The notes beneath the pieces are model-generated. The model was not told the DNA's origin. It saw only the letters and a list, made by a program, of their open reading frames with translations, and ran no database searches. From NCBI GenBank assembly GCA_001972305.1, contig BDDD01005132.1, positions 1 to 64,000 on the forward strand: a stretch of DNA of 64,000 nt, read 5' to 3'. The position numbers and the translations under genes were made by a program. The DNA comes from Cephalotus follicularis (taxonomy: Eukaryota > Streptophyta > Magnoliopsida > Oxalidales > Cephalotaceae). Positions 1 to 64,000 of the stretch are shown here, piece by piece; the first letter of the stretch is position 1; each line of letters starts with the position of its first letter.

Positions 1-1905
1 TCAGCAAGCACAAGCATTTCACAGTACAAGTCAAGCAATTACATATAATTACTTGATCAAATATATTTGTTTAAAATATATTATTCCGTTCGCAAGTTGT
101 AATAAGTTGTAAAACTTAAAACAATACATTTCTCTGTCTTTGGAAATACTTCCCCAATCATTTCGAAAATATATACATTCATAAATTATACATTTTCGCA
201 AATTACATTTGGTTTCGTAATCAAACCCTTAAAACATGTCATTGGAAATACTTCCCCATTCATCTTGAAAATATATAATTTCATATGTTGTCAAATATAC
301 ATATTCGTGTACAAATGATCATAATGATCATACAAGCTTTTCAAAATGGTTAACACTTTCATAAAAGCAACCATAATGCAAATCATAGTAAAAATGCAAA
401 CATATGCTCATAATGCATCTAGGTTCGTTTCTAGAGTCGTTTCGGGTCTAACGGGTCCCATTCGAGCAAAATCCTACTGTCCAGGGAAAAAGGCGTCGAT
501 ACTATGTACAAGTATTCCCAGGCATTTTTGGACCAAAGACGTCGATGTCTTTACAAAGACATCGATGTCTTTTTCATACCAGAGAATATCAGTTCGTGAG
601 CCTTGATTCTAGAGGCTAAAATCCAACCTTTTAATCCCTTATATAAATGAATCCCACTATATGAACGTATAAGGAATGTTACTGGTTAATAGTAACACAA
701 CCAGAACATCAATCCGAAACCAGACAGGTAATTCCAAGCGGCTAAATGGCCATCTAAAACGAACATCACAGTTCTATAATTTCCCAGAAAAGGCGTCGAT
801 GTCTTTACAAAAGCATCGATGTCTTTTATATTTCACACAAAGGCGTCGACGTCTTCTCATAGACGTTGATGTCTTTACAACCCAGAATGTAATTTCCACG
901 ATTATAACACACCAATCCATTTCCAAATCAATCCTTTACACAACCAACACACATATTCATGTAATCATACATGCATGATTAACTCAGTGCATCACAGTAG
1001 CACTACAACAAGTCCAGAATCACAATCCATTCATTAACATGCAAATCCCCATGTTAATCATTAACTTAAAACTCAAAATGCATGTATAAATCCATCACTT
1101 TCCCCTACCTTATTGTTCCAAGTTAGGAACTAGAAGTCCACCTCTTTAAGTTCCTTAGTTCTGCCTACCAGCAGCTCCAAGATCCCTTAGCAACTGCTAC
1201 CCACGAGCTCCATTCTTCAGCTTAATCCAAGCTCAACAATGGTGGTTCTCCTTTTCCTCACACTCACTGTTTTTCTCCTTTTCCTTCTTCTGGTGTTTTA
1301 AAACGAGAGAGATAAGTGGGGAGGGTTGTTTTAGCAGGCCCCCTCGTGTTCTCTTCCACTTTCCAAGTTTCTGCATATTTCTTTTTGTTTTGTTTAACCT
1401 CTTTCTTTGCAAGTTGCATGTGAGGGTGGTAATCCCTTGCATGTTCCATGTGAGGGAAGGTTTTGGAACATGCCAGGCAACACACCATTGTGATTAACAC
1501 GTCACAATGCACTTGTAAAGGCATCTGGTAAAGCCCCATAGAAAATCCCCTTGCATGTTACTCTGCCGACGAAGAACGTGGCAGCCATTCTTTACAAAGG
1601 CATCGACGTCTTTCCTTAGACGTCGATGTCTTTTCCTTTTTTGTAAGAAGGTGTCGATGCCTTCTCTCAAAGTCGTCGTGCAGCTCACTCCCCAAAGGCG
1701 TCGACGTCTTTTACAAAGACGTCGATGTCTTTTGTCCCAAAACAGTGCCGTTTCAAACATCGACATACACACTCCCTCCCTAAATCAATATTTGGATCTA
1801 GGGACCCCTTTTGAATTGAAACTTCAACATTCTTATTAATTCAAGCTTATGATTACATCATAAATCGATATATTACATTAAGGGAAAAAAATACCAGGCG
1901 TTACA
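1..1905 (-). mobile_element. Partial LTR, family B' (chromovirus-type), minus strand
   Basis: Read on the minus strand the LTR starts at 1905 with TGTAACGCC and runs out of the window at base 1. Its order of landmarks matches the LTRs of element B at 17622-20271 and 23799-26498, but with clear divergence. Base 1 corresponds to roughly 1.9 kb into the B LTR, so about 0.8 kb of it should lie to the left of the window. It carries TCGA-centred palindrome clusters at 490-572, 791-875 and 1593-1735, including a perfect 18-bp palindrome at 555-572. No coding capacity is visible; short open frames here are chance products. Whether this is a 5' LTR of a complete element or a solo LTR cannot be decided. 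Confidence 0.85.
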
Positions 1906-1907
1906 TC

Positions 1908-4126
1908 TGTCGCACCCCGTTATTCCATTCACGTACAATGGGCCAGCATATGTGGTGATATCAGAAAATAAGCATAAAATAATATTTCGGTACAATCCAA
2001 AAGTAAAATTTTGCGGAAGCATTTATTTAACCGAAACATAAGCATAAGCCATCCGCACGCATCCCATACTACGTGCGGGTAAAACGACAGTTATTCCTCA
2101 TAAGGAAAATACATCAACGAGGTATGAACCGTTCAATACCAAATACAATACATCATTAATATAAATAAAAACCTTAAATCAAAGATAAGAAGCTCTCCAA
2201 GCTTCAGCAGCAGTCTCCAAAAGTCCTTGCTTAATCTGAAATTGTAGGGGTTAGCCGTTATCCTCACTTGGCTAAGCAAAATGATAATGTATGATAAGGA
2301 GTATATGAATGAAACATGTATGACAGTTTATATTAAAATAACATTTGAATGGGCCAATATATAAGAAACCATGCCAAGTGGCCATAAACAATCCATATGC
2401 AAGAATACCGCACAAGGGTACAATCAATCAGTCCAGTAGTTGTCCGAAGACCAGTATTGACTCAAGACGTCGCCAACCCCTGGCCTACGTCGAGCACCTA
2501 GCTATCACCCCAACTCTGCTGATGATAGGAGGCAAACAGTACCACCGGCATTAAGCAGGTAGCAAACAGTCACAGTGTGGGTCTAGCCAACTCCTGGCAC
2601 GTAGAACCATCCCCGTAGTCAGTGATGTCTCCTATCACTCAACTACGACAGTAAACATAGACAAGCAATTCAATCAGTGCAATCCATGTAATATTACATA
2701 TGTATATAATATGCAATAAAAATTGTTTTCTTTAGAAACATTAACAGTGCAGTAATCGTACCTCTCATAGGAGAAACGATCTCAGTAACAGTAGTGGTTT
2801 CCAATTCGGAAACAAAACAGTAAACAGTAAAAAAGTAGGTAGTAAATCAGTAGTTTCTTCAACAATAAGTGTTCTTTGTAAAGGATAGTAAATATCAAAG
2901 TTTTGGGTCCAAGTCCCTTAAATAGTTTTCAATCTTTAAACCATCAGTAGTAGTGGCGTTAATAGCACCAAACAGTATATATGCTAACATAAATAGTATA
3001 TGATCACCAAGTCTCTAATTCCATTTTCCAATTCTCCTTTGCTTTCTATGTCAATATCATTAATCTTCGATTCTTTGTTCTTAACTTGTTTTGACAGAAG
3101 ATATATATATATACATAAAATCAGTATGTATATACACACTAATCAATTACCATAATCATCATCTAGTTGCAGCAAGAATTACTAGAACTCTTAAGTCTCT
3201 AGTTCCATTAAACACTTCCATACTCCAACAATTTACTCAATCTCGAATTCATTCATTTAAGTATTTGACAGAAGATATGTAATACTTAGAAACCATTTAA
3301 GCATTTATCTAATCATTAACAATACTCAAAATCCATTCTAGAGAATATATCATAATTTACACTTGAATCATCACTACTTTCCATTTCAATTCCAAAGATT
3401 GTTATTCTAATCCATTAATAGAAGATATATAACATTTTTCCTAGTCATTTTATCATCAAAATAATAAAGAATTCGGATTTAGAACTTACCAAGTGTCTAA
3501 AGCTTCAAAGTCCTCCTTTTTTGAGCTTTCTAGTCCTCCAATGCAAGCTCCACTAATCCCTTTCTCCTCTCTGTGTTTTCTAACACTCAAACACCATTCT
3601 AATCATCTGATCTAAGTCCCCAAGCTTATAATTTCGTCAGATTTCCACCTACTCTCATGCACTCACAATTTTCTTTCATTCTTTCTTCCATCACATGCTT
3701 ACTCACTCCACTTTCTCTCTTAATTTATCATTTGCAGGTATTAGGTATGCAGAGAACATGCAAAACATTCCCCTTTTTGCATGTTCTGGCAGGTGGGGAG
3801 ACACAAGTGCCATTATCCCATCTGTCCATCTTGTCTAAGCACATGGCAGAAAATCTGTCCTGTCAAAACCAGTCGACTGGAATCAGTGGGCAGTCGACTG
3901 CCTTCTTCACGTGGCCAACAGTCGATTGTTACCCTGTGGCAGTCGGCTGTTTGGGCTAGATTAGGGTTTTCCAACTTTGATACATCACCAATTGCACATA
4001 TAATCATCCCCAATCAATTACCAATCATAGAATTCGGTATAATTGGATAAATAACTCAATTAAAATGTATATTTTATTTCAAAATTGGATCAATATACAT
4101 TAATTGAATTTTTTGGTTATTACAAC
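1908..4126 (-). repeat. 3' LTR of element A
   Basis: On the minus strand the LTR begins with TGTTGTAATAACC or TGTAATAACC (4127 or 4124) just after a purine-rich tract and ends with GGGGTGCGACA at 1908. Both termini and much of the interior resemble the 2.75-kb LTR of element C, but this copy is shorter (about 2.2 kb). It carries the CAGTCGACTG palindromes at 3869-3880 and 3890-3901 plus degenerate copies to about 3950. A 58-bp AT-rich stretch near 3090-3130 contains an ATATATATAT run. Nothing coding is seen. Confidence 0.85.
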
Positions 4127-4127
4127 A

Positions 4128-4141
4128 TCTACCCCTCCTTC
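4128..4141 (-). other. Polypurine tract of element A
   Basis: On the minus strand the bases read GAAGGAGGGGTAGA, directly before the 3' LTR and downstream of the chromodomain stop codon. This is the expected plus-strand primer of reverse transcription. The upstream flank, around TTCGAGGACGAA, is nearly identical in elements A, B and C. Confidence 0.75.
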
Positions 4142-4172
4142 AAGAAATTTCGTCCTCGAAATTAACACGATA

Positions 4173-6063
4173 CTAAAACAAATGCGGGTAACATTCTCGG
4201 ATGTCATCCTCACGTTCCCAAGTCGCTTCATCCGGCCGATGAAACTGCCACTGAACCTTTACCATCGGAATGGATCGGTTCCTTAACACTTGTGTCTTGT
4301 AATGCAAGATTTTCACGGGTGATTCCTCGCAGGAAAGATCATCTCTTACTGTAACCGAGTCATAATCCAGGACATGTGATGGATCTCGGATATAACCTCG
4401 TAGCATCGATACATGGAAGACATCATGTACATTCGACAATGTAGGAGGCAAGGCTAGCTGATATGCTACCTCCCCTACCCTTTCCAGAATATCAAAAGGA
4501 CCAATATAGCGTGGCGCTAGCTTGCCCTTTTTCCCAAATCTTTGCACCCCTTTCCATGGAGATACCTTCAAAAACACGTGATCCCCAACATTGAAGGTTA
4601 AAGGCCTTCTCTTCATATTGTCAGCGTAGCTCTTCTGCCGACTCTGCGCTGCAAGCAATTTCTCTTTGATGAACTTGACTTTCTTCGAAGTCTCCTCCAC
4701 CAATTCCGACCCAAGCAATGGTCGTTCACCAACCTCGTCCCAACAGACAGGTGACCTACACTTTCTCCCATACAGTGCCTCATACGGAGCCAGGCCAATA
4801 CTCGAGTGGTAGCTGTTGTTATATGAAAACTCTATCAGAGGAATTTGGTCCTCCCAGGTTCCATCAAAATCGATCACACAAGCCCGAAGCATATCCTCCA
4901 AGGTTTGGATGATACACTCTGAATGTCCATCTGTCTGAGGGTGGAAAGCAGTACTGAGGTTCAATCTCATTCCGAAGGCTATCTGGAATCTCTTCCAGAA
5001 GTTGGAAGTGAAGATCGAATCTCTATCACAAACGATGCTCACCGGAACACCGTGCAATCTCACAATCTCCTTCACATATAACCGAGCCAACTTGCTCGCA
5101 GAATCCGTGACATGCGTGGGCAAAAAGTGTGCTGATTTGGTGAGTCTATCAACAATAACCCATACGGCATTATGTCGATGCCTAGTCAGTGGAAACCCAG
5201 AAACAAAGTCCATCGTGATGTGTTCCCACTTCCATTCTGCCACTGGTAATGACTGTAATAGTCCCGCGGGTCTCTGGTGTTCGGCCTTGACCCTCTGACA
5301 AGTCAAACACTTCGCGACATATTCTGCAATCTCGCGCTTCATGCTGGGCCACCAGTAAATCTTTTTCATATCTTGGTACATCTTGGTGCTACCAGGATGA
5401 ATACTGTACAGGGATTTATGAGCCCCTCGGTGTAGTTCATCCTTCACTCTTGGATCATTTGGAAGACATACACGTCCCCGATATCTTATAATACCATCAC
5501 CGTGTATTCTGAAATCAGACCCCGAATCCAGATTCTCTCGAATTCGATGCAGTTCAGGATCGTGCGGTTGTGCATCCTTGATGCGATGCAGTAACACTGG
5601 TTCTACCCGTATTTGGGCCAGAAAGATCCCCGGTGACTGATTGAATGGATACCATTCCCGAAAGTCTTCCAACATCTTCCATTGCGACACCATTGTACTA
5701 GCGATCATAGCCTTGCGGCTCAAGGCATCAGCGACTACATTTGCTTTCCCCGGGTGATACTGGATACTGCAGTCATAATCATTAAAGAACTCCACCCACC
5801 TGCACTATCTCATATTTAACGTGTCCTGACAGAACAGATATCTCAGACTCTTATGATCGGTGAAGATCTCAAACTGTGCCCCGTAAAGATAGTGTCTCCA
5901 CTTCTGAAGGGCAAAGATAATAGCTGCAAGTTCAAGGTCATGAGTCGGGTAGTTTTCTTCATATGGCTTCAGCTTCCTTGAAGCATAAGCGATCACCTTC
6001 CCACGTTGCATCAACACGCAGCCCAAGCCTTTACCCGATGCATCACTGTAGACTGCAAATGAA
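4173..6063 (-). pseudogene. pol: Element A pol, 3' part: RNase H, integrase, chromodomain
   Basis: The minus-strand reading starts right after a deletion junction near 6063. RNase H is recognised by [10 protein letters not shown] and [14 protein letters not shown] stop at 5805-5807 lies where element B has CAG, so it looks like one C-to-T change. After it, 540 residues stay open to 4173. Integrase follows with an HHCC zinc finger (CLTCQRVK intact), the catalytic-core landmarks MDFVSGFP and [12 protein letters not shown], and FHPQTDG. The last 60 or so residues form a chromodomain ending VQWQFHRPDEATWERE and YPHLF. The integrase of such elements joins cDNA to chromatin, and chromodomains direct it to heterochromatin. 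In FHPQTDG the usual SER that follows is SEC, so the catalytic glutamate is kept but the next arginine is lost. Confidence 0.9.
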
Positions 6064-8325
6064 CACAACGATGAACTGGTCCAAGTACGGTCGGAACACA
6101 TCGTTCATCAATGACATGAATGCAGCCGGTGCATTGGTAACACCAAAAGGCATCACTAGGAACTCATAGTGACCGTATCTTGTCCGGAAGGCAGTTTTCT
6201 CAATATCTTCTTCCCTCACCCTCAACTGGTGATACCCAGTTCTCAGATCAAGCTTCGAGAACACTCTCGCTCCTTGCAACTGGTCGAACAAATCCTCGAT
6301 GTGGGGTAAAGGATACTTGTTCTTGATAGTTGCTTTGTTCAACATTCTGTAGTCGATGCAGAGCCTCATCGACCCATCTTTCTTCTTGACAAACAGTACA
6401 GGTACACCCCACGGTGAAACACTGGGTCGAATGAAACCCTTATCGATCAAATCCTGTAACTGTAATTTTAGCTCTCTCAATTCTGCAGGAGCCATTCTGT
6501 ATGGTGCTTTCGAAATAGGAGCCGTACCTGGTGTAAGATCGATAACAAACTCCATATTTCTTCTCGGTGGCAAAGATCCCAAGACATCCGGAAATACATC
6601 TGGAAATTCGCACGCTACTGGGATCTCTTCCAGGCTCAAACCTTTCTCCTTCCTTCGATCAATCACATAAGCAAGATACCCTTCACATCCTTTCTCGAGA
6701 TACCTCGACGCACAGATGAAGGATATAATCGGTGTAGAAAACCCCTTGTCTCCCTTGAACTGAAAAGTAGTACCATCAGGTAGACAAAAATCAACCGTCT
6801 TATGGTAACAATACATACGAGCACGGTGCGCTGATAGCCAATCCATTCCCAATATCACATCGAAGTCATGGATAGGCAGTACAATCAGGTCTGCATATAA
6901 GGGAATGCCTGCCATAGACATCTCACAACTCCTATATACCGAGTCAGTATACATAGAAGTCCCAGTCGGTGTACTCACATCAAGTGTATAAGACAAGCAG
7001 TCAGGGGTGACATCTAAGCGAGATGCAAAATGTGCAGATATAAATGAATGCGATGCTCCAGAGTCCATCAGTACTCTAGCAGAAAAACCATATATATACA
7101 GAGTACCTCCAACAACAGAAGTCGACTCTGGAACCTCAGTTTGAGCAAGTACAAAAATCCTACCTTTTGCGATGCCCTTGCCGGTATCCTTCCTCTTCGA
7201 TGTTCCCGCGGCCGCACCACTGCTGCTCCCCGGCCCCGTAGGCGCTGTAGCAGAACTCTTCGGACAGTCCTTCACCGAATGACCCGGTGCCCCGCACCTC
7301 AGACACCAGCCATTGAACCTCCAGCAATCCTTTTGCAAGTGGCCCTTCCGACCACAGTGATAACAAGCTCTGGTTCCCGCATTGCTCCCCTGACTAGGAG
7401 TCCCCAGTGTGGCAGTCTGCCCAGACCTGTTCTTAAATGATTTAGCCGGAGAATCACTGCTTTGCCATTTCGAAGAAGCTGGTCTTGTCAGGTTCTATTT
7501 TTGGGACTGCGCTGGCCTCGATTGAGTACGAGACCGCTCTATCCTTCTATCATTTGCATCGTCCTCCAGAATCCTAGCTCTCTCAGCAATACCTTCAAAA
7601 GACGTTAGCTGCAAAAGTAATAACTTAGATCGGATATCTGGACGAAGGCCCTTCAGGAACCTCCGGATCTTTCAGGATTCACCTTCTACGAGATAGGGCG
7701 TGTGCCGAGCTAATTCCACAAAACGGGTCTGGTACTGAGCTACCGTCATATCACCTTGACGTAGCTCCATCAATTCTGTCTCTCTCCTGTCTCGCTCCAT
7801 CTGTGGAACATAAGCTGCAAAGAATTCTGACTGAAATCGGTCCCAAGTCCTATCCATATTTCGAGATTCCCATTTTGCTTCAACCATTTCCCACCAATGA
7901 GTAGCTTCACCCCATAGGCGGTACACAGCAAAGGTAATCTTCTGTTCGTCGGTACATCTCAAGGCATCAAATATCCTCTCCATGTCTCTCATCCACCGCT
8001 CAGCTACATTGGCATCCAACTCTCCCAGGAATGTCGGAGGATTCTGCCTCATGAACCGCTCCAGGTCTCTGCCAAAATCGCCAACATGGTTGACTTCTGG
8101 AGCACACTGTCAGGCTTGAGTAGCCTCATACATCTGTCTCATCTGTTCCATGTGTACAGCATTGGCTTGGATCTGCTGTTGGAAGAGATATGCCATGCGC
8201 TCGAAGTTGCTCCTCTCATCGTATACTGGAGGGACATTCATTTCTGGGGCATTTTCGTGAACAGGGGGGGCATCGTTTCCCTCGTCAGCTCTACGCCTTC
8301 CACGTCTGCCTCTCCTTCGATCCAT
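6064..8325 (-). pseudogene. gag-pol: Element A gag-protease-RT, 5' part, with stops and RT deletion
   Basis: The chosen start is the ATG at 8325 (MDRRRGRRGRRRADEG), matching the gag start of element C. One frame runs 8325 to about 6063 with stops at 8110 (TGA), 7672 (TGA) and 7495 (TAG). Gag capsid shows RLWGEATHWWE and YLVEGES. Two CCHC knuckles follow ([14 protein letters not shown] and [14 protein letters not shown]), then a retropepsin-type protease with [10 protein letters not shown] near 7060, then RT with [13 protein letters not shown] near 6230. The RT sequence stops just before the catalytic FxDD. It then joins RNase H through a deletion of about 430 bp relative to the colinear part of B and C. 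The copy cannot make active RT. Confidence 0.9.
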
Positions 8326-8415
8326 TCTGTTTCCTATATGGAATGACAAGATCATTAGGAAACAGTTTACTTAATTTTTTGAGAAACTTATCCCAGCTTA
8401 GCATATATGGAATAT

Positions 8416-8427
8416 GCTCTGATACCA
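8416..8427 (-). other. Primer binding site of element A (tRNA-Met type)
   Basis: The minus strand reads TGGTATCAGAGC, the usual complement of the plant initiator tRNA-Met 3' end. It lies four bases from the LTR end (TGTGACA at 8432). The leader that follows is nearly identical to that of element C. Confidence 0.85.
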
Positions 8428-8431
8428 CTGC

Positions 8432-8560
8432 TGTCACACCCCGTTCCCAACAACATGAAAAAGTGGTGGCAATCAACATATAAATCCGGCTTATGCAAAT
8501 TTACCATAAATTTTGCAACCAGTACACGATCTCACTTCGTGGGTACTACTTCTCTCAAAT
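8432..8560 (-). repeat. Remnant of the 5' LTR of element A
   Basis: On the minus strand the sequence ends in GGGGTGTGACA next to the PBS, like the other family LTRs. Beyond about 100 bp it no longer follows the 3' LTR at 1908-4126, and within about 130 bp it passes into copia-LTR-like sequence in the opposite orientation. The exact breakpoint is uncertain. Confidence 0.5.
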
Positions 8561-9251
8561 CCTTAGCCAATTTCTCTTGATTTTACACATTTTAGAAACG
8601 TGGGAATCATGGCTTCGGACTCCCAGGGAGTGAAGGCCATGATCCTAAGTAAATGGGAGATTGGGAGAGAGAAATGTAGGCTAGTTAAAAGGGATTTCTG
8701 CAGAAAAATGGAAGTGTGGAAAAAGGCTAGAGTTTTTGCTCGGCAATTGAGAGCTCGAATTCCTCTGTAGATTGCGAGTGATTCTTCATTTGGTATACAC
8801 CAAGCAAAGGCTTATCTAGGGTGGATTGATTATTGACTTCATTGGTCATAATCAATACTCCTTTTCTAAGCTAAGTGAGAGAGAGAGTGAGTTCAAGCAC
8901 TTTGATTTTGCTGGTTAGATTACTTGCTGTACCTGAGGCTTGGAAAAGACCAAAGGGATTCTACTCAAGCTTGTAGCGGCAAAGAACGAAGGAGCTAACA
9001 CCCACTGGTATAATTCTTGGTCCTTCTTCTTTATGCCATGCTTGTGTGTCACCATTGTTTGTAATGGTGACATTAATTCAATTCTGTTGATGTTGTGGTG
9101 ATCCATGTGGTCTGTGGACGTGCCATAATGGATTGGTTTATGTTTTATTGGGTGTTCTTCCGCTGCATGATTGTACATTTAAATTTTTATTCTACACCCT
9201 ACACACCTATGTCCATTTTGGCACCAGACTCGGTATATCCGATTCCATCAC
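8560..9251 (+). repeat. Remnant of a Ty1/copia LTR (R-U5 part) related to element F
   Basis: Landmarks keep the order seen at 54290-54707 in the F LTR: CACCAAGCAA followed by CTAGGGTGGA, then AGCTTGTAGCGGCAAAGA (F: AGCTAGTTTGCGGCAAAGA), then TTCCGCTGC, an ACACCCT box, and an end like ATATCC...CACA. The similarity is diverged. U3 is not seen, so this is a truncated, old LTR. Left and right limits are approximate. No gene lies in it. Confidence 0.5.
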
Positions 9252-9254
9252 ATG

Positions 9255-9610
9255 GTATGTGCATGCATTGGCCAAAATTTAGGTTATGTTAGACACAACA
9301 ATTTTGGCCACATTCCCCATTCTAGTCGCCCTCCCTTGTCCACTAGTGAGGATTTGAATTAAATGAAGTTTCAGTGTAGGACACTCAAAGTCCCATGCCT
9401 AAGTACGGGCTTGTGTAAGAGAAAGCATGATGCACTTATCACTTTGTGCATGTGCTTGGCCGAAATTGTCATGCATTAGATGCATGTTCTGCCAAGATAC
9501 ACATTCCCTTTCCTAGCCGCCACACCTTTGTCATTTAGTGACAATTTGAATTAAAGAAGGCTTGAGTGTTAGACACTGAAGCCCATGTGAAGGAATGGCT
9601 TTAGGTATGG
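9255..9610 (+). repeat. Diverged tandem duplication, about 190-bp period
   Basis: Two neighbouring segments (about 9255-9425 and 9446-9610) share the same order of short blocks: GTGCATG..TTGGCC, a CACATTCCC box, CCTAGCCGCC or CTAGTCGCC, a TAGTGA(G/C)(G/A)ATTTGAATTAAA box, and GTAGGACACTCAAAG / GTTAGACACTGAAG. The copies differ at many sites. No open frame of note is present. The block lies between the copia-LTR remnant and the next LTR, and may be internal sequence of the same old element. Confidence 0.6.
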
Positions 9611-9699
9611 GTGACTATGACAAAGTAAGGGCAAGGGAATGGTTTCCCTTTCCTCATGTCATTTTGTTGGGCCCTTTGAGAGAGTAAATGAGAGACTTA

Positions 9700-12067
9700 G
9701 AGTCTCATTACTCACTATAATGACCAGAAATTTTCATTAGGAATTTTATGGAGATATGATTGTTATTTTGAGGTTGGCAAATATTTTAATGGACCCATAA
9801 TATGACCCTAATGCTCGGGGGGTTCGAGGGTTCCGCTCCCCAATGAGCGAACGGGGGGTCGGACTGCCCGGACAGTGGCCAGGGGCTAGGGGGCAGCGCC
9901 CTGGAAGGAAATTGAAATTCGCTATTTATTTTGGACCATTTCCTTATGGAAATGTGGTTGTTATAATTGTTGAATGACGTGTTGTGGCGTTGAAAACATC
10001 GACTGCAATGGGCTAAAGCGTCGACATTTTTATAAAAGCAGCAACGCTTATGCATGGCTAAAGCGTCAACAGAAATGTGCCAACGTATAAAAGGGAGAAA
10101 GCGTCAACAGTTTCTTCCTTTGTTATTCTCAAACCGTCGACGCTTATGCCTAAAAGCGGCAACGCTTTCCCCTTTGATTTTTACTTACCGTTGACACTTA
10201 GGCTCAATTTCCTTTGTTAAAAAGCGCTTAACTGACGACGCTTATGGTAAGCAGCCGCGCTTTAAGGCTAAAGCAGTGACACTTCACGTTTAACCTTCGA
10301 CGCTTTAACATTTTTAACATTTTGTGCGCCAGATGTCAACGCACAGACAAACGACTTACCTGATGAAGACAAGTGTCATTCTGATGGAGAAAACGACAAA
10401 TCGAAGGCGGCTGAACTCTTCCTAAAAATACGGGTAACGACTCAGTAGAAAATGTGCTCAGTAGAGAAAACGTGAGAGGGAGAAAGAGAGAGAGAGAGAG
10501 AGAGGAGAAAAATTGGAGAATTTTGCTGGGATTTCAGCATAGCAATTTCTTCAGTGTGGAGAAAAGAGAGAAGGAGATAAAGCGAAGTAAGGATTCTTAC
10601 TTATTTTTTAAGTATCAAATGTTCTGTTTTCCTTCCGATATTTCGCAACAGCTTGTTTTTATCAAGTATTTTATGTTAGTAAGGAAATTTTATCCTTTCA
10701 CTCCAAAGTTTCTTTGTAAGGATTCCTAATCACTTTTCCGAAGTCCTTTAAATTTTATTTTTATGCCAAAGTATATTATAAGATTATGCAGCAGACTGTT
10801 TTAATATATATTATACAATTGTTATAATTCCTGTATTTTAAATTCTGCAAAATTCTTGGCAAAATTATACATTTAAATTTCTGCTCATGTATTGCTACTA
10901 TATGAAACTTTATTATTTCGAAAAGTTACTGTTTTTAAGTTTTCTCTGGAATTAAATATTTTCATGTGAAATATCAATTTTACAAAATGTTTTACGAATT
11001 TATTTTTGTGAAAACATTGAGCTGATCAATCAACGTATCAAGAAATGACTACTTTTACGAAATGAGAAAAGGCAACAAACTGAGACGAACAACGACTGGA
11101 TTGCGATCCAGGGTGGATTAATCTAGTAAAAGATTAATATGAGCAGAGAGTGCTCATGGACATGCATGTGCCATAATATTATTCATCGGGTAGTGCATAA
11201 TGCACCGGTGAAGAATGGTTCAATTGGGTTATTTAAGTTTATAAAACCCCTCAGTTATTTATGAAATATTCTGAATCATGAGATATGATCAGAAAAGGCA
11301 ATGAATATGAAATGTGCTAGTTTTTATACCAGAAAATGATTTTAATGATGTTTTGTTTTCAAAGTATGGCCATATTATATGCCAAAAGAACGTATGATTT
11401 GGAAAATGTTTTTAATCGTTTTCAAGTCTGGTGGTATTGTACACCAGAAAAAGTAAGGTTTTGAAAATGTTCTGTTTTTATAAAAACTAGAAGGTGATTT
11501 TCAACGATGTTTTTAAAATGTATGATTCTGAAAACGTTTTGATAAAGAATATAAAAAACAATGGTTTCGATAACGTTTTACGACTATGATTCTTACTAAG
11601 CTATTTGAGCTCACTCCTTTCAATGTTTCGTTTTTAAATAAATTTTCCAGGAAGCGTTGAACATAGAATTGCGAGCTTTAGAGGAAGTTCGTAAAAGAAG
11701 TGTTAGAAAGGGAGTATGTTATGTACATCTGCTGTTCATGTTATGATAAGTTAATGTTTTCCGCTGTGTAAGGTGTTATGACAGATGATGTATAGAGGTA
11801 TGTTTTAATATTGTAAGAATTTCCGTTGCGAAATGAAACGGTTTTAGAAATGATCATTACGGTTTTTAATGGTTTCAAACGAGAAGCATGATGATTCTAA
11901 AGTTTGATGTTAAAAGTTGTAAACATATCCTGTGAAGTTTAGCGTTTAAAGTTGTAAGTATATTTTGAGGTTTTGAGGTTATTGGATATAATGAATCACA
12001 GAGATGATTAACTAATTTGATGTTGATTATGATTGTTATGGATTATGATGATTTCAATCATAGTATA
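9700..12067 (+). mobile_element. Chromovirus-type LTR, unclassified (solo or truncated)
   Basis: I assign this by layout rather than by a matching partner in the window. It has a GC-rich block with GGGGGCAGCGCCCTGG near 9889, a cluster of AAGCGTCGACGCTT-like motifs at 9985-10310, and a GA microsatellite at 10482-10505 in a likely untranslated leader. Long AT-rich stretches follow, then ACTAAGCTATTTGAGCTCACTCC near 11597, a block typical of the distal part of gypsy LTRs. No pol or gag is present. Both ends are uncertain; the right end abuts the TGTAACGCCC start of the next LTR at 12068. No gene is seen in these 2.4 kb. Confidence 0.45.
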
Positions 12068-12355
12068 TGTAACGCCCGAGATTTTTGCACAATATAATAT
12101 TTCAATTTTATTGAAATATTATTATTGAATTAATGAGAATGGCATAAATCTTGACTTAAATGATGCCTTCCAAAATTTAAAAGGTTGGATTTTAGAAGAA
12201 GGAATGATGGAGATATTAAAGGAATTGTAAAAGGTGCAATTAGAGGCAAAACGGTGCAGTTTTGGACTAAATGCATCGACGTCTTTGTAAAGACGTCGAC
12301 GCCTATGGTCGCGAAGGGCGCACGAAAATGCATGAACATGCACGTCGATGCAGAC
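12068..12355 (+). repeat. 5' fragment of a B-family LTR, cut by the SIRE-like element
   Basis: It begins TGTAACGCCCGAG and follows the start of the element B LTR: GAATTAATGAGAATG, GCAGTTTTGGA, then the palindrome pair at 12272-12303 and a CACGTCGATG block. It breaks off at 12355/12356, where the SIRE-like LTR terminus TGTAGGAAG begins. The rest of this B-family LTR is not found in the window. Confidence 0.8.
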
Positions 12356-13608
12356 TGTAGGAAGTCTAGAGGGGGGGTGAATAGACTTATAAAAATTAAC
12401 TAGCAAAAATACCATAATCAATTCAAATAACTCAAACACACAATTGCGGAAATGTAAAGAGTGTAGGGTTGAGAGAATTGCAAACGGATGTATAGTGGTT
12501 CAGCAAACCGCCTACGTCCACTCCCCAAGGCCTCCCCTTGAGTATTTCACTAGGTATGCCCCAATCCGGGCTTGAAACTCCAACCGAGCTTCAACAACCT
12601 TCGCTCCAACCAAGCGAATTACAAATTTGCTCCAACCGAGCAAAACAAGAGACAACCTCTCTTGTATGTGTGAAATAAGTGTTTAAAGGATTACAAATTC
12701 GCAACGAATTTGTTTACAATATAGCTCAATTCTAACAAAGCTTCTAGTGTATAGGAAATGTAAAGTTTAGAGCTTTGTAATGTGTGTTGTAGCTTTGATG
12801 TGTTCTCTTTTGAAGTTTGAAATCTTTGGGATTGTGCTTGAGATGACTAGAATGAATGTTCACTTTGATTGCAAGAGATTCGCCCAAGAATTCTCCACTT
12901 TGGCATTTATACTTGTGCTCCAACGGATCTATTTTTAAAGTCTGTTACAAATCCAGTCGGTTGGATTTATACGACAGTCAGCTGGATTTGATGGCGCGTA
13001 TATTTGAATATAGCCGTTGGTGATGGACAGTCGGCTGCATCCTCTGGGCAGTCGGCTGGTGGAGCTTGGCAGTCGACTGGTTGCTCTGTTCCAGTCGGCT
13101 GCGGAGCTGAAATTGGATTACAGAAGCTACTGCTTGAATTTGCACAAATATGGACAGTCGGCTGGATTAACTGGCAGTCGTCTGGTGCCCTGCTTCAGTC
13201 GGCTAGATGAGGTGTTAAAATGATACAGAAGCTACTGCCTGAAATGTGCACCTATGGCAGACGACTGGACCCCTGTGGCAGTCGGCTGTCTTGGCCTGGC
13301 AATCGACTGGACCCCCTGTGGCAGTTGGCTGGATCATGTGTTCTGTAATTTCTGGGCTTGGTTGAAGAACCAGTCGGCTACACAACCTATGGCAATCGAC
13401 TACTCAACCTTGGGCAGTCGACTGGATTGCTTGCCAGTCGGCTGGATTGCCCTGTACCTGCAAAAATGATCTTGGCACAACTTTGAACATAAAATCAAGT
13501 GAGTATATGAAGTTGTAACTCATAAAATTATGCATACAAGTAATCTATGTTTGTTAATCATCAAAATAACATATGTTAATGCAATTAACGGGGTGGCAAA
13601 TGCCAACA
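12356..13608 (-). repeat. 3' LTR of the SIRE-like element
   Basis: The LTR is 1253 bp, TG...CA, starting TGTTGGCATTTGCC on the minus strand at 13608 and ending CTTCCTACA at 12356. A TATA box (TATAAATG) lies at 12904-12911. The region 12953-13445, upstream of that TATA on the minus strand, is packed with CAGTCGACTG / CAGTCGGCTG motifs, at least 15 by eye. Two open frames on the plus strand here are products of this repeat. Confidence 0.8.
12904..12911 (-). promoter_or_regulatory. Putative TATA box of the SIRE-like LTR
   Basis: The minus strand reads TATAAATG. It lies just downstream, in the LTR's own orientation, of the TCGA palindrome cluster (13445-12953). Placement fits U3; there is no direct evidence of transcription. 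Confidence 0.5.
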
Positions 13609-13626
13609 ATCTTCCCCTTTTTGATG
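13609..13626 (-). other. Polypurine tract of the SIRE-like element
   Basis: The minus strand reads AAAAAGGGGAAGAT next to TGTTGG, preceded by TTTTGTCAATCATC. This is the usual SIRE-group arrangement in which a TTTGTCATCATC box precedes the tract. Confidence 0.75.
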
Positions 13627-14135
13627 ATTGACAAAACATGTGTATTTTGCATACATTCTTGACAAACTTAACCATTTTTAGTTCCAAGTTCAATTTTATC
13701 AATTTTGTCTTATCCAATGCATATGACATATCAAAACACACTTGCTCAATGCAAGATTACAACTCATCTTAACAATATGCAATTTCATTTACAAATTCCA
13801 AAAGCAAACTTTCCCCCATGTCATGCAATGCAATATAATCCCCCTTTTTGTACTTTCCTTTAAATGCAAGACATATATATATACAAAGCAAAATATATTT
13901 CTCCCCCTTTTTGTGAAACAATAAAAAAAGAGAAATGGAAGCTCCCCCTCAATCAAAGCACGGATTGAAGAGCTCCCCCTCAACCTATGCATTCATATTT
14001 AATTTTAACAATAAGATTAAAGCAATAAGAGGAACCACATTCACAAAACAATGAAGATCAAAGCATATTATCATTAAATACTTAAAACTTCAAGTACATA
14101 AACCACATTGTCTTTTACATAAGCATAGAAAGACA

Positions 14136-15377
14136 TTACATAAACAAGGTTTGAAAATACAAAGAAAACACATGAGAATGCAAGTGTAGCTCAAGAGGAG
14201 TCGGGTGGAGGGTGCTGAGGGAATGCATTTTGAAACATCTGAATGATGTTGGCTTGTCCCTGAAGGATATGGGCTTGAACCTGAATGATATTTGCTTGTC
14301 CCTCACTAAAATGGTCCATTCTTCCTTTGAGGTACTCAATATCGGCTTGAGCAAGATCCATCCTAGCCTGAAGTGATTCCAGGGTAGGCCTGCTGCTGCT
14401 GCTGCTCGTGCCAACACTTGGACGTATCTCAAACTGCTAAGCATCGTCCTTATCGTCATCCTCATCATCTCCAGCTCTAACATTAGCTTGCTCTCTCATT
14501 TGCTCTCTACCCCCACCTTGTAACTTAACCTATACACCATCCTCAAACCGAATGTTACAAAGTCTAAGTCCAACCTTATTAACCAACTGCTTATGGGATG
14601 GTTTGACACATTGCTCATCATCAGGAATGTCAATGTTAAGTGATGCAAAAACTACCATAAAGATAAGTGATGCAAAAACTACCATAAAGATCCTACTAAG
14701 AAGCATAGGATAAGGAGTGTGATTTGGTCTAGACAACAAGTGGTTGATAATAAGGTAAGGAAGGTTTATTAGAGTTCCATTCTTGACACATGCAACGAAT
14801 TTAAGGTCTCGCTATGAAGGAAGAGTGTGCGAGCCTTCTCTTGGTAGAAAAGTGTTTGTGACAAGTAGGAGAATGATCCTAGTGGCAATAGGGAGGTGAC
14901 TACTAGTCACGGTCATGATCGGATTGAAATCCGGACGCTCTAAACATATCCCTAAAGCTTCTCGTTTTTCTACATCATTAAAGTGAGTAATGCCGGCATT
15001 AGGAATTCCTAGGGTTTCGGCTATCAAATCAGGGGTTATTGATATAGGATGGCCTAGAACAACGGAATTAGCAATGCAAGTAGTAGAAGACTCTAGGTTA
15101 GCATAAAACAACTTCACTAATCTAGGGTATATGACATGTGATGAGCAAAGGTAGTCAAACCAACCCATTGTTTCTAACCATGTCATGACAATAGCTAGAT
15201 TACTAATAAGAACATCTCTAGTCAACCATTTCTCATAATGAACTTGACAGAGTTAAAAACTGAGTTATACCTAATCTCTTTCTCTTTGGAGAGAAAGAGG
15301 GTGTTGTCGTAGTCCAATTCCGCTTGTGAGCCCCTTGGTTGCCTAGAACCCATGCCCCTTTGTCTCTTTGGTGCCAT
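14136..15377 (-). pseudogene. Putative plant transposon protein (SIRE-associated ORF), broken
   Basis: The start is the ATG at 15377 (MAPKRQRG). The frame runs to about 15245, shifts by one base, and continues as a 137-residue segment (15225-14812) with YPRLVKLFYANLE, LGHPISITPDLIAETLGIPN and FLPREGSH. A further segment near 14740-14690 has LINLPYLI and PMLLSRIF. The order of these blocks is that of the putative plant transposon protein family (Pfam Transposase_32), found between pol and 3' LTR in SIRE-type elements; I name it from pattern, not from a search. Its molecular role is not established. At least one frameshift and several stops break it. The C-terminal part is Gln- and Ala-rich and low in complexity. 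Confidence 0.65.
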
Positions 15378-15526
15378 ATGATCAAATGCAGGTTCGGATT
15401 TGAGAGAGTTTTAGGGTTTTACAGTTTTTAAATTGAGAGAAAGTGAGAGAGGCAGGAGGAATTCAGGTATTAAAACCCTGATTATCGCAATTCCAGTCGA
15501 CTGGGCCATTAATGGCAGTCGACTGG

Positions 15527-15682
15527 ATGTAAACTCTCGACGCCTTCAAAACTTACATTCCCATAGGCGTCGCCACCTTATAATTAGGTGTCGACCGTTT
15601 GCTATGTAAACTCTCGACGCCTTAAAAAATCACTATCCCATAGGCGTCGCCTCTTAAAAAAATAGATGTCGACCGTTTGCTA
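15527..15682 (+). repeat. Tandem duplication, 77-bp unit, two copies
   Basis: Copy 1 is 15527-15603 and copy 2 is 15604-15682. Each begins ATGTAAACTCTCGACGCC, holds a CATAGGCGTCGCC block, and ends with TGTCGACCGTTTGCTA. Differences are few, mainly an A-run length change. Each copy carries three TCGA/GCGTCG motifs, so the duplication doubles the local motif count. CAGTCGACTG copies lie just upstream at 15495 and 15516. Confidence 0.85.
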
Positions 15683-15689
15683 ATTTATA

Positions 15690-16587
15690 TCTGCTGCATA
15701 ATCTTATTGTTTATCTTGCACAAAACAAAACCATTAGTGGCAAAAATGTTATCATCAAAATTAGGATTTGAGACATTAAATGTTAACAAAGATTAAAGGT
15801 GGCTACAAAGCTTGTCACTAGCTTGTACTCTTGTTTTGTGACCTAGCCTCACATATTTATACATAACATCCCATGCAACAAGAAAAGGAAAAATTGTAAC
15901 CTACTTCAAATTGTTTAAGGAAATAATTACAAGCAGAAAACGTTCCATTTTTGCTATAAGGGGTCGTAAGCATCGACGCTTACGTCTTAGGCGTCGATGG
16001 TTTGACATTTGGCGTTGACGCTTTTGTATATTGAAGGCGCTAAGCGACGACGTGACTCTTGCGTTACGGGGGATACTTCAGTGTTAAGCGTCAACGCTTA
16101 CAAGCAAGGCATCGACGCTTAACATGGCATTGACACCTTCCTCCTTGCACGTTAACATTTAAGCTACTGTCTGATTTGTGCATTTTTGGCGTTGACGTCT
16201 TGATCAAGGCATTGATGCCAAAACATTAAATTCCCAGCACATTGACGCGAAAAGGATTGCAATTGACGAAAATCATGAGACTGCAAACTTGTTCCATGGA
16301 AAATTGTAAAGCGTCGATGCTTCCTTTCAAACCGTCAGCGCTTTGGAGTTAGGCATCGATGCTTATGTTGAAGGCGTCGCTGCTTTCAGTGCATATTCTG
16401 TAGATTTGAACTTCTGTCCTCAATTTTTAACCAATTTAAACCATTCTTCATGCACTTTGGTCTGTTGACTCTTGTACCTGAACAACAATGCAACACAGCC
16501 AAAGTAGTCTATTACAAGCATAAAAATATCAGAAATAGATCATTAAAATTAACACATTTTTATGCTAAACAAATACCCCCATACTTG
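15690..16587 (-). mobile_element. Athila-like LTR fragment with PPT, minus strand
   Basis: On the minus strand the LTR starts at 16571 (TGTTTAGC) and is preceded by a purine tract (16572-16587, CAAGTATGGGGGTATT), the same junction as in element E at 47834-47849. The first 140 bases follow the E LTR closely (AAAATGTGTTA, GACCAAAGTGCA). Beyond that the U3 differs, with AAGCGTCGACGCTT-like motifs at 15967-16385. A TATA-like TATAAATATG (minus) lies near 15855. The distal LTR is not recognisable. The left boundary is a guess. Element D starts at 16595. Confidence 0.6.
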
Positions 16588-16594
16588 CAATTTT

Positions 16595-17621
16595 TGTTAT
16601 ATTAGGGTGTCCCTGCAAGCCACGAGGAGGCCGCAGACATATGTACTTTACATATGATACACTCATGAATCATACATTCTTAGTTCCATTCATGTTCTAT
16701 TGTGCGTATTTAATAGACATTGGCATTTGGCTATATGTATTATCCCAAACCATCTCAACGGATCAGTTGATCACCATGTCAACTCAATACACATATAGCG
16801 CCCTATCCGTAAAGGGTTGGATCTCATGCCTGAGAGGTTATGAGAATGAGATCCTTACTCCCTTATGACAAAAAGTTCCAAGTCATAGGCTCACTTTCTT
16901 AGGGAAATTGATGAACCGCAATGACTTGTCATGTTATGCTTGCTCCGAATGGTAAAGGAGGATGGATTATCTCATTTCCATTTGGGTTTCACCCTAAAGC
17001 TGATGCGGGGTGCCTGCAGGGGCACGACACTGAACCGGCCCACCATAGGTTATCTATTTAGAGAGTCAACACCTCTGTCAATAGAGTTCCTACTGTCGCG
17101 GTAGTGTTTAGTCAAAGGTGACTAGTAGATCATACATGATATACGTTGTCTGCTTAGACTTGAGCGGCTGGCATGCATCGTGTAGTAACCGCTTGGCTTT
17201 GCTTTCCGTCTTACCCAGCATTAGCCACATGCTGGCAAAAGGGTTGTCTTTGGGCCTTGTGGGAGCTACATTGAGATGTATGGGCGAGTGCGCAAGATGG
17301 GATCATCACACCCATGTTGAGGGTTATAGGCTCTGTAACATCTATAATCGTTGAAGACTTAAAGTCCCAGCCGGGCACTGGGAGATTGGGAAGGAGAGGT
17401 TTCCGGGGATATATTCCATAGTCTCAGTGCGTTCATAGAATTATAGTTATTGCGGTTTTACCAAGGGGTGACATTTATCCAGACACTAGCCCGCAGTCAG
17501 AGCCGAGATGATAAAAGATGTACAGCACATAAACCGATGACAGTGATAAAGCATCGGGAAACCGGTTAACGAATGATAGACATGGTACTTTGTGGTCCAC
17601 GGATCCGGGGGTGATTGTAGA
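16595..17621 (+). repeat. Element D 5' LTR, first part
   Basis: It begins TGTTATATTAGGGTGTCC, matching TGTTAGATTAGGGTGTCC at 50764. The two copies then run in parallel, through CCACGAGGAGGC and GAGTGCGCAAGATGGGATC. It is cut at 17621 by element B, and the last five bases, GTAGA, are repeated at 26499-26503 as B's target duplication. No gene is present; open frames here are chance. Confidence 0.85.
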
Positions 17622-20271
17622 TGTATCACCCGGTATTTTCCTAATTGTAATATTTCGTTTTGAGATGTAATCTTAAACTTGAATTAATGAGAATGTTGAG
17701 ATTTCGAACTCAAAAGATATTCCAAACCCTAAATATTGTTTTGGGAAAAGGAATGTGTGTGTTAAACTAGAAAACGGCGCAGTTTTGGAAGAAACGCGTC
17801 GATGACTTTTTAAAGACGTCGACGCCTATGGGAACCGAGATACACGTGAATGCATGGCATACACATCGATGTAAGGTGAAGACATCGACACCTTCCTGTG
17901 AAAAAGGAAAAGACATCGATGTCTAAGGAAAGGCGTCGACGCCTTTGTAAAGAACATCTGTCATGATTAACACTGACAGAATGACATGCAATGGGCAATT
18001 TTTGAGGCATCATCCAGACGCCTTGACATGCACAATGCGACATGTTGATCATGCTAGTGTGTTGCCAGGCATGCTCAAAACTTGCCCCTCACCTGGTGCA
18101 TGCAAGGGGATATACCATCTTCCTCTGCAACCTGCATAAGGGAAAAGAGAAAAGGACCAAAACCAGAGGAGGGCGAGCACGTGAGGGTGTGGTTATCTAT
18201 GAAGCAAAGAGAGAAAGGGAGGGTCTCTAGCTTAATAAAACACCTCTTCCTTCATCTCTCTCTTAGCTAAAAATAGTGAGAAAGAGAAACAGTGAGTGGG
18301 AGGAAGTGAGAGTCACCATTGTTGGGCTTCATTAGAGCTAGTGACTTAGAGCTCGTGGGTCAAAGTTGCTGAGAGGATCTTGGAGCTACTGTGTCCAGAA
18401 CCTGGGAACTCAATGAGGTGGACTTTCCAGTTCCTAACTTGGAACAACAAGGTAGGGGAAAGTGATAATCTTATACATGCATTTTGGGTTTTAAGTTAAT
18501 GAATACCATTGATGATTTGCATGTTAATGGGTGAATTATGATTCTGGACTTGTTGTGATGACTACTATGATGTACGGAGTTAACATGCATGTGTAAATTA
18601 CATGAATATTGAACTGGGTTGTGTATGGATGATTTTGATGATGGCTTGCTGTGTTAAAACTATGGACAAAATGTTCTGGGTTGGATAAACGTCGACGTCT
18701 ATCCATAGATGTTGATGTCTTCGTGTTCGTATGTAAAGACATCTATGTTTGAGTAAAAGCATCGACGCCTTTTCTGGGTAATCATAGAACTGTAATGTTT
18801 ATTGTAGATGGCAATTTAGCCACTTGGGATTACATGTTTGATTACGAATTGACGTTCTGGTTATACATCCTTAAAACCAGTAACTTTTCTTGCGCCTCGA
18901 GAGGGCGAGTTTCGCTTATATGGGGATTTAGGGGCTAGATTCTTCCCTCCAGAATCCAGACTCGCGAACTGATACCTCCTGGTATCATAAAGACATCGAT
19001 GTCTTTGGTCCAAAAACGTCTGGGAATAACTGTACATGGGATCGACGCCTTAGGGTAAAGATGTCGACGTCCTAGGGATAGACATCGACGCCTATCCCCC
19101 TGATCAATGGAATTTCACTCGAATGGGACCCGCTAGACCCGAAACGACTCTAGAGCGATCCTAGATGCATTCTGAGCATATGTTTGCATTATTACTATGA
19201 TTTGCATTATGGTTGATTTCTAAAAAGTGTTAACCATTTTGAAAAGCTTGTATGATTATTATAATCATTTTTGTACGAAAATGTATATTTGTCAACATAT
19301 GGATTTATATATTTTTGAAATGATTTGGGAAGTATTTCCAAAGACGGAGAAATGTTTTTAAGGATTGATTACACAATCAAATGTATTGGTTTAAGTTTTA
19401 TAACTTATCACAACTTGTGAACGGAGTAATATATTTCAAACAAATATATTTTATCAAGTAAATATATTTTATTGCTTGACTTGTACTATGCAATGCTTGT
19501 GCCTGTTGATTACTCAGCCGCTGTGCTAGTAACTTGCTATTGGTTTAGCCGTCCTGCTAAGCAACATACGGAGGACATGCTCCAAAACCGTTCACAAACG
19601 GGGATGGGGTAAGAGTGCATGACGTGGGTCCAGGAGGTGGCGACGGTCATGACGACTTGTTTGTCTGGTTCCTTTTGGGACACATTTACTGCTTGTGTTG
19701 ATGCAACTTTTGAGGTTATACCTGTACTGTGAGCATGCGTATATTTTTATATGTATATACGGACATAAAATTACTGTGAAAATTACATGTCATACTGCAT
19801 CATAATGCATTTATTCATGATACTCATTATCATATACCTCGAACTGTACTTATAAGTTTATTCACTTAGCTGAGTGAGGACAAAGGCTAACCCCTACTAT
19901 AACAGATTGATGCAGTGTGTTTTGATATGGAGCATGCAAGGAGACTTAAGGAGAAGACTTAGTTGTTCCTTTTATTTGATGTACTGAATTAATGAAAATT
20001 GGTCATGTTAATTGGATTATTGTAACATGATTTATTTTATCTCGTACTGTATTTTCACGCTCCGTTTTTGGGCGATCGATAATGAGGTTGGGTTTTATTA
20101 TAAACTTGTTGAGCTTCTCGTAGTATGGGATGCGTGATGTATGTTTAAATTACGTGAATGCTTCCACTATCGGGACATTATTTATTGGTAAAATTGCATG
20201 AGCTGAATTATGTTATGTTGATTGCCTTACCTATGTATATGTTGTCTTAATGTGGAAACGGGGGCGTGACA
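17622..20271 (+). repeat. Element B 5' LTR
   Basis: 2650 bp, TGTATCACCC...GGGGGCGTGACA. It carries palindrome clusters at 17795-17945, 18688-18775 and 18988-19095. A likely core promoter lies between the first two: AGCTTAATAAAACACC near 18228 followed by a purine/pyrimidine-rich leader with GAGAAAGAGAAACAG. There is one copy of the 18-bp palindrome at 18988-19005. Confidence 0.92.
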
Positions 20272-20274
20272 ACG

Positions 20275-20286
20275 TGGTATAAGAGC
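20275..20286 (+). other. Primer binding site of element B
   Basis: It reads TGGTATAAGAGC, one base different from the usual tRNA-Met complement TGGTATCAGAGC. It lies three bases after the LTR end at 20271. Confidence 0.8.
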
Positions 20287-20372
20287 ATATTCCCTATATG
20301 CTTAGCTAGGATACTTTCCTTGGAAATCAATAAGTTTTTTTCCTAAAGTTGTGACTTCTTATAGGAAACAAT

Positions 20373-21017
20373 ATGGACAGAAGAGGAAGAGCTAAGGCTG
20401 TTGATGGGAGTGCTCCTCAGGGAACAAATGATGGGACAGATCCACTGGGTCGAATGGCCGACTACTTTCAACAGCAGATGGCTTTTGATGCAGCCAACAT
20501 AAAAGACCTGCGGCAATGGTACATAGATTGTGTAAATGACCATTTCCATCAACATGTGGTTACTAATACAGCACGCCTGGAAGAGATGCGGTAGCTGTGT
20601 ATTGAAACCCAGCAAGTTAAGCGGACTAGACTAGCTCCGTCAGAATGGCATGATGGTGACTCTTCAACCAAGTCATCAGGAAATAGTTCTCAGCAAACAG
20701 CAGCTCTAGGGACTCCTAGTCCATGAAGTAAGATGAAGTCGGGAAGTTGCTTCCATTGTGGCCGCAAGAGCCATCAACCGGAGGATTGCTGGTGGAAAAA
20801 TAAGTTATGCATGAAGTGTGGAGCCCCTAACCATTTACGGAAGGATTGTCCGACGAGACAAGGAACAACACCTACTGGACCTATGGGTAATATCGGTGCG
20901 GCACCTGGACCTTCACAGCAGGGAGGCATGGGCAAGGACACCATGGGAGGTAAGATTTTTGTTCTTACTTGCATCATACTTTATCAAAATGCCTTTGATT
21001 GGTTGACCATATCATAG
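20373..21017 (+). pseudogene. gag: Element B gag remnant with zinc knuckles
   Basis: The start is the ATG at 20373 (MDRRGRAKAVDG). The N-terminal part (RMADYFQQQMAFDAANIKDLR) matches gag of A and C in register but is clearly diverged from them. It stops at 20592 (TAG). The capsid region is absent. Downstream, 20733-20862 holds two CCHC knuckles, CFHCGRKSHQPEDC and CMKCGAPNHLRKDC. The knuckle segment then loses homology near 20950, and 21018-21184 holds nothing recognisable: the protease is gone. Gag normally packages the RNA; without capsid this product could not assemble. Confidence 0.8.
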
Positions 21018-21184
21018 CCATAGTTAAGTGGATGTTAAGTTGGACGTTTGGGGACAACTAATGAGTAATAGAATGATGATTCTCAGTACCATATTAAGGG
21101 ATGGTTATACATATGCGTAGACTAGTATGGGACCACACACATACTTAGTGGACTTCTAGGGCTCGGATAACATAATCAAGGAAC

Positions 21185-23752
21185 ATGAATTGTATCGCTT
21201 GGATAGTGATTCACGGTAATGATTCGAGGGTGTTTTCCAAGCTTGATTTGAGATCAGGTTATCACCACTTGAGTGTGACGGAAGGAGATATTGAGAAGAC
21301 TGCTTTCTGGACAAGATACGGTCACTACGAGTTCCTAGTGATGCCTTTTGGTGTTACCAATGCCCCGGCTGCATTCATGCCGTTGATGAACGATGTGTTT
21401 CGACCGTACCTGGACCAGTTTGTCATTGTGTTTATTGACAACGTGCTAGCGTACTCAAGGGGTGAGGAAGGGCATGCTTGCCACCTGAGGATTGGCTTTG
21501 CAGATTCTCTGAGAGCAGCAGTTGTATGCCAAATTCAGTAAGTGTGAATTTTGGCTTGACCGTGTAATCTTTTTTAGTCACGTTGTATCTGGAGAAGGTT
21601 TGGCGGTGGATCCGTCAAAGACATAGGTGGTACGAGATTGGCCACAGCCGAAGAATGTGACGGAGGTACGCAGTTTTCTTGGCTTGGCAGGTTATTACCG
21701 GAGATTTATCCAGATCTTTTTGAGAATAGCTGAGCCCTTGACTAGGCTGACCTAGAAGAAGACCTTGTTCGTCTGGGATGAAGATTGTGAAGCCAGTTTC
21801 TGTGAACTGAAGGATTGGTTGGTTTCTGCTCCTATCTTGGCATTACCTGAGGGTAATGAGGGCTTTGCAGTCTATAGTGATGCATCGGGTAAGGGCTTAG
21901 GTTGCGTACTGATGCAGCGAGGAAAGGTGATTACTTATGCTTCTAGGAAGCTGAAGCCCTACGGAGAAAACTACCCGACTCATGACCTTGAACTTGCAGC
22001 TATCATCTTCGCCCTTCAGAAGTGGAGACACTATCTTTATGGGGCGCAGTTTGAGATCTTTACCGATCATAAAAGTTTGAGGTACCTGTTTTTGTCAGGA
22101 CACATTGAACATGAGACAGCGCAGATGGGTAGAGTTCTTTAATGATTATGACTGCAGTATCCAGTACCACCCGGGGAAAGCGAATGTAGTCGCTGATTCC
22201 TTGAGCCGCAAGGCTACGGTTTCCAGTATAATGGTGTCTCAATGGAAGATGTTGGAGGACTTCCAAGAGTGGTCTCCGTTCAATCAGTCACCGGGGATCT
22301 TCCTAGCCGACATGCGAGTCCAGCCAGTGTTACTTGATCACATCAGGGATGCACAACCATATGACCCAGAGTTGCAACGAATTCGGGAGAACCTGGACTC
22401 GGAATCCGATTTTTGGGTACATGCTGATGGTATTCTAAGATATCGGGGACGTGTATGTCTTCCAAATGAACCAAGACTGAAGGATGAGTTACTCCGCGGG
22501 GCTCATAAATCTCTGTATAGTATTCATCCTGGTATCACCAAGATGTAGCAAGATATGAAGAAAACTTACTGGTGGCCCGGCATGAATCGCGAGATTGCTG
22601 AATATGTCGCGAAGTGTTTGACTTTCCAGAGGGTCAAGGCCTAGCACCAAAGACCTGCGGGACTGTTACAATCATTACCAGTGGCGGAGTGGAAATGGGA
22701 ACACATTATGATGGACTTTGTTTCTTGATTTCCACTGACTAGGCCTCGTCATAATGCCGCGTGGGTTATTGTTGATAGACTCACCAAATCAGCACACTTC
22801 TTGCCCACACATGTCACTGATTCTGCGAGCAAGTTGGCTCGATTATATGTGAAGGAGAATGTGAGACTACACGGTGTTCCAGTGAGCATCGTTTGCGATA
22901 GGGATTCGATCTTCACTTGCAACTTCTGGAAGAGATTCCAGACAGCCTTTGGAATGAGATTGATTCTCAGTACTGCTTTCCACCCTCAGACAGATGGACA
23001 GTTAGAGCGTACCATCCAAACCCTGGAGGATATGCTGCGGGCTTGTGTGATCAATTTTGGTGGAACCTGGGAAGACCATATCCCTCTAATAGAGTTTTCA
23101 TACAATAACATCTATCACTCGAGTATCGGTATGGCTCCATACGAGGCACTCTATGGGAGGAAGTGTAGGTCACCCATCTGTTAGGACGAGGTTGGTGAAC
23201 GACCATTGCTTGGGTCGGACATGGTGGAGGAGACTTCAGAAAAAAGTCAAATTCATCAAAGAACAGTTTCTTGTGGCACAGAGTCGGCAGAAGAGCTATG
23301 CCGACAATGTGAAGAGAAGGCCTTTAACCTTCAATGTTGGGGATTACGTGTTTTTGAAGGTATCTCTGGGGAAAGGAGTGCAAAGATTCGGGAAGAAGGG
23401 CAAGCTACCGCCACGCTATATTGATCCTTTTGAGATTCTGGAGAGGGTTGGGCAGGTAGCTTAACATCTAGCCTTGCCTCCTACATTGTCGGGTATACAT
23501 GATGTCTTCCATGTATCAATGCTACGAGCTTATATCCGAGATCCATCACATATCCTGGATTTTGACTCAATTACGGTGAGGGATGATCTTTCCTGTGAGG
23601 AGTCACCCGTGAGAATATTTGATTGGAAGACGCAAGTATTGAGGAACCAGTCCATTCCAATGGTAAAGGTTCAGTGGCAATTTCATCGGCCGGATGAAGC
23701 GACTTGGGAACGTGAGGATGACACCCGAGAACGTTACCCGCATTTGTTTTAA
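21185..23752 (+). pseudogene. pol: Element B pol remnant: partial RT, RNase H, integrase, chromodomain
   Basis: RT begins in the middle ([13 protein letters not shown]) and has FIDN at about 21430 where the catalytic motif should be FIDD. Frames break near 21500. RNase H ([20 protein letters not shown]) is at 21765-22142. A frame change follows into the integrase, which has stops near 22545, 22642 and 22725, plus 23181 and 23461. Integrase landmarks [12 protein letters not shown] and [11 protein letters not shown] are readable. The chromodomain closes at 23752 (WQFHRPDEATWERE, YPHLF). The wording is close to element A's pol along its length. Non-functional, inferred from the changed catalytic residue and the stops. 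Confidence 0.88.
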
Positions 23753-23784
23753 GTGTTGTGTTAATTTCGAGGACGAAATTTCTT

Positions 23785-23798
23785 GAAAAAGGGGTGGA
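23785..23798 (+). other. Polypurine tract of element B
   Basis: GAAAAAGGGGTGGA directly precedes the 3' LTR start TGTAACACCC at 23799. Upstream is the shared TTCGAGGACGAA block. Confidence 0.8.
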
Positions 23799-26498
23799 TG
23801 TAACACCCAGTATTTTCCTAATTGTAATATTTCATTTTGAGATGTAATCTTAAACTTGAATTAATGAGAATGTTGAGATTTTGAACTCAAAAGATATTCC
23901 AAACCCTAAATATTGTTTTGGGAAAAGGAATGTGTGTGTTAAACTAGAAAACGACGCAGTTTTGGAAGAAACGCGTCGATGTCTTTTTAAAGACGTCGAC
24001 GCCTATGGAAACCGAGATACACGTGAATGCATGGCATGCACGTTGATGTAAGGTGAAGACATCGACACCTTCTCATGAAAAAGGAAAAGACATCGACGTC
24101 TAAGGAAAGACGTCGACGCCATTGTAAAGAACATCTATCACGATTAACACTGACAGAATGACATGCAATGGGCAATTTTTGAGGCATCATCCAGACACCT
24201 TGACATGCACAATGCGACGTGTTGATCATGCTGGTGTGTTTCCAGGCATGCTCAAAACGTGCCTCTCACCTGGTGCATGCAAGGGGATATACCATCTTCC
24301 TCTGCAACCTGCAGAAGGGAAAAGAGAAAAGGGCCAAAACCAGAGGAAGGTGAGCACGTGAGGGTGTGGTTATCTGTGAAGCAAAGAGAGAAAGGGAGGG
24401 TCTCTGCCTTAATAAAACACCTCTTCCTTCATCTCTCTCTCAGCTAAAAATAGTGAGAAAGAGAAACAGTGAGTGGGAGAAAGTGAGAGCCACCATTGTT
24501 GGGCTTTATTGGAGCTAGTGACTTGGAGCTCGTCGGTAGCAGTTGCTGAGAGGATCTTGGAGCTGCTGTGGCCAGAACCTGGGAACTCAAAGAGGTGGAC
24601 TTTCCAGTTCCTAACTTGGAACAACAAGGTAGGGGAAAGTAATAATCTTATACATGTATTTTGGGTTTTAAGTTAATGAATACCATTGATGATTTGCATG
24701 TTAATGGGTGAATTGTGATTCTGCACTTTTTGTAATGACTACTATGATGTACGGAGTTAACATGCATGTGTAAATTACATGAATATTGAACTGGGTAGTG
24801 TATGGATGATTTTGATGATGGCTTGCTGTGCTAAAACTATGGAGAAAACGTTTTGGGTTGGATAAACGTCGACGTCTATCCATAGACGTCGATGTCTTCG
24901 TTTTCGTATGAAAAGACATCGATGTTTGAGTAAAAGCATCGATGCCTTTTCTGGGTAATCATAGAACTGTAATGTTTATTGCAGATGGCAATTTAGCCAC
25001 TTGGGATTACATGTTTGATTACGAATTGACGTTCGGATTATACATCCTGAAAACCAGTAGCTTTTCTTGCGCCTCGAGAGGGTGAGTTTCGCTTATATGG
25101 GGATTTAGGGGCTGGATTCTTCCCTCCAGAATCCAGACTCGCGAACTGATACCTCCTGGTATCATAAAGACATCGATGTCTTTGGAAAGACATCGATGTC
25201 TTTGGAAAGACATCGATGTCTTTGGTCCAAAAATGCTTGGGAATAACTGTACATGGGATCAACGCCTTAGGGTAAAGACGTCGACATCCTGGGGATAGAC
25301 ATCGACGCCTATCCCCCTGATCAATGGAATTTCACTCGAATGGGACCCGTTAGACCCGAAATGATTCTAGAGCGATCCTAGATGCATTCTGAGCATATGT
25401 TTGCATTATTACTATGATTTGCATTATGGTTGATTTCTAAAAAGTGTTAACCATTTTCAAAAACTTGTATGATTATTATAATCATTTTTGTACGAAAATG
25501 TATATTTGTCAACATATGGTTTTATATATTTTCGAAATGATTTGGGAAGTATTTCCAAAGACGGAGAAATGTTTTTAAGGATTGATTACACAATCAAATG
25601 TATTGTTTTAAGTTTTATAACTTATCACAACTTCTGAACGGAGTAATATATTTTAAACAAATATATTCGATCAAGTAAATATATTTTATTGCTTGACTTG
25701 TACTGTGCAATGCTTGTGCCTGTTGATTACTCAGCCGCTGTGCTAGTAACTTCCTGTTGGTTTAGCCACCGTGCTAAGCAAAATACGGAGGACTTGCTCT
25801 AAAACCGTTCGCAAACGGGGATTGGGTAAGAGTGCATGATGTTGGGGCGAGGAGGTGGCGACGGTCATGACGACTTGTTTGTCTGGTTCCTTTTGGCACA
25901 CATTTACTGCTTGTGTTGATGCAACTTTTGAGGTTATACCTGTACTGTGAGCATTCATATATTTTTATATGTATATACGGAGATAAAATTACTGTGAAAA
26001 TTACATGTCATACTGCGTCATAATGTATTCATTCATGCTACTCATTATCATATACCTCGAACTGTACTTATAAGTTTATTCACTTAGCCGAGTGAGGATA
26101 AAGGCTAACCCCTATTGTAACAGATTGATGCAGTAGGTTTTGATATGGAGCATGCAAGTAGACTTAACGAGAAGACTGAGTCATTCCTTTTATTTTATGT
26201 ACTGAATTAATGAACATTGGTCATGTTAATTGGATTATTGTAACATGATTTATTTTGTCTCGTACTGTATTTTCACGCTCCGTTTTTGGGCGATCGACAA
26301 TTAGGTTGGCTTTTATTATAAACTTGTATGGCATCATGTAGTATGGGATGTGTGATGTATGTTTAAATTCAGCTTTTACATGAATGCTTCCGCTATCGAG
26401 AAATTTATTTATTGGTAAATTTGCATGAGCTGAATTATTTTCTGTTGATTGCCTTACCTATGCATATGTTGTCTTAATGTGGAAACGGGGGCGTGACA
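23799..26498 (+). repeat. Element B 3' LTR
   Basis: 2700 bp, TGTAACACCC...GGGGGCGTGACA. It matches the 5' LTR along its length. Palindrome clusters are at 23970-24125, 24865-24950 and 25165-25312. The last cluster has three copies of the 18-bp palindrome in 20-bp tandem (25166, 25186, 25206) where the 5' LTR has one, which accounts for most of the 50-bp length difference. Confidence 0.92.
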
Positions 26499-28078
26499 GT
26501 AGATCACACCTGGGATACTAGCTGGATAGTCACACCAGAACTTTAAGATGTTCTGGGAAATTTATCATCGTACCGGAAATCCACCAGGATTTCGAGTCCC
26601 GCCTGATTATTGGAAAGTGACGCATGCTGCACACATGCTCGCTTGGTGGTAAATCTAGTTTTTAACTAATATATATTAATTGGACATTTGTGGTTTGTTA
26701 CACACTCCACAAATTGTCTTCTTGATATATAAAGAGATTTAAAGTGGGAGCATGATTTAATTTTAATTAAATCAAATAAAGAGAGAGTCTTTAATTAATT
26801 AAAGAGAGAGCCTTTAATTAATAAAGGGAGAAACATGTTTAATTAAAATGTGAGAGACATTTTAATATAAGGAAAAAAAACAGAATTTTAAAAAAGTGAC
26901 TTTTGTCTTTTATGTAAAAGACACAAGCCAAAAAAACGCACGGATGCGTTTTGGCAAGGGGGAGGGACACGCTTCAGTGTGTGCAACATGTCCAACGCGT
27001 TCAGTGCGCAAGTTGCTCATGATCGGCCGGAAGAGAAGACCATCTCTTCGCACCAGTTGCCCAGGATGAAGCGTCTGTTCACCCACGGTATGCCTCTCCC
27101 CCCCTCCCTCTCTCGTTTTCTCCTTCTGTCTTCCCCGTTTCTTCCTGGCGGCAGAATCATGTTTCTGCCACCTCCCACTCCTGGATTCTCTTTCCACCAC
27201 CGATGATCACTATAGGTGGAGCCAATCCATGGCTCTACCTGTATTGATCATATTTTTGCATTTACCAGTGCATTTTTGGCCGGTTTTTGTGCGTTGAGTC
27301 GACCATGTAGAATTAGTGCATTGTGCTCTATGGCTTGGAGTTTTGGCCTGAGTCACGGTGAGTCTTGTGTCTACTTGTGAAGATTGCAAGATTTGATGGC
27401 CAGTTGTGGCGGTATGATGTCGCGGTGACCCTGTTTTCATTGGCGAGTTGACTCACCGCATTCAACTCGCTAGTAACTGTGACCGCCGGTTCCTTGCTTA
27501 TTCACAGCGATTCTCCGCCACCACCATGAAGATCCTGTGTTTTAGGGAGCGGTTTTGGCGCGACTGGATAATGGCGAGTTGACTGAGACTCACTGAGTCC
27601 GAACTCCATGAGTCACCACGGCTGCCAGCTGCTTTGGCGCGTTCCGGATTGCTTCTCGCCATGTCTCTGCCATCAACTGGTAGATCGGGGCTTCTATAGT
27701 CCGTTGGTGTCCTGATCGGCGCTCCAACTATTAGGCCAGAATTTGGGTAGTGGGTCTGGTGACGGGCAGTGGGTCCGGTGACAGACGGTGGCTGTTGCAA
27801 GCGTGTGGTGGAAAAGTGGTGGAGCCTCCAATGTTGGTATGGTTGCTAAGCTTTTATATTTATTGTCACCGATATGGTTTCGGTTTATCTTTAGGTGCAT
27901 GATTGATTTTGTTTTAGTTCGATTGTTAATTAAACGGTGATCCTATGCTTATTTATTTGGTAGTAATATGTTAGTGTGAAGCTTGACTTGCTGTCTTGGT
28001 GTTTTTGAAAAATTAAAATTATACACACTTACGTCCTAGGACCAAATCGACCGAGTACCCTTGCCAAGTTTCCAAAAA
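26499..28078 (+). repeat. Element D 5' LTR, second part
   Basis: It resumes with GTAGATCACACC after element B. It shares with the 3' LTR the GGGAGCATGATTTAATTTT block (26745; 51607), the GGACACGCTTCAG block and a GGAAGAGAAGACC block. It then extends about 1 kb past the point where the 3' LTR is cut. The right end is near 28070, just before the PBS; the last base is uncertain. Region 26740-26880 is built of imperfect TTTAATTAA and AAGAGAGAGCC repeats. Open frames here are chance. Confidence 0.75.
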
Positions 28079-28079
28079 G

Positions 28080-28093
28080 TGGTATCAGAGCCA
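28080..28093 (+). other. Primer binding site of element D
   Basis: TGGTATCAGAGCCA matches a tRNA-Met type PBS, with two bases more than in A and C. Confidence 0.85.
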
Positions 28094-29551
28094 TCCGTTT
28101 TAACCTCAATTGGACTTTAATTTTCGGTTTTGGTGACTATTTTGGAATAATTAAAGTACTTGAAATTCTAGTTTAGTTACCATCCCATGATTGTTTTATA
28201 AAATAAAATATTTTTTTTGGGTAACTGGGTTTTAAATAATCTAGTGGGAGGTTTACTAGAATGTCGGTGAACTTGTGAAATTATTTCAATTGGTCATCGG
28301 AAATTGAAATTGCTCGTGTTTATTTAAAGTCTATAGTGGATGTAGATTTTAAATGTCTTATGCATGATGGTTGGCTATTGGACTAGACCTAGCTTTTGAT
28401 TTCTTTTATGGATGGTTTAATCTACTTTATTAACTTGTGCTTTTATTTGGCCTGTAATAAGGTTGCCTGCGTGCACCATTAATTCCTTATTTGTTTTATT
28501 CTCTCTCCCTCCATTTTGTATTCTATTCTTTATTTTTTAAATGTATTTGAGAAATTTCATTTTGTAAACAAAGAAGAGAAGAATTACAAAGGAGCTTGTA
28601 GAGGAAGATCAAGGAAGTTACTAGACCGAGTGAAGGCCATGTATGCATGGTGCATTTTGTAATACAGTAGTTTTAAATAGTTCAGCTAGGAGATCGAGTG
28701 ATCACATTGGACCGTGTGATCACTTATAGATTTAGTCCCTGGCTATACCATATTTATTTCTAAATGGGAAATAGGTTGCATGAGATGGATGTTTTCTTTA
28801 TGCAAACAAATCCAAACACATCAAGCATGATCAGCCGTCAAAATGGATTGGAAGATAATTAAATTTATCTAAAACGGCTTTGGTACATATTTAAAATTTG
28901 ATGAGACCAACATTCCTCCAACTTGTTAAATAATAAGCCCATAAGCGGTGAGGCGTAAGGCTGCCTCGTCGTTGGCCTTCCATGATTTTTGTTGAATGGT
29001 GTGGACATATTGGGGATAGCACTGCCCACCGCAGAGGTCCCCCATCTGACCATTTATGTTCAAATTCAGTGTGAGGTGCACTGGAAGGAAAAAACCATGT
29101 TTTGAAACTCTGACAAGCTCCCTTGTGGGTGCCAAAACAGGTTCATTTCTTTGAGGATTGTGGGTTTGACTTATACCGGGTTCATATTATTGGCACAACC
29201 CAATGTTGTTGATTATATGGGTCATAAGGCCAAATATTGTATCGGATCTTACATTTTGGGCAAGAGTAACTAATGTAAATAGGCACTTGTGCCTACCTAT
29301 TCGCTATTGTGGTTTGTCATACCCACCGCTGAGACCATGATAGGGCAGGATAGATTCCGATCCCCACTAGCAAGCAAGAGGTTTGCCGAGTTCCACATTG
29401 GAGGTGTGGGATACAATTAGAATAGTGGGAGGAGCCATAATTACAAAAGACCAAGGATTATGGTAATAACATAAATGGAATGATATGTTAATATTCTCTC
29501 TCTTTCCTCTTATAGGTTCCTAGGTTTTCACATACTTGATTTAATACTGAA
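28094..29551 (+). other. Element D untranslated leader, no gene
   Basis: 1.46 kb between PBS and gag. It follows the F leader (54721-56230) loosely, sharing GGCCTTCCATGATTTTTGTTGAATGG near 28973 and GGTTTGTCATACCC near 29313. It holds no open frame of note and no TCGA palindrome cluster, unlike the F leader. Confidence 0.6.
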
Positions 29552-30135
29552 ATGGCAGACAACACGACAAATTTCAAACACGTTTAAGACTCCTAAACTT
29601 GAACATCTAATTTTGCTGAATTGAAACGTGTTTAGCGTAACATTCTCACGAGCATGAGAGTTGCTTATGATATGACTGAGATAACCACGAGCTAGTGAAC
29701 GATGTATCCGACTATGACAAGGATGATGTGACTGAGTGCTGGGACGACGATTATCGAGCTCGTACCCTAGCAATTATTGGCATGAGGCCACGATTTCACA
29801 TGAGAGTTATGCATTCACAAACCTTGTGTGCCATGCTGACACAACTCGAGGAGTTGTATGGCACCCAGTCAAGGACTGTAAAGGTAGATTTTGACCAAGA
29901 GAGGTCGAGATCGTCTGTGATGCCTCGATTCCTACTTGAATAATCTAAAGGGGAGATAGATCAAGTGAATCTAAGTTCCAAGGGTGAAAATCCAAGGACG
30001 AGGCAATTAGTACAAAGAGGATTCCATTATAGAAAGGATCAAAAAGTTTTATATGGTGTTTGCCTACTTCCATTGTGGGAAGCTAAGGCAATTGGAAGAG
30101 ATTGTAATTTGTTCGTATAGTCCAATGCAGGAAAT
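29552..30135 (+). pseudogene. gag: Element D gag, heavily decayed
   Basis: The ATG at 29552 (MADNTTNF) lies where F gag starts, but is closed after 11 codons. The recognisable middle is 29695-29943, with RARTLAIIGMRPRF and LEELYGTQSRT, which align with ARCLAILGMTPEL and IDMYGAESRT of F gag. A zinc-knuckle remnant near 30065 (FHCGKLRQLEEI) has lost its later Cys and His. No product could be made. Confidence 0.7.
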
Positions 30136-30928
30136 ACCTTGTGGTTAGGTACTTTCATGTTTTATCTAGTTTACAATGTAAGTTCAACTTGAGTAGTTGG
30201 CTCAGGTTGTGAGACTAACATTTGTAACTCTTTGCGGATAGCTGAGAGACGCTAGACAACTGAGATAGCTGGTAAAGCTATGGACTAGTACCATGGTGAT
30301 GCGTCGAGGATTCACACCTATGTAGTTGTCGTTTATGAATTGTAAATTTTTGTAAATGATTATGTAATAAAGATTTGATCGATGTATATAAAGAATATTG
30401 TAAGGAACTTTGTTTCTATGTGATATATGTATAATATGAGTTGGAAGCTGAATTTTTTTATGGTATAAATTCTTAGTCTTATACATTTCAATGTTCTAAT
30501 TAGTGCAAGAGGCACGTGGACAAAAGTGATCTACGTATTATACAATTACATTAAGAATTCAAGGAACTACATAATAAAACACTAAGAAATGAGGTTTTCA
30601 CTACTTCACCTTCACCAACGATTTTTCACGGTTAGGTACGTGTTTAATGTTGAAACACATGTCTAAAATCCTACAAAAGAGTCATGGATTTATGACAAGA
30701 AGTAGATAATGGTAAGGTCCATTATGTCTTTTATACATCTTCCACTTATATTCTCGGGTTATGCACTGCCGTTGGCAAAGCATATCCTAATCCGTCTTCC
30801 TTTAAAATCCGTCCCCTCCATATCTAGTGAGATATTTAAATGGAGGAAACCCAGCCTAAACCGTTTGAGGGTTAAGACTGTCCAGTTTATATAAGAAGGT
30901 GGAAACCTTCTAAGCTGGAGGCACGATC
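30136..30928 (+). pseudogene. pol: Element D protease and integrase remnant, left of insertion C
   Basis: Nucleotides 30180-30300 parallel the F protease region (57180-57290). From 30330 to about 30440 they parallel the F stretch 57330-57430. About 0.7 kb of integrase core is missing. From 30709, MVRSIMSFIHLP parallels MVRSMMSFTNLP of F (integrase C-terminal region). It breaks at 30928 in the codons for KLEAR, where element C inserted; TSD CGATC. Confidence 0.7.
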
Positions 30929-33684
30929 TGTAATAACCGCAAATTCAATTCATGTACATTGTAATATTGATTAATAAAATGTACACTCATTTGAATTTAA
31001 TGTCCAATTATTATAAAAATTGTGATTGGCGATTTCTTGGAATGAAAGGATGTACAATTGGTGAGGTATCAAACTTAAGAAACCCTAAAACAGCTCGACA
31101 GCCGACTGTCATAGGGGAACAGTCGACTGTCTGAGGCGACAGTGGGCAGTCGACTTCTTGTTGAAGACAGTCGACTGGAATGGTACAGGATAGGCGCTTG
31201 GCAGACGCACAGACAGTGATGCCAAGTGTTCTAAATGTGGCATGCATGCGAAATACATGTCATCAGTTGCCATAACATGCAAGGGGAGTGCCTTGCATGT
31301 CCTCTATTCCCTCTGCAAGGATTGCAGACCTGCAACCTGCAAAATAGAAGACAAAAGGTAAGAAAGAGATGCATGTGAGAGAGAAAAGGAAATGAGAAAA
31401 GAGTGAGTAATGAGCCTGGCGAATTCTAAAGCTCCAGGCCTTTATATCAGCTGTCCAAGAGCTGAATGTGTGTTAGAAAACACTGAGAATCGAGGAGGAA
31501 TTGCTGGAAAATCATTGGAGCTTGCATTTGAGGATTTAGAGAACTCAAAAAAAAAAAGGAGACTTTGAAGCTTGGACTTCTCCTGGTAAGTTCCAATTCG
31601 AGCCCGCTGCTTAAGTAGTACTATTAATAATGTGTCTAGGAAGGTTAGTTATCTTCTGTTAACATGGTAAAGGATTAATAGTTTCTAGAATGGAATTGAA
31701 ATGATAATAAAAGGAAGGAAGAAGCATGAGCATGAAACTTAGAGGATTGTTAACAACTCTAATTCGAATTGTGGTCATGATATAGACTTACTGATATATA
31801 CACATATTCTGTCAACGCATTAAGATCAAGGAATCCGAAATTGAATGATATTTGACAAGGAGTTAAAAAAGGGAAAGTTGTAAATGGAAGTTTAAGACTT
31901 TAGGGACTTATAATCAGCTGCTGTTGAAGTAGTAATTGCGTCTGGATAGATTAGTTAACCTACTGACTAGGTGATTGAACCTCTAAACATGCATTGCATA
32001 GATTGAACCAGCTGGAATTAAAAGATTGTTGGTGAAAAGCTTGGAAATTCAAAGAGAAAGATCATTTCAATTGATCTTGGGATAAGCTATTAAGGTAGGG
32101 GTAACGATATGTTTTGGAAGATATGAGCATGCATATCATGTATGTTTATTTTTTTGCATTGTTGCATGTTTGAGTGGATTTGTATTAGAGATTGAAAATT
32201 ACAAACTGCTACTGCCTGCATTTTCTGGGCAGAAGCAGTGGACTGTTCTTCATGGCAGTCGACTGCTCAACCCTATCCAGTCGACTGCTCTACATGGAAG
32301 TCGACTACTCAACCAAAACAGCCAACTGTTCTTCAAAGCAGTCGACTGCCCTGGGTAAAAATTGCTCATATAGGTTCTGTTGAACCTCAATTTTGAATGT
32401 AATTAACTTGACCTCCATACGGATGATTAGAACAATCAATCCTGGCCTTATATACAATTACATCTGAAAATTAATCAATGTACGCACTCCTTGTGAGAGT
32501 TGCATATGAATGACTATGAAATGCTATTCCTTGTGAATCCTTGAATTGGTACTGTCTTGTAATGATGTTACTGTATATGCTACCTTACATTAGTATATAC
32601 TATTTTGGTGCTATTCAACACCACTGCCACTTATATTTCAATGATTGAAACCAACTATGGGCTATGTACCCAAATTATGATATCAACTATCATTTTCAAA
32701 TGAAAACCTATTGTTTAAGGAAATTATTGATTTTCCTCCTATGAGAGGTACCACCTGTTTTTTTCTCCAATCGAGAACCACTACTGTATTGATATCATTT
32801 TCCTTATATGACATGTACGGTAAATGAATTGCTATATGTTTCTAAAGAAAACAACTTTTATATTGCATATTATTGATATATGTAATATTATTATTGAAAT
32901 GCTTGAATTGTTTGTCTATGCTTATTGCCGGTAGTCGAGTGATGGCTGAGGTCACCGACTACGGTAGGGATCCTGGGTGCCAGGAGTTGGCCAGAGTATC
33001 TCCCAAACTTATCTGCATTGCAGATCTTATTTGTTAAACTACCCGCCAACGCCGGTAGTAAATGGTACCATATCTACCAATTTCGGAGCGTAGGGTGATA
33101 GTTAGGTGGTGCACAGTTGGTGCTAGGAGTTAGCGACATGTGACACCCAAACCAGGATGAATTGATTGTACCCTTGTGCGGTATTCTTGCATATGTATTG
33201 TTTATGGCCACTTGGCATGATTGCTTATATATTGGCACATTTAATTGTTATTTTAAATATAAACTGTCATACATGTTGCATTCATATATTCCTTAGCATG
33301 AATTATCTTCCTACTTAGCCAAGTGAGGACAACGGCCAACTCCTACAATTTCAGATTAAGTGAAGACTTGGAGATTGCCGCTGAAGCTTGGAGAGCTTCT
33401 ATCTGTTATTCGACTTAAGGTTGTTGTTTCTTTTATGATGTACTGTATTTTTTGTATCGAACGGTTCATACCCCGTTAATGTTGTTTTTCCTTATGTAAG
33501 GATAATTGTTGGATTATGCCTGCACGTAGTATGGGCTGCGTGTGGATGACTTGTATTTATATTCCGGCTTATCGAATGCCTCCGCAAATATATTTATGAA
33601 TTGTTGCTGGAATATTACTATGCTTATTTCTGATATCACCATATATGCTTGTCTGTAATGGAATTTGGATAACGGGGTGTGACA
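30929..33684 (+). repeat. Element C 5' LTR
   Basis: 2756 bp, TGTAATAACC...GGGGTGTGACA. CAGTCGACTG motifs form two clusters, 31098-31175 and 32247-32352. A likely TATA (TTTATATCAG near 31441) falls between them. The LTR ends one base from GCAT and the PBS. Confidence 0.93.
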
Positions 33685-33687
33685 GCA

Positions 33688-33699
33688 TCGTATCAGAGC
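33688..33699 (+). other. Primer binding site of element C
   Basis: TCGTATCAGAGC, one base off TGGTATCAGAGC, lies four bases after the LTR end. Confidence 0.8.
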
Positions 33700-33788
33700 A
33701 TATTCCATATATGCTAAGCTGGGATAAGTTTCTCGGAAATTAAGTGAATTGTTTCCTAAGGATTATGTCATTCCATATAGGAAACTGA

Positions 33789-34880
33789 ATGGATCTCCGA
33801 AGAGGAAGAAGAGGAAGGCGTAGAGCCGACGAAGGTGTCAATGCACCGCCAGTACCTGAAAATGATCCATCGATGAATGAAGGAGTTAATGTTCCCCGAG
33901 TGTATGATGAGAGGAGTCACTTTGACCGCATGGCTGATCTCTTTCAACAGCAGATGCAAGCGAACGCGCCCAACATAGAACAAATTCGGCAAATGTATGA
34001 GGCTAACTGTACATATCAGCAAGCACCTGAAGCTTGTCATACTGGTGGATTTGGCCAAGATCTGGAGCGGTTCATGAGACAGAATCCTCTGACATTCAAT
34101 GGTGAGCTAAATGCTTCTGTAGCTGAACGATGGATTAGAGACTTGGTAAAGATATTTTCTGTTCTGGAATGTACCGATGAACAGAAGCTCAATTTTGCTG
34201 TATACCGCTTATGGGGCAAGGCAACTTACTGGTGGGAAAGGACTGAAGAAAAATGGGAAGCCCGTGGACTTGACAGGACTTGAGACAGATTTCAGTCTGA
34301 GTTTCTTGAAACTTATGTACCACAGATTGAGCGTGACCGATGGGAGATGGAATTGATGGAGTTACGTCAAGGAGACATGAGAGTTGCTCAGTACCAGACT
34401 AGATTCGTGGAACTAGCAAGGCATACACCTTATCTAGTGGAGGGTGAAGCACGAATGATCCGAAGGTTCCTGAAAGGCCTTCGACCAGATATCAGATCTA
34501 AATTGTTGATGTTGCAGCTGACCACTTTTGTTGATGTTGCTGAGAGGGCGATGATTCTTGAAGCTGATGCCAATAAAAGGAGAGCTGAACGGTCTCGAAC
34601 TAATTAATCGAGGGCCGCACAATCACAGGGGCAGCAAAGTAACAATCCTGCTAAGTCAACAAAGTCTGATAACAGAGGTCAAGGAGGTTCTCAATGCACA
34701 CGATCAAGGACACCTGGCCGAAACTGTCAACAGAATACAGGTGGATATGCTTTTTGTGGTCGTCAAAATCATGACAAGACTGAATGCTGGAAGAAGATGG
34801 GGAAATGCTTGAGGTGTGGTTCACAGGATCACATGATGAGTAGTTGCCCAATGATGTGGGAGCAAGCACGCGGCCAACAG
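33789..34880 (+). pseudogene. gag: Element C gag with nonsense codons
   Basis: The start is the ATG at 33789 (MDLRRGRRGRRRADEG), a basic N-terminus like that of element A. The frame stays the same throughout, with stops at 34281 (TGA, where A has TGG) and 34605 (TAA). The capsid has RLWGKATYWWE and ARHTPYLVEGEA. Two zinc-knuckle regions follow at about 34750-34850: the first reads AFCGRQNHDKTEC and has lost one Cys, the second is CLRCGSQDHMMSSC. The product is structural, forming the particle that packages the RNA. As it stands only the first 164 residues would be made. Confidence 0.9.
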
Positions 34881-37800
34881 GAAAGTGCTGGTGCTAGTGG
34901 TAGTGTTACGGCGGCTCAACCGCGGAGAGACACCGGAAAGGGGGTTGTGAAAGGTAGGGTCTACACCTTATCTAAAGATGATGTGCAAGAATCTACTACT
35001 GTTGTGGGAGGTACTATTTACATATCTAGCATATTAGCTCATGTATTGATTGATCCTGGTGCGACGCATTCATTCATTGCATCTGAATTTGCTCGCAATT
35101 TGCATGGTATTACTTCTAGACTACCTTATGTATTGGAAGTGAGTACTCCTGCGGGTACTTGTCTTCTATCTGATACTGTTCTGAAATATTGTGAGATCGT
35201 GGTAGCCGGGATTCAATTATCTGCTGACCTGATAGTGTTACCTATCCAGGATTTTGATGTAATCTTGGGGATGGACTGGCTGTATGCTCATCATGCTTGT
35301 GTTGATTGCTACAACAAGATGATGACATTTTATCTGCAAGATGGGACTGAGTGCAAGTTTATCGGAGAGAAGGATGTTACTGCTCTGATCATTTCCTATA
35401 CTCGCGCACAAAAGTATCTCAAACAAGGATGTGAGGGCTATTTGGCGTATGTGATTGATCATACGAAATGTACGCCTAGTATTGAACAAGTGCCTGTTGT
35501 ATGTGAATTTCCTGACGTGTTTCCAGATGAACTCACTTCATTGCCACGAGAGAGATATAGAGTTCAGTATTGCGTTGTTGCCTGGAACTTCTCCTTTATC
35601 CAGAGCACCATACCGAATGGCTCCTGCCGAACTGTAGGAGTTGAAAGTTCAATTACAAGATTATCTGGAGAAGGGCTTTATCAGACCGAGTGTATCACTT
35701 TGGGGAGCACTGGTTCTGTTTGTGAAGAAGAAGGATGGATCGATGCGGCTATGCATCGACTATAGGCTACTTAATCAGGTAACTGTAAAGAACAAGTATC
35801 CTCTGCCACATATTGAGGAGTTGTTCGACCAACTGCAAGGCTCAACTGTGTTCTCCAAACTTGACCTAAGAACAGGTTATCATCAGTTGAGGATCAGAGA
35901 GGGTGATGTGGAGAAAACCGCATTTTGAACCATATTTGGGCACTACAAGTTTCTGATATTGCCGTTTGGTTTGACAAATACTCCTGCAGCCTTCATGTGT
36001 TTGATGAATAAAGTGTTCCAACCTTATCTTGAACAGTTTGTCATCATATTCCTAGATGACATCCTGATCTATTCAAAGAGCATTGAGGAATACATGCAGC
36101 ATTTGAGAATTGTACTGCAGACACTACAGAACTAACAACTAACGCCAAATTCAGCAAGTGCGAGTTTTGGCTGGATCATGTAACGTTCCTAGGTCACATT
36201 GTGTCGCGTGAAGGATTGTCTGTGGATCCTTCGAAGATTGAAAGTATTGTTGATTGGCCCCAACAGAGGAACGTTACGGAGGTTCGTAGTTTCTTGGGAT
36301 TGGCTGGATACTACCGAAGGTTCATCAAGAGATTTTAAAAACTTGCTACACCACTGACACAATTGACTCAGAATAAGTCCAGTTTTGTGTGGGATGATAC
36401 CTGTGAGGCAAGTTTCCAAGAGTTGGAGAGTCGGTTGATTTTTACTCCAGTGTTGGCATTACCAGAGAGTAATGAGGGATTTACTGTCTACACTGATGCT
36501 TTTGGGAAAGGTTTGAGATGCGTACTGATGCAACATGGCAGGGTGATTGCATACGCATCAAGTAAGTTAAAGTCGTACGAGGAAAATTATCCCGTACATG
36601 ATCTTGAGTTGGCAGCCATAGTGTTTGCTTTGCGGAAATGGAGGCACTACCTCTATGGTGCTCAGTTTGAGATCTTTACTGACCATAAGAGTTTGAAATA
36701 TTTGTTTTCCCAGAAGGATCTCAACATGAGACAGAGGCGATGGGTGGAATTCTTTAATGACTACAACTGCAATATTCAATACCACCCGGGAAAGGCGAAT
36801 GCAGTGGCTGATGTGCTGAGTCGCAAGGCAATGATTGCTGGAGCAATGGTTTCACAGTGGAAGCTATTGGAGGAATTTCAGAGATGGAATCCGTTCATGG
36901 TTTCCCGAGGAGTTATAGTTGCAAGTATGAGAGCACAACCGGAACTTCTGGAGCGTATTCTGACTGCTCAGTACAGTGACTCTCAGTTGTGGAGTATTCG
37001 TGAGAACCTAGACACTGATTCTGAGTTCTCCATTCATACTGATGGCATACTGAGGTTCTGAGGGAGGATATGTGTTCCGGATGATGAGAGCATCAAGAAT
37101 GAGCTACTACAACAAGCTCATAAATCGAGGTACAGTGTTCACCCTGGAAGTACCAAAATGTGGCACGACATGAAAATAGACTACCGGTGGTGTGGTATGA
37201 AAAGGGAAATTGCTGATTATGTAGCAAGATGTTTGACCTATCAACGAGTAAAGGCTGAACATCAGAAACCTACGGGGCTGCTACAATCGTTACCAGTGGT
37301 TGAATGGAAATGGGAACACGTGACCATGGACTTTGTGTCGGGATTACCGAGGTCACGGAATCAGCATGAAGCAGTGTGGGTAGTAGTGGACAGACTTACT
37401 AAGTCTGCTCACTTTCTTCCGATGAACATGATGTATTCTATCGAGAAGCTTGCTCGATTGTATATCCGGTGGATAGTTAGATTCCATGGGGTGCCGGTCA
37501 GTATTGTCTGCGATCGAGATGCTAGATTTACTTCGAGGTTCTGGAAGAAGTTCCAAACAACGATGGGAACAACCTTGAACTTTAGCACTGCATTTCACCC
37601 ACAGACCGACGGACAATCCGAGCGTACGATTCAAACTCTGGAAGATATGCTACGGGCTTGCATGATTGATTTTGCTGGGAGTTGGGAGGATCATCTGGCA
37701 CTGATTGAATTCTCTTACAATAACAGTTTTCACACCAGCATTGGAATGGCTCCCTATGAATCTTTATACGGGAGGAAATGCAGATCACCTATTTGCTGGG

Positions 37801-38380
37801 ACAAGGTAGGTGAAGGACAAGTGCTTGGACCCGACTTGGTACAAGAGACCACTGATAAAGTGGAGATGATCAAGAAGAGACTGCTAGCCGCACAAAGTCG
37901 GCAGAAGAGTTACGCCGATAGCAAGAGGAGGAAGCTAGAATTCGAGAAGGGAGATCATGTTTTCCTAAAGGTCTCGCCTTCGAAAGCGATACACCATTTT
38001 GGCCTAAAACGGAAGTTAGCTCTAAGGTATATTGGACCTTACGAGATACTGGAGAGAGTGGGGGGGTAGCATACCAGATTGCACTACCGCCTAGTTTGTC
38101 GGATGTGCATAACGTATTTCATGTCTCCATGCTACGAAAATACGTAACTGACCAATCTCATATTTTGAGCTACGACCCTGGATTCATTAGCCCTAGATTG
38201 ACATATGAGGAAAGGCTGACAATAATAGTGGATCGAATGGAGAAGGTTCTAAGGAACAAGACCATTCCTATGGTAAAGGTGATGTGGCGTTTTCACGGAG
38301 CGGAGAAAGCTACGTGGGAGCGTGTGGACGAAATGAGGGAGACATTTCCCCACTTATTTGGAATGTCATGTAAGGGCTAA
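34881..38380 (+). pseudogene. pol: Element C protease-RT-RNase H-integrase-chromodomain, broken
   Basis: Protease has DPG (35052-35060) where D-S/T-G is expected, so the active site is probably lost. A frameshift occurs near 35551 and stops at 35635 (TAG) and 35926 (TGA). RT keeps FLDD at 36049-36060. A further frameshift lies near 36130, with TAA at 36336. RNase H ([20 protein letters not shown]) is 36480-36720. TGA is at 37059. The integrase zinc finger reads CLTYQRVK, with Tyr for the second Cys. The core has CDRDARFTSRFW and [13 protein letters not shown]-run at 38060-38066 shifts the frame before the chromodomain (WRFHGAEKATWERV, FPHLF). All domains are in the normal order and total length is normal. 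Confidence 0.92.
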
Positions 38381-38401
38381 ATTCGAGGACGAATTTTCTT
38401 T

Positions 38402-38414
38402 AAAGAGGGGGGAA
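38402..38414 (+). other. Polypurine tract of element C
   Basis: AAAGAGGGGGGAA precedes the 3' LTR at 38415. The nearby TTCGAGGACGAA block is shared with A and B. Confidence 0.8.
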
Positions 38415-41166
38415 TGTAATAACCGTAAATTCAATTTGTGTACATTGTAATATTGATTAATAAAATGTGCACACATTTGAATTTAATGTCCAATTATTAT
38501 AAAAATTGTGATTGGCGATTGCTTGGGATGAAAGGATGTACAATTGGTGAGGTATCAAACTTAAGAAACCCTAAAACAGCTCGACAGCTGACTGTCACAG
38601 GGGAACAGTCGACTGTCTGAGGCGAAAGTGGGCAGTCGACTGCCTATTGAAGACAGTCGACTGGAATGGTACAGGATAGGCGCCTGGCAGACGCAAAGAC
38701 AGTGATGCCAAGTGTTCTAAATGTGGCATGCATGCGAAATATGTGTCATCAGCTGCCATGACATGCAAGGGGAGTGCCTTGCATGTCCTCTATTCCCTCT
38801 GCAAGGATTGCAGACCTGCAACCTGCAAAATAGAAGATAAAAGGTAAGAAAGAGATGCATGTGAGAGAGAGAAGGAAATGAGAAATGAGTGATTAATGAG
38901 CCTGGCGAATTCTAAAGCTCCAGGCCTTTATATCAGCTGTCCAGGAGCTGAATGTGTGTTAGAAAACACTGAGAATCGAGGAGGAATTGCTGGAAATCAT
39001 TGGAGCTTGCATTTGAGGATTTAGAGAACTCAAAAAAAAAAGAGACTTTGAAGCTTGGACTTCTCCTGGTAAGTTCCAATTCGAGCTCCCTGCTTAAGTA
39101 GTACTGTTAAGAATGTGTCTAGGAAGGTTAGTTATCTTCTGTTAACATGGTATAGGATTAACAGTTTCTAGAATGGAATTGAAATGATAATGGAAGGGAG
39201 GAAGAAACATGAGCATGAAACTTAGAGGATTGTCAACAACTCTAATTCGAATTGTGGTCATGATATAGGCTTACTGATATATACACATCTTCTGTCAACA
39301 CATTAAGATCAAGGAATCTGAAATTGAATGATATTTGACAAGGAGTTAAAAAAGGGAAAGTTGTAAATGGAAGTTTAAGACTTTAGGGACTTATAATAAG
39401 CTGTTGTTGAAGTAGTAATTGCGTCTGGATAGATTAGTTAACCTACTGACTAGGTTACTGAACCTCTAAACATCAATTGCATAGATTGAACCTGCTGGAA
39501 TTAAAGGATTGTTGGTGAAAAGGTTGGAAACTCAAAGAGAAAGATCATTTCAATTGATCTTGGGATAAGCTATTAAGGTAGGGGTAACGATATGTTTTGG
39601 AAGATATGAGCATGCATATCATGTATGTTTATTTTTCTGCATTGTTGCATGTTTGATTGGATTTGTATTAGAGATTGAAAATTACAAACTGCTACTGCCT
39701 GCATTTTCTGGGCAGAAGGAGTCGACTGTTCTTTATGGCAGTCGACTGCTCAACCCTATCCAGTCGACTGATCTACATGGAAGTCGACTACTCAACCAAA
39801 ACAACCAACTGTTCTTAAAAGAAGTCGACTACCCTGGGTAAAAATTGCTAATATAGGTTCTATTGAACCTCAATTTTGAATGTAATTAACTTGACCTCCA
39901 TACGGATGATTAGAACAATCAATCCTGGCCTTATATACAATTACATCCCAAAATTAATCAATGTACGCACTCCTTATGGGAGTTGCATATGAATGACTAT
40001 GAAATGCTATTCCTTGTGAATCCTTGAATTGCTACTGTCTTGTAATGATGTTACTGTATATGCTACCTTACATTAGTATATACTGTTTTGGTGCTATTCA
40101 ACACCACTGCCAATTATATTTCAATGATTGAAACCAACTATGGGCTATGTACCTAAATTATGATATCAACTATCATTTTCAAATGAAAACCTATTGTTTA
40201 AGGAAATTATTGATTTCCCTCCTATGAGAGGTACCACCTGTTTTATTCTCCAATCGAGAACCACTACTGTATTGATATAATTTTCCTAATATGAAATGTA
40301 CGGTAAATGAATTGATATATGTTTCTAAAGAAAACAACTTTTATATTGCATATTATTGATATATGTAATATTATTATTGAAATTCTTGAATTGTTTGTCT
40401 ATGCTTATTGCCGGTAGTCGAGTGATGGCTGAGGTCACCGACTACGGTAGGGATCCTGGGTGCCAGGAGTTGGCCAGAGTATCTCCCAAACTTATCTGCA
40501 TTGCAGATCTTATTTGTTAAACTACCTGCCAACACCGGTAGTAAATGTTACCCTATCTATCATCTTCGGAGCGTAGGGTGATAGTTAGGTGGTGCATAGT
40601 TGGTGCTAGGAGTTAGAGACATGTGACACCAAAACCAGGATGAATTGATTGTACCCTTGTGCGGTATTCTTGCATATGTATTGTTTATGGCCACTTGGCA
40701 TGATTGCTTATATATTGGTACATTTAAATGTTATTTTAAATATAAACTGTCATACATGTTGCATTCATATATTCCTTAGCATGCATTATCTTCCTACTTA
40801 GCCAAGTGAGGACAACGACTAACCCCTACAATTTCAGATTAAGTGAAGACTTGGAGCTTGCCGCTGAAGCTTGGAGAGCTTCTATCTGTTATTCGACTTA
40901 AGGTTGTTGTTTCTTTTATGATGTACTGTGTTTTTTGTATCGAACGGTTCATACCCCGTTAATGTTGTTTTTCCTTATGTAAGGATAATTGTTGGATTAT
41001 GCCTGCACGTAGTATGGACCGCTGCGGATGACTTGTATTTATATTCCGGCTTATCGAATGCTTCCGCAAATTTATTTATGAATTGTTGCTGGAATATTAC
41101 TATGCTTATTTCTGATATCACCATATATGCTTGTCTGTAATGGAATTTGAATAACGGGGTGTGACA
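38415..41166 (+). repeat. Element C 3' LTR
   Basis: 2752 bp, colinear with the 5' LTR. Palindromes are at 38585-38665 and 39718-39835. Several are better kept here than in the 5' copy (e.g. 38633-38642 is a full CAGTCGACTG while the 5' copy ends CTTC), and others worse. Confidence 0.93.
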
Positions 41167-41524
41167 CGATCAAGACGTTGCCGGTTTGTGGAATGTCCTA
41201 AGAGATGCTTAGGATATTTCTTCTACCATCCCATCAAACAAATATGGTTTTGTTTTCCAAATTCTTTGAGAAGGAATACATGATTGCAAGAATCAGTGGG
41301 AGTAAGATGAAACTAAGAGAGTTTTCACCAGGTAAAAATCTATAGGACAATAAGGAACTAGAGGCTTTTTCCTCTAAAGACATAATTGGGAAAGGGATCG
41401 CAATATGAGAGAGAGTCTCTGTTAGGCACTCCTCCAGCGAGGAGATCAGGCAAAGTTTTTGACAGCACCTGAGAAATAAGGTTCTCTTATTAAGGCACTG
41501 ACAAACCTAAAGTCAGTGAGATGA
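41167..41524 (+). pseudogene. pol: Element D integrase tail between insertions C and E
   Basis: It resumes CGATCAAGACGTTGCCGG and follows F codons 58318-58683 (RFVGYPKETKGYYFY, then EEYLLEGNSG, then LRRSGR). Stops are frequent. It ends at GATGA where element E inserted; the codons for DDEP continue at 49169. Confidence 0.75.
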
Positions 41525-42844
41525 TGTTTAGCATAAAAATGTGTTATTTTTAATGATCTATTTGTAATGTTTTTATGCTTGGAATAGACTACTTTGGTTG
41601 TGTTATATTGATTTTCAGATATAAGTGCAAAAGGACCAAAGTGCAAGAATACTTCCCAAAGTTGTGCAAATTAGAGCTTGAAAGTGTAAAGATTGAAGAA
41701 TTGACAAATTCTGCAGAAACATAGAGAAACGCGTCGATGTTTTTCATACGGATCGATGTCTTTTCTGGGTTTGCATTAAACGCATCGATGTCTTTTGTTG
41801 GGGATCGATATCCTTTCTGGGATTGCAACTTATCTTCAAGAGCTATGAAAAAGACATCGACATCTTTTCATCAAACAGATCGACGTCTTTGTGAAAATTT
41901 GACCTGTAACTTTTGGATCAAAACGCATCGACGTCTTTCATCAAAAGGACCGATGCCCATTACGCGCATCTCAGCAAAATGCATTTTTTTGCAAAACGCG
42001 TTGATGTCCAACCAAAGGCGTCGATCTCTTCTTCTGCAACAGAAATAGAAAGTTAGATTTTTTGCCAGATTTTGTAACTAGGATTGATTTATTTCCGTTT
42101 TTGATCAATTTTATAGTATAAAAACAATACATGGCCGGCCAAATAAGAGAGAGTGTAGAGAGGGCTTGTAGAAACCCTATTTTCCTTCTTTGTCAATTTT
42201 AGTTTATTTTACAATGTTTAGTAGCTAAACTCTTCAAGGTTTTGGGGACGAAAAAAGCCTAGATTGTTATTGTTTCAGTTCGATCAATAAAAATCCTTGA
42301 ATGTTTGATTTGTTCTTCAAATATTTTTGCCTTCGCACACACTTTGTCTGCCTGATTAAAATCCACAAACATCTTGTCGGTGAAGCTGAACATTGATGAA
42401 TAAATGATGCTTAATTCAATAAACGGAGTCTACTCATACGATTTGTCACAACGAACACACTTCGTATAGAGCTAGCATGTCTACTCATACGTCTTGCCGT
42501 AGTTTCCGTACTTCGTATAGACCTAGCATGTCTACTCATACGTCTTATCATCACCGTTGCACTCTGTATCGACATAGCTACCGCTGATTATCAAGGTATG
42601 ATCGTTCAATTTAAGGGAATTGTTCAATACAATCTACGGTGAGTTTCTATACCCTAAAACCGCTTCTTCATTATATATTTTCTTAGCTTCTATTCATTGG
42701 TTTGATAGTTCATCTCAAAATTGGTATACTTCGCCTAGGTTGAATATATTATAACTAGTTTATCATTTCCCTGCGTTCGACCTGTTACTACATGATCCGT
42801 GCACTTGCGTCTATAAATTTTAAAACATTCTTTTTACGTGAACA
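41525..42844 (+). repeat. Element E 5' LTR
   Basis: TGTTTAGC...GTGAACA, 1320 bp. Palindromes of the GACGTCGACGTC/GACATCGATGTC type are at 41733-42035. The TATA box TATAAAAA at 42117 follows them. In the distal part three tandem 51-bp units start at 42427, 42479 and 42530, each beginning GTCTACTCATACG and carrying a TTCGTATAGAC- or TCTGTATCGAC-like block. Confidence 0.93.
42117..42124 (+). promoter_or_regulatory. Putative TATA box, element E 5' LTR
   Basis: TATAAAAA about 80 bases downstream of the last palindrome of the U3 cluster. The same box is in the 3' LTR at 48441-48448. Confidence 0.55.
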
Positions 42845-42850
42845 AGTTTT

Positions 42851-42867
42851 TGGCGTCGTTGCCGTTG
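42851..42867 (+). other. Primer binding site of element E (tRNA-Asp type)
   Basis: TGGCGTCGTTGCCGTTG differs at a few sites from the TGGCGCCGTTGCCGGGG primer site typical of Athila-group elements. It lies six bases after the LTR end. Confidence 0.7.
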
Positions 42868-43340
42868 AAACGTTTTAAATCAGTTTAAATTTATTTAACT
42901 GATTCGTAGTATTTAGTTTAGATTTAATTTAAAAAAAACATAAAAAAATCTCTAGTTTGCTTTACTTTGTGTTTTCTGCTTTAATTTGTGTTAGTTAATT
43001 AGTTTATTCCCCGTGTGTGTGTCCCGTTTGTGTTTTGTTTTTGTCCGTTTCTACGTTAATGTATAACTATTTTATTTTTTTTTTATTTTTTTTATTTTTT
43101 TATTTTTTTCTGTTTTTGTGTTTTTCTAACAATTCTAACTCAGTTTAATTAGGTTTAATTTTTTGCATTAGTTTGTGTTCGTTGTTCGGTGTTCGTTAGT
43201 AATTTCTGTTAGCTAACCTTAGGTTTTCTTCTTTGCTTTAAGTTTGTGCCTACGTTCGTTAGTGTTTGCTTTAGTGTATACCTAATTGGGTGCGTGGTCA
43301 CAATAATCATTTAGAAAGAATTAACCCACCAATCGCAACC
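42868..43340 (+). other. Element E leader, no gene
   Basis: T-rich sequence with TTTTATTTTTTT runs at 43074-43112. No open frame and no repeat beyond the homopolymer runs. Confidence 0.6.
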
Positions 43341-46300
43341 ATGGCTGACGCGGGTCCAATTCAAACTCTTCGCGATAGATTCTACCCCGCTAGGACAACA
43401 CAATCATCTAGTATCCTGTTGCCTACACCTAACGGGAACAATTATGAGTTAAAATCACAGTTCATTAGCATGCTCCCACACTTTCATGGTGTACCCAATG
43501 AGGATGCTTATCTCTTCCTTCGTGAGTTTGAGGAGGTGTGTGCCCTCATGAAACTTTAGCAAGTATCTGATGATGATATCAGGTTGCGATTCATCAATTT
43601 TGCTATTAAATATGGAGCTAAGCAGTGGCTCTATAGTCTCCCAACTAATTCCATCTCCACTTGGGACTAGTTCACTGTCCCGTTCCTTAAGAGATTCTAT
43701 CCTCTTCATAAAACAAATAAGCTTAGGAACGATATTTTTCAGTTTCGCCAGCGACCCAATGAATCATTTTCTAGGTGTATGGAACGTTTTAAAGGCCTCC
43801 TCTTAGAGTGTCCTCATCATGGTTTGAACACGTGGCATTTATGCCAAATCATCTACGAAGGGATCGACTACCAGACCAAGCAATTGGTCGAATCAATGTG
43901 TCCCGATGGGTTCACCTCGTACATGGATGAAAACGAGACTTGGAATTTCCTTTTAGATTTGGGCGAGCGAACTAGAGAGTGGGAGTCAGCTCAAGTTTCT
44001 GAGAGAGCTCTACCAAATAAAGGGTACGTTGTTGAAGGAGCAGTTGCTAAAGAGGCACAACTAGAAAGTCTCGTGACTAGACTGGAATCACTAATTAGGG
44101 GTTCCACACAAGTAAATCAAATCGATCAAAGCACCCCTATGTGTTCTTGGTGCCAGTCCCCAAACCATGTTTTTGAAGAATGCCAAATTTATATTGACAA
44201 CCAATATGCTCCTGAAAATGTGTCTGCTATGAACCAATACAACCCGTATGGTAATACTTACAATCCGGGTTGGCGAAATCATCCAAATTTCTCATGGAGT
44301 CAAGGGCAAAACATGCGAGGACAATCCATCTTTTTGGGGCAACCTTCAAGTGTCGGAGCCCCACCTTCACACTTTTCAGGACAACCTTCAACCTTCCCTA
44401 GCCAGTCTGCACCACAGCAGACATTTCCAAGGTTCTCCCAAAATTCGAACACTAGTCAACCATCCTTCCCACCACAAAATCAATTCTCAAGCCTACAGAC
44501 ATCAAGGTTTCCAAACCAAAGGGATGATACATCTAGGATTTCGTCGCTGGAAAAGAGCATGGAACTTCTAATGAGCACCATGATGACTAGTCAGCATAAC
44601 ATGGAAAAACAAATCTCACAACTAGCATCCGCTCTACACGAAAGAGAAAAAGGGAAGATGCCTTCCCAACCCGAACTAAATCCTATGACGAATATGATTC
44701 AGCCCGATCGTATCCAACCGCAATCTAATCCGCAATGCTCCTCTTCTTCCAGCCCATCGGACCAAGCATTTGCCTTGCGAAGTGGAAGTGAGTACCAACC
44801 AGCGGATAAAACAGAAAATTTTAGCGAGCAGTTGGTTGAGTCATTTGCCCATGACAAATCAAAAGAACAGTTGGTTGACTTCTTTGCGCAACCAACAAAT
44901 TTAAATGTGCAAGAAGAAGTTAGGAAAGAAAAATAAAAAGAGAAAAAGGAACAATTAATGGAAATACCCAAGCGTTCATTTGATCCCCCTGTTCCTTTTC
45001 CAAAGAGATTAGATAAGAAAGCCCCCACAATGGAAAAGATCATCAATATGTTTAAACAAGTTCAAATCAATATCCCATTGCTTGAAGCTATTGAGCAGGT
45101 GCCCTCTTACGCAAAAGTCTTAAAAGACTTATGCACGAAAAAGAGGATCCTTCAGACTCCTAAAAAGGCTTTCTTGGCAGCCAACATGATTGCGATCATT
45201 TCGTAACCAAAGATTCCAAAATACAAAGATCCTGGCTGCCCGACAATCTCTTGCATAATTGGAAACACCAAAATCAATCATGCCTTGCTCGATTTAGGAG
45301 CAAGTGTGAATTTGTTGCCTTCCTCAGTTTTTGAGCAACTAGCTTTAGGAGAGTTGCGCCCGACCACCACGACTTTGCAATTAGCTGATAGGTCGGTAAA
45401 AGTACCAAGAGGGAAAATTGAGGATGTTTTGATGAAGGTTGGTGAGTTTTTCTTTCCTGTCGAATTTGTCGTATTAGATACCCAGCCTGTTGTGAATATA
45501 AAAGATCAAATCCCAGTTATTCTTGGAAGACCATTCTTGGCCACGAGTAATGCATTGATCGATTGCCGAAATGGTCTCATGAAGCTGAGTTTTGGAAAGT
45601 CGTCGATGGACTTTAACATTTTCCGATTGGGAAAGCATCAATCTGACTTTGATGATGTCTACGTGATTCGCTCGATTCCTGATACCATTGATTCGTATTT
45701 TAATATCGACTTTGATCGCAATTTTAGGAGAGAATTAGAGGTAGAGGAAGCTAAACAAAAGGATAGATTGACGTGGCTAGAAAATGAGGAAGCGTTAATG
45801 TGGTTGGAAAATAAGCTCAATGAGCCAAATTCGAATAGTGAATGGGATCATCTATCCCATTACAATCACAAAATTGTCACGCCTGGCCAAACGTACTTTG
45901 ACGAAGATTTTAATAACAACTTCATGGAATGCTTGAGAGAATTCGAGGAATTAGAGGTTACACAAAAGGAGATATTGAGTTGGTTGGACGATGGGATCAT
46001 CGATTTTTTTCGGATAATCAATGGTTGGTTGGCCACGATTTTTGTGATTCACTTGATGGTTTCTACTAGTGGAGATCGTGTTGGGATGGTTCTAAAATTG
46101 TAAAAAAAAAAATCTCCCATTGTGTGTGTAAGGTTGCTAAGATAGGTTTAGGTGATGCATTTGAATGTTTTTGTTCTCTAGATGGTTTTTACTGGTGGAA
46201 ATCGTATTGGGACGATGCTTACATTGTTTCTTGGCAATCTCTACGTTTTGTTGACAACGTTTTTTACTGTTATTCTTCTCTTGATGGTTTCTATTGGTGG

Positions 46301-46618
46301 AGATCTTGTTGTGATTGCTCTTATATTGTTAAAATTGTTTTATCATGTGGTATGTTTAAGATTTACATGATAGGCATAGGAGATGCATTCAAATGTTCTT
46401 GTTGTAATGATGGATTTTATTGGTGGACATCCTTTTGGGATGATGCTTATATTGTTAAACCTATGCCTTCACGTGGTGTGTTTGAGTTTGTTAAGACAGG
46501 TATTGGGGACGCGAATGACGTAAACGGGCAGCGAACGCAAAGATTTCTCAAATTTATAGCTACATCGGTGGAGGAGGCCATGGACTTTCATGAGCCTCGT
46601 TATTTCGAGCCTCCATGA
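43341..46618 (+). pseudogene. gag: Element E gag-protease polyprotein with C-terminal repeat domain
   Basis: The chosen start is the ATG at 43341 (MADAGPIQTLRD). Gag has HFHGVPNEDAYLFLREFEEV and a CSWCQSPNHVFEEC zinc knuckle, then a Pro/Gln/Ser-rich stretch. The retropepsin-like protease starts near 45279 (LLDLGASVNLLPSSVFEQL, then IPVILGRPFLATSNALID). Stops interrupt it at 43557, 43668, 44934, 45204 and 46067. The frame shifts in a T-run at 46003-46010 and then continues into a domain of four repeats (46055-46490) with DGFYWW cores, ending at 46618. In Athila-group elements gag and pol form one long frame; here everything after protease except this repeat domain is missing. The function of the repeat domain is unknown. 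Confidence 0.82.
46010..46618 (+). repeat. Four aromatic-rich protein repeats after the protease
   Basis: Units start at 46055, 46181, 46285 and 46412 approximately, 104-129 bp apart. The core is DGFYWW followed by S-x-W-D and AYIV; G-x-G-DAF-x-C-x-C lies between units. The first unit is broken by TAG in place of the first W. From 46124 the frame is open for 164 codons, unlike most of this element. It matches no family that I recognise. Confidence 0.7.
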
Positions 46619-47848
46619 TCATATCTGGTAATAACTACCCCTATTGTTTTTATTTGATTGCATTGTTTCATAGATTTGTTGAGCATTCATTTTTATATCT
46701 ATAGTTGTTTTCATTGCATTGAGGAAAATGCAAGTGTTTATATGCTTAAAACAAGAGAAAACCCCATAGGAGATAATAAAAATTTTGTTTTCAAGGAAAA
46801 GAAAAGGAATGCATCTCAAGGTAGGAGTTTTGTGCGAAAATTAAAATGGTAAATGAATAAAAAGACCAATCTTGTGTGTTTTCAAAATTTCATAAGATTT
46901 TATAGAGGAGGAGGACAAGGAATTGATGTTCTTGCATATATGTGTATATACATATATGCCAAAAAAAAATGGTCTTAGTCTGAAGCCTATTTGATCCGAG
47001 TAATTAAACCTTAGGGGTGTTCTACACCTAGTTCCTTAAAGCCATCTGGTTTGAGAGTAACTGGTCGAAAGTTCGCTACATGGATCTTATAGAAAGCTTA
47101 AGAGACTAAGACATATAAAATATATATAAATAAATTTACCTCTTTGAATTCAGTCTTAGTCTGTAGCCTATTTGATTCGAGTAATTAAACCTTAGGGGTG
47201 TTCTACACCTAGTTCCTTAAAGCCAACTGGTTTGAGAGCAACTGTTCGAAAGCTCGCTACATGGATCCTATAGCAAAGCTAAAAAGACTAAGACATTGTA
47301 CGAATTTAAAAGATGGTAAAAGAAAGAAAAAAGAAAGAAAAATGGAGATATATATATATGTGTATATGTGAATCCTAAAGTTATTTTGTCTGACTCCGAA
47401 GTAGGATTTTATGGTATTGCGAATGCATATCTTATTGGTCATTTATGGTGGAATAATAAGATAATTTGCTAAAAGTTCCTTAATTGAGATGTGTTTTGAT
47501 TCTAGAACTTGGAACGAGATAATAAAGTTCAAGTATGAGGGTGTTTTATGTATTTTTGAGTATAGATACATTTTACCTGTTTTCAAAGTTTTGATGAACT
47601 AAATTTTGTGTGTTTATTCACTGGAAAACACTCACGAGACAAAACTCGTCCACTAGGGCCACCTAGGGGTTTAACGGCTTGTTGCATAAGCTAAATGCAA
47701 TCGTGATTCCTACGAAAGTGAGTTAGGTTTTTGTTTATGTTCTTATGTGTGCATTTAGTTTTTATTTTTGTGTTTGCGTATGTTTTCTAGTTTTTAACTT
47801 TCTATTTTGTTTGCTTGAGGACAAGCAAAGTGTAAGTATGGGGGTATT
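46619..47848 (+). other. Element E 3' untranslated region with two inverted-repeat-bounded units
   Basis: No pol is present. Two tandem units, 46972-47112 and 47153-47294, each begin GTCTTAGTCT and end AGACTAAGAC (perfect 10-bp inverted ends), and both contain TTAAACCTTAGGGGTGTTC. AT dinucleotide runs separate them. The stretch 47640-47848 holds GGCCACCTAGGGGTTTAACGG and the GAGGACAAGCAAAG box before the PPT. Confidence 0.8.
47834..47848 (+). other. Polypurine tract of element E
   Basis: AAGTATGGGGGTATT, directly before TGTTTAGC at 47849. This is the junction found reversed at 16571-16587. Confidence 0.75.
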
Positions 47849-49168
47849 TGTTTAGCATAAAAATGTGTTATTTTTAATGATCTATTTGTAATGTTTTTAT
47901 GCTTGGAATAGACAACTTTGGTTGTGTTATATTGATTTTCAGATATAAGTGCAAAAGGACCAAAGTGCAAGAATACTACCCAAAGTTGTGCAAATTAGAG
48001 CCTGGAAGTGTAAAGATTGAAGAATTGACAAATTCTGCAGAAACAGAGAGAAACACGTCGATGTTTTTCATAGGGAATGATGTCTTTTCTGGGTTTGCAT
48101 TAAACGCATCGATGTCTTTTGTTGGGGATCGATATCCTTTCTGGGATTGCAACTTATCTTCAAGAGCTATGAAAAAGACATCGACGTCTTTTCATCAAAC
48201 AGATCGACGTCTTTGTGAAAATTCGACCTGTAACTTTTGGATCAAAACGCATCGACGTCTTTCATGAAAAGGATCGATGTCCATTACACGCATCTCAGCA
48301 AAACGCAATTTTTTGCAAAACGCGTCGATGTCCAACCAAAGACGTCGATGTCTTCTTCTGCAACAGAAATAGAAAGTTAGAGTTTTTGCCAGATTTTGTA
48401 ACTAGGATTGATTTCTTTCCGTTTTTGATCAATTTTGTAGTATAAAAACAATACATGGCCGGCCAAATAAGAAAGAGTGTAGAGAGGGCTTGTAGAAACC
48501 CTATTTTTCTTCTTTGTTAAATTTAGTTTATTTTACAATGTTCAGTAGCTAAACTCTTCAAGGTTTTGGGGAAGAACAAAGCCTAGACTGTTATTGTTTC
48601 AGTTCGATCAATAAAAATCCTTGAATGTTTGATTTGTTCTTCAAATATCTTTGCCTTTGCACACACTTTGTCTGTCTGATTAAAATCTACAAACATGTTG
48701 TCGGTGAAGCTGAAAATTGATGAATAAATGATGCTTAATTCAATCAACGGAGTCTACTCATACGATTTGTCACAACGAACACACTTCATATAGACCTAGC
48801 ATGTCTACTCAAACGTCTTGCCGCAGTTGCCGTACTTCGTATAGACCTAGCATGTCTACTCATATGTATTGTCATCACCGTCGCACTCCGTATCGACATA
48901 GCTACCGCTGATTATCAAGGTATGATCGTTCAATTTAAGGGAATTGTTCAATACAATCTACAGTGAGTTTCTAAACCCTAAAACCGCTTCTTCATTATAT
49001 ATTTTCTTAGCTTCTATTCATTGGTTTGATAGTTTATCTCAAAATTGGTATACTTCGCCTAGGTTGAATATATTATAACTAGTTTATCGTTTCCCTGCGT
49101 TCGACCCGTTACTGCATGATCCGTGTACTTGCGGCTATAAATTTTAAAACATTCTTTTTACATGAACA
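47849..49168 (+). repeat. Element E 3' LTR
   Basis: 1320 bp, colinear with the 5' LTR. Palindromes are at 48055-48358, TATA at 48441, and tandem 51-bp units from about 48749. Its palindromes are partly better kept, e.g. 48338-48353 (AAAGACGTCGATGTCT against a broken copy in the 5' LTR). Confidence 0.93.
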
Positions 49169-50763
49169 AATGACGAGCCTGTCCGCTACGTAGAAACAAT
49201 GAAGTGCACTAATTCCAGGACATTGTGAGAGACCATGAAATCCGAAAAGGACTCCATATACCCCTACCAAGTGAGAGACTTGCTATACGCACCCGAAGGC
49301 TTAAAATCCTATCGGATGTTAGTAGATCTTCAAGAGGAAAATTGACGTTAATGGAAAAGGTTAAAACCTTTAAAGCGCAATTGGTCACGAAAGGGTATAC
49401 ACTAAGACAAGGCGTATGAATATACCAGGAACTTTCTCACTGGTTGAAATGCTTAAGTCCATTCAGATACTGCGCACTAATTGCTGCTCATTATGATTGT
49501 GAGCTATGGCAAATGGACGTCAAGACAGTCTGCAAGAGTGGCTATCTTGAAGAGGACATCTAAATGTCCCAAACCCGAGGGTTTACATCCAAAGAGCATT
49601 AGCACAAGAGGTGCAGGCTCCAAAGGTCTATGACCTTAAGCAAGCATCCCGTAATTGAAATATCCATTTTGATTGTATCAAATATATGGATAAGCCTAAT
49701 GTGTACCAGAAATAGGATAGCCCAGAAATCACTTTATTGGCATTGTATGTAGAAGACACACTACACATACAGGATGTTGTTGGTATGTTTAAGTACAGTT
49801 AAGCAAGAACTTCTCCGTAAGGATTTGGGAAGGCCTTCCTACGTTTTGAGCATGAAGATCTATAAGAGATATATCTGGTAGGTTGCTTGGACTTTTCCAA
49901 AGCAAGTACATCAGCAGGGTGCTGAAATGATATGGAAACGAATTCCACATATGGCCTACTGCCAATTAGCTAAGGAATTCACCTTTCCAAGAGGATGCCC
50001 TCCATGACTTATGAGGAGAGGACACGTATGAATAGGCAACCTTATGCTTCGGTAATCAGCTCCATCATGTATGCCATACTTCGTACTAGGCCTGATGTCG
50101 ATATGCTTGGCTGGTCGATTTCAGTCCAGTCCCTGTAAGAGACAATGAGACATTGTCAAGAGGATATAATGCCTGTGAAAGATTCATGATTATTTCTTGA
50201 CACACGGAGAAGATAGTGAATTGATGCATAAGAGTTAGGTCAACTCTAGTTTCAAATGTGATCCAGATGATCACAAATCCATTTCAGGATATGTGTTGTT
50301 CCTGAATGGAATTGCTGTGTGAGTGGGAGGGTATGTGGTAGTCGAGGACTGCAGACTCCACCGTGGAATAAAAGTATGTTCCAACCTGTGATACTGATAT
50401 GGTAGCTGGTTTGGTAGCAGAAGTTCACTCTGAAACTTTGTGAGGTTCTATCCATCGTTTGTCCTGTTGTGCAGCATAAGGACGACGATGGGCCTTTGCA
50501 CAAACCATGGAATCCGGGTCTCATTACCACCCAGACATACATAACAACGATATCATTTAATCATGGAGATCATAGATGAATGTAACATTTCAAAAGAGAT
50601 GTTATTGAGGAAATATAAGAGACATCATAAGAGCGGATGTCACCATAGAGAGAGTCGCGCGGGAAGCGAACTTAGCAGACCCACTGACCAAGGCCATGAG
50701 CAGTGCTAGAGTGCGACATGCTTAGGCTCTAGGTCTTCATGGCTGGAGGGCCAAGTGGGAGGT
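49169..50763 (+). pseudogene. pol: Element D RT-RNase H remnant, right of insertion E
   Basis: It starts with the DDEP codons, then follows the F RT: LWQMDVKT near 49505, LEEDI near 49550, and YVED (about 49746) where copia RT has YVDD. RNase H is recognised at 50225-50740, including DPDDHK near 50265 and ADPLTKAM near 50675. Stops and indels are frequent. The last 30 bases (GAGGGCCAAGTGGGAGG) form the PPT before the 3' LTR. Confidence 0.8.
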
Positions 50764-51895
50764 TGTTAGATTAGGGTGTCCCTGCAAGCCACGAGGAGGC
50801 TGCAGACATATGTACTTTACATATGACACACTCTTGAATCATACATTCTTAGTTCCATTCGTGTTCTATTGTGCATATTAATAAACATTGGCATCTGGCT
50901 ATATGTATTATCCCAAACCATCTCAAAGGATCAGTTGATCACCATGTCAACTGAATACACATATTGCGCACTGTCCATAAATGGTTGGATCTCATACCTG
51001 AGAGGTTATGAGAATGAGATCCTTACTCCCTTGAGACAAAAAGTTCAAAGTCATAGGTTCACTTTCTTAGGGCAATGGATGAACCGTGAAGACTTGCTGT
51101 GTTATGCTTGATCCGAATGGTAAAGGAAGATGGATTATCTCATTGCCATTTGAGTTTTACCCTAAAGCTGATGTGGGGTGCGTGCAGGGGCACGACACTG
51201 AAATGACCCACCATAGGTTATCTATGTGGAAAGTCAACACCTATGTCAATAGAGTTCCTATTTTCGCAGTAGTGTTTAGTCAAAGGTGACTAGTAGATCA
51301 TACGTGATTTACGTTGTGTCCTTAGACCTGAGCGGCTGGCATGCATCGTGTAGTAACCGTTTGGCTTTCATTTCTGCCTTCCCCAGCACTAGCCACATGC
51401 TGGCAAAAGGGTTGTCCTTGGGCCTTGTGGGAGCTGCATTGAGATATATGGTTGAGTGCACAAGATGGGATCATCATACCCTTGTTGAGGTTATAGGCTC
51501 TATAACATCTGTGATCGTTGAAAACTTCAAGTCCCTGCCTGGCACTGGGAGATTGGGAATGAGAGGTTTCTGGGGATATCTTCCATAGTCTCGGTGCATT
51601 TAAAGCGGGAGCATGATTTAATTTTAATTAAATCAAATAAAGAGAGAGCCTTTACTTAATAAAGGGAGAAATATTTTTAATTAAAATGTGAGAGACATTT
51701 TAATATAAGGAAAAAAATCAAATTTTAAAAAAAGTGACTTTTGTCTTTTATGCAAATGACACATGCCAACAAAATGGACGGATGCGTTTTGGCAAGGGGG
51801 AGGGACACGCTTCAGCGTGTCTAATGCATCCAACGCGTTAAGTGCGCAAGAGGCACGCGTTCGGCTGGAAGAGAAGACCGACGCTTCACACTGGT
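50764..51895 (+). repeat. Element D 3' LTR, truncated
   Basis: TGTTAGATTAGGGTGTCC start. Relative to the 5' LTR it lacks about 430 bp at a junction near 51597-51602 (GGTGCATTTAAAGC). It also stops at 51895, where element G begins, so its last kilobase is missing. Confidence 0.8.
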
Positions 51896-52531
51896 TGTAA
51901 TATCCCGTTTTTTCGTACAGAATTTTTGGGCTTTTCGATTTGTTTCGTATGGGCTGTCGATTTTTTTTCGGTTTGTGGACTGCCTATTTTTTAGTTTGTT
52001 TTGCTTTTGGCCTTAGCCTAGTGCGTTTTGATATTAAGTTTATGATTAACTAAAATAATTTTCGGCTTTTTATTTGTGTTAAAACCCATTTTTTGCATTT
52101 TAAGAAATTCAAAAACCCTATTTTTTATTAAAATTGTTTTCTCTCTGTCTCTCTCTGTCTCTCTCTCTCTCCCACCTTCACTGTTGTCACCGGCATTACT
52201 ACTGATATGGCACTGGCGAAGGCACCGGTCAAACCCCCACAACCTCCTGAGTCCACCGCACCCAACCCTTGCCCCGACCGACGTCTCCTTCGGCGTGCGC
52301 GACGTCTTCTCTCCCCGTAACTATCGAACGCCGTAGCTCCCTCTCCGGTGATCGGCACGACAAGCCAGTCACATATTCGGCATCCTGGCGTCGAGAGGAA
52401 GCGAACCCGACCGACCTCGACCCTTGGCGACGCCGGAAAAGCATATCGGCGCAAAGTCCAACCGCGGTCAAAGGCATTCGTTCTGGCCAAACGCGGTGGT
52501 TTCATGGCAAACGCACCTCGGATATGGAATT
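51896..52531 (+). repeat. Element G LTR, left part
   Basis: It starts TGTAATATCCCG, a common start of chromovirus LTRs. It has a CT microsatellite near 52139-52170 and a GC-rich block 52240-52530, unlike the AT-rich surroundings. Cut by element F at 52531. Open frames in the GC-rich block overlap on both strands and look like chance. Confidence 0.6.
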
Positions 52532-53820
52532 TGTTAGATAGGGTGACCCGATAAGCCATTGGATGGGCTTTTGTATCAGACCTATTCTTGTGTATGAACA
52601 GTCTTTTTCTATATATATGACATGTGCTATTTTTGAATATATTAATATTGGAAAAATCACTTGTGTTTAATCTTATAATTGAAGTGAATTAAAATAAATC
52701 TACTTACACTTGTGATGCCCGGACATAAGGTTGGATGCCAAGCATGGAGGCAATGGGATTGGTTACCTTACTCCTTATGTCAGATTAGTTCCAAGTCATA
52801 GGTTCACTTTGTGGGCATTAGTGAACCGGATAGACTTGCGCGCATGTTTCCTGCTTCCAGAATGGGAGGATGGATAATCTCATTACCATCTGAATTGGAC
52901 ACTAAGGAAAATGCAGGGTGCACGTTGGAGCGTGTACACTGAACAGGACCCGCGTGGAAACACTATTAGGATAGTCGCTATTCAAGTGTCAATAGTGAGT
53001 TCCACTTGTTGTGGTTGCGTATAAGTGTTGGATACTTAGCGAGTTCAGGGAACTTGTCTGATCCTTTGACCTGAGCGACTGCTCTATGTTGTATGAAGGC
53101 TATCATACTTTGATCTCCATCTTACCCAGTGCTTTCAAGGAGCTGGCAAACGGATGGTGTTTGGGCATGATCGAATCTATACGAATATAAGCGAGTGCGC
53201 AACATGGGATCGTCACACCTGAGCGAAGGTGATAGGCTCTAAACTAGTTTGATTGTACTTTGGACTTATGAAATCCTTGGCCAAGGTTAAGGTGGACTGA
53301 AAATTGGATTTCCTGAGAGTCTACAAAAGGTCCTAGTAATGATAAGATATTTTAGTAACTGAGGTAAAACTAGAGTTGACACAATTCCTTACTCTAGACC
53401 TCAGTCGGGGCCAAGTATGACGAAGGATTATAGTAACTGAGGTCCTAGTACGACTGTTGGGGTCCCTCCCCGATGATGATATCTTTATAAATATGTTAGA
53501 CATATTTAAGTCTTGGTGAAACTTATAATGATCATATATCAGTTTGGTGGATTTTATGAGGTGTGTTACCATTGGATGATGACACATGTTATTACCTCAT
53601 TTAATCTTACCAAATTAATAAATGAAGGGAAATGAAAAATCACTAAAAATATGTTGGACACATTTAAGTGATTATTGTTTACTTCTTGGAGAAGTTAACA
53701 CATGATTTTAAGTGCTTTCATGATATAGGGCATGTGGCATGCCATTAACTAAGTTAGACTTAAGTTATAATATCAAATTAAGCCAATAAAAGCCAAGAGA
53801 AGAGAGAAAAACGAGATTGG

Positions 53821-54150
53821 CATGTTGAAGCTTCTTGAACAAGCCATTCCAAGCTTCTTGTATAAGACATTCCAAAGCTTTTTGAACAAGCCATTCCAAG
53901 CTTCTTGAACAAGCCATTCCAAGCTTCTTGAACAAGGCATGATGAAACTTCTTGAACAAGCCAGTCCAAGCTTCTTGAACAAGGCATGATGAAACTTCTT
54001 GAACAAGCCATTCCAAGCTTCTTGAACAAGCCATGTTGAAGCTTCTTGAGCAAGCCATGATCAAGCTTCTTAAAGAAGCCATTTACAAGCTTATTAAAGA
54101 AGCCATTTCCAAGCTTATCAAAGAAGTCATTTTCCAAGCTTCATAAAGAA
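53821..54150 (+). repeat. Tandem array of about 24-bp units, element F 5' LTR
   Basis: Fourteen units of the form AAGCTTCTTGAACAAGCCAT plus a few bases, with variants GATGAAAC and TTCC. Seven units keep the exact TTCTTGAA. The last four decay to TTATTAAAGAAG types. The plus and minus frames are open by accident of the period, giving Lys/Phe- or Trp/Ser-rich open frames on the minus strand. Confidence 0.92.
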
Positions 54151-54163
54151 GCCAATTTTGAGT

Positions 54164-54171
54164 TATAAAAG
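54164..54171 (+). promoter_or_regulatory. Putative TATA box, element F 5' LTR
   Basis: TATAAAAG, 12 bases after GCCAAT (54151-54156) and immediately downstream of the tandem array. The same order is found in the 3' LTR (TATA at 61951-61958). Confidence 0.65.
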
Positions 54172-54708
54172 GGAGAACAAAAGAGAAAGAAAGGTTGGTT
54201 ATCATTTGTTCTTGGTTGTTCATCATTTCTCTCTTGAGATTCCATGAAAGGCTAAGCTTGGAGCTTTAGTTTTTCTCTCAAATCCCTTCTTTGATTATAT
54301 TCACCAAGCAAGGAGCTACCTAGGGTGGAATTTAAACCTCCCTTTGTTAGTTCTCTATAAGTTTACAGAAAGTTAGTGGCTTCCAAAGCTTGAGGAAGGA
54401 GAAGCAATCATCTTGGAGGTGAAAGGAAATATACCCAAGCTAGTTTGCGGCAAAGAGAAGGAGCCTTCATACTTGGTATGTTTCAAAGTTTCTTCGTAGC
54501 TTCTTGAACATCACAAGTGCATGTATAGTGATGTAAATTTGATTTTGAATTGTTGTGGGTGTTCCTTGGTGTGATGTATGTTAGAATTGGATATGTTATA
54601 TAATGGTGTAAAGGGTTTATGATTCCGCTGCGTTAAAATTTTAAAATTACACCCTTGGCACCCTATGTCAAATTCTGACTCTAGGGATGATACACCATAT
54701 CCCAACAG

Positions 54709-54720
54709 TGGTAACAGAGC
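54709..54720 (+). other. Primer binding site of element F
   Basis: TGGTAACAGAGC, one base off the tRNA-Met type TGGTATCAGAGC, lies two bases after the LTR. Confidence 0.8.
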
Positions 54721-56230
54721 CTACCACATCAATCATAGTTGAATTATAATGCCTAGGATGATGATTGATTAGAAGTTTAATTAGAAGAGAAGTTTTGTGG
54801 TTAAACTCATTCCTTTAGTGCCTAAGTGTAAGTTTTGATGTTTTGAATGAAATTGGATGAAATTCAAAACTGTTTGTAATGCTTTCTTGTTTGAATTGGC
54901 ATTGGATGTTGTTTGAACATGTAGAGGATTATTTTACGATAAGTACCCATAAAAGGGAATGCTATTCGGAGTTTGTTTAAATAGTTTGAATGAATATGTG
55001 AATTGCATAGGCCATCTTATTTTGGACATGTTTGGAACCTGCAACATGCAGTAATAGGATCCCATATGTTTGCATAGTGCAAGTGTTAAGGATACCTAAG
55101 TCCAAAAGTGGGAATTTATGCAGATTTTGTCATGGTGACATTTCTGCAGCAGGGAAAACCGTTGACGTTTTTGGTTAAAGCGCAGACGGTTAGGCCATTT
55201 TCATAGGTAAAGCGCCGATGGGTTTGTTAAAACTGTCGACGCTTGCGTGTTAACCGCCGACGCTTTAAACTTATGCGTCGATGCTTAAGACTGAATTTAC
55301 ACGAATCTTAAAATTTGGAATTTTGAGCTATGTCACTTAAAGGATAAATAATCATTACTTGATTTAGTGGGAGTTAAACCCATAAACAACTTCTGATATT
55401 AAATTTTGAAATTGATTATTATAAAAGGCATTTGTGTATTGTTTTAAAGTAGTACTAGATATGCTTTAATTATCTTTGCCATTCTATTGATTTATTTTAG
55501 AAATAAATCCAAGGTGCATAAGATGGATAGTCCAAATACACGTCATGCATGCAAAGCCGTAATTAATTAAAATTGGGTAATGAAACCAATGAATTAATTA
55601 AAGGCTTGATAATTAAAATGTGAGACCTTAAAATTCCCTCATTTAAATTAATAAATCTGAACGTAGGGACACATGGAGTGGTTCCCTGTGGCCTTCCATA
55701 ATCTTCGTTGAATGGCCTATATGGATTATTGGTTTGTCATGCCCTAGCCGAGGCTGGTAATCTGTAGAAGCTATGTCAGCGTCGGTGTAGGCCACCGCAA
55801 AGGGTGGCTATGTTTTAGCACTTGGACACGCCTACGTGTGGGTGTTAAAACTAGTGCATTCCAATGAAGAATATGGGTGTTTGATTTATCTTGATTCTAA
55901 TGGTTTGTTATGCCCTAGCTAAGGCCATATTGAATTGAGAGGCCGAATTCGATGATTCAATCTTGCATTGGATGCAAATTGGTAAGACAGCCTACCCATT
56001 GGATATATCATGGTTTGTCATGCCCTAGCTGAGGCCATAATATGATTGCAATGGATTCCAATCCCCACTATGAAGTAGGACTTCTCGAGTTCAGTATGGG
56101 GGTATGGAATACGATTAGAATAGTGGGAGGGATCATATACACTAAAGACCAAGTGTTATGATAGTCATATATTAAAATTTAGAATATATGTTGAGTCATT
56201 GTTTTTTATTTCCTTATCTAGGATGCTAGA
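54721..56230 (+). other. Element F leader with motif cluster and three leader repeats
   Basis: No gene in 1.5 kb. A cluster of AAGCGTCGACGCTT-like motifs is at 55155-55295. Three copies of GGTTTGT(C/T)ATGCCCTAGC(C/T) followed by GAGGC or AAGGC are near 55729, 55902 and 56011. Each sits near a line that reads like GGA...TCCAATCC, similar to the D leader near 29313. Confidence 0.65.
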
Positions 56231-57320
56231 ATGGCTTTTGAATCTGCAATGTCTCGTATTCTAGAGACCAACAAACTTCAAGGCCCTAATTTTATTGATT
56301 GGCAATGTAATCTCAAGTCAGTCCTTACTGCCAATAAAATGGCGTATGTGATGACTGGGAAGCCTCCTGCACTGGGTGCAGATCCTACGCCAGAGGAGTC
56401 TGAACGTCTGGCCAAGTGGCTAGAGGATGACGAGCAGGCTAGGTGTTTAGCCATTCTGGGAATGACACCTGAGCTACAACGTCAAACTGAGAAGAAAGAT
56501 ACCTTATCTGAAGTACTAGTCCATCTGATAGACATGTATGGGGCTGAGTCAAGGACTCAAAGGTATAATCTCTCACGTGGGCTCTTCAAGGCGCAGATGC
56601 CAGAGGGAGCTTCGGTCCATGATTATGGACTGAAGATGATAGACATGATTGAGCAGCTTACTTAATTAGGGTTTGTCATGGACGATGAATTATATGTGGA
56701 TTTGATTCTGACGTCCCTTCCCAAGTCATTCTCACAGTTCGTGATGAATTTTCACATGAACAAGATAGATGTAACTCTGAGTGAGTTGATTTCTATGTTG
56801 AGAACGGCTGAGGCTGACATTGACTCTGGGAAGTCAAAGTTCCCCGCTCTGCTTCTTCCTCCTTCATCTAGGGCTGCCCATGGAAAGGGCAGTGCCTCGT
56901 CTTCCTCAAAAGGGAAAGGCGTACTCGGGCCTGTCAACACAAAAGGCAAGGGTAAGAAGAAGAAGAAAAAGAAGAGCAAGCTTGGAGCTCTTGGGGATGT
57001 TGCTAAGAATAAAATGAAACAGCTGGCGGCTGAGGATGCCTGCTTTCAGTGTGGTAAGACTGGACATTGGAAGAAGGATTGTCGGATGACTGGTGCTATA
57101 GTCTCGACTGATAGGCAGCATGGTGCAGGCCCATCAGGTATGTTCATGATTGAATTTTATCTATATTTTAATAGTAGTTCTACATGGGTATTGGATACTG
57201 GATGTGGAACTAACCTATGCAATTCATTGCAGGGGTTAAGAAAGGTTAGACAGCTTGGAGCTAGAGACTTGGATCTAAGGCTTGGGGATGGATCTAGGAT
57301 CATGGTGAAGCTATAGGGAT
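56231..57320 (+). pseudogene. gag-pol: Element F gag and protease, one stop and one frameshift
   Basis: The start is the ATG at 56231 (MAFESAMSRILETNKLQG). Gag reads NFIDWQCNLKSVLTANK and YGAESRTQRYNLSRGLF. TAA at 56663 interrupts it; the same frame resumes at once (LGFVMDDELYVDLILTSLP). A Lys-rich stretch (KGKGKKKKKKKSK) precedes the zinc knuckle CFQCGKTGHWKKDC at 57041-57082. Protease has WVLDTGCGTNLC with D-T-G at 57194. A one-base shift near 57303 then closes the frame at 57314. Gag packages RNA; the protease matures the polyprotein. Confidence 0.92.
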
Positions 57321-60275
57321 TTTTGACATTACTTTATGTAATGGTTTTGTATTAACTCTTGATCCATGTTATTTTGTACCAAACATTGTAAGAAATATAA
57401 TAAGTGTTTCATACTTATGTAATTTGGGCTTGGAGCTCAGATTCCAAGACATTCAGTGTTTTGTATTTTCTAACAATGTTTGTGTTGGTAATGGTTTTAT
57501 TGACAATGGATTATTTGTTTTAAATACTGAACAATCAAATATCCTATCCATTGAGCAAAGTAATAAGAAAAGACCTAGAGAAACTGAAATTAATAAAACC
57601 TATACTTGGCACTGTAGACTTGGACATCTTAGTGATGCTAGGCTTACACAATTGGTTAAGGATGATCTTTTAGATATCCATGACTTTGAGTCCTATCCAA
57701 CATGTGAATCCTGCTTATTGGGAAAGATGACCAAATCTCCCTTTTCCGGTAAAGGAGAAAGGGCAATGGACTTACTGGGGTTAGTCCATACTGATGTATG
57801 TGGTCCTATATCGGTCAGTGCGCGAGGAGGTTATATCTACTTCATAACCTTTACCGATGATTTATCAAGGTTTGGTTATGTGTATCTGATGAGACACAAG
57901 TCAGAATCCTTTGAAAAATTTAAGGAGTTTAGACTTGAAGTAGAAAAGCAGAAAGGTAAACCAATTAAAATACTTCGGTCGGACCGAGGTGGGGAGTACT
58001 TATCAGCTGAATTCCAAGGTTATCTTAGACATAATGGAATTGTTTCTCAATGGACGCCTCCAGGTAAACCACAACATAATGGTGTATCCGAAAGGAGAAA
58101 CAGGACTTTGTTGGTCATGGTTCGGTCCATGATGTCTTTCACCAACCTTCCCACCTATCTCTGGGGATATGCCCTAGATACCGCAGCTTATATTTTGAAT
58201 CAGATTCCTTCAAAATCTGTGTCTTCCACTCCATACGAGGTATGGTCAGGGAGGAAACCCAGCCTGGACCATTTAAAGGTTTGGGGCTGTCCAGCTTATG
58301 TCAAGAAGCTTGACGCAGATAAGCTGGAGGCGCGGTCAGACCGCTGTAGGTTTGTGGGGTATCCTAAAGAAACAAAAGGATACTACTTCTACCTTCCCAG
58401 CGAACATAAAATCTTTGTATCGCGAAATGCTTTGTTTCTTAAGAAGGAATACCTTCTTGAAGGAAACAGTGGGAGTAGTGTGGAACTCAGGGAGTTGCCA
58501 CCAGTAGAGACCACACAGGATATGGAGGAGTTGGGGGTTCGACCTTCAACAGACACAGTTGAGATTGGATTTCAGACAGGCAATGCTCCTTTGAGGAGAT
58601 CAGGCCGGATTTCATTAGCACCTGAGAGATATGGTTTTCTCGTTGAAGGTACTGATGAAATCAACGTCATTGAAGACGACGAGCCTACCAGCTATTTAGA
58701 GGCAATGCAGGGCACTGAATCTAAAGCATGGCTAGAAACCATGAAATCTGAGAGGGATTCCATGTACTTCAATCAAGTTTGGAATTTGGTTGAAGCACCC
58801 GAAGGCATAGTGCCTATTGGCTGCAAATGGATCTTCAAGAAGAAGATGAATGCAGATGGAAAAATCGAGACTTACAAAGCTCGATTAGTGGCGAAAGGGT
58901 ATAGACAGCGACATGGAGTCGACTATACTGAGACTTTCTCACCTGTCGCCATGCTCAAATCCATTCGAATATTGCTTGCGATTGCCGCTCATTATGATTA
59001 TGAGATTTGGCAAATGGATGTTAAGACGACATTTTTAAATGGGCGTCTTGAAGAGGACATTTACATGTCCCAACCCGAGGGGTTTACATCCACTGAGCAT
59101 CAGCACATGGTGTGCAAGCTCGAAAGGTCCATTTATGGGCTTAAGCAAGCATTGCGTAGCTGGAACCTACGTTTTGATGAGGCAATTAAATCTTTTGATT
59201 TCATCAAAAATGTAGATGAGCCTTGTGTTTATCGACAACAAGATGGGCCTAATATCACTTTCCTAGTACTATATGTGGATGACATCCTACTCATTGGTAA
59301 TGATGTAGGAATGTTACAGTCTGCAAAATTATGGTTAGCTAAGAACTTTTCCATGAAGGATTTGGGAGAAGCCACCTATATACTGGGTATAAGGATCTAC
59401 AGGGATAGATCCAATAGGTTGCTTGGGCTTTCCCAAAGCCAGTACATCAGCAAAGTGCTGAAACGGTTTAGCATGGAGAATTCCAAAAGAGGCCTATTAC
59501 CAATAGGTGAAGGAATTTTTCTTTCTCGAAAGATGTCTCCACAGACACCTGATGAGAGAGTTCGCATGAGTCGGATACCTTATGCTTCGGCAGTAGGGTC
59601 GATCATGTATGCCATGTTATGTACTAGGCCTGATGTCGCGCATGCCCTAGGTATGGCAAGCCGATTTCAGTCTGATCCCGGTGAGAAACACTGGGAAGTT
59701 GTCAAGGGAATTCTGAAGTACCTTAGAAGGGCTCAGGATCTCTTCTTCATATATGGATAAGAAAGTGAGTTGAAATTGGAGGGATTTACAGACTCCAGTT
59801 TTGATAGTGATCCTGATGATCACAAGTCAGTCTCTGGTTATATGTTCCTGCTGAACGGAGGAGCTGTGAGTTGGCGCAGTTCTAAGCAAGAGACAATTGC
59901 AGATTCTACAATAGAAGCTGAATACATAGCAGCCTCAGATGCTGCCAAGGAAGGTGTATGGATGCGTAAGTTCATTACTGAACTTGGAGTAGTTCCTAAC
60001 ATCAGTAGTCCAGTTGGAGTATACTGTGACAATGATGGGGCTGTAGCACAAGCCAAGGAACCACGGTCTCACCAACGATCCAAACACATCGAGCGGCCCT
60101 ATCACCTGATCCGAGAGGTCATTGGTAGGGGAGACATTTAACTTGAGAGAGTTTCCTCTGAGGAAAACACAGCAGATCCATTGACAAAGGCAATGAGTAC
60201 AAAAGCTTTGGAGCGTCATCGTAGGACGATGGGTTTAGGATATTGTAGTGCATGGCTTGAGGGCCAAGTGGGAGA
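57321..60275 (+). pseudogene. pol: Element F integrase, RT and RNase H, two stops
   Basis: In the frame used from 57424 the integrase zinc finger (HCRLGHLSDARL, CESCLLGK) is followed by the D-D-35-E core: HTDVCGP, then SDRGGEY, then 35 residues to the E of SERRNR. RT shows QMDVKTTFLNGRL and YVDD near 59272-59283. TAA at 59758 and TAA at 60139 each interrupt a frame that otherwise continues. RNase H reads GFTDSSFDSD, EAEYIAASDA and YCDNDGAVAQAK. ADPLTKAM follows at about 60173. The PPT GGGCCAAGTGGGAGA ends at 60275. All catalytic residues I can identify are kept. Confidence 0.93.
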
Positions 60276-60276
60276 T

Positions 60277-62495
60277 TGTTAGATAGGGTGACCCGATAAG
60301 CCATTGGATGGGCTTTTGTATCGACCTATTCTTGTGTATGAACAGTCTTTTTCTATATATATGACATGTGCTATTTTTGAATATATTAATATTGGCAAAA
60401 TCACTTGTGTTTAATCTTATAATTGAAGTGAATTAAAATAAATCTACTTACACTTGTGATGCCCGGACATAAGGTTGGATGCCAAGCATGGAGGCAATGG
60501 GATTGGTTACCTTACTCCTTATGTCAGATTAGTTCCGAGTCATAGGTTCACTTTGTGGGCATTAGTGAACCGGATAGACTTGCGCGCATGTTTCCTGCTT
60601 CCAGAATGGGAGGATGGATAATCTCATTACCATCTGAGTTGGACACTAAGGAAAATGTGGGGTGCACGTTGGAGCGTGTACACTGAACAGGACCCACGTG
60701 GAAATACTATTAGGATAGTCTCTATTCAAGTGTCAATAGTGAGTTCCACTTGTTGCGGTTGCGTATAAGTGTTGGATATTTAGCGAGTTCAGGGAACTCG
60801 TTCGATCCTTTGACCTGAGTGACTGCTCTATGTTGTATGGAGACTATCATACTTTGATCTCCATCTTACCCAGTTCTTCGAGGAGCTGGCAAACGGATGG
60901 TGTTTGGGCATGATCAAATCTATACGAATATAAGCGAGTGCGCAACATGGGATCGTCACACCTGAACGAAGGTGATAGGCTCTAAACTAGTTTGATTGTA
61001 CTTTGGACTTATGAAATCCTTGGCCAAGGTTAAGGTGGACTGAAAATTGGATTTCCTGAGAGTCTACCAAAGGTCCTAGTAATGATCAGATATTTTAATA
61101 ACTGAGGTAAAACTAGAGTTGACACAATTCCTTACTCTAAACCTTAGTCGGGGCCAAGTATGCCGAAGGATTATAGTACGCGCGAACCGACGACTGTTGG
61201 GGTCCCTACCCAATGATGATATCTTTATAAATATGTTAGACATATTTAAGTCTTGGTGAAACTTATAATAATCATATATCAGTTTGGTGGATTTTATGAG
61301 GTGTGTTACCATTGGATGATGACAGATGTTATTACCTCATTTAATCTTACCAAATTAATAAATGAAGGGAAATGAAAAATCACTAAAAATATGTTAGACA
61401 CATTTAAGTGATTATTGTTTACTTCTTGGAGAATTTAACACATCGTTTTAAGTGCTTTCATGATATAGGGCATGTGGCATGCCATTAACTAAGTTAGACT
61501 TAAGTTATAATATCAAATTAAGCCAATAAAAGCCAAGAGAAGAGAGAAAAACGAGATTGGCATGTTAAGCTTCTTGAACAAGCCATTCCAAGCTTCTTGA
61601 ATAAGACATTCCAAAGCTTTTTGAACAAGCCATTCCAAGCTTCTTGAACAAGTCATTCCAAGCTTCTTGAACAAGCCATGTTGAAACTTCTTGAACAAGC
61701 CATGATGAAACTTCTTGAACAAGCCATTCCAAGCTTCTTGAACAAGCCATGATGAAACTTCTTGAACAAGCCATGATGAAACTTCTTGAACAAGCCATTC
61801 CAAGCTTCTTGAACAAGCCATGTTGAAGCTTCTTGAGCAAGCCATGATCAAGCTTCTTAAAGAAGCCATTTCCAAGCTTATTAAAGAAGCCATTTCCAAG
61901 CTTATCAAAGAAGTCATTTTCCAAGCTTCATAAAGAAGCCAATTTTGAGTTATAAAAGGGAGAACAAAAGAGAAAGAAATGTTGGTTGTCATTTTGTTCT
62001 TGGTTGTTCTTCATTTCTCTCTTGAGATTCCATGAAAGGCTAAGCTTGGAGCTTTAGTTTTTCTCTCAAATCCCTTCTTTGATTATATTCACCAAGCAAG
62101 GAGCTACCTAGGGTGGAATTTAAACCTCCCTTTGTTAGTTCTCTATAAGTTTAGAGAAAGTTAGTGGCTGCCAAAGCTTGAGGAAGGAGAAGCAATCATC
62201 TTGGAGGTGAAAGGAAATCTACCCAAGCTAGTTTGCGACAAAGAGAAGGAGCCTTCATACTTGATATGTTTCAAAGTTTCTTTGTAGCTTCTTGAACATC
62301 ACAAGTGCATGTATAGTGATGTAAATTTGATTTTGAATTGTTGTGGGTGTTCCTTGGTGTGATGTATGTTAGAATTGGATATGTGATATAATGGTGTAAA
62401 GGGTTTATGATTCCACTGCGTTAAAATTTTAAAATTACACCCTTGGCACCCTATGTCCGATTTTGACTCTAGGGATGATACACCATATCCCAACA
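60277..62495 (+). repeat. Element F 3' LTR
   Basis: 2219 bp, colinear with the 5' LTR. The 43-bp length difference is close to two array units: 16 units at 61561-61937 against 14, with 10 exact TTCTTGAA against 7. TATA is at 61951-61958. Confidence 0.94.
61561..61937 (+). repeat. Tandem array of about 24-bp units, element F 3' LTR
   Basis: Sixteen units with the same consensus as the 5' LTR array. It contains an extra pair of GATGAAACTTCTTGAAC units. Confidence 0.92.
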
Positions 62496-64000
62496 GAATC
62501 ACCGGCCTCAAACGCTCCAGATCGGCCCTCTTCAGTGACTGACCGGCGATGCGTGAAAGACACGCGCCGGCCAGCGGCAGCGCGTGAGCCCACGCTCGGC
62601 TCTCTCTGGCGACTTGTTTCGGACAGTTTTCTGACTCCGCTCTTCGCATAGGTGTGATCCGTTCCAGTTCTGCGATATGATTATGACTCTGTGCTCTGTT
62701 TCGACTGCTTTCGGTAAACTCTGAACCTTACTCCGTTACATTCTATTTTCGGTTCAATTATGTATTTATGTAATCGTTTTACGATATTTTGAGCTGAAAT
62801 AGTATTATGATTCAAAATTGGATGAATTGGACAAATTGGACTTACCTTAGGGAATTCGAAAATATATTTAGATGAGACTTATGCGAATTGGACTTAGCAA
62901 ACCTATTGTTATCTTACATGGTTATGAATAGTGTTCGATGTCTGATTTTATTTCAAGTCCTTATGAGAACGATTTTATTTCTGTTAGATGTTTGCAACAA
63001 CCGATGAACATTCTAGAGAAGTCTCGATATATATTCTTGAGGTTGTCTTGGTGACTGCATGAGGTACGGATCTTTGTTTCTTTGATACCCTCCTACTGGT
63101 TTGTTAAAGAATAAATTTCAGTTTTATCTTTCGTTATTGTACGAATTATCTTTGCTTTAGATTTCTCTGTCGGTTTTATTGAAATAAAGTCGGTTATGTT
63201 TTCTATTGTACGGATTTCTATCGTTCCTTGGCTATCTGGTTATGAAACTAAAATCAGTTTTATTCTATGATCTCCTTTTATAGACTTGGTTATGTTTTAA
63301 TGTACGGATGCTTTCGTTCTTTGGCTATCTTTCTGATTTGATCGTAATAAATTCAGTTTCTGTTTTGGAAGTACGGATTTTATCGTTCTTGGGCTATCCA
63401 ATTTATTTGAAATAAACCCAGTTTTATAAATATGTTCCTTTGGATTTTATGAACTTTGTTATGTTTCAGGTTTTGACACGTTCTGGAACTAAAGTCGGTT
63501 TTGACATTTTTATGAAATTAAATGTTCTGACTTTATATATGCTCATTTATGATTTGTTAATGAAACGCTATGCGATCATCTCTTTTATGGTTAATTAAAA
63601 TGAGTCGATTTCTGATTTTGAAAACGTTCGGATTCCTTCATTTTTGGGTCATTATCCTCCGATTTTATTGAAATGAACTTGGAATATGTTAAAAACGAGT
63701 ACGGATTTCTTCGTCTTGGATTGTCATCTTCTGTTTGGGTTTTAATAAATTTAGTTCCCGTTTTGAAAATACGAATTCTTCGTTTTGGTTATCATTCGGT
63801 TTTGTTTAGTAAATGAAGTACGGATTTTCGTTTCTTGATACACTCTTACTGATTTAGTTCTGTTTTGAGAATAAATACAGATTCTTTGTTTTGGGTTATT
63901 ATTTGGTTTTATGAATATGTTCCCTTTTGGTTTATGAACTCCGTTCTATTTGGATTTTGAATATAAAATCACTTGATATTTTATGAGGTTAATATTTCTG
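62496..64000 (+). repeat. Element G LTR, right part, with degenerate tandem repeats
   Basis: It resumes GAATCACCGGCCTC and stays GC-rich to about 62640, then becomes T-rich. From 63060 to 63900 a loosely repeated unit of about 55-90 bp recurs. Its core reads like GTACGGATTT(C/T)..CGTTCTTGGCTATC, and copies start near 63063, 63138, 63209, 63302, 63370, 63626, 63699 and 63820. No open frame. It continues out of the window; no PBS is seen. Confidence 0.5.

Follow-up and report, generated by a model that had tools for sequence, protein, structure and literature searches.

How do LTRs of retrotransposons that are not close relatives come to carry the same clusters of palindromes, and what might read them? 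The question is raised by a 64,000-nucleotide stretch of Cephalotus follicularis DNA (the window), in which an earlier note had described LTR clusters centred on TCGA.

Enrichment in LTRs

The clusters are confirmed here, and the pattern extends beyond the window into samples from elsewhere in the genome. Of 120 perfect palindromes of at least 10 bp in the window, 31 were centred on TCGA (19 GTCGAC, 10 ATCGAT, 2 TTCGAA), with 26 in LTRs, five at 12.4-16.6 kb and none elsewhere; dinucleotide shuffles gave an expectation of at most 0.3 for each of these regions. The check that the note had proposed, against shuffles and internal regions, showed strong enrichment in LTRs only: 79 sites of the motif class (class sites) were found in 26.0 kb of LTRs (1.3 expected from shuffles) and 4 in internal regions (1.9 expected), and the 26 class sites outside assigned LTRs and internal regions all fell within 12.4-16.6 kb. 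Boxes in the window were thus limited to LTRs, the leader of copia element F and the 12.4-16.6 kb stretch. When 16 palindromic 4-mers were compared, TCGA alone showed arm complementarity of at least 0.31 at all eight positions from ±3 to ±10 (0.31-0.49; chance 0.26); with the outer arms alone as query, TCGA was central in 30/35 LTR-like matches with at most one mismatch and 44/70 with at most two. The box is 10-18 bp long, with a GTCGAC or ATCGAT core, symmetric arms and the observed consensus AAAGRCRTCGAYGYCTTT, and it occurs in AAAG, CAG and AAGCG versions, the last of which looks like a AAAGRCRTCGAYGYCTTT-type box minus one base per arm. The 14-mers quoted in the note are consensus forms; as exact words, GACGTCGACGTC was absent and GCGTCGACGC occurred once, at 17933. 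In 25 10-kb samples drawn from this genome blind to content (237 kb in total), we counted 276 class sites (15.9 expected) and 84 perfect TCGA palindromes (9.9 expected); across the first 21 samples, the three commonest 10-bp palindromes after TA microsatellites, and four of the top five, were TCGA-centred.

Arrays and the elements that carry them

Table 1. Box arrays and an associated ORF in the window.
Feature	Position	Strand	Details
B' LTR (1-1905), AAAG-version boxes	497..1723	-	12 class sites, 0.10 expected; centres 497, 543, 563, 797, 817, 847, 867, 1604, 1624, 1655, 1702, 1723; mostly ~20 bp pairs
C-type solo LTR (1908-4124), CAG-version boxes	3874..3944	-	centres 3874, 3895, 3923, 3944; gaps 21, 28, 21
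LTR-like stretch (8436-12067) upstream of A internal region, mostly AAGCG-version boxes	10022..10298	-	
B-type LTR start fragment (12068-12400), two AAAG-version boxes	12277..12297	+	20 bp apart
Sirevirus-type 3' LTR, 16 CAG-version boxes	12958..13439	-	10/15 gaps at 20-22 bp
Transposase_32 ORF piece (PF20167), Sirevirus-type element, env-like position	14815..15252	-	E 1.6e-12
Two CAG-version boxes upstream of Transposase_32 ORF, Sirevirus-type element	15498..15520	-	
Unassigned fragment with AAGCG- and AAAG-version boxes	15974..16378	.	mostly 21-bp spacing
B 5' LTR (17622-20271), AAAG-version clusters	17800..19086	+	~176-330, ~1069-1156, ~1373-1480 counted from 17617
B 3' LTR (23799-26498), clusters as in B 5' LTR	23977..25303	+	
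C 5' LTR (30929-33684), CAG-version clusters	31103..32343	+	LTR positions ~170-250, ~1307-1421
C 3' LTR (38415-41166), CAG-version clusters as in C 5' LTR	38589..39825	+	last box (39825) found only under looser matching
Athila-like E 5' LTR (41525-42845), AAAG-version boxes	41735..42022	+	LTR positions 203-507
E 3' LTR (47849-49169), boxes as in E 5' LTR	48059..48346	+	
Copia F, class sites between LTR and gag	55163..55279	+	55163, 55237, 55258, 55279

Class sites per LTR numbered 12 in B', 12 and 14 in B, 9 and 7 in C, 6 in E and 4 in the solo LTR, with 4 in F as a whole (Table 1). The first box centre lay at LTR position 175-211 in B, B', C, the solo LTR and E, and further clusters followed beyond LTR position 1 kb in B, B' and C. 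The LTR-like stretch at 8436-12067 held 7 class sites (0.20 expected), six of them in the tabulated interval and the seventh a lone CAG match at 10793. Element A of the note did not survive as a single unit: 1908-4124 is a separate C-type solo LTR inside a B-type element, occupying the PPT/LTR junction of the element that has B' as its 3' LTR, flanked by GATGT on either side (1903-1907 and 4125-4129), and neither a partner LTR nor an internal region of its own was seen. The 5' LTR of E is followed by a PBS-like TGGCGTCGTTGCCG. For copia F, boxes are present in the leader, as the note had them, but none occur in its LTRs; a fifth site (55216) appears under looser matching, giving gaps of 53, 21, 21 and 21, and the relative L030 has fuller arrays. 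The note had also placed a cluster upstream of each recognisable TATA box. With a simple pattern, this holds for B (a single match at LTR position 1690/1730, past all boxes), E (match at position 593) and the Sirevirus-type element in sample L024 (TATAAAA at 4939, last box centre 4890), but not clearly for B', C, A3 and A5, where there are several matches, some before the boxes.

The CAGTCGACTG element at 12.4-15.7 kb fits Sirevirus anatomy, and the SIRE-like assignment is supported by multiple PPT octamers near the 3' LTR (AGGGGGAG, in a pattern that also admitted AGGGGGAA; 13980, 13949 and 13908 on the minus strand of the window, and 9199, 9238 and 9477 in L024). The PPT adjoining the window LTR is AGGGGAAG; the PPT region of F differs from the Sirevirus octamer. 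The window Transposase_32 piece, matched in one of the 25 samples, is 67% identical to L024 7917-8348; there, too, a CAG array (7494-7669) immediately precedes the Transposase_32 ORF, in the same layout as in the window element. The only ORFs seen in L024 were a gag-like one (judged by eye) and Transposase_32, with no F_pol match.

Versions are indeed common to elements that are not close relatives: AAAG and CAG are each found in Ty1/copia as well as Ty3/gypsy elements, and the same version is shared by Sirevirus-type and Tekay-type LTRs and by Tekay-type and Athila-like LTRs. E shares only short matches of 12-40 bp with B, as does the Sirevirus-type stretch with C, so one inherited insertion does not account for the sharing, in agreement with the earlier note. 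In homologous arrays that precede gag, related copia elements differ in arm version, and at equal LTR offsets the Tekay LTRs of B and C type have different versions.

Spacing and conservation of boxes

Gaps between neighbouring boxes were 19-23 bp in 112 of 185 cases. The 71 gaps of at least 26 bp were phased at 10.25-10.5 bp, a degree of phasing matched by 0/20,000 uniform draws, with 10 gaps at 30-34 bp (three turns), 16 at 50-54 bp (five turns) and none at 35-39 or 55-60 bp; 9 at 46-49 bp and 5 at 68-70 bp were out of phase. After deduplication (the longest member of each of 16 motif-masked homology groups), 20 of 26 longer gaps were in phase (45% expected, p = 0.0014). The test was not significant on the window alone (p = 0.097), and when arrays were grouped more coarsely, by joining those linked through their boxes, P was 0.026 at 10.25 bp and 0.19 at 10.5 bp, with odd-turn gaps in phase in 5/12 cases (5.5 expected). 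Spacing mostly at 19-23 bp and a period of ~10.3 bp in the longer gaps suggest that boxes tend to face the same side of the helix.

Units of five arrays picked by hand agreed with one another at 0.73-0.93 in their boxes and at 0.18-0.41 in the adjacent spacers. Boxes also exceeded flanks in sister LTRs B'/B (0.85-0.88 vs 0.76) and A3/C (0.88-0.95 vs 0.67-0.68), and across window and samples box cores were above flanks in 27 of 34 between-element alignments, equal in 2 and below in 5, these rows overlapping and not being independent. Lower values were found for copia arrays L032/L040 (0.82 vs 0.85) and both comparisons of E with L045 (0.79 and 0.83 vs 0.85). When the two LTRs of a single insertion were compared, a setting in which selection has stopped, boxes were not better kept than flanks (cores higher in 1/6 pairs). 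Arms vary independently within a version (22/49 vs 23.7, 27 vs 28.1, 40 vs 40.6, 32 vs 31.6; CAG version likewise) and no compensatory changes were found within the AAAG and CAG versions examined, as expected if a protein reads the half-sites; from one version to another, the two arms change jointly.

A proposed dimeric reader and its alternatives

From these patterns we infer, with a probability of roughly 0.6, that the boxes are cooperative cis-regulatory binding arrays, read by a dimeric and probably host-encoded protein that would activate or open the LTR promoter. Each box would be a site for a protein binding DNA as a symmetric dimer, and two-turn (19-23 bp) or other whole-turn gaps would align bound dimers on one DNA face, where they could cooperate. 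The arrays may serve as upstream activator or chromatin-opening elements; in some copia elements their place of action would be the LTR-gag interval, and the Sirevirus type would have a further one upstream of the extra ORF. Use of the same versions by both superfamilies, together with the missing candidate gene in the Tekay-type elements examined, makes one host protein, or a few paralogues, the most likely reader. Of the two roles suggested in the earlier note, a dimeric host factor is thereby strengthened by the helical phasing, by boxes that are alike between unlike spacers and by the lack of compensatory change within versions, while a VANC-like system is left without a candidate gene among the ORFs of at least 130 aa in the window Tekay-type elements. 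We know of no host protein that fits all box versions; CBF/DREB would be one candidate.

Element-encoded anti-silencing proteins of the VANC kind, with versions switching as protein and motif co-evolve and a Transposase_32 protein or an ORF elsewhere acting across elements, have a low probability in our judgement. VANC targets are tandem short non-coding motifs that vary between related elements, with one set in an unrelated element (passages of PMC5735166), and the version differences between related copia elements, and between B- and C-type Tekay LTRs, are of this kind; in L024 a CAG array also sits next to Transposase_32. However, the window Transposase_32 piece matched a single sample and has CAG-version arrays next to it, and Pfam scans of the window Tekay-type ORFs returned gag-pol domains only: ORFs of at least 130 aa matched such domains, lay in a gag-pol-aligned stretch (22081, 22729 and 33789, without Pfam match) or, in two cases outside the Pfam scan, ran antisense to gag-pol. 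It is quite improbable, too, that the palindromes work as RNA or single-strand hairpins, with folded array transcripts supplying small-RNA production or dimerising, a role put forward for the LTR palindromes of maize Sireviruses. Predicted RNA folds were stabler than shuffles in 6/6 array stretches (z -2.6 to -6.0), the maize palindrome regions are small-RNA hotspots (passages of PMC10760457 and PMC5311732), and joint arm changes between versions would suit pairing; yet compensatory pairing is absent within a version, sense-strand mismatches at ±3 of the AAAG version comprise 18 A.C and 9 G.U pairs, all 23 singly changed Sirevirus-type CAG boxes have C.A and none U.G, and hairpins would not predict helical phasing.

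Those 23 boxes, of two single-change forms, all share one orientation (sense CAGCCGACTG), so that the Sirevirus-type arrays are partly descended from oriented tandem units. This orientation, the 20-bp unit found once in the B 5' LTR and as three identical tandem copies in the B 3' LTR (25166-25225), and the 7/34 alignments without excess box conservation, those of E and the copia arrays included, would agree with functionless minisatellites whose ~21-bp palindromic units expand by slippage and then decay. We consider this very unlikely, as boxes resemble each other where spacers do not, three- and five-turn gaps cannot be derived by losing whole 21-bp units, the same core recurs in otherwise non-alignable LTRs, and window boxes are confined as described above. 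Exchange of modules between elements by recombination or template switching, rather than independent gain, is unlikely; it bears on where the arrays came from and does not conflict with a role in binding. Identical versions in different LTR types favour it, whereas matches between the sharing LTRs end at 12-40 bp.

If a shared host factor does bind the arrays, the activity of much of the genome's retrotransposon load, across long-diverged clades, would be under a single protein family. The helical phasing makes a binding-array reading directly testable, as version switching in homologous arrays does for co-evolution of element and reader. More tentatively, and with considerable doubt, both superfamilies might share a community-wide code of few helically phased TCGA-centred boxes read by one dimeric protein family, with relatives changing version together at set positions, in the manner of elements that follow paralogous readers or evade repression.

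Comparison with known systems

F carries a 23-24-bp array of TTCTTGAA-type sites ending 9 bases 5' of TATAAAA, the layout of an activator array, as with HSF sites in ONSEN (passages of PMC3907296). The boxes would resemble the ONSEN heat response elements as host factor sites in an LTR promoter, here putative, but the HSF site is nTTCnnGAAn, and in the window only F was seen to resemble it. VANC targets share the arrangement of short non-coding motif arrays varying between relatives, but VANDALs are DNA transposons with their own VANC gene, and the VANC motifs (YAGTATTAY, AGTTGTCC/AGTTGTAC) are not palindromes (passages of PMC5735166). Maize Sirevirus LTRs also have palindrome clusters in the LTR cis-region (Bousios et al. 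2016, as cited in passages of PMC10760457 and PMC5311732), though the motif there is CACCGGAC...GTCCGGTG and was explained by secondary structure and small RNA.

Of known systems, the Sirevirus palindromic repeated motif comes closest; as a precedent that the earlier note does not mention, it reduces the novelty of our findings. According to passages of Bousios et al. 2010 (PMC2829016), many palindromic copies form a cluster that begins 200-400 bp inside the LTR and precedes a TATA box, with further copies before the env-like gene; here the start is slightly early. The Sirevirus trait of at least eight palindromic copies with dyad symmetry per element is found in B', B, C and 12958-13439, against only 4 in the solo LTR and F and 6 per LTR in E. 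The core is GTCGAC/ATCGAT here, whereas 12 of the 13 Sirevirus motifs listed have CGG-CCG and two are TCGA-centred (Vitis CGGTCGACCG, Tnd-1 ACAATCGATTGT), and the source's passages on distance or interval mention no spacing rule. The same passages term the motif Sirevirus-specific and report its absence in the classic copia elements used for comparison, whereas boxes here occur in Tekay-type B and C, other gypsy elements, Athila-like E, and copia F, L030, L032 and L040. What is new is the presence of boxes in Tekay-type and Athila-like LTRs and other copia elements, their phasing and their version switching, by which a motif class reported as Sirevirus-specific is widened to Ty3/gypsy elements.

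LTR elements and enrichment of boxes

Self-comparison, target-site duplications and Pfam domains mark the window as plant DNA dense in LTR retrotransposons. The name Tekay-type is provisional, being given from the domain set (RVP_2, integrase and SH3, with a chromodomain in A) and LTR size rather than from a tree. The Athila-like assignment of element E would likewise follow from its domains and terminal signals, of which we take the PBS-like sequence and PPT region to be marks of that clade. Region A holds a B-type internal region (88% identical to B over 4125-6269); a reading of A as B pol with a C LTR was dropped, the structure being resolved as the insertion of a solo LTR.

LTR elements and related features in the window
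Feature	Coordinates	Strand	Remarks
B, putative Tekay-type chromovirus	LTRs 17622-20271 and 23799-26498		Duplication GTAGA
C, second putative Tekay-type element	LTRs 30929-33684 and 38415-41166		Duplication CGATC
E, putative Athila-like element	LTRs 41525-42845 and 47849-49169		gag and protease domains, PBS-like TGGCGTCGTTGCCG, PPT region
F, copia element	LTRs 52531-54708 and 60276-62496		
B', 3' LTR of the B-type internal region of A	1-1905	-	
C-type solo LTR	1908-4124 (1903-4129 with GATGT on each side)	-	Exactly at the PPT/LTR junction of the B-type element
3' part of a putative Sirevirus-type element	12.4-15.7 kb	-	

Three identical 20-bp palindrome units stand in the 3' LTR of B (25166-25225) and one in its 5' LTR (18989-19006); their copy number was altered at or since insertion. 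Just upstream of the first box, B-type LTRs carry the near-palindrome AAAACGGYGCAGTTTT (17771-17786, 23948-23963 and 12248-12263; in changed form at about 1739-1754 on the minus strand), its centre 22 bp from that box in B. The LTRs of F hold a 23- to 24-bp tandem array of AAGCTTCTTGAACAAGCC (53828-54154 and 61567-61941, about 14 and 16 copies), within which TTCTTGAA fits the heat element nTTCnnGAAn; a NAC-type reading (CTTG..CAAG) is presumably also possible. In the 5' LTR of F, nine bases separate the array end from TATAAAA at 54164.

The boxes are 10- to 18-bp palindromes centred on TCGA, in three versions named by their arms (AAAG, CAG and AAGCG) and defined after the window had been read as AARRCRTCGAYGYYTT (≤2 mismatches), CAGYCGRCTG (≤1) and AAGCRTYGAYGCTT (≤2). 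Matches to these versions (class sites) numbered 109 in 63,639 window bases. The LTRs (25,995 bases) held 79 against 1.3 expected from dinucleotide shuffles, in agreement with the earlier note, which had reported such clusters in LTRs of unrelated clades. Internal regions (23,133 bases) held 4 against 1.9 expected, all between the LTR and gag of F, and unassigned DNA (14,511 bases) 26 against 1.5, all at 12.4-16.6 kb; the three-version scan gave no class site in the LTRs of F. Window counts alone overstate the case because the versions were taken from the same window; version-free counts of perfect TCGA palindromes, and genome samples, are less subject to that bias. Across 25 samples of 10 kb each, drawn from the assembly that contains the window (237 kb without N), there were 276 class sites versus 15.9 in shuffles (maximum 25) and 84 perfect TCGA palindromes of at least 10 bp versus 9.9 (maximum 17). 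Class sites occurred in 20 of the 25 samples (11.8 in shuffles), and in 18 of the 25 at least three sites lay within 120 bp of one site. When 10-bp palindromes of the first 21 samples were ranked version-free, two TA repeats were followed by CAGTCGACTG (18), GCGTCGACGC (11) and ACATCGATGT (9), then ATTTTAAAAT (7) and ACGTCGACGT (6). Among 8-bp palindromes of these samples, TCGA cores formed 11 same-core pairs 19-23 bp apart versus 2.6 expected; of 16 cores, only TATA and ATAT (microsatellites) otherwise showed a clear excess at this distance. The AAAG palindrome occurred in 23 viral contigs with one palindromic match each, which we judged to be chance; the paired CAG pattern was found in none, and a Tekay integrase piece found no relative among viral contigs.

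Sharing of versions between clades

The AAAG version was found in Tekay-type B, B' and the 12068 fragment, in Athila-like E, in gypsy-type samples L025 and L029 (where arrays occupy a repeated LTR-like stretch or directly follow an integrase match) and, ahead of copia gag, in L032 and L040; L038 7850-8076 probably belongs with these carriers. The CAG version was present in Tekay-type C, the solo LTR, L047, L048 and the Sirevirus-type elements of the window, L024 and L040. The AAGCG version lay between LTR and gag in copia elements F and L030 and ahead of copia gag in L046, and its probable gypsy carriers are L043 (a relative of E by its protease) and the 8.4-12 kb stretch beside the PBS of A. 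Arrays in L032, L040 and L046 were placed relative to gag, their LTRs not having been located.

Versions also differ at corresponding places. Alignment between B-type and C-type LTRs is confined to the ends and some short patches, yet the two types carry different versions at nearly identical places (first two box centres: B, 179/199; B', 183/204; C, 175/196; solo LTR, 181/202). In the copia gag-upstream arrays, the downstream flank could be aligned across the five sequences, the first box and the last box each occupying shared columns (gaps interrupt the middle, most of which F lacks); arms were mostly AAGCG-type in L030, L046 and F and AAAG-type in L032 and L040. Box clusters about 1 kb apart were seen upstream of copia gag (L030, L032, L040) and in the LTRs of B, B' and C.

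Conservation and helical phasing

In five hand-picked arrays (4-10 units each), boxes agreed at 0.73-0.93 and adjacent spacers at 0.18-0.41. Between sister LTRs, box identity was 0.845-0.875 versus 0.76 in flanks for B'/B and 0.88-0.95 versus 0.67-0.68 for A3/C, values equalled by 0.9-9% of shifted masks and biased upward, the sites having been chosen by motif match. The two LTRs of one insertion, which share this bias but are less diverged, showed no box excess (boxes/flanks: B, 0.955/0.946; C, 0.922/0.965; E, 0.944/0.958). A circular-shift test scoring gaps as mismatches was uninformative and was replaced by comparison of aligned columns. The comparison covered all 40 alignments of ≥400 bp with ≥12 core columns (overlapping rows, hence not independent). 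Of 34 between-element rows, 27 had higher identity in cores than in flanks, two had equal values and five had lower core identity; of six within-insertion pairs, one had a core excess. Rows without core excess included E versus L045 and, all copia arrays, L032/L040, L032/L038, L038/L040, L024/L030 and L042/L046. Core CpGs of B' were retained in the B 3' LTR at 11 of 11 positions versus 11 of 24 outside boxes (P = 0.002); the difference was not significant for the B 5' LTR (8/10 versus 13/24) or the other five pairs.

Gaps between neighbouring boxes were pooled from samples and window, clusters repeating a three-gap run being dropped (70 to 57). Of 185 gaps, 112 measured 19-23 bp; the 71 of at least 26 bp clustered near 31, 41-42, 50-52, 62-63 and 72-73 bp. 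For periods of 10.25 and 10.5 bp these 71 gaps gave V of 0.40 and 0.32, respectively, values that none of 20,000 uniform draws reached; nine gaps at 46-49 bp and five at 68-70 bp were out of phase. A grouping in which arrays were linked by the boxes themselves (16 groups, one with 41 clusters) gave weak or no phasing; phasing was clear when arrays were regrouped on motif-masked flanks (16 groups, the largest with 21). One member per masked group was drawn at random 500 times, giving about 18 longer gaps; V then averaged 0.64 at 10.25 bp and 0.51 at 10.5 bp (at the mean, P < 0.0001 and 0.0006; at the 5th percentile, P = 0.001 and P = 0.008). With the longest member per group, 20 of 26 longer gaps were in phase (P = 0.0014). 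The window alone gave no significant phasing (P = 0.097), so genome samples were needed for this test. Since odd-turn phasing is not obtainable by losing whole 21-bp units, we take it to mean that boxes are constrained to lie on the same helical face.

Origin and possible readers of the arrays

We regard the arrays as putative cooperative binding arrays for a dimeric, probably host, protein, at a probability of roughly 0.6. Descent from one inherited insertion, which the earlier note had named as a refuting case, was rejected because alignments between non-homologous LTRs end at 12-40 bp. Plant LTR elements have a weak preference for palindromic insertion sites, according to PMC6911290, and an origin from such sites was rejected as it leaves arrays inside LTRs unexplained. 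Hairpin pairing was rejected as the origin of symmetry, although predicted folds are stable, since arms showed no compensation within versions: opposite-arm complementarity equalled the independent-arm value at all four variable pairs of the AAAG version (49 window boxes), and the CAG-like set (64 distinct 20-mers, window and samples) was likewise independent at ±3 to ±5. Arms were correlated when all versions were pooled (300 distinct 20-mers, no arm filter), because each version is itself symmetric, and at ±4 to ±8 in the mixed non-CAG set. Versions thus alter both sides together, but single boxes show no compensatory repair; hairpins, though less likely, may still play a part.

For a binding array, the arm pattern would fit half-sites recognised by a symmetric protein. 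The GYCGAC of the CAG version (matching CAGYCGACTG) recalls what we take to be the CBF/DREB core, and CBF/DREB was rejected as reader since ATCGAT-centred boxes would not fit; to our knowledge, none of CBF/DREB, ARF, bZIP and RWP-RK fits all versions. Single-change CAG forms on the sense strand of Sirevirus-type arrays were always CAGCCGACTG (window, 6; L024, 11; L040, 6) and never CAGTCGGCTG, so these arrays, which are relatives and not independent, are oriented.

Relation to Sirevirus motifs

The feature class is already known: Bousios et al. 2010 (PMC2829016) describe palindromic repeated motifs 200-400 bp into Sirevirus LTRs, where they precede a TATA box; additional copies stand before the env-like gene, and 2 of the 13 motifs are TCGA-centred. 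Apparently new, as judged from the open-licence literature, are the occurrence of boxes in gypsy elements and in other copia elements, which share versions, and the phasing. The window element at 12.4-15.7 kb is judged, from 67% amino-acid identity and its PPTs, to be of the same family as the Sirevirus-type element of L024, in which a gag-like ORF was present and no pol was seen. At 7698-8885, L024 encodes a Transposase_32 protein in the env-like position, split by an in-frame stop and preceded by a box array. The layout of L024 resembles that of Sireviruses, with PPT octamers at 9199, 9238 and 9477, an LTR from about 9487 and a CAG array from 9667. Close to the other copy, TATAAAA at 4939 follows the last box by about 45 bp, as in the Sirevirus pattern, its LTR position being inferred because the duplicated stretch ends at 4869 with the sample edge. 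The array that precedes the Transposase_32 ORF is of the CAG version (7494-7669) and matches the Sirevirus copies before the env-like gene.
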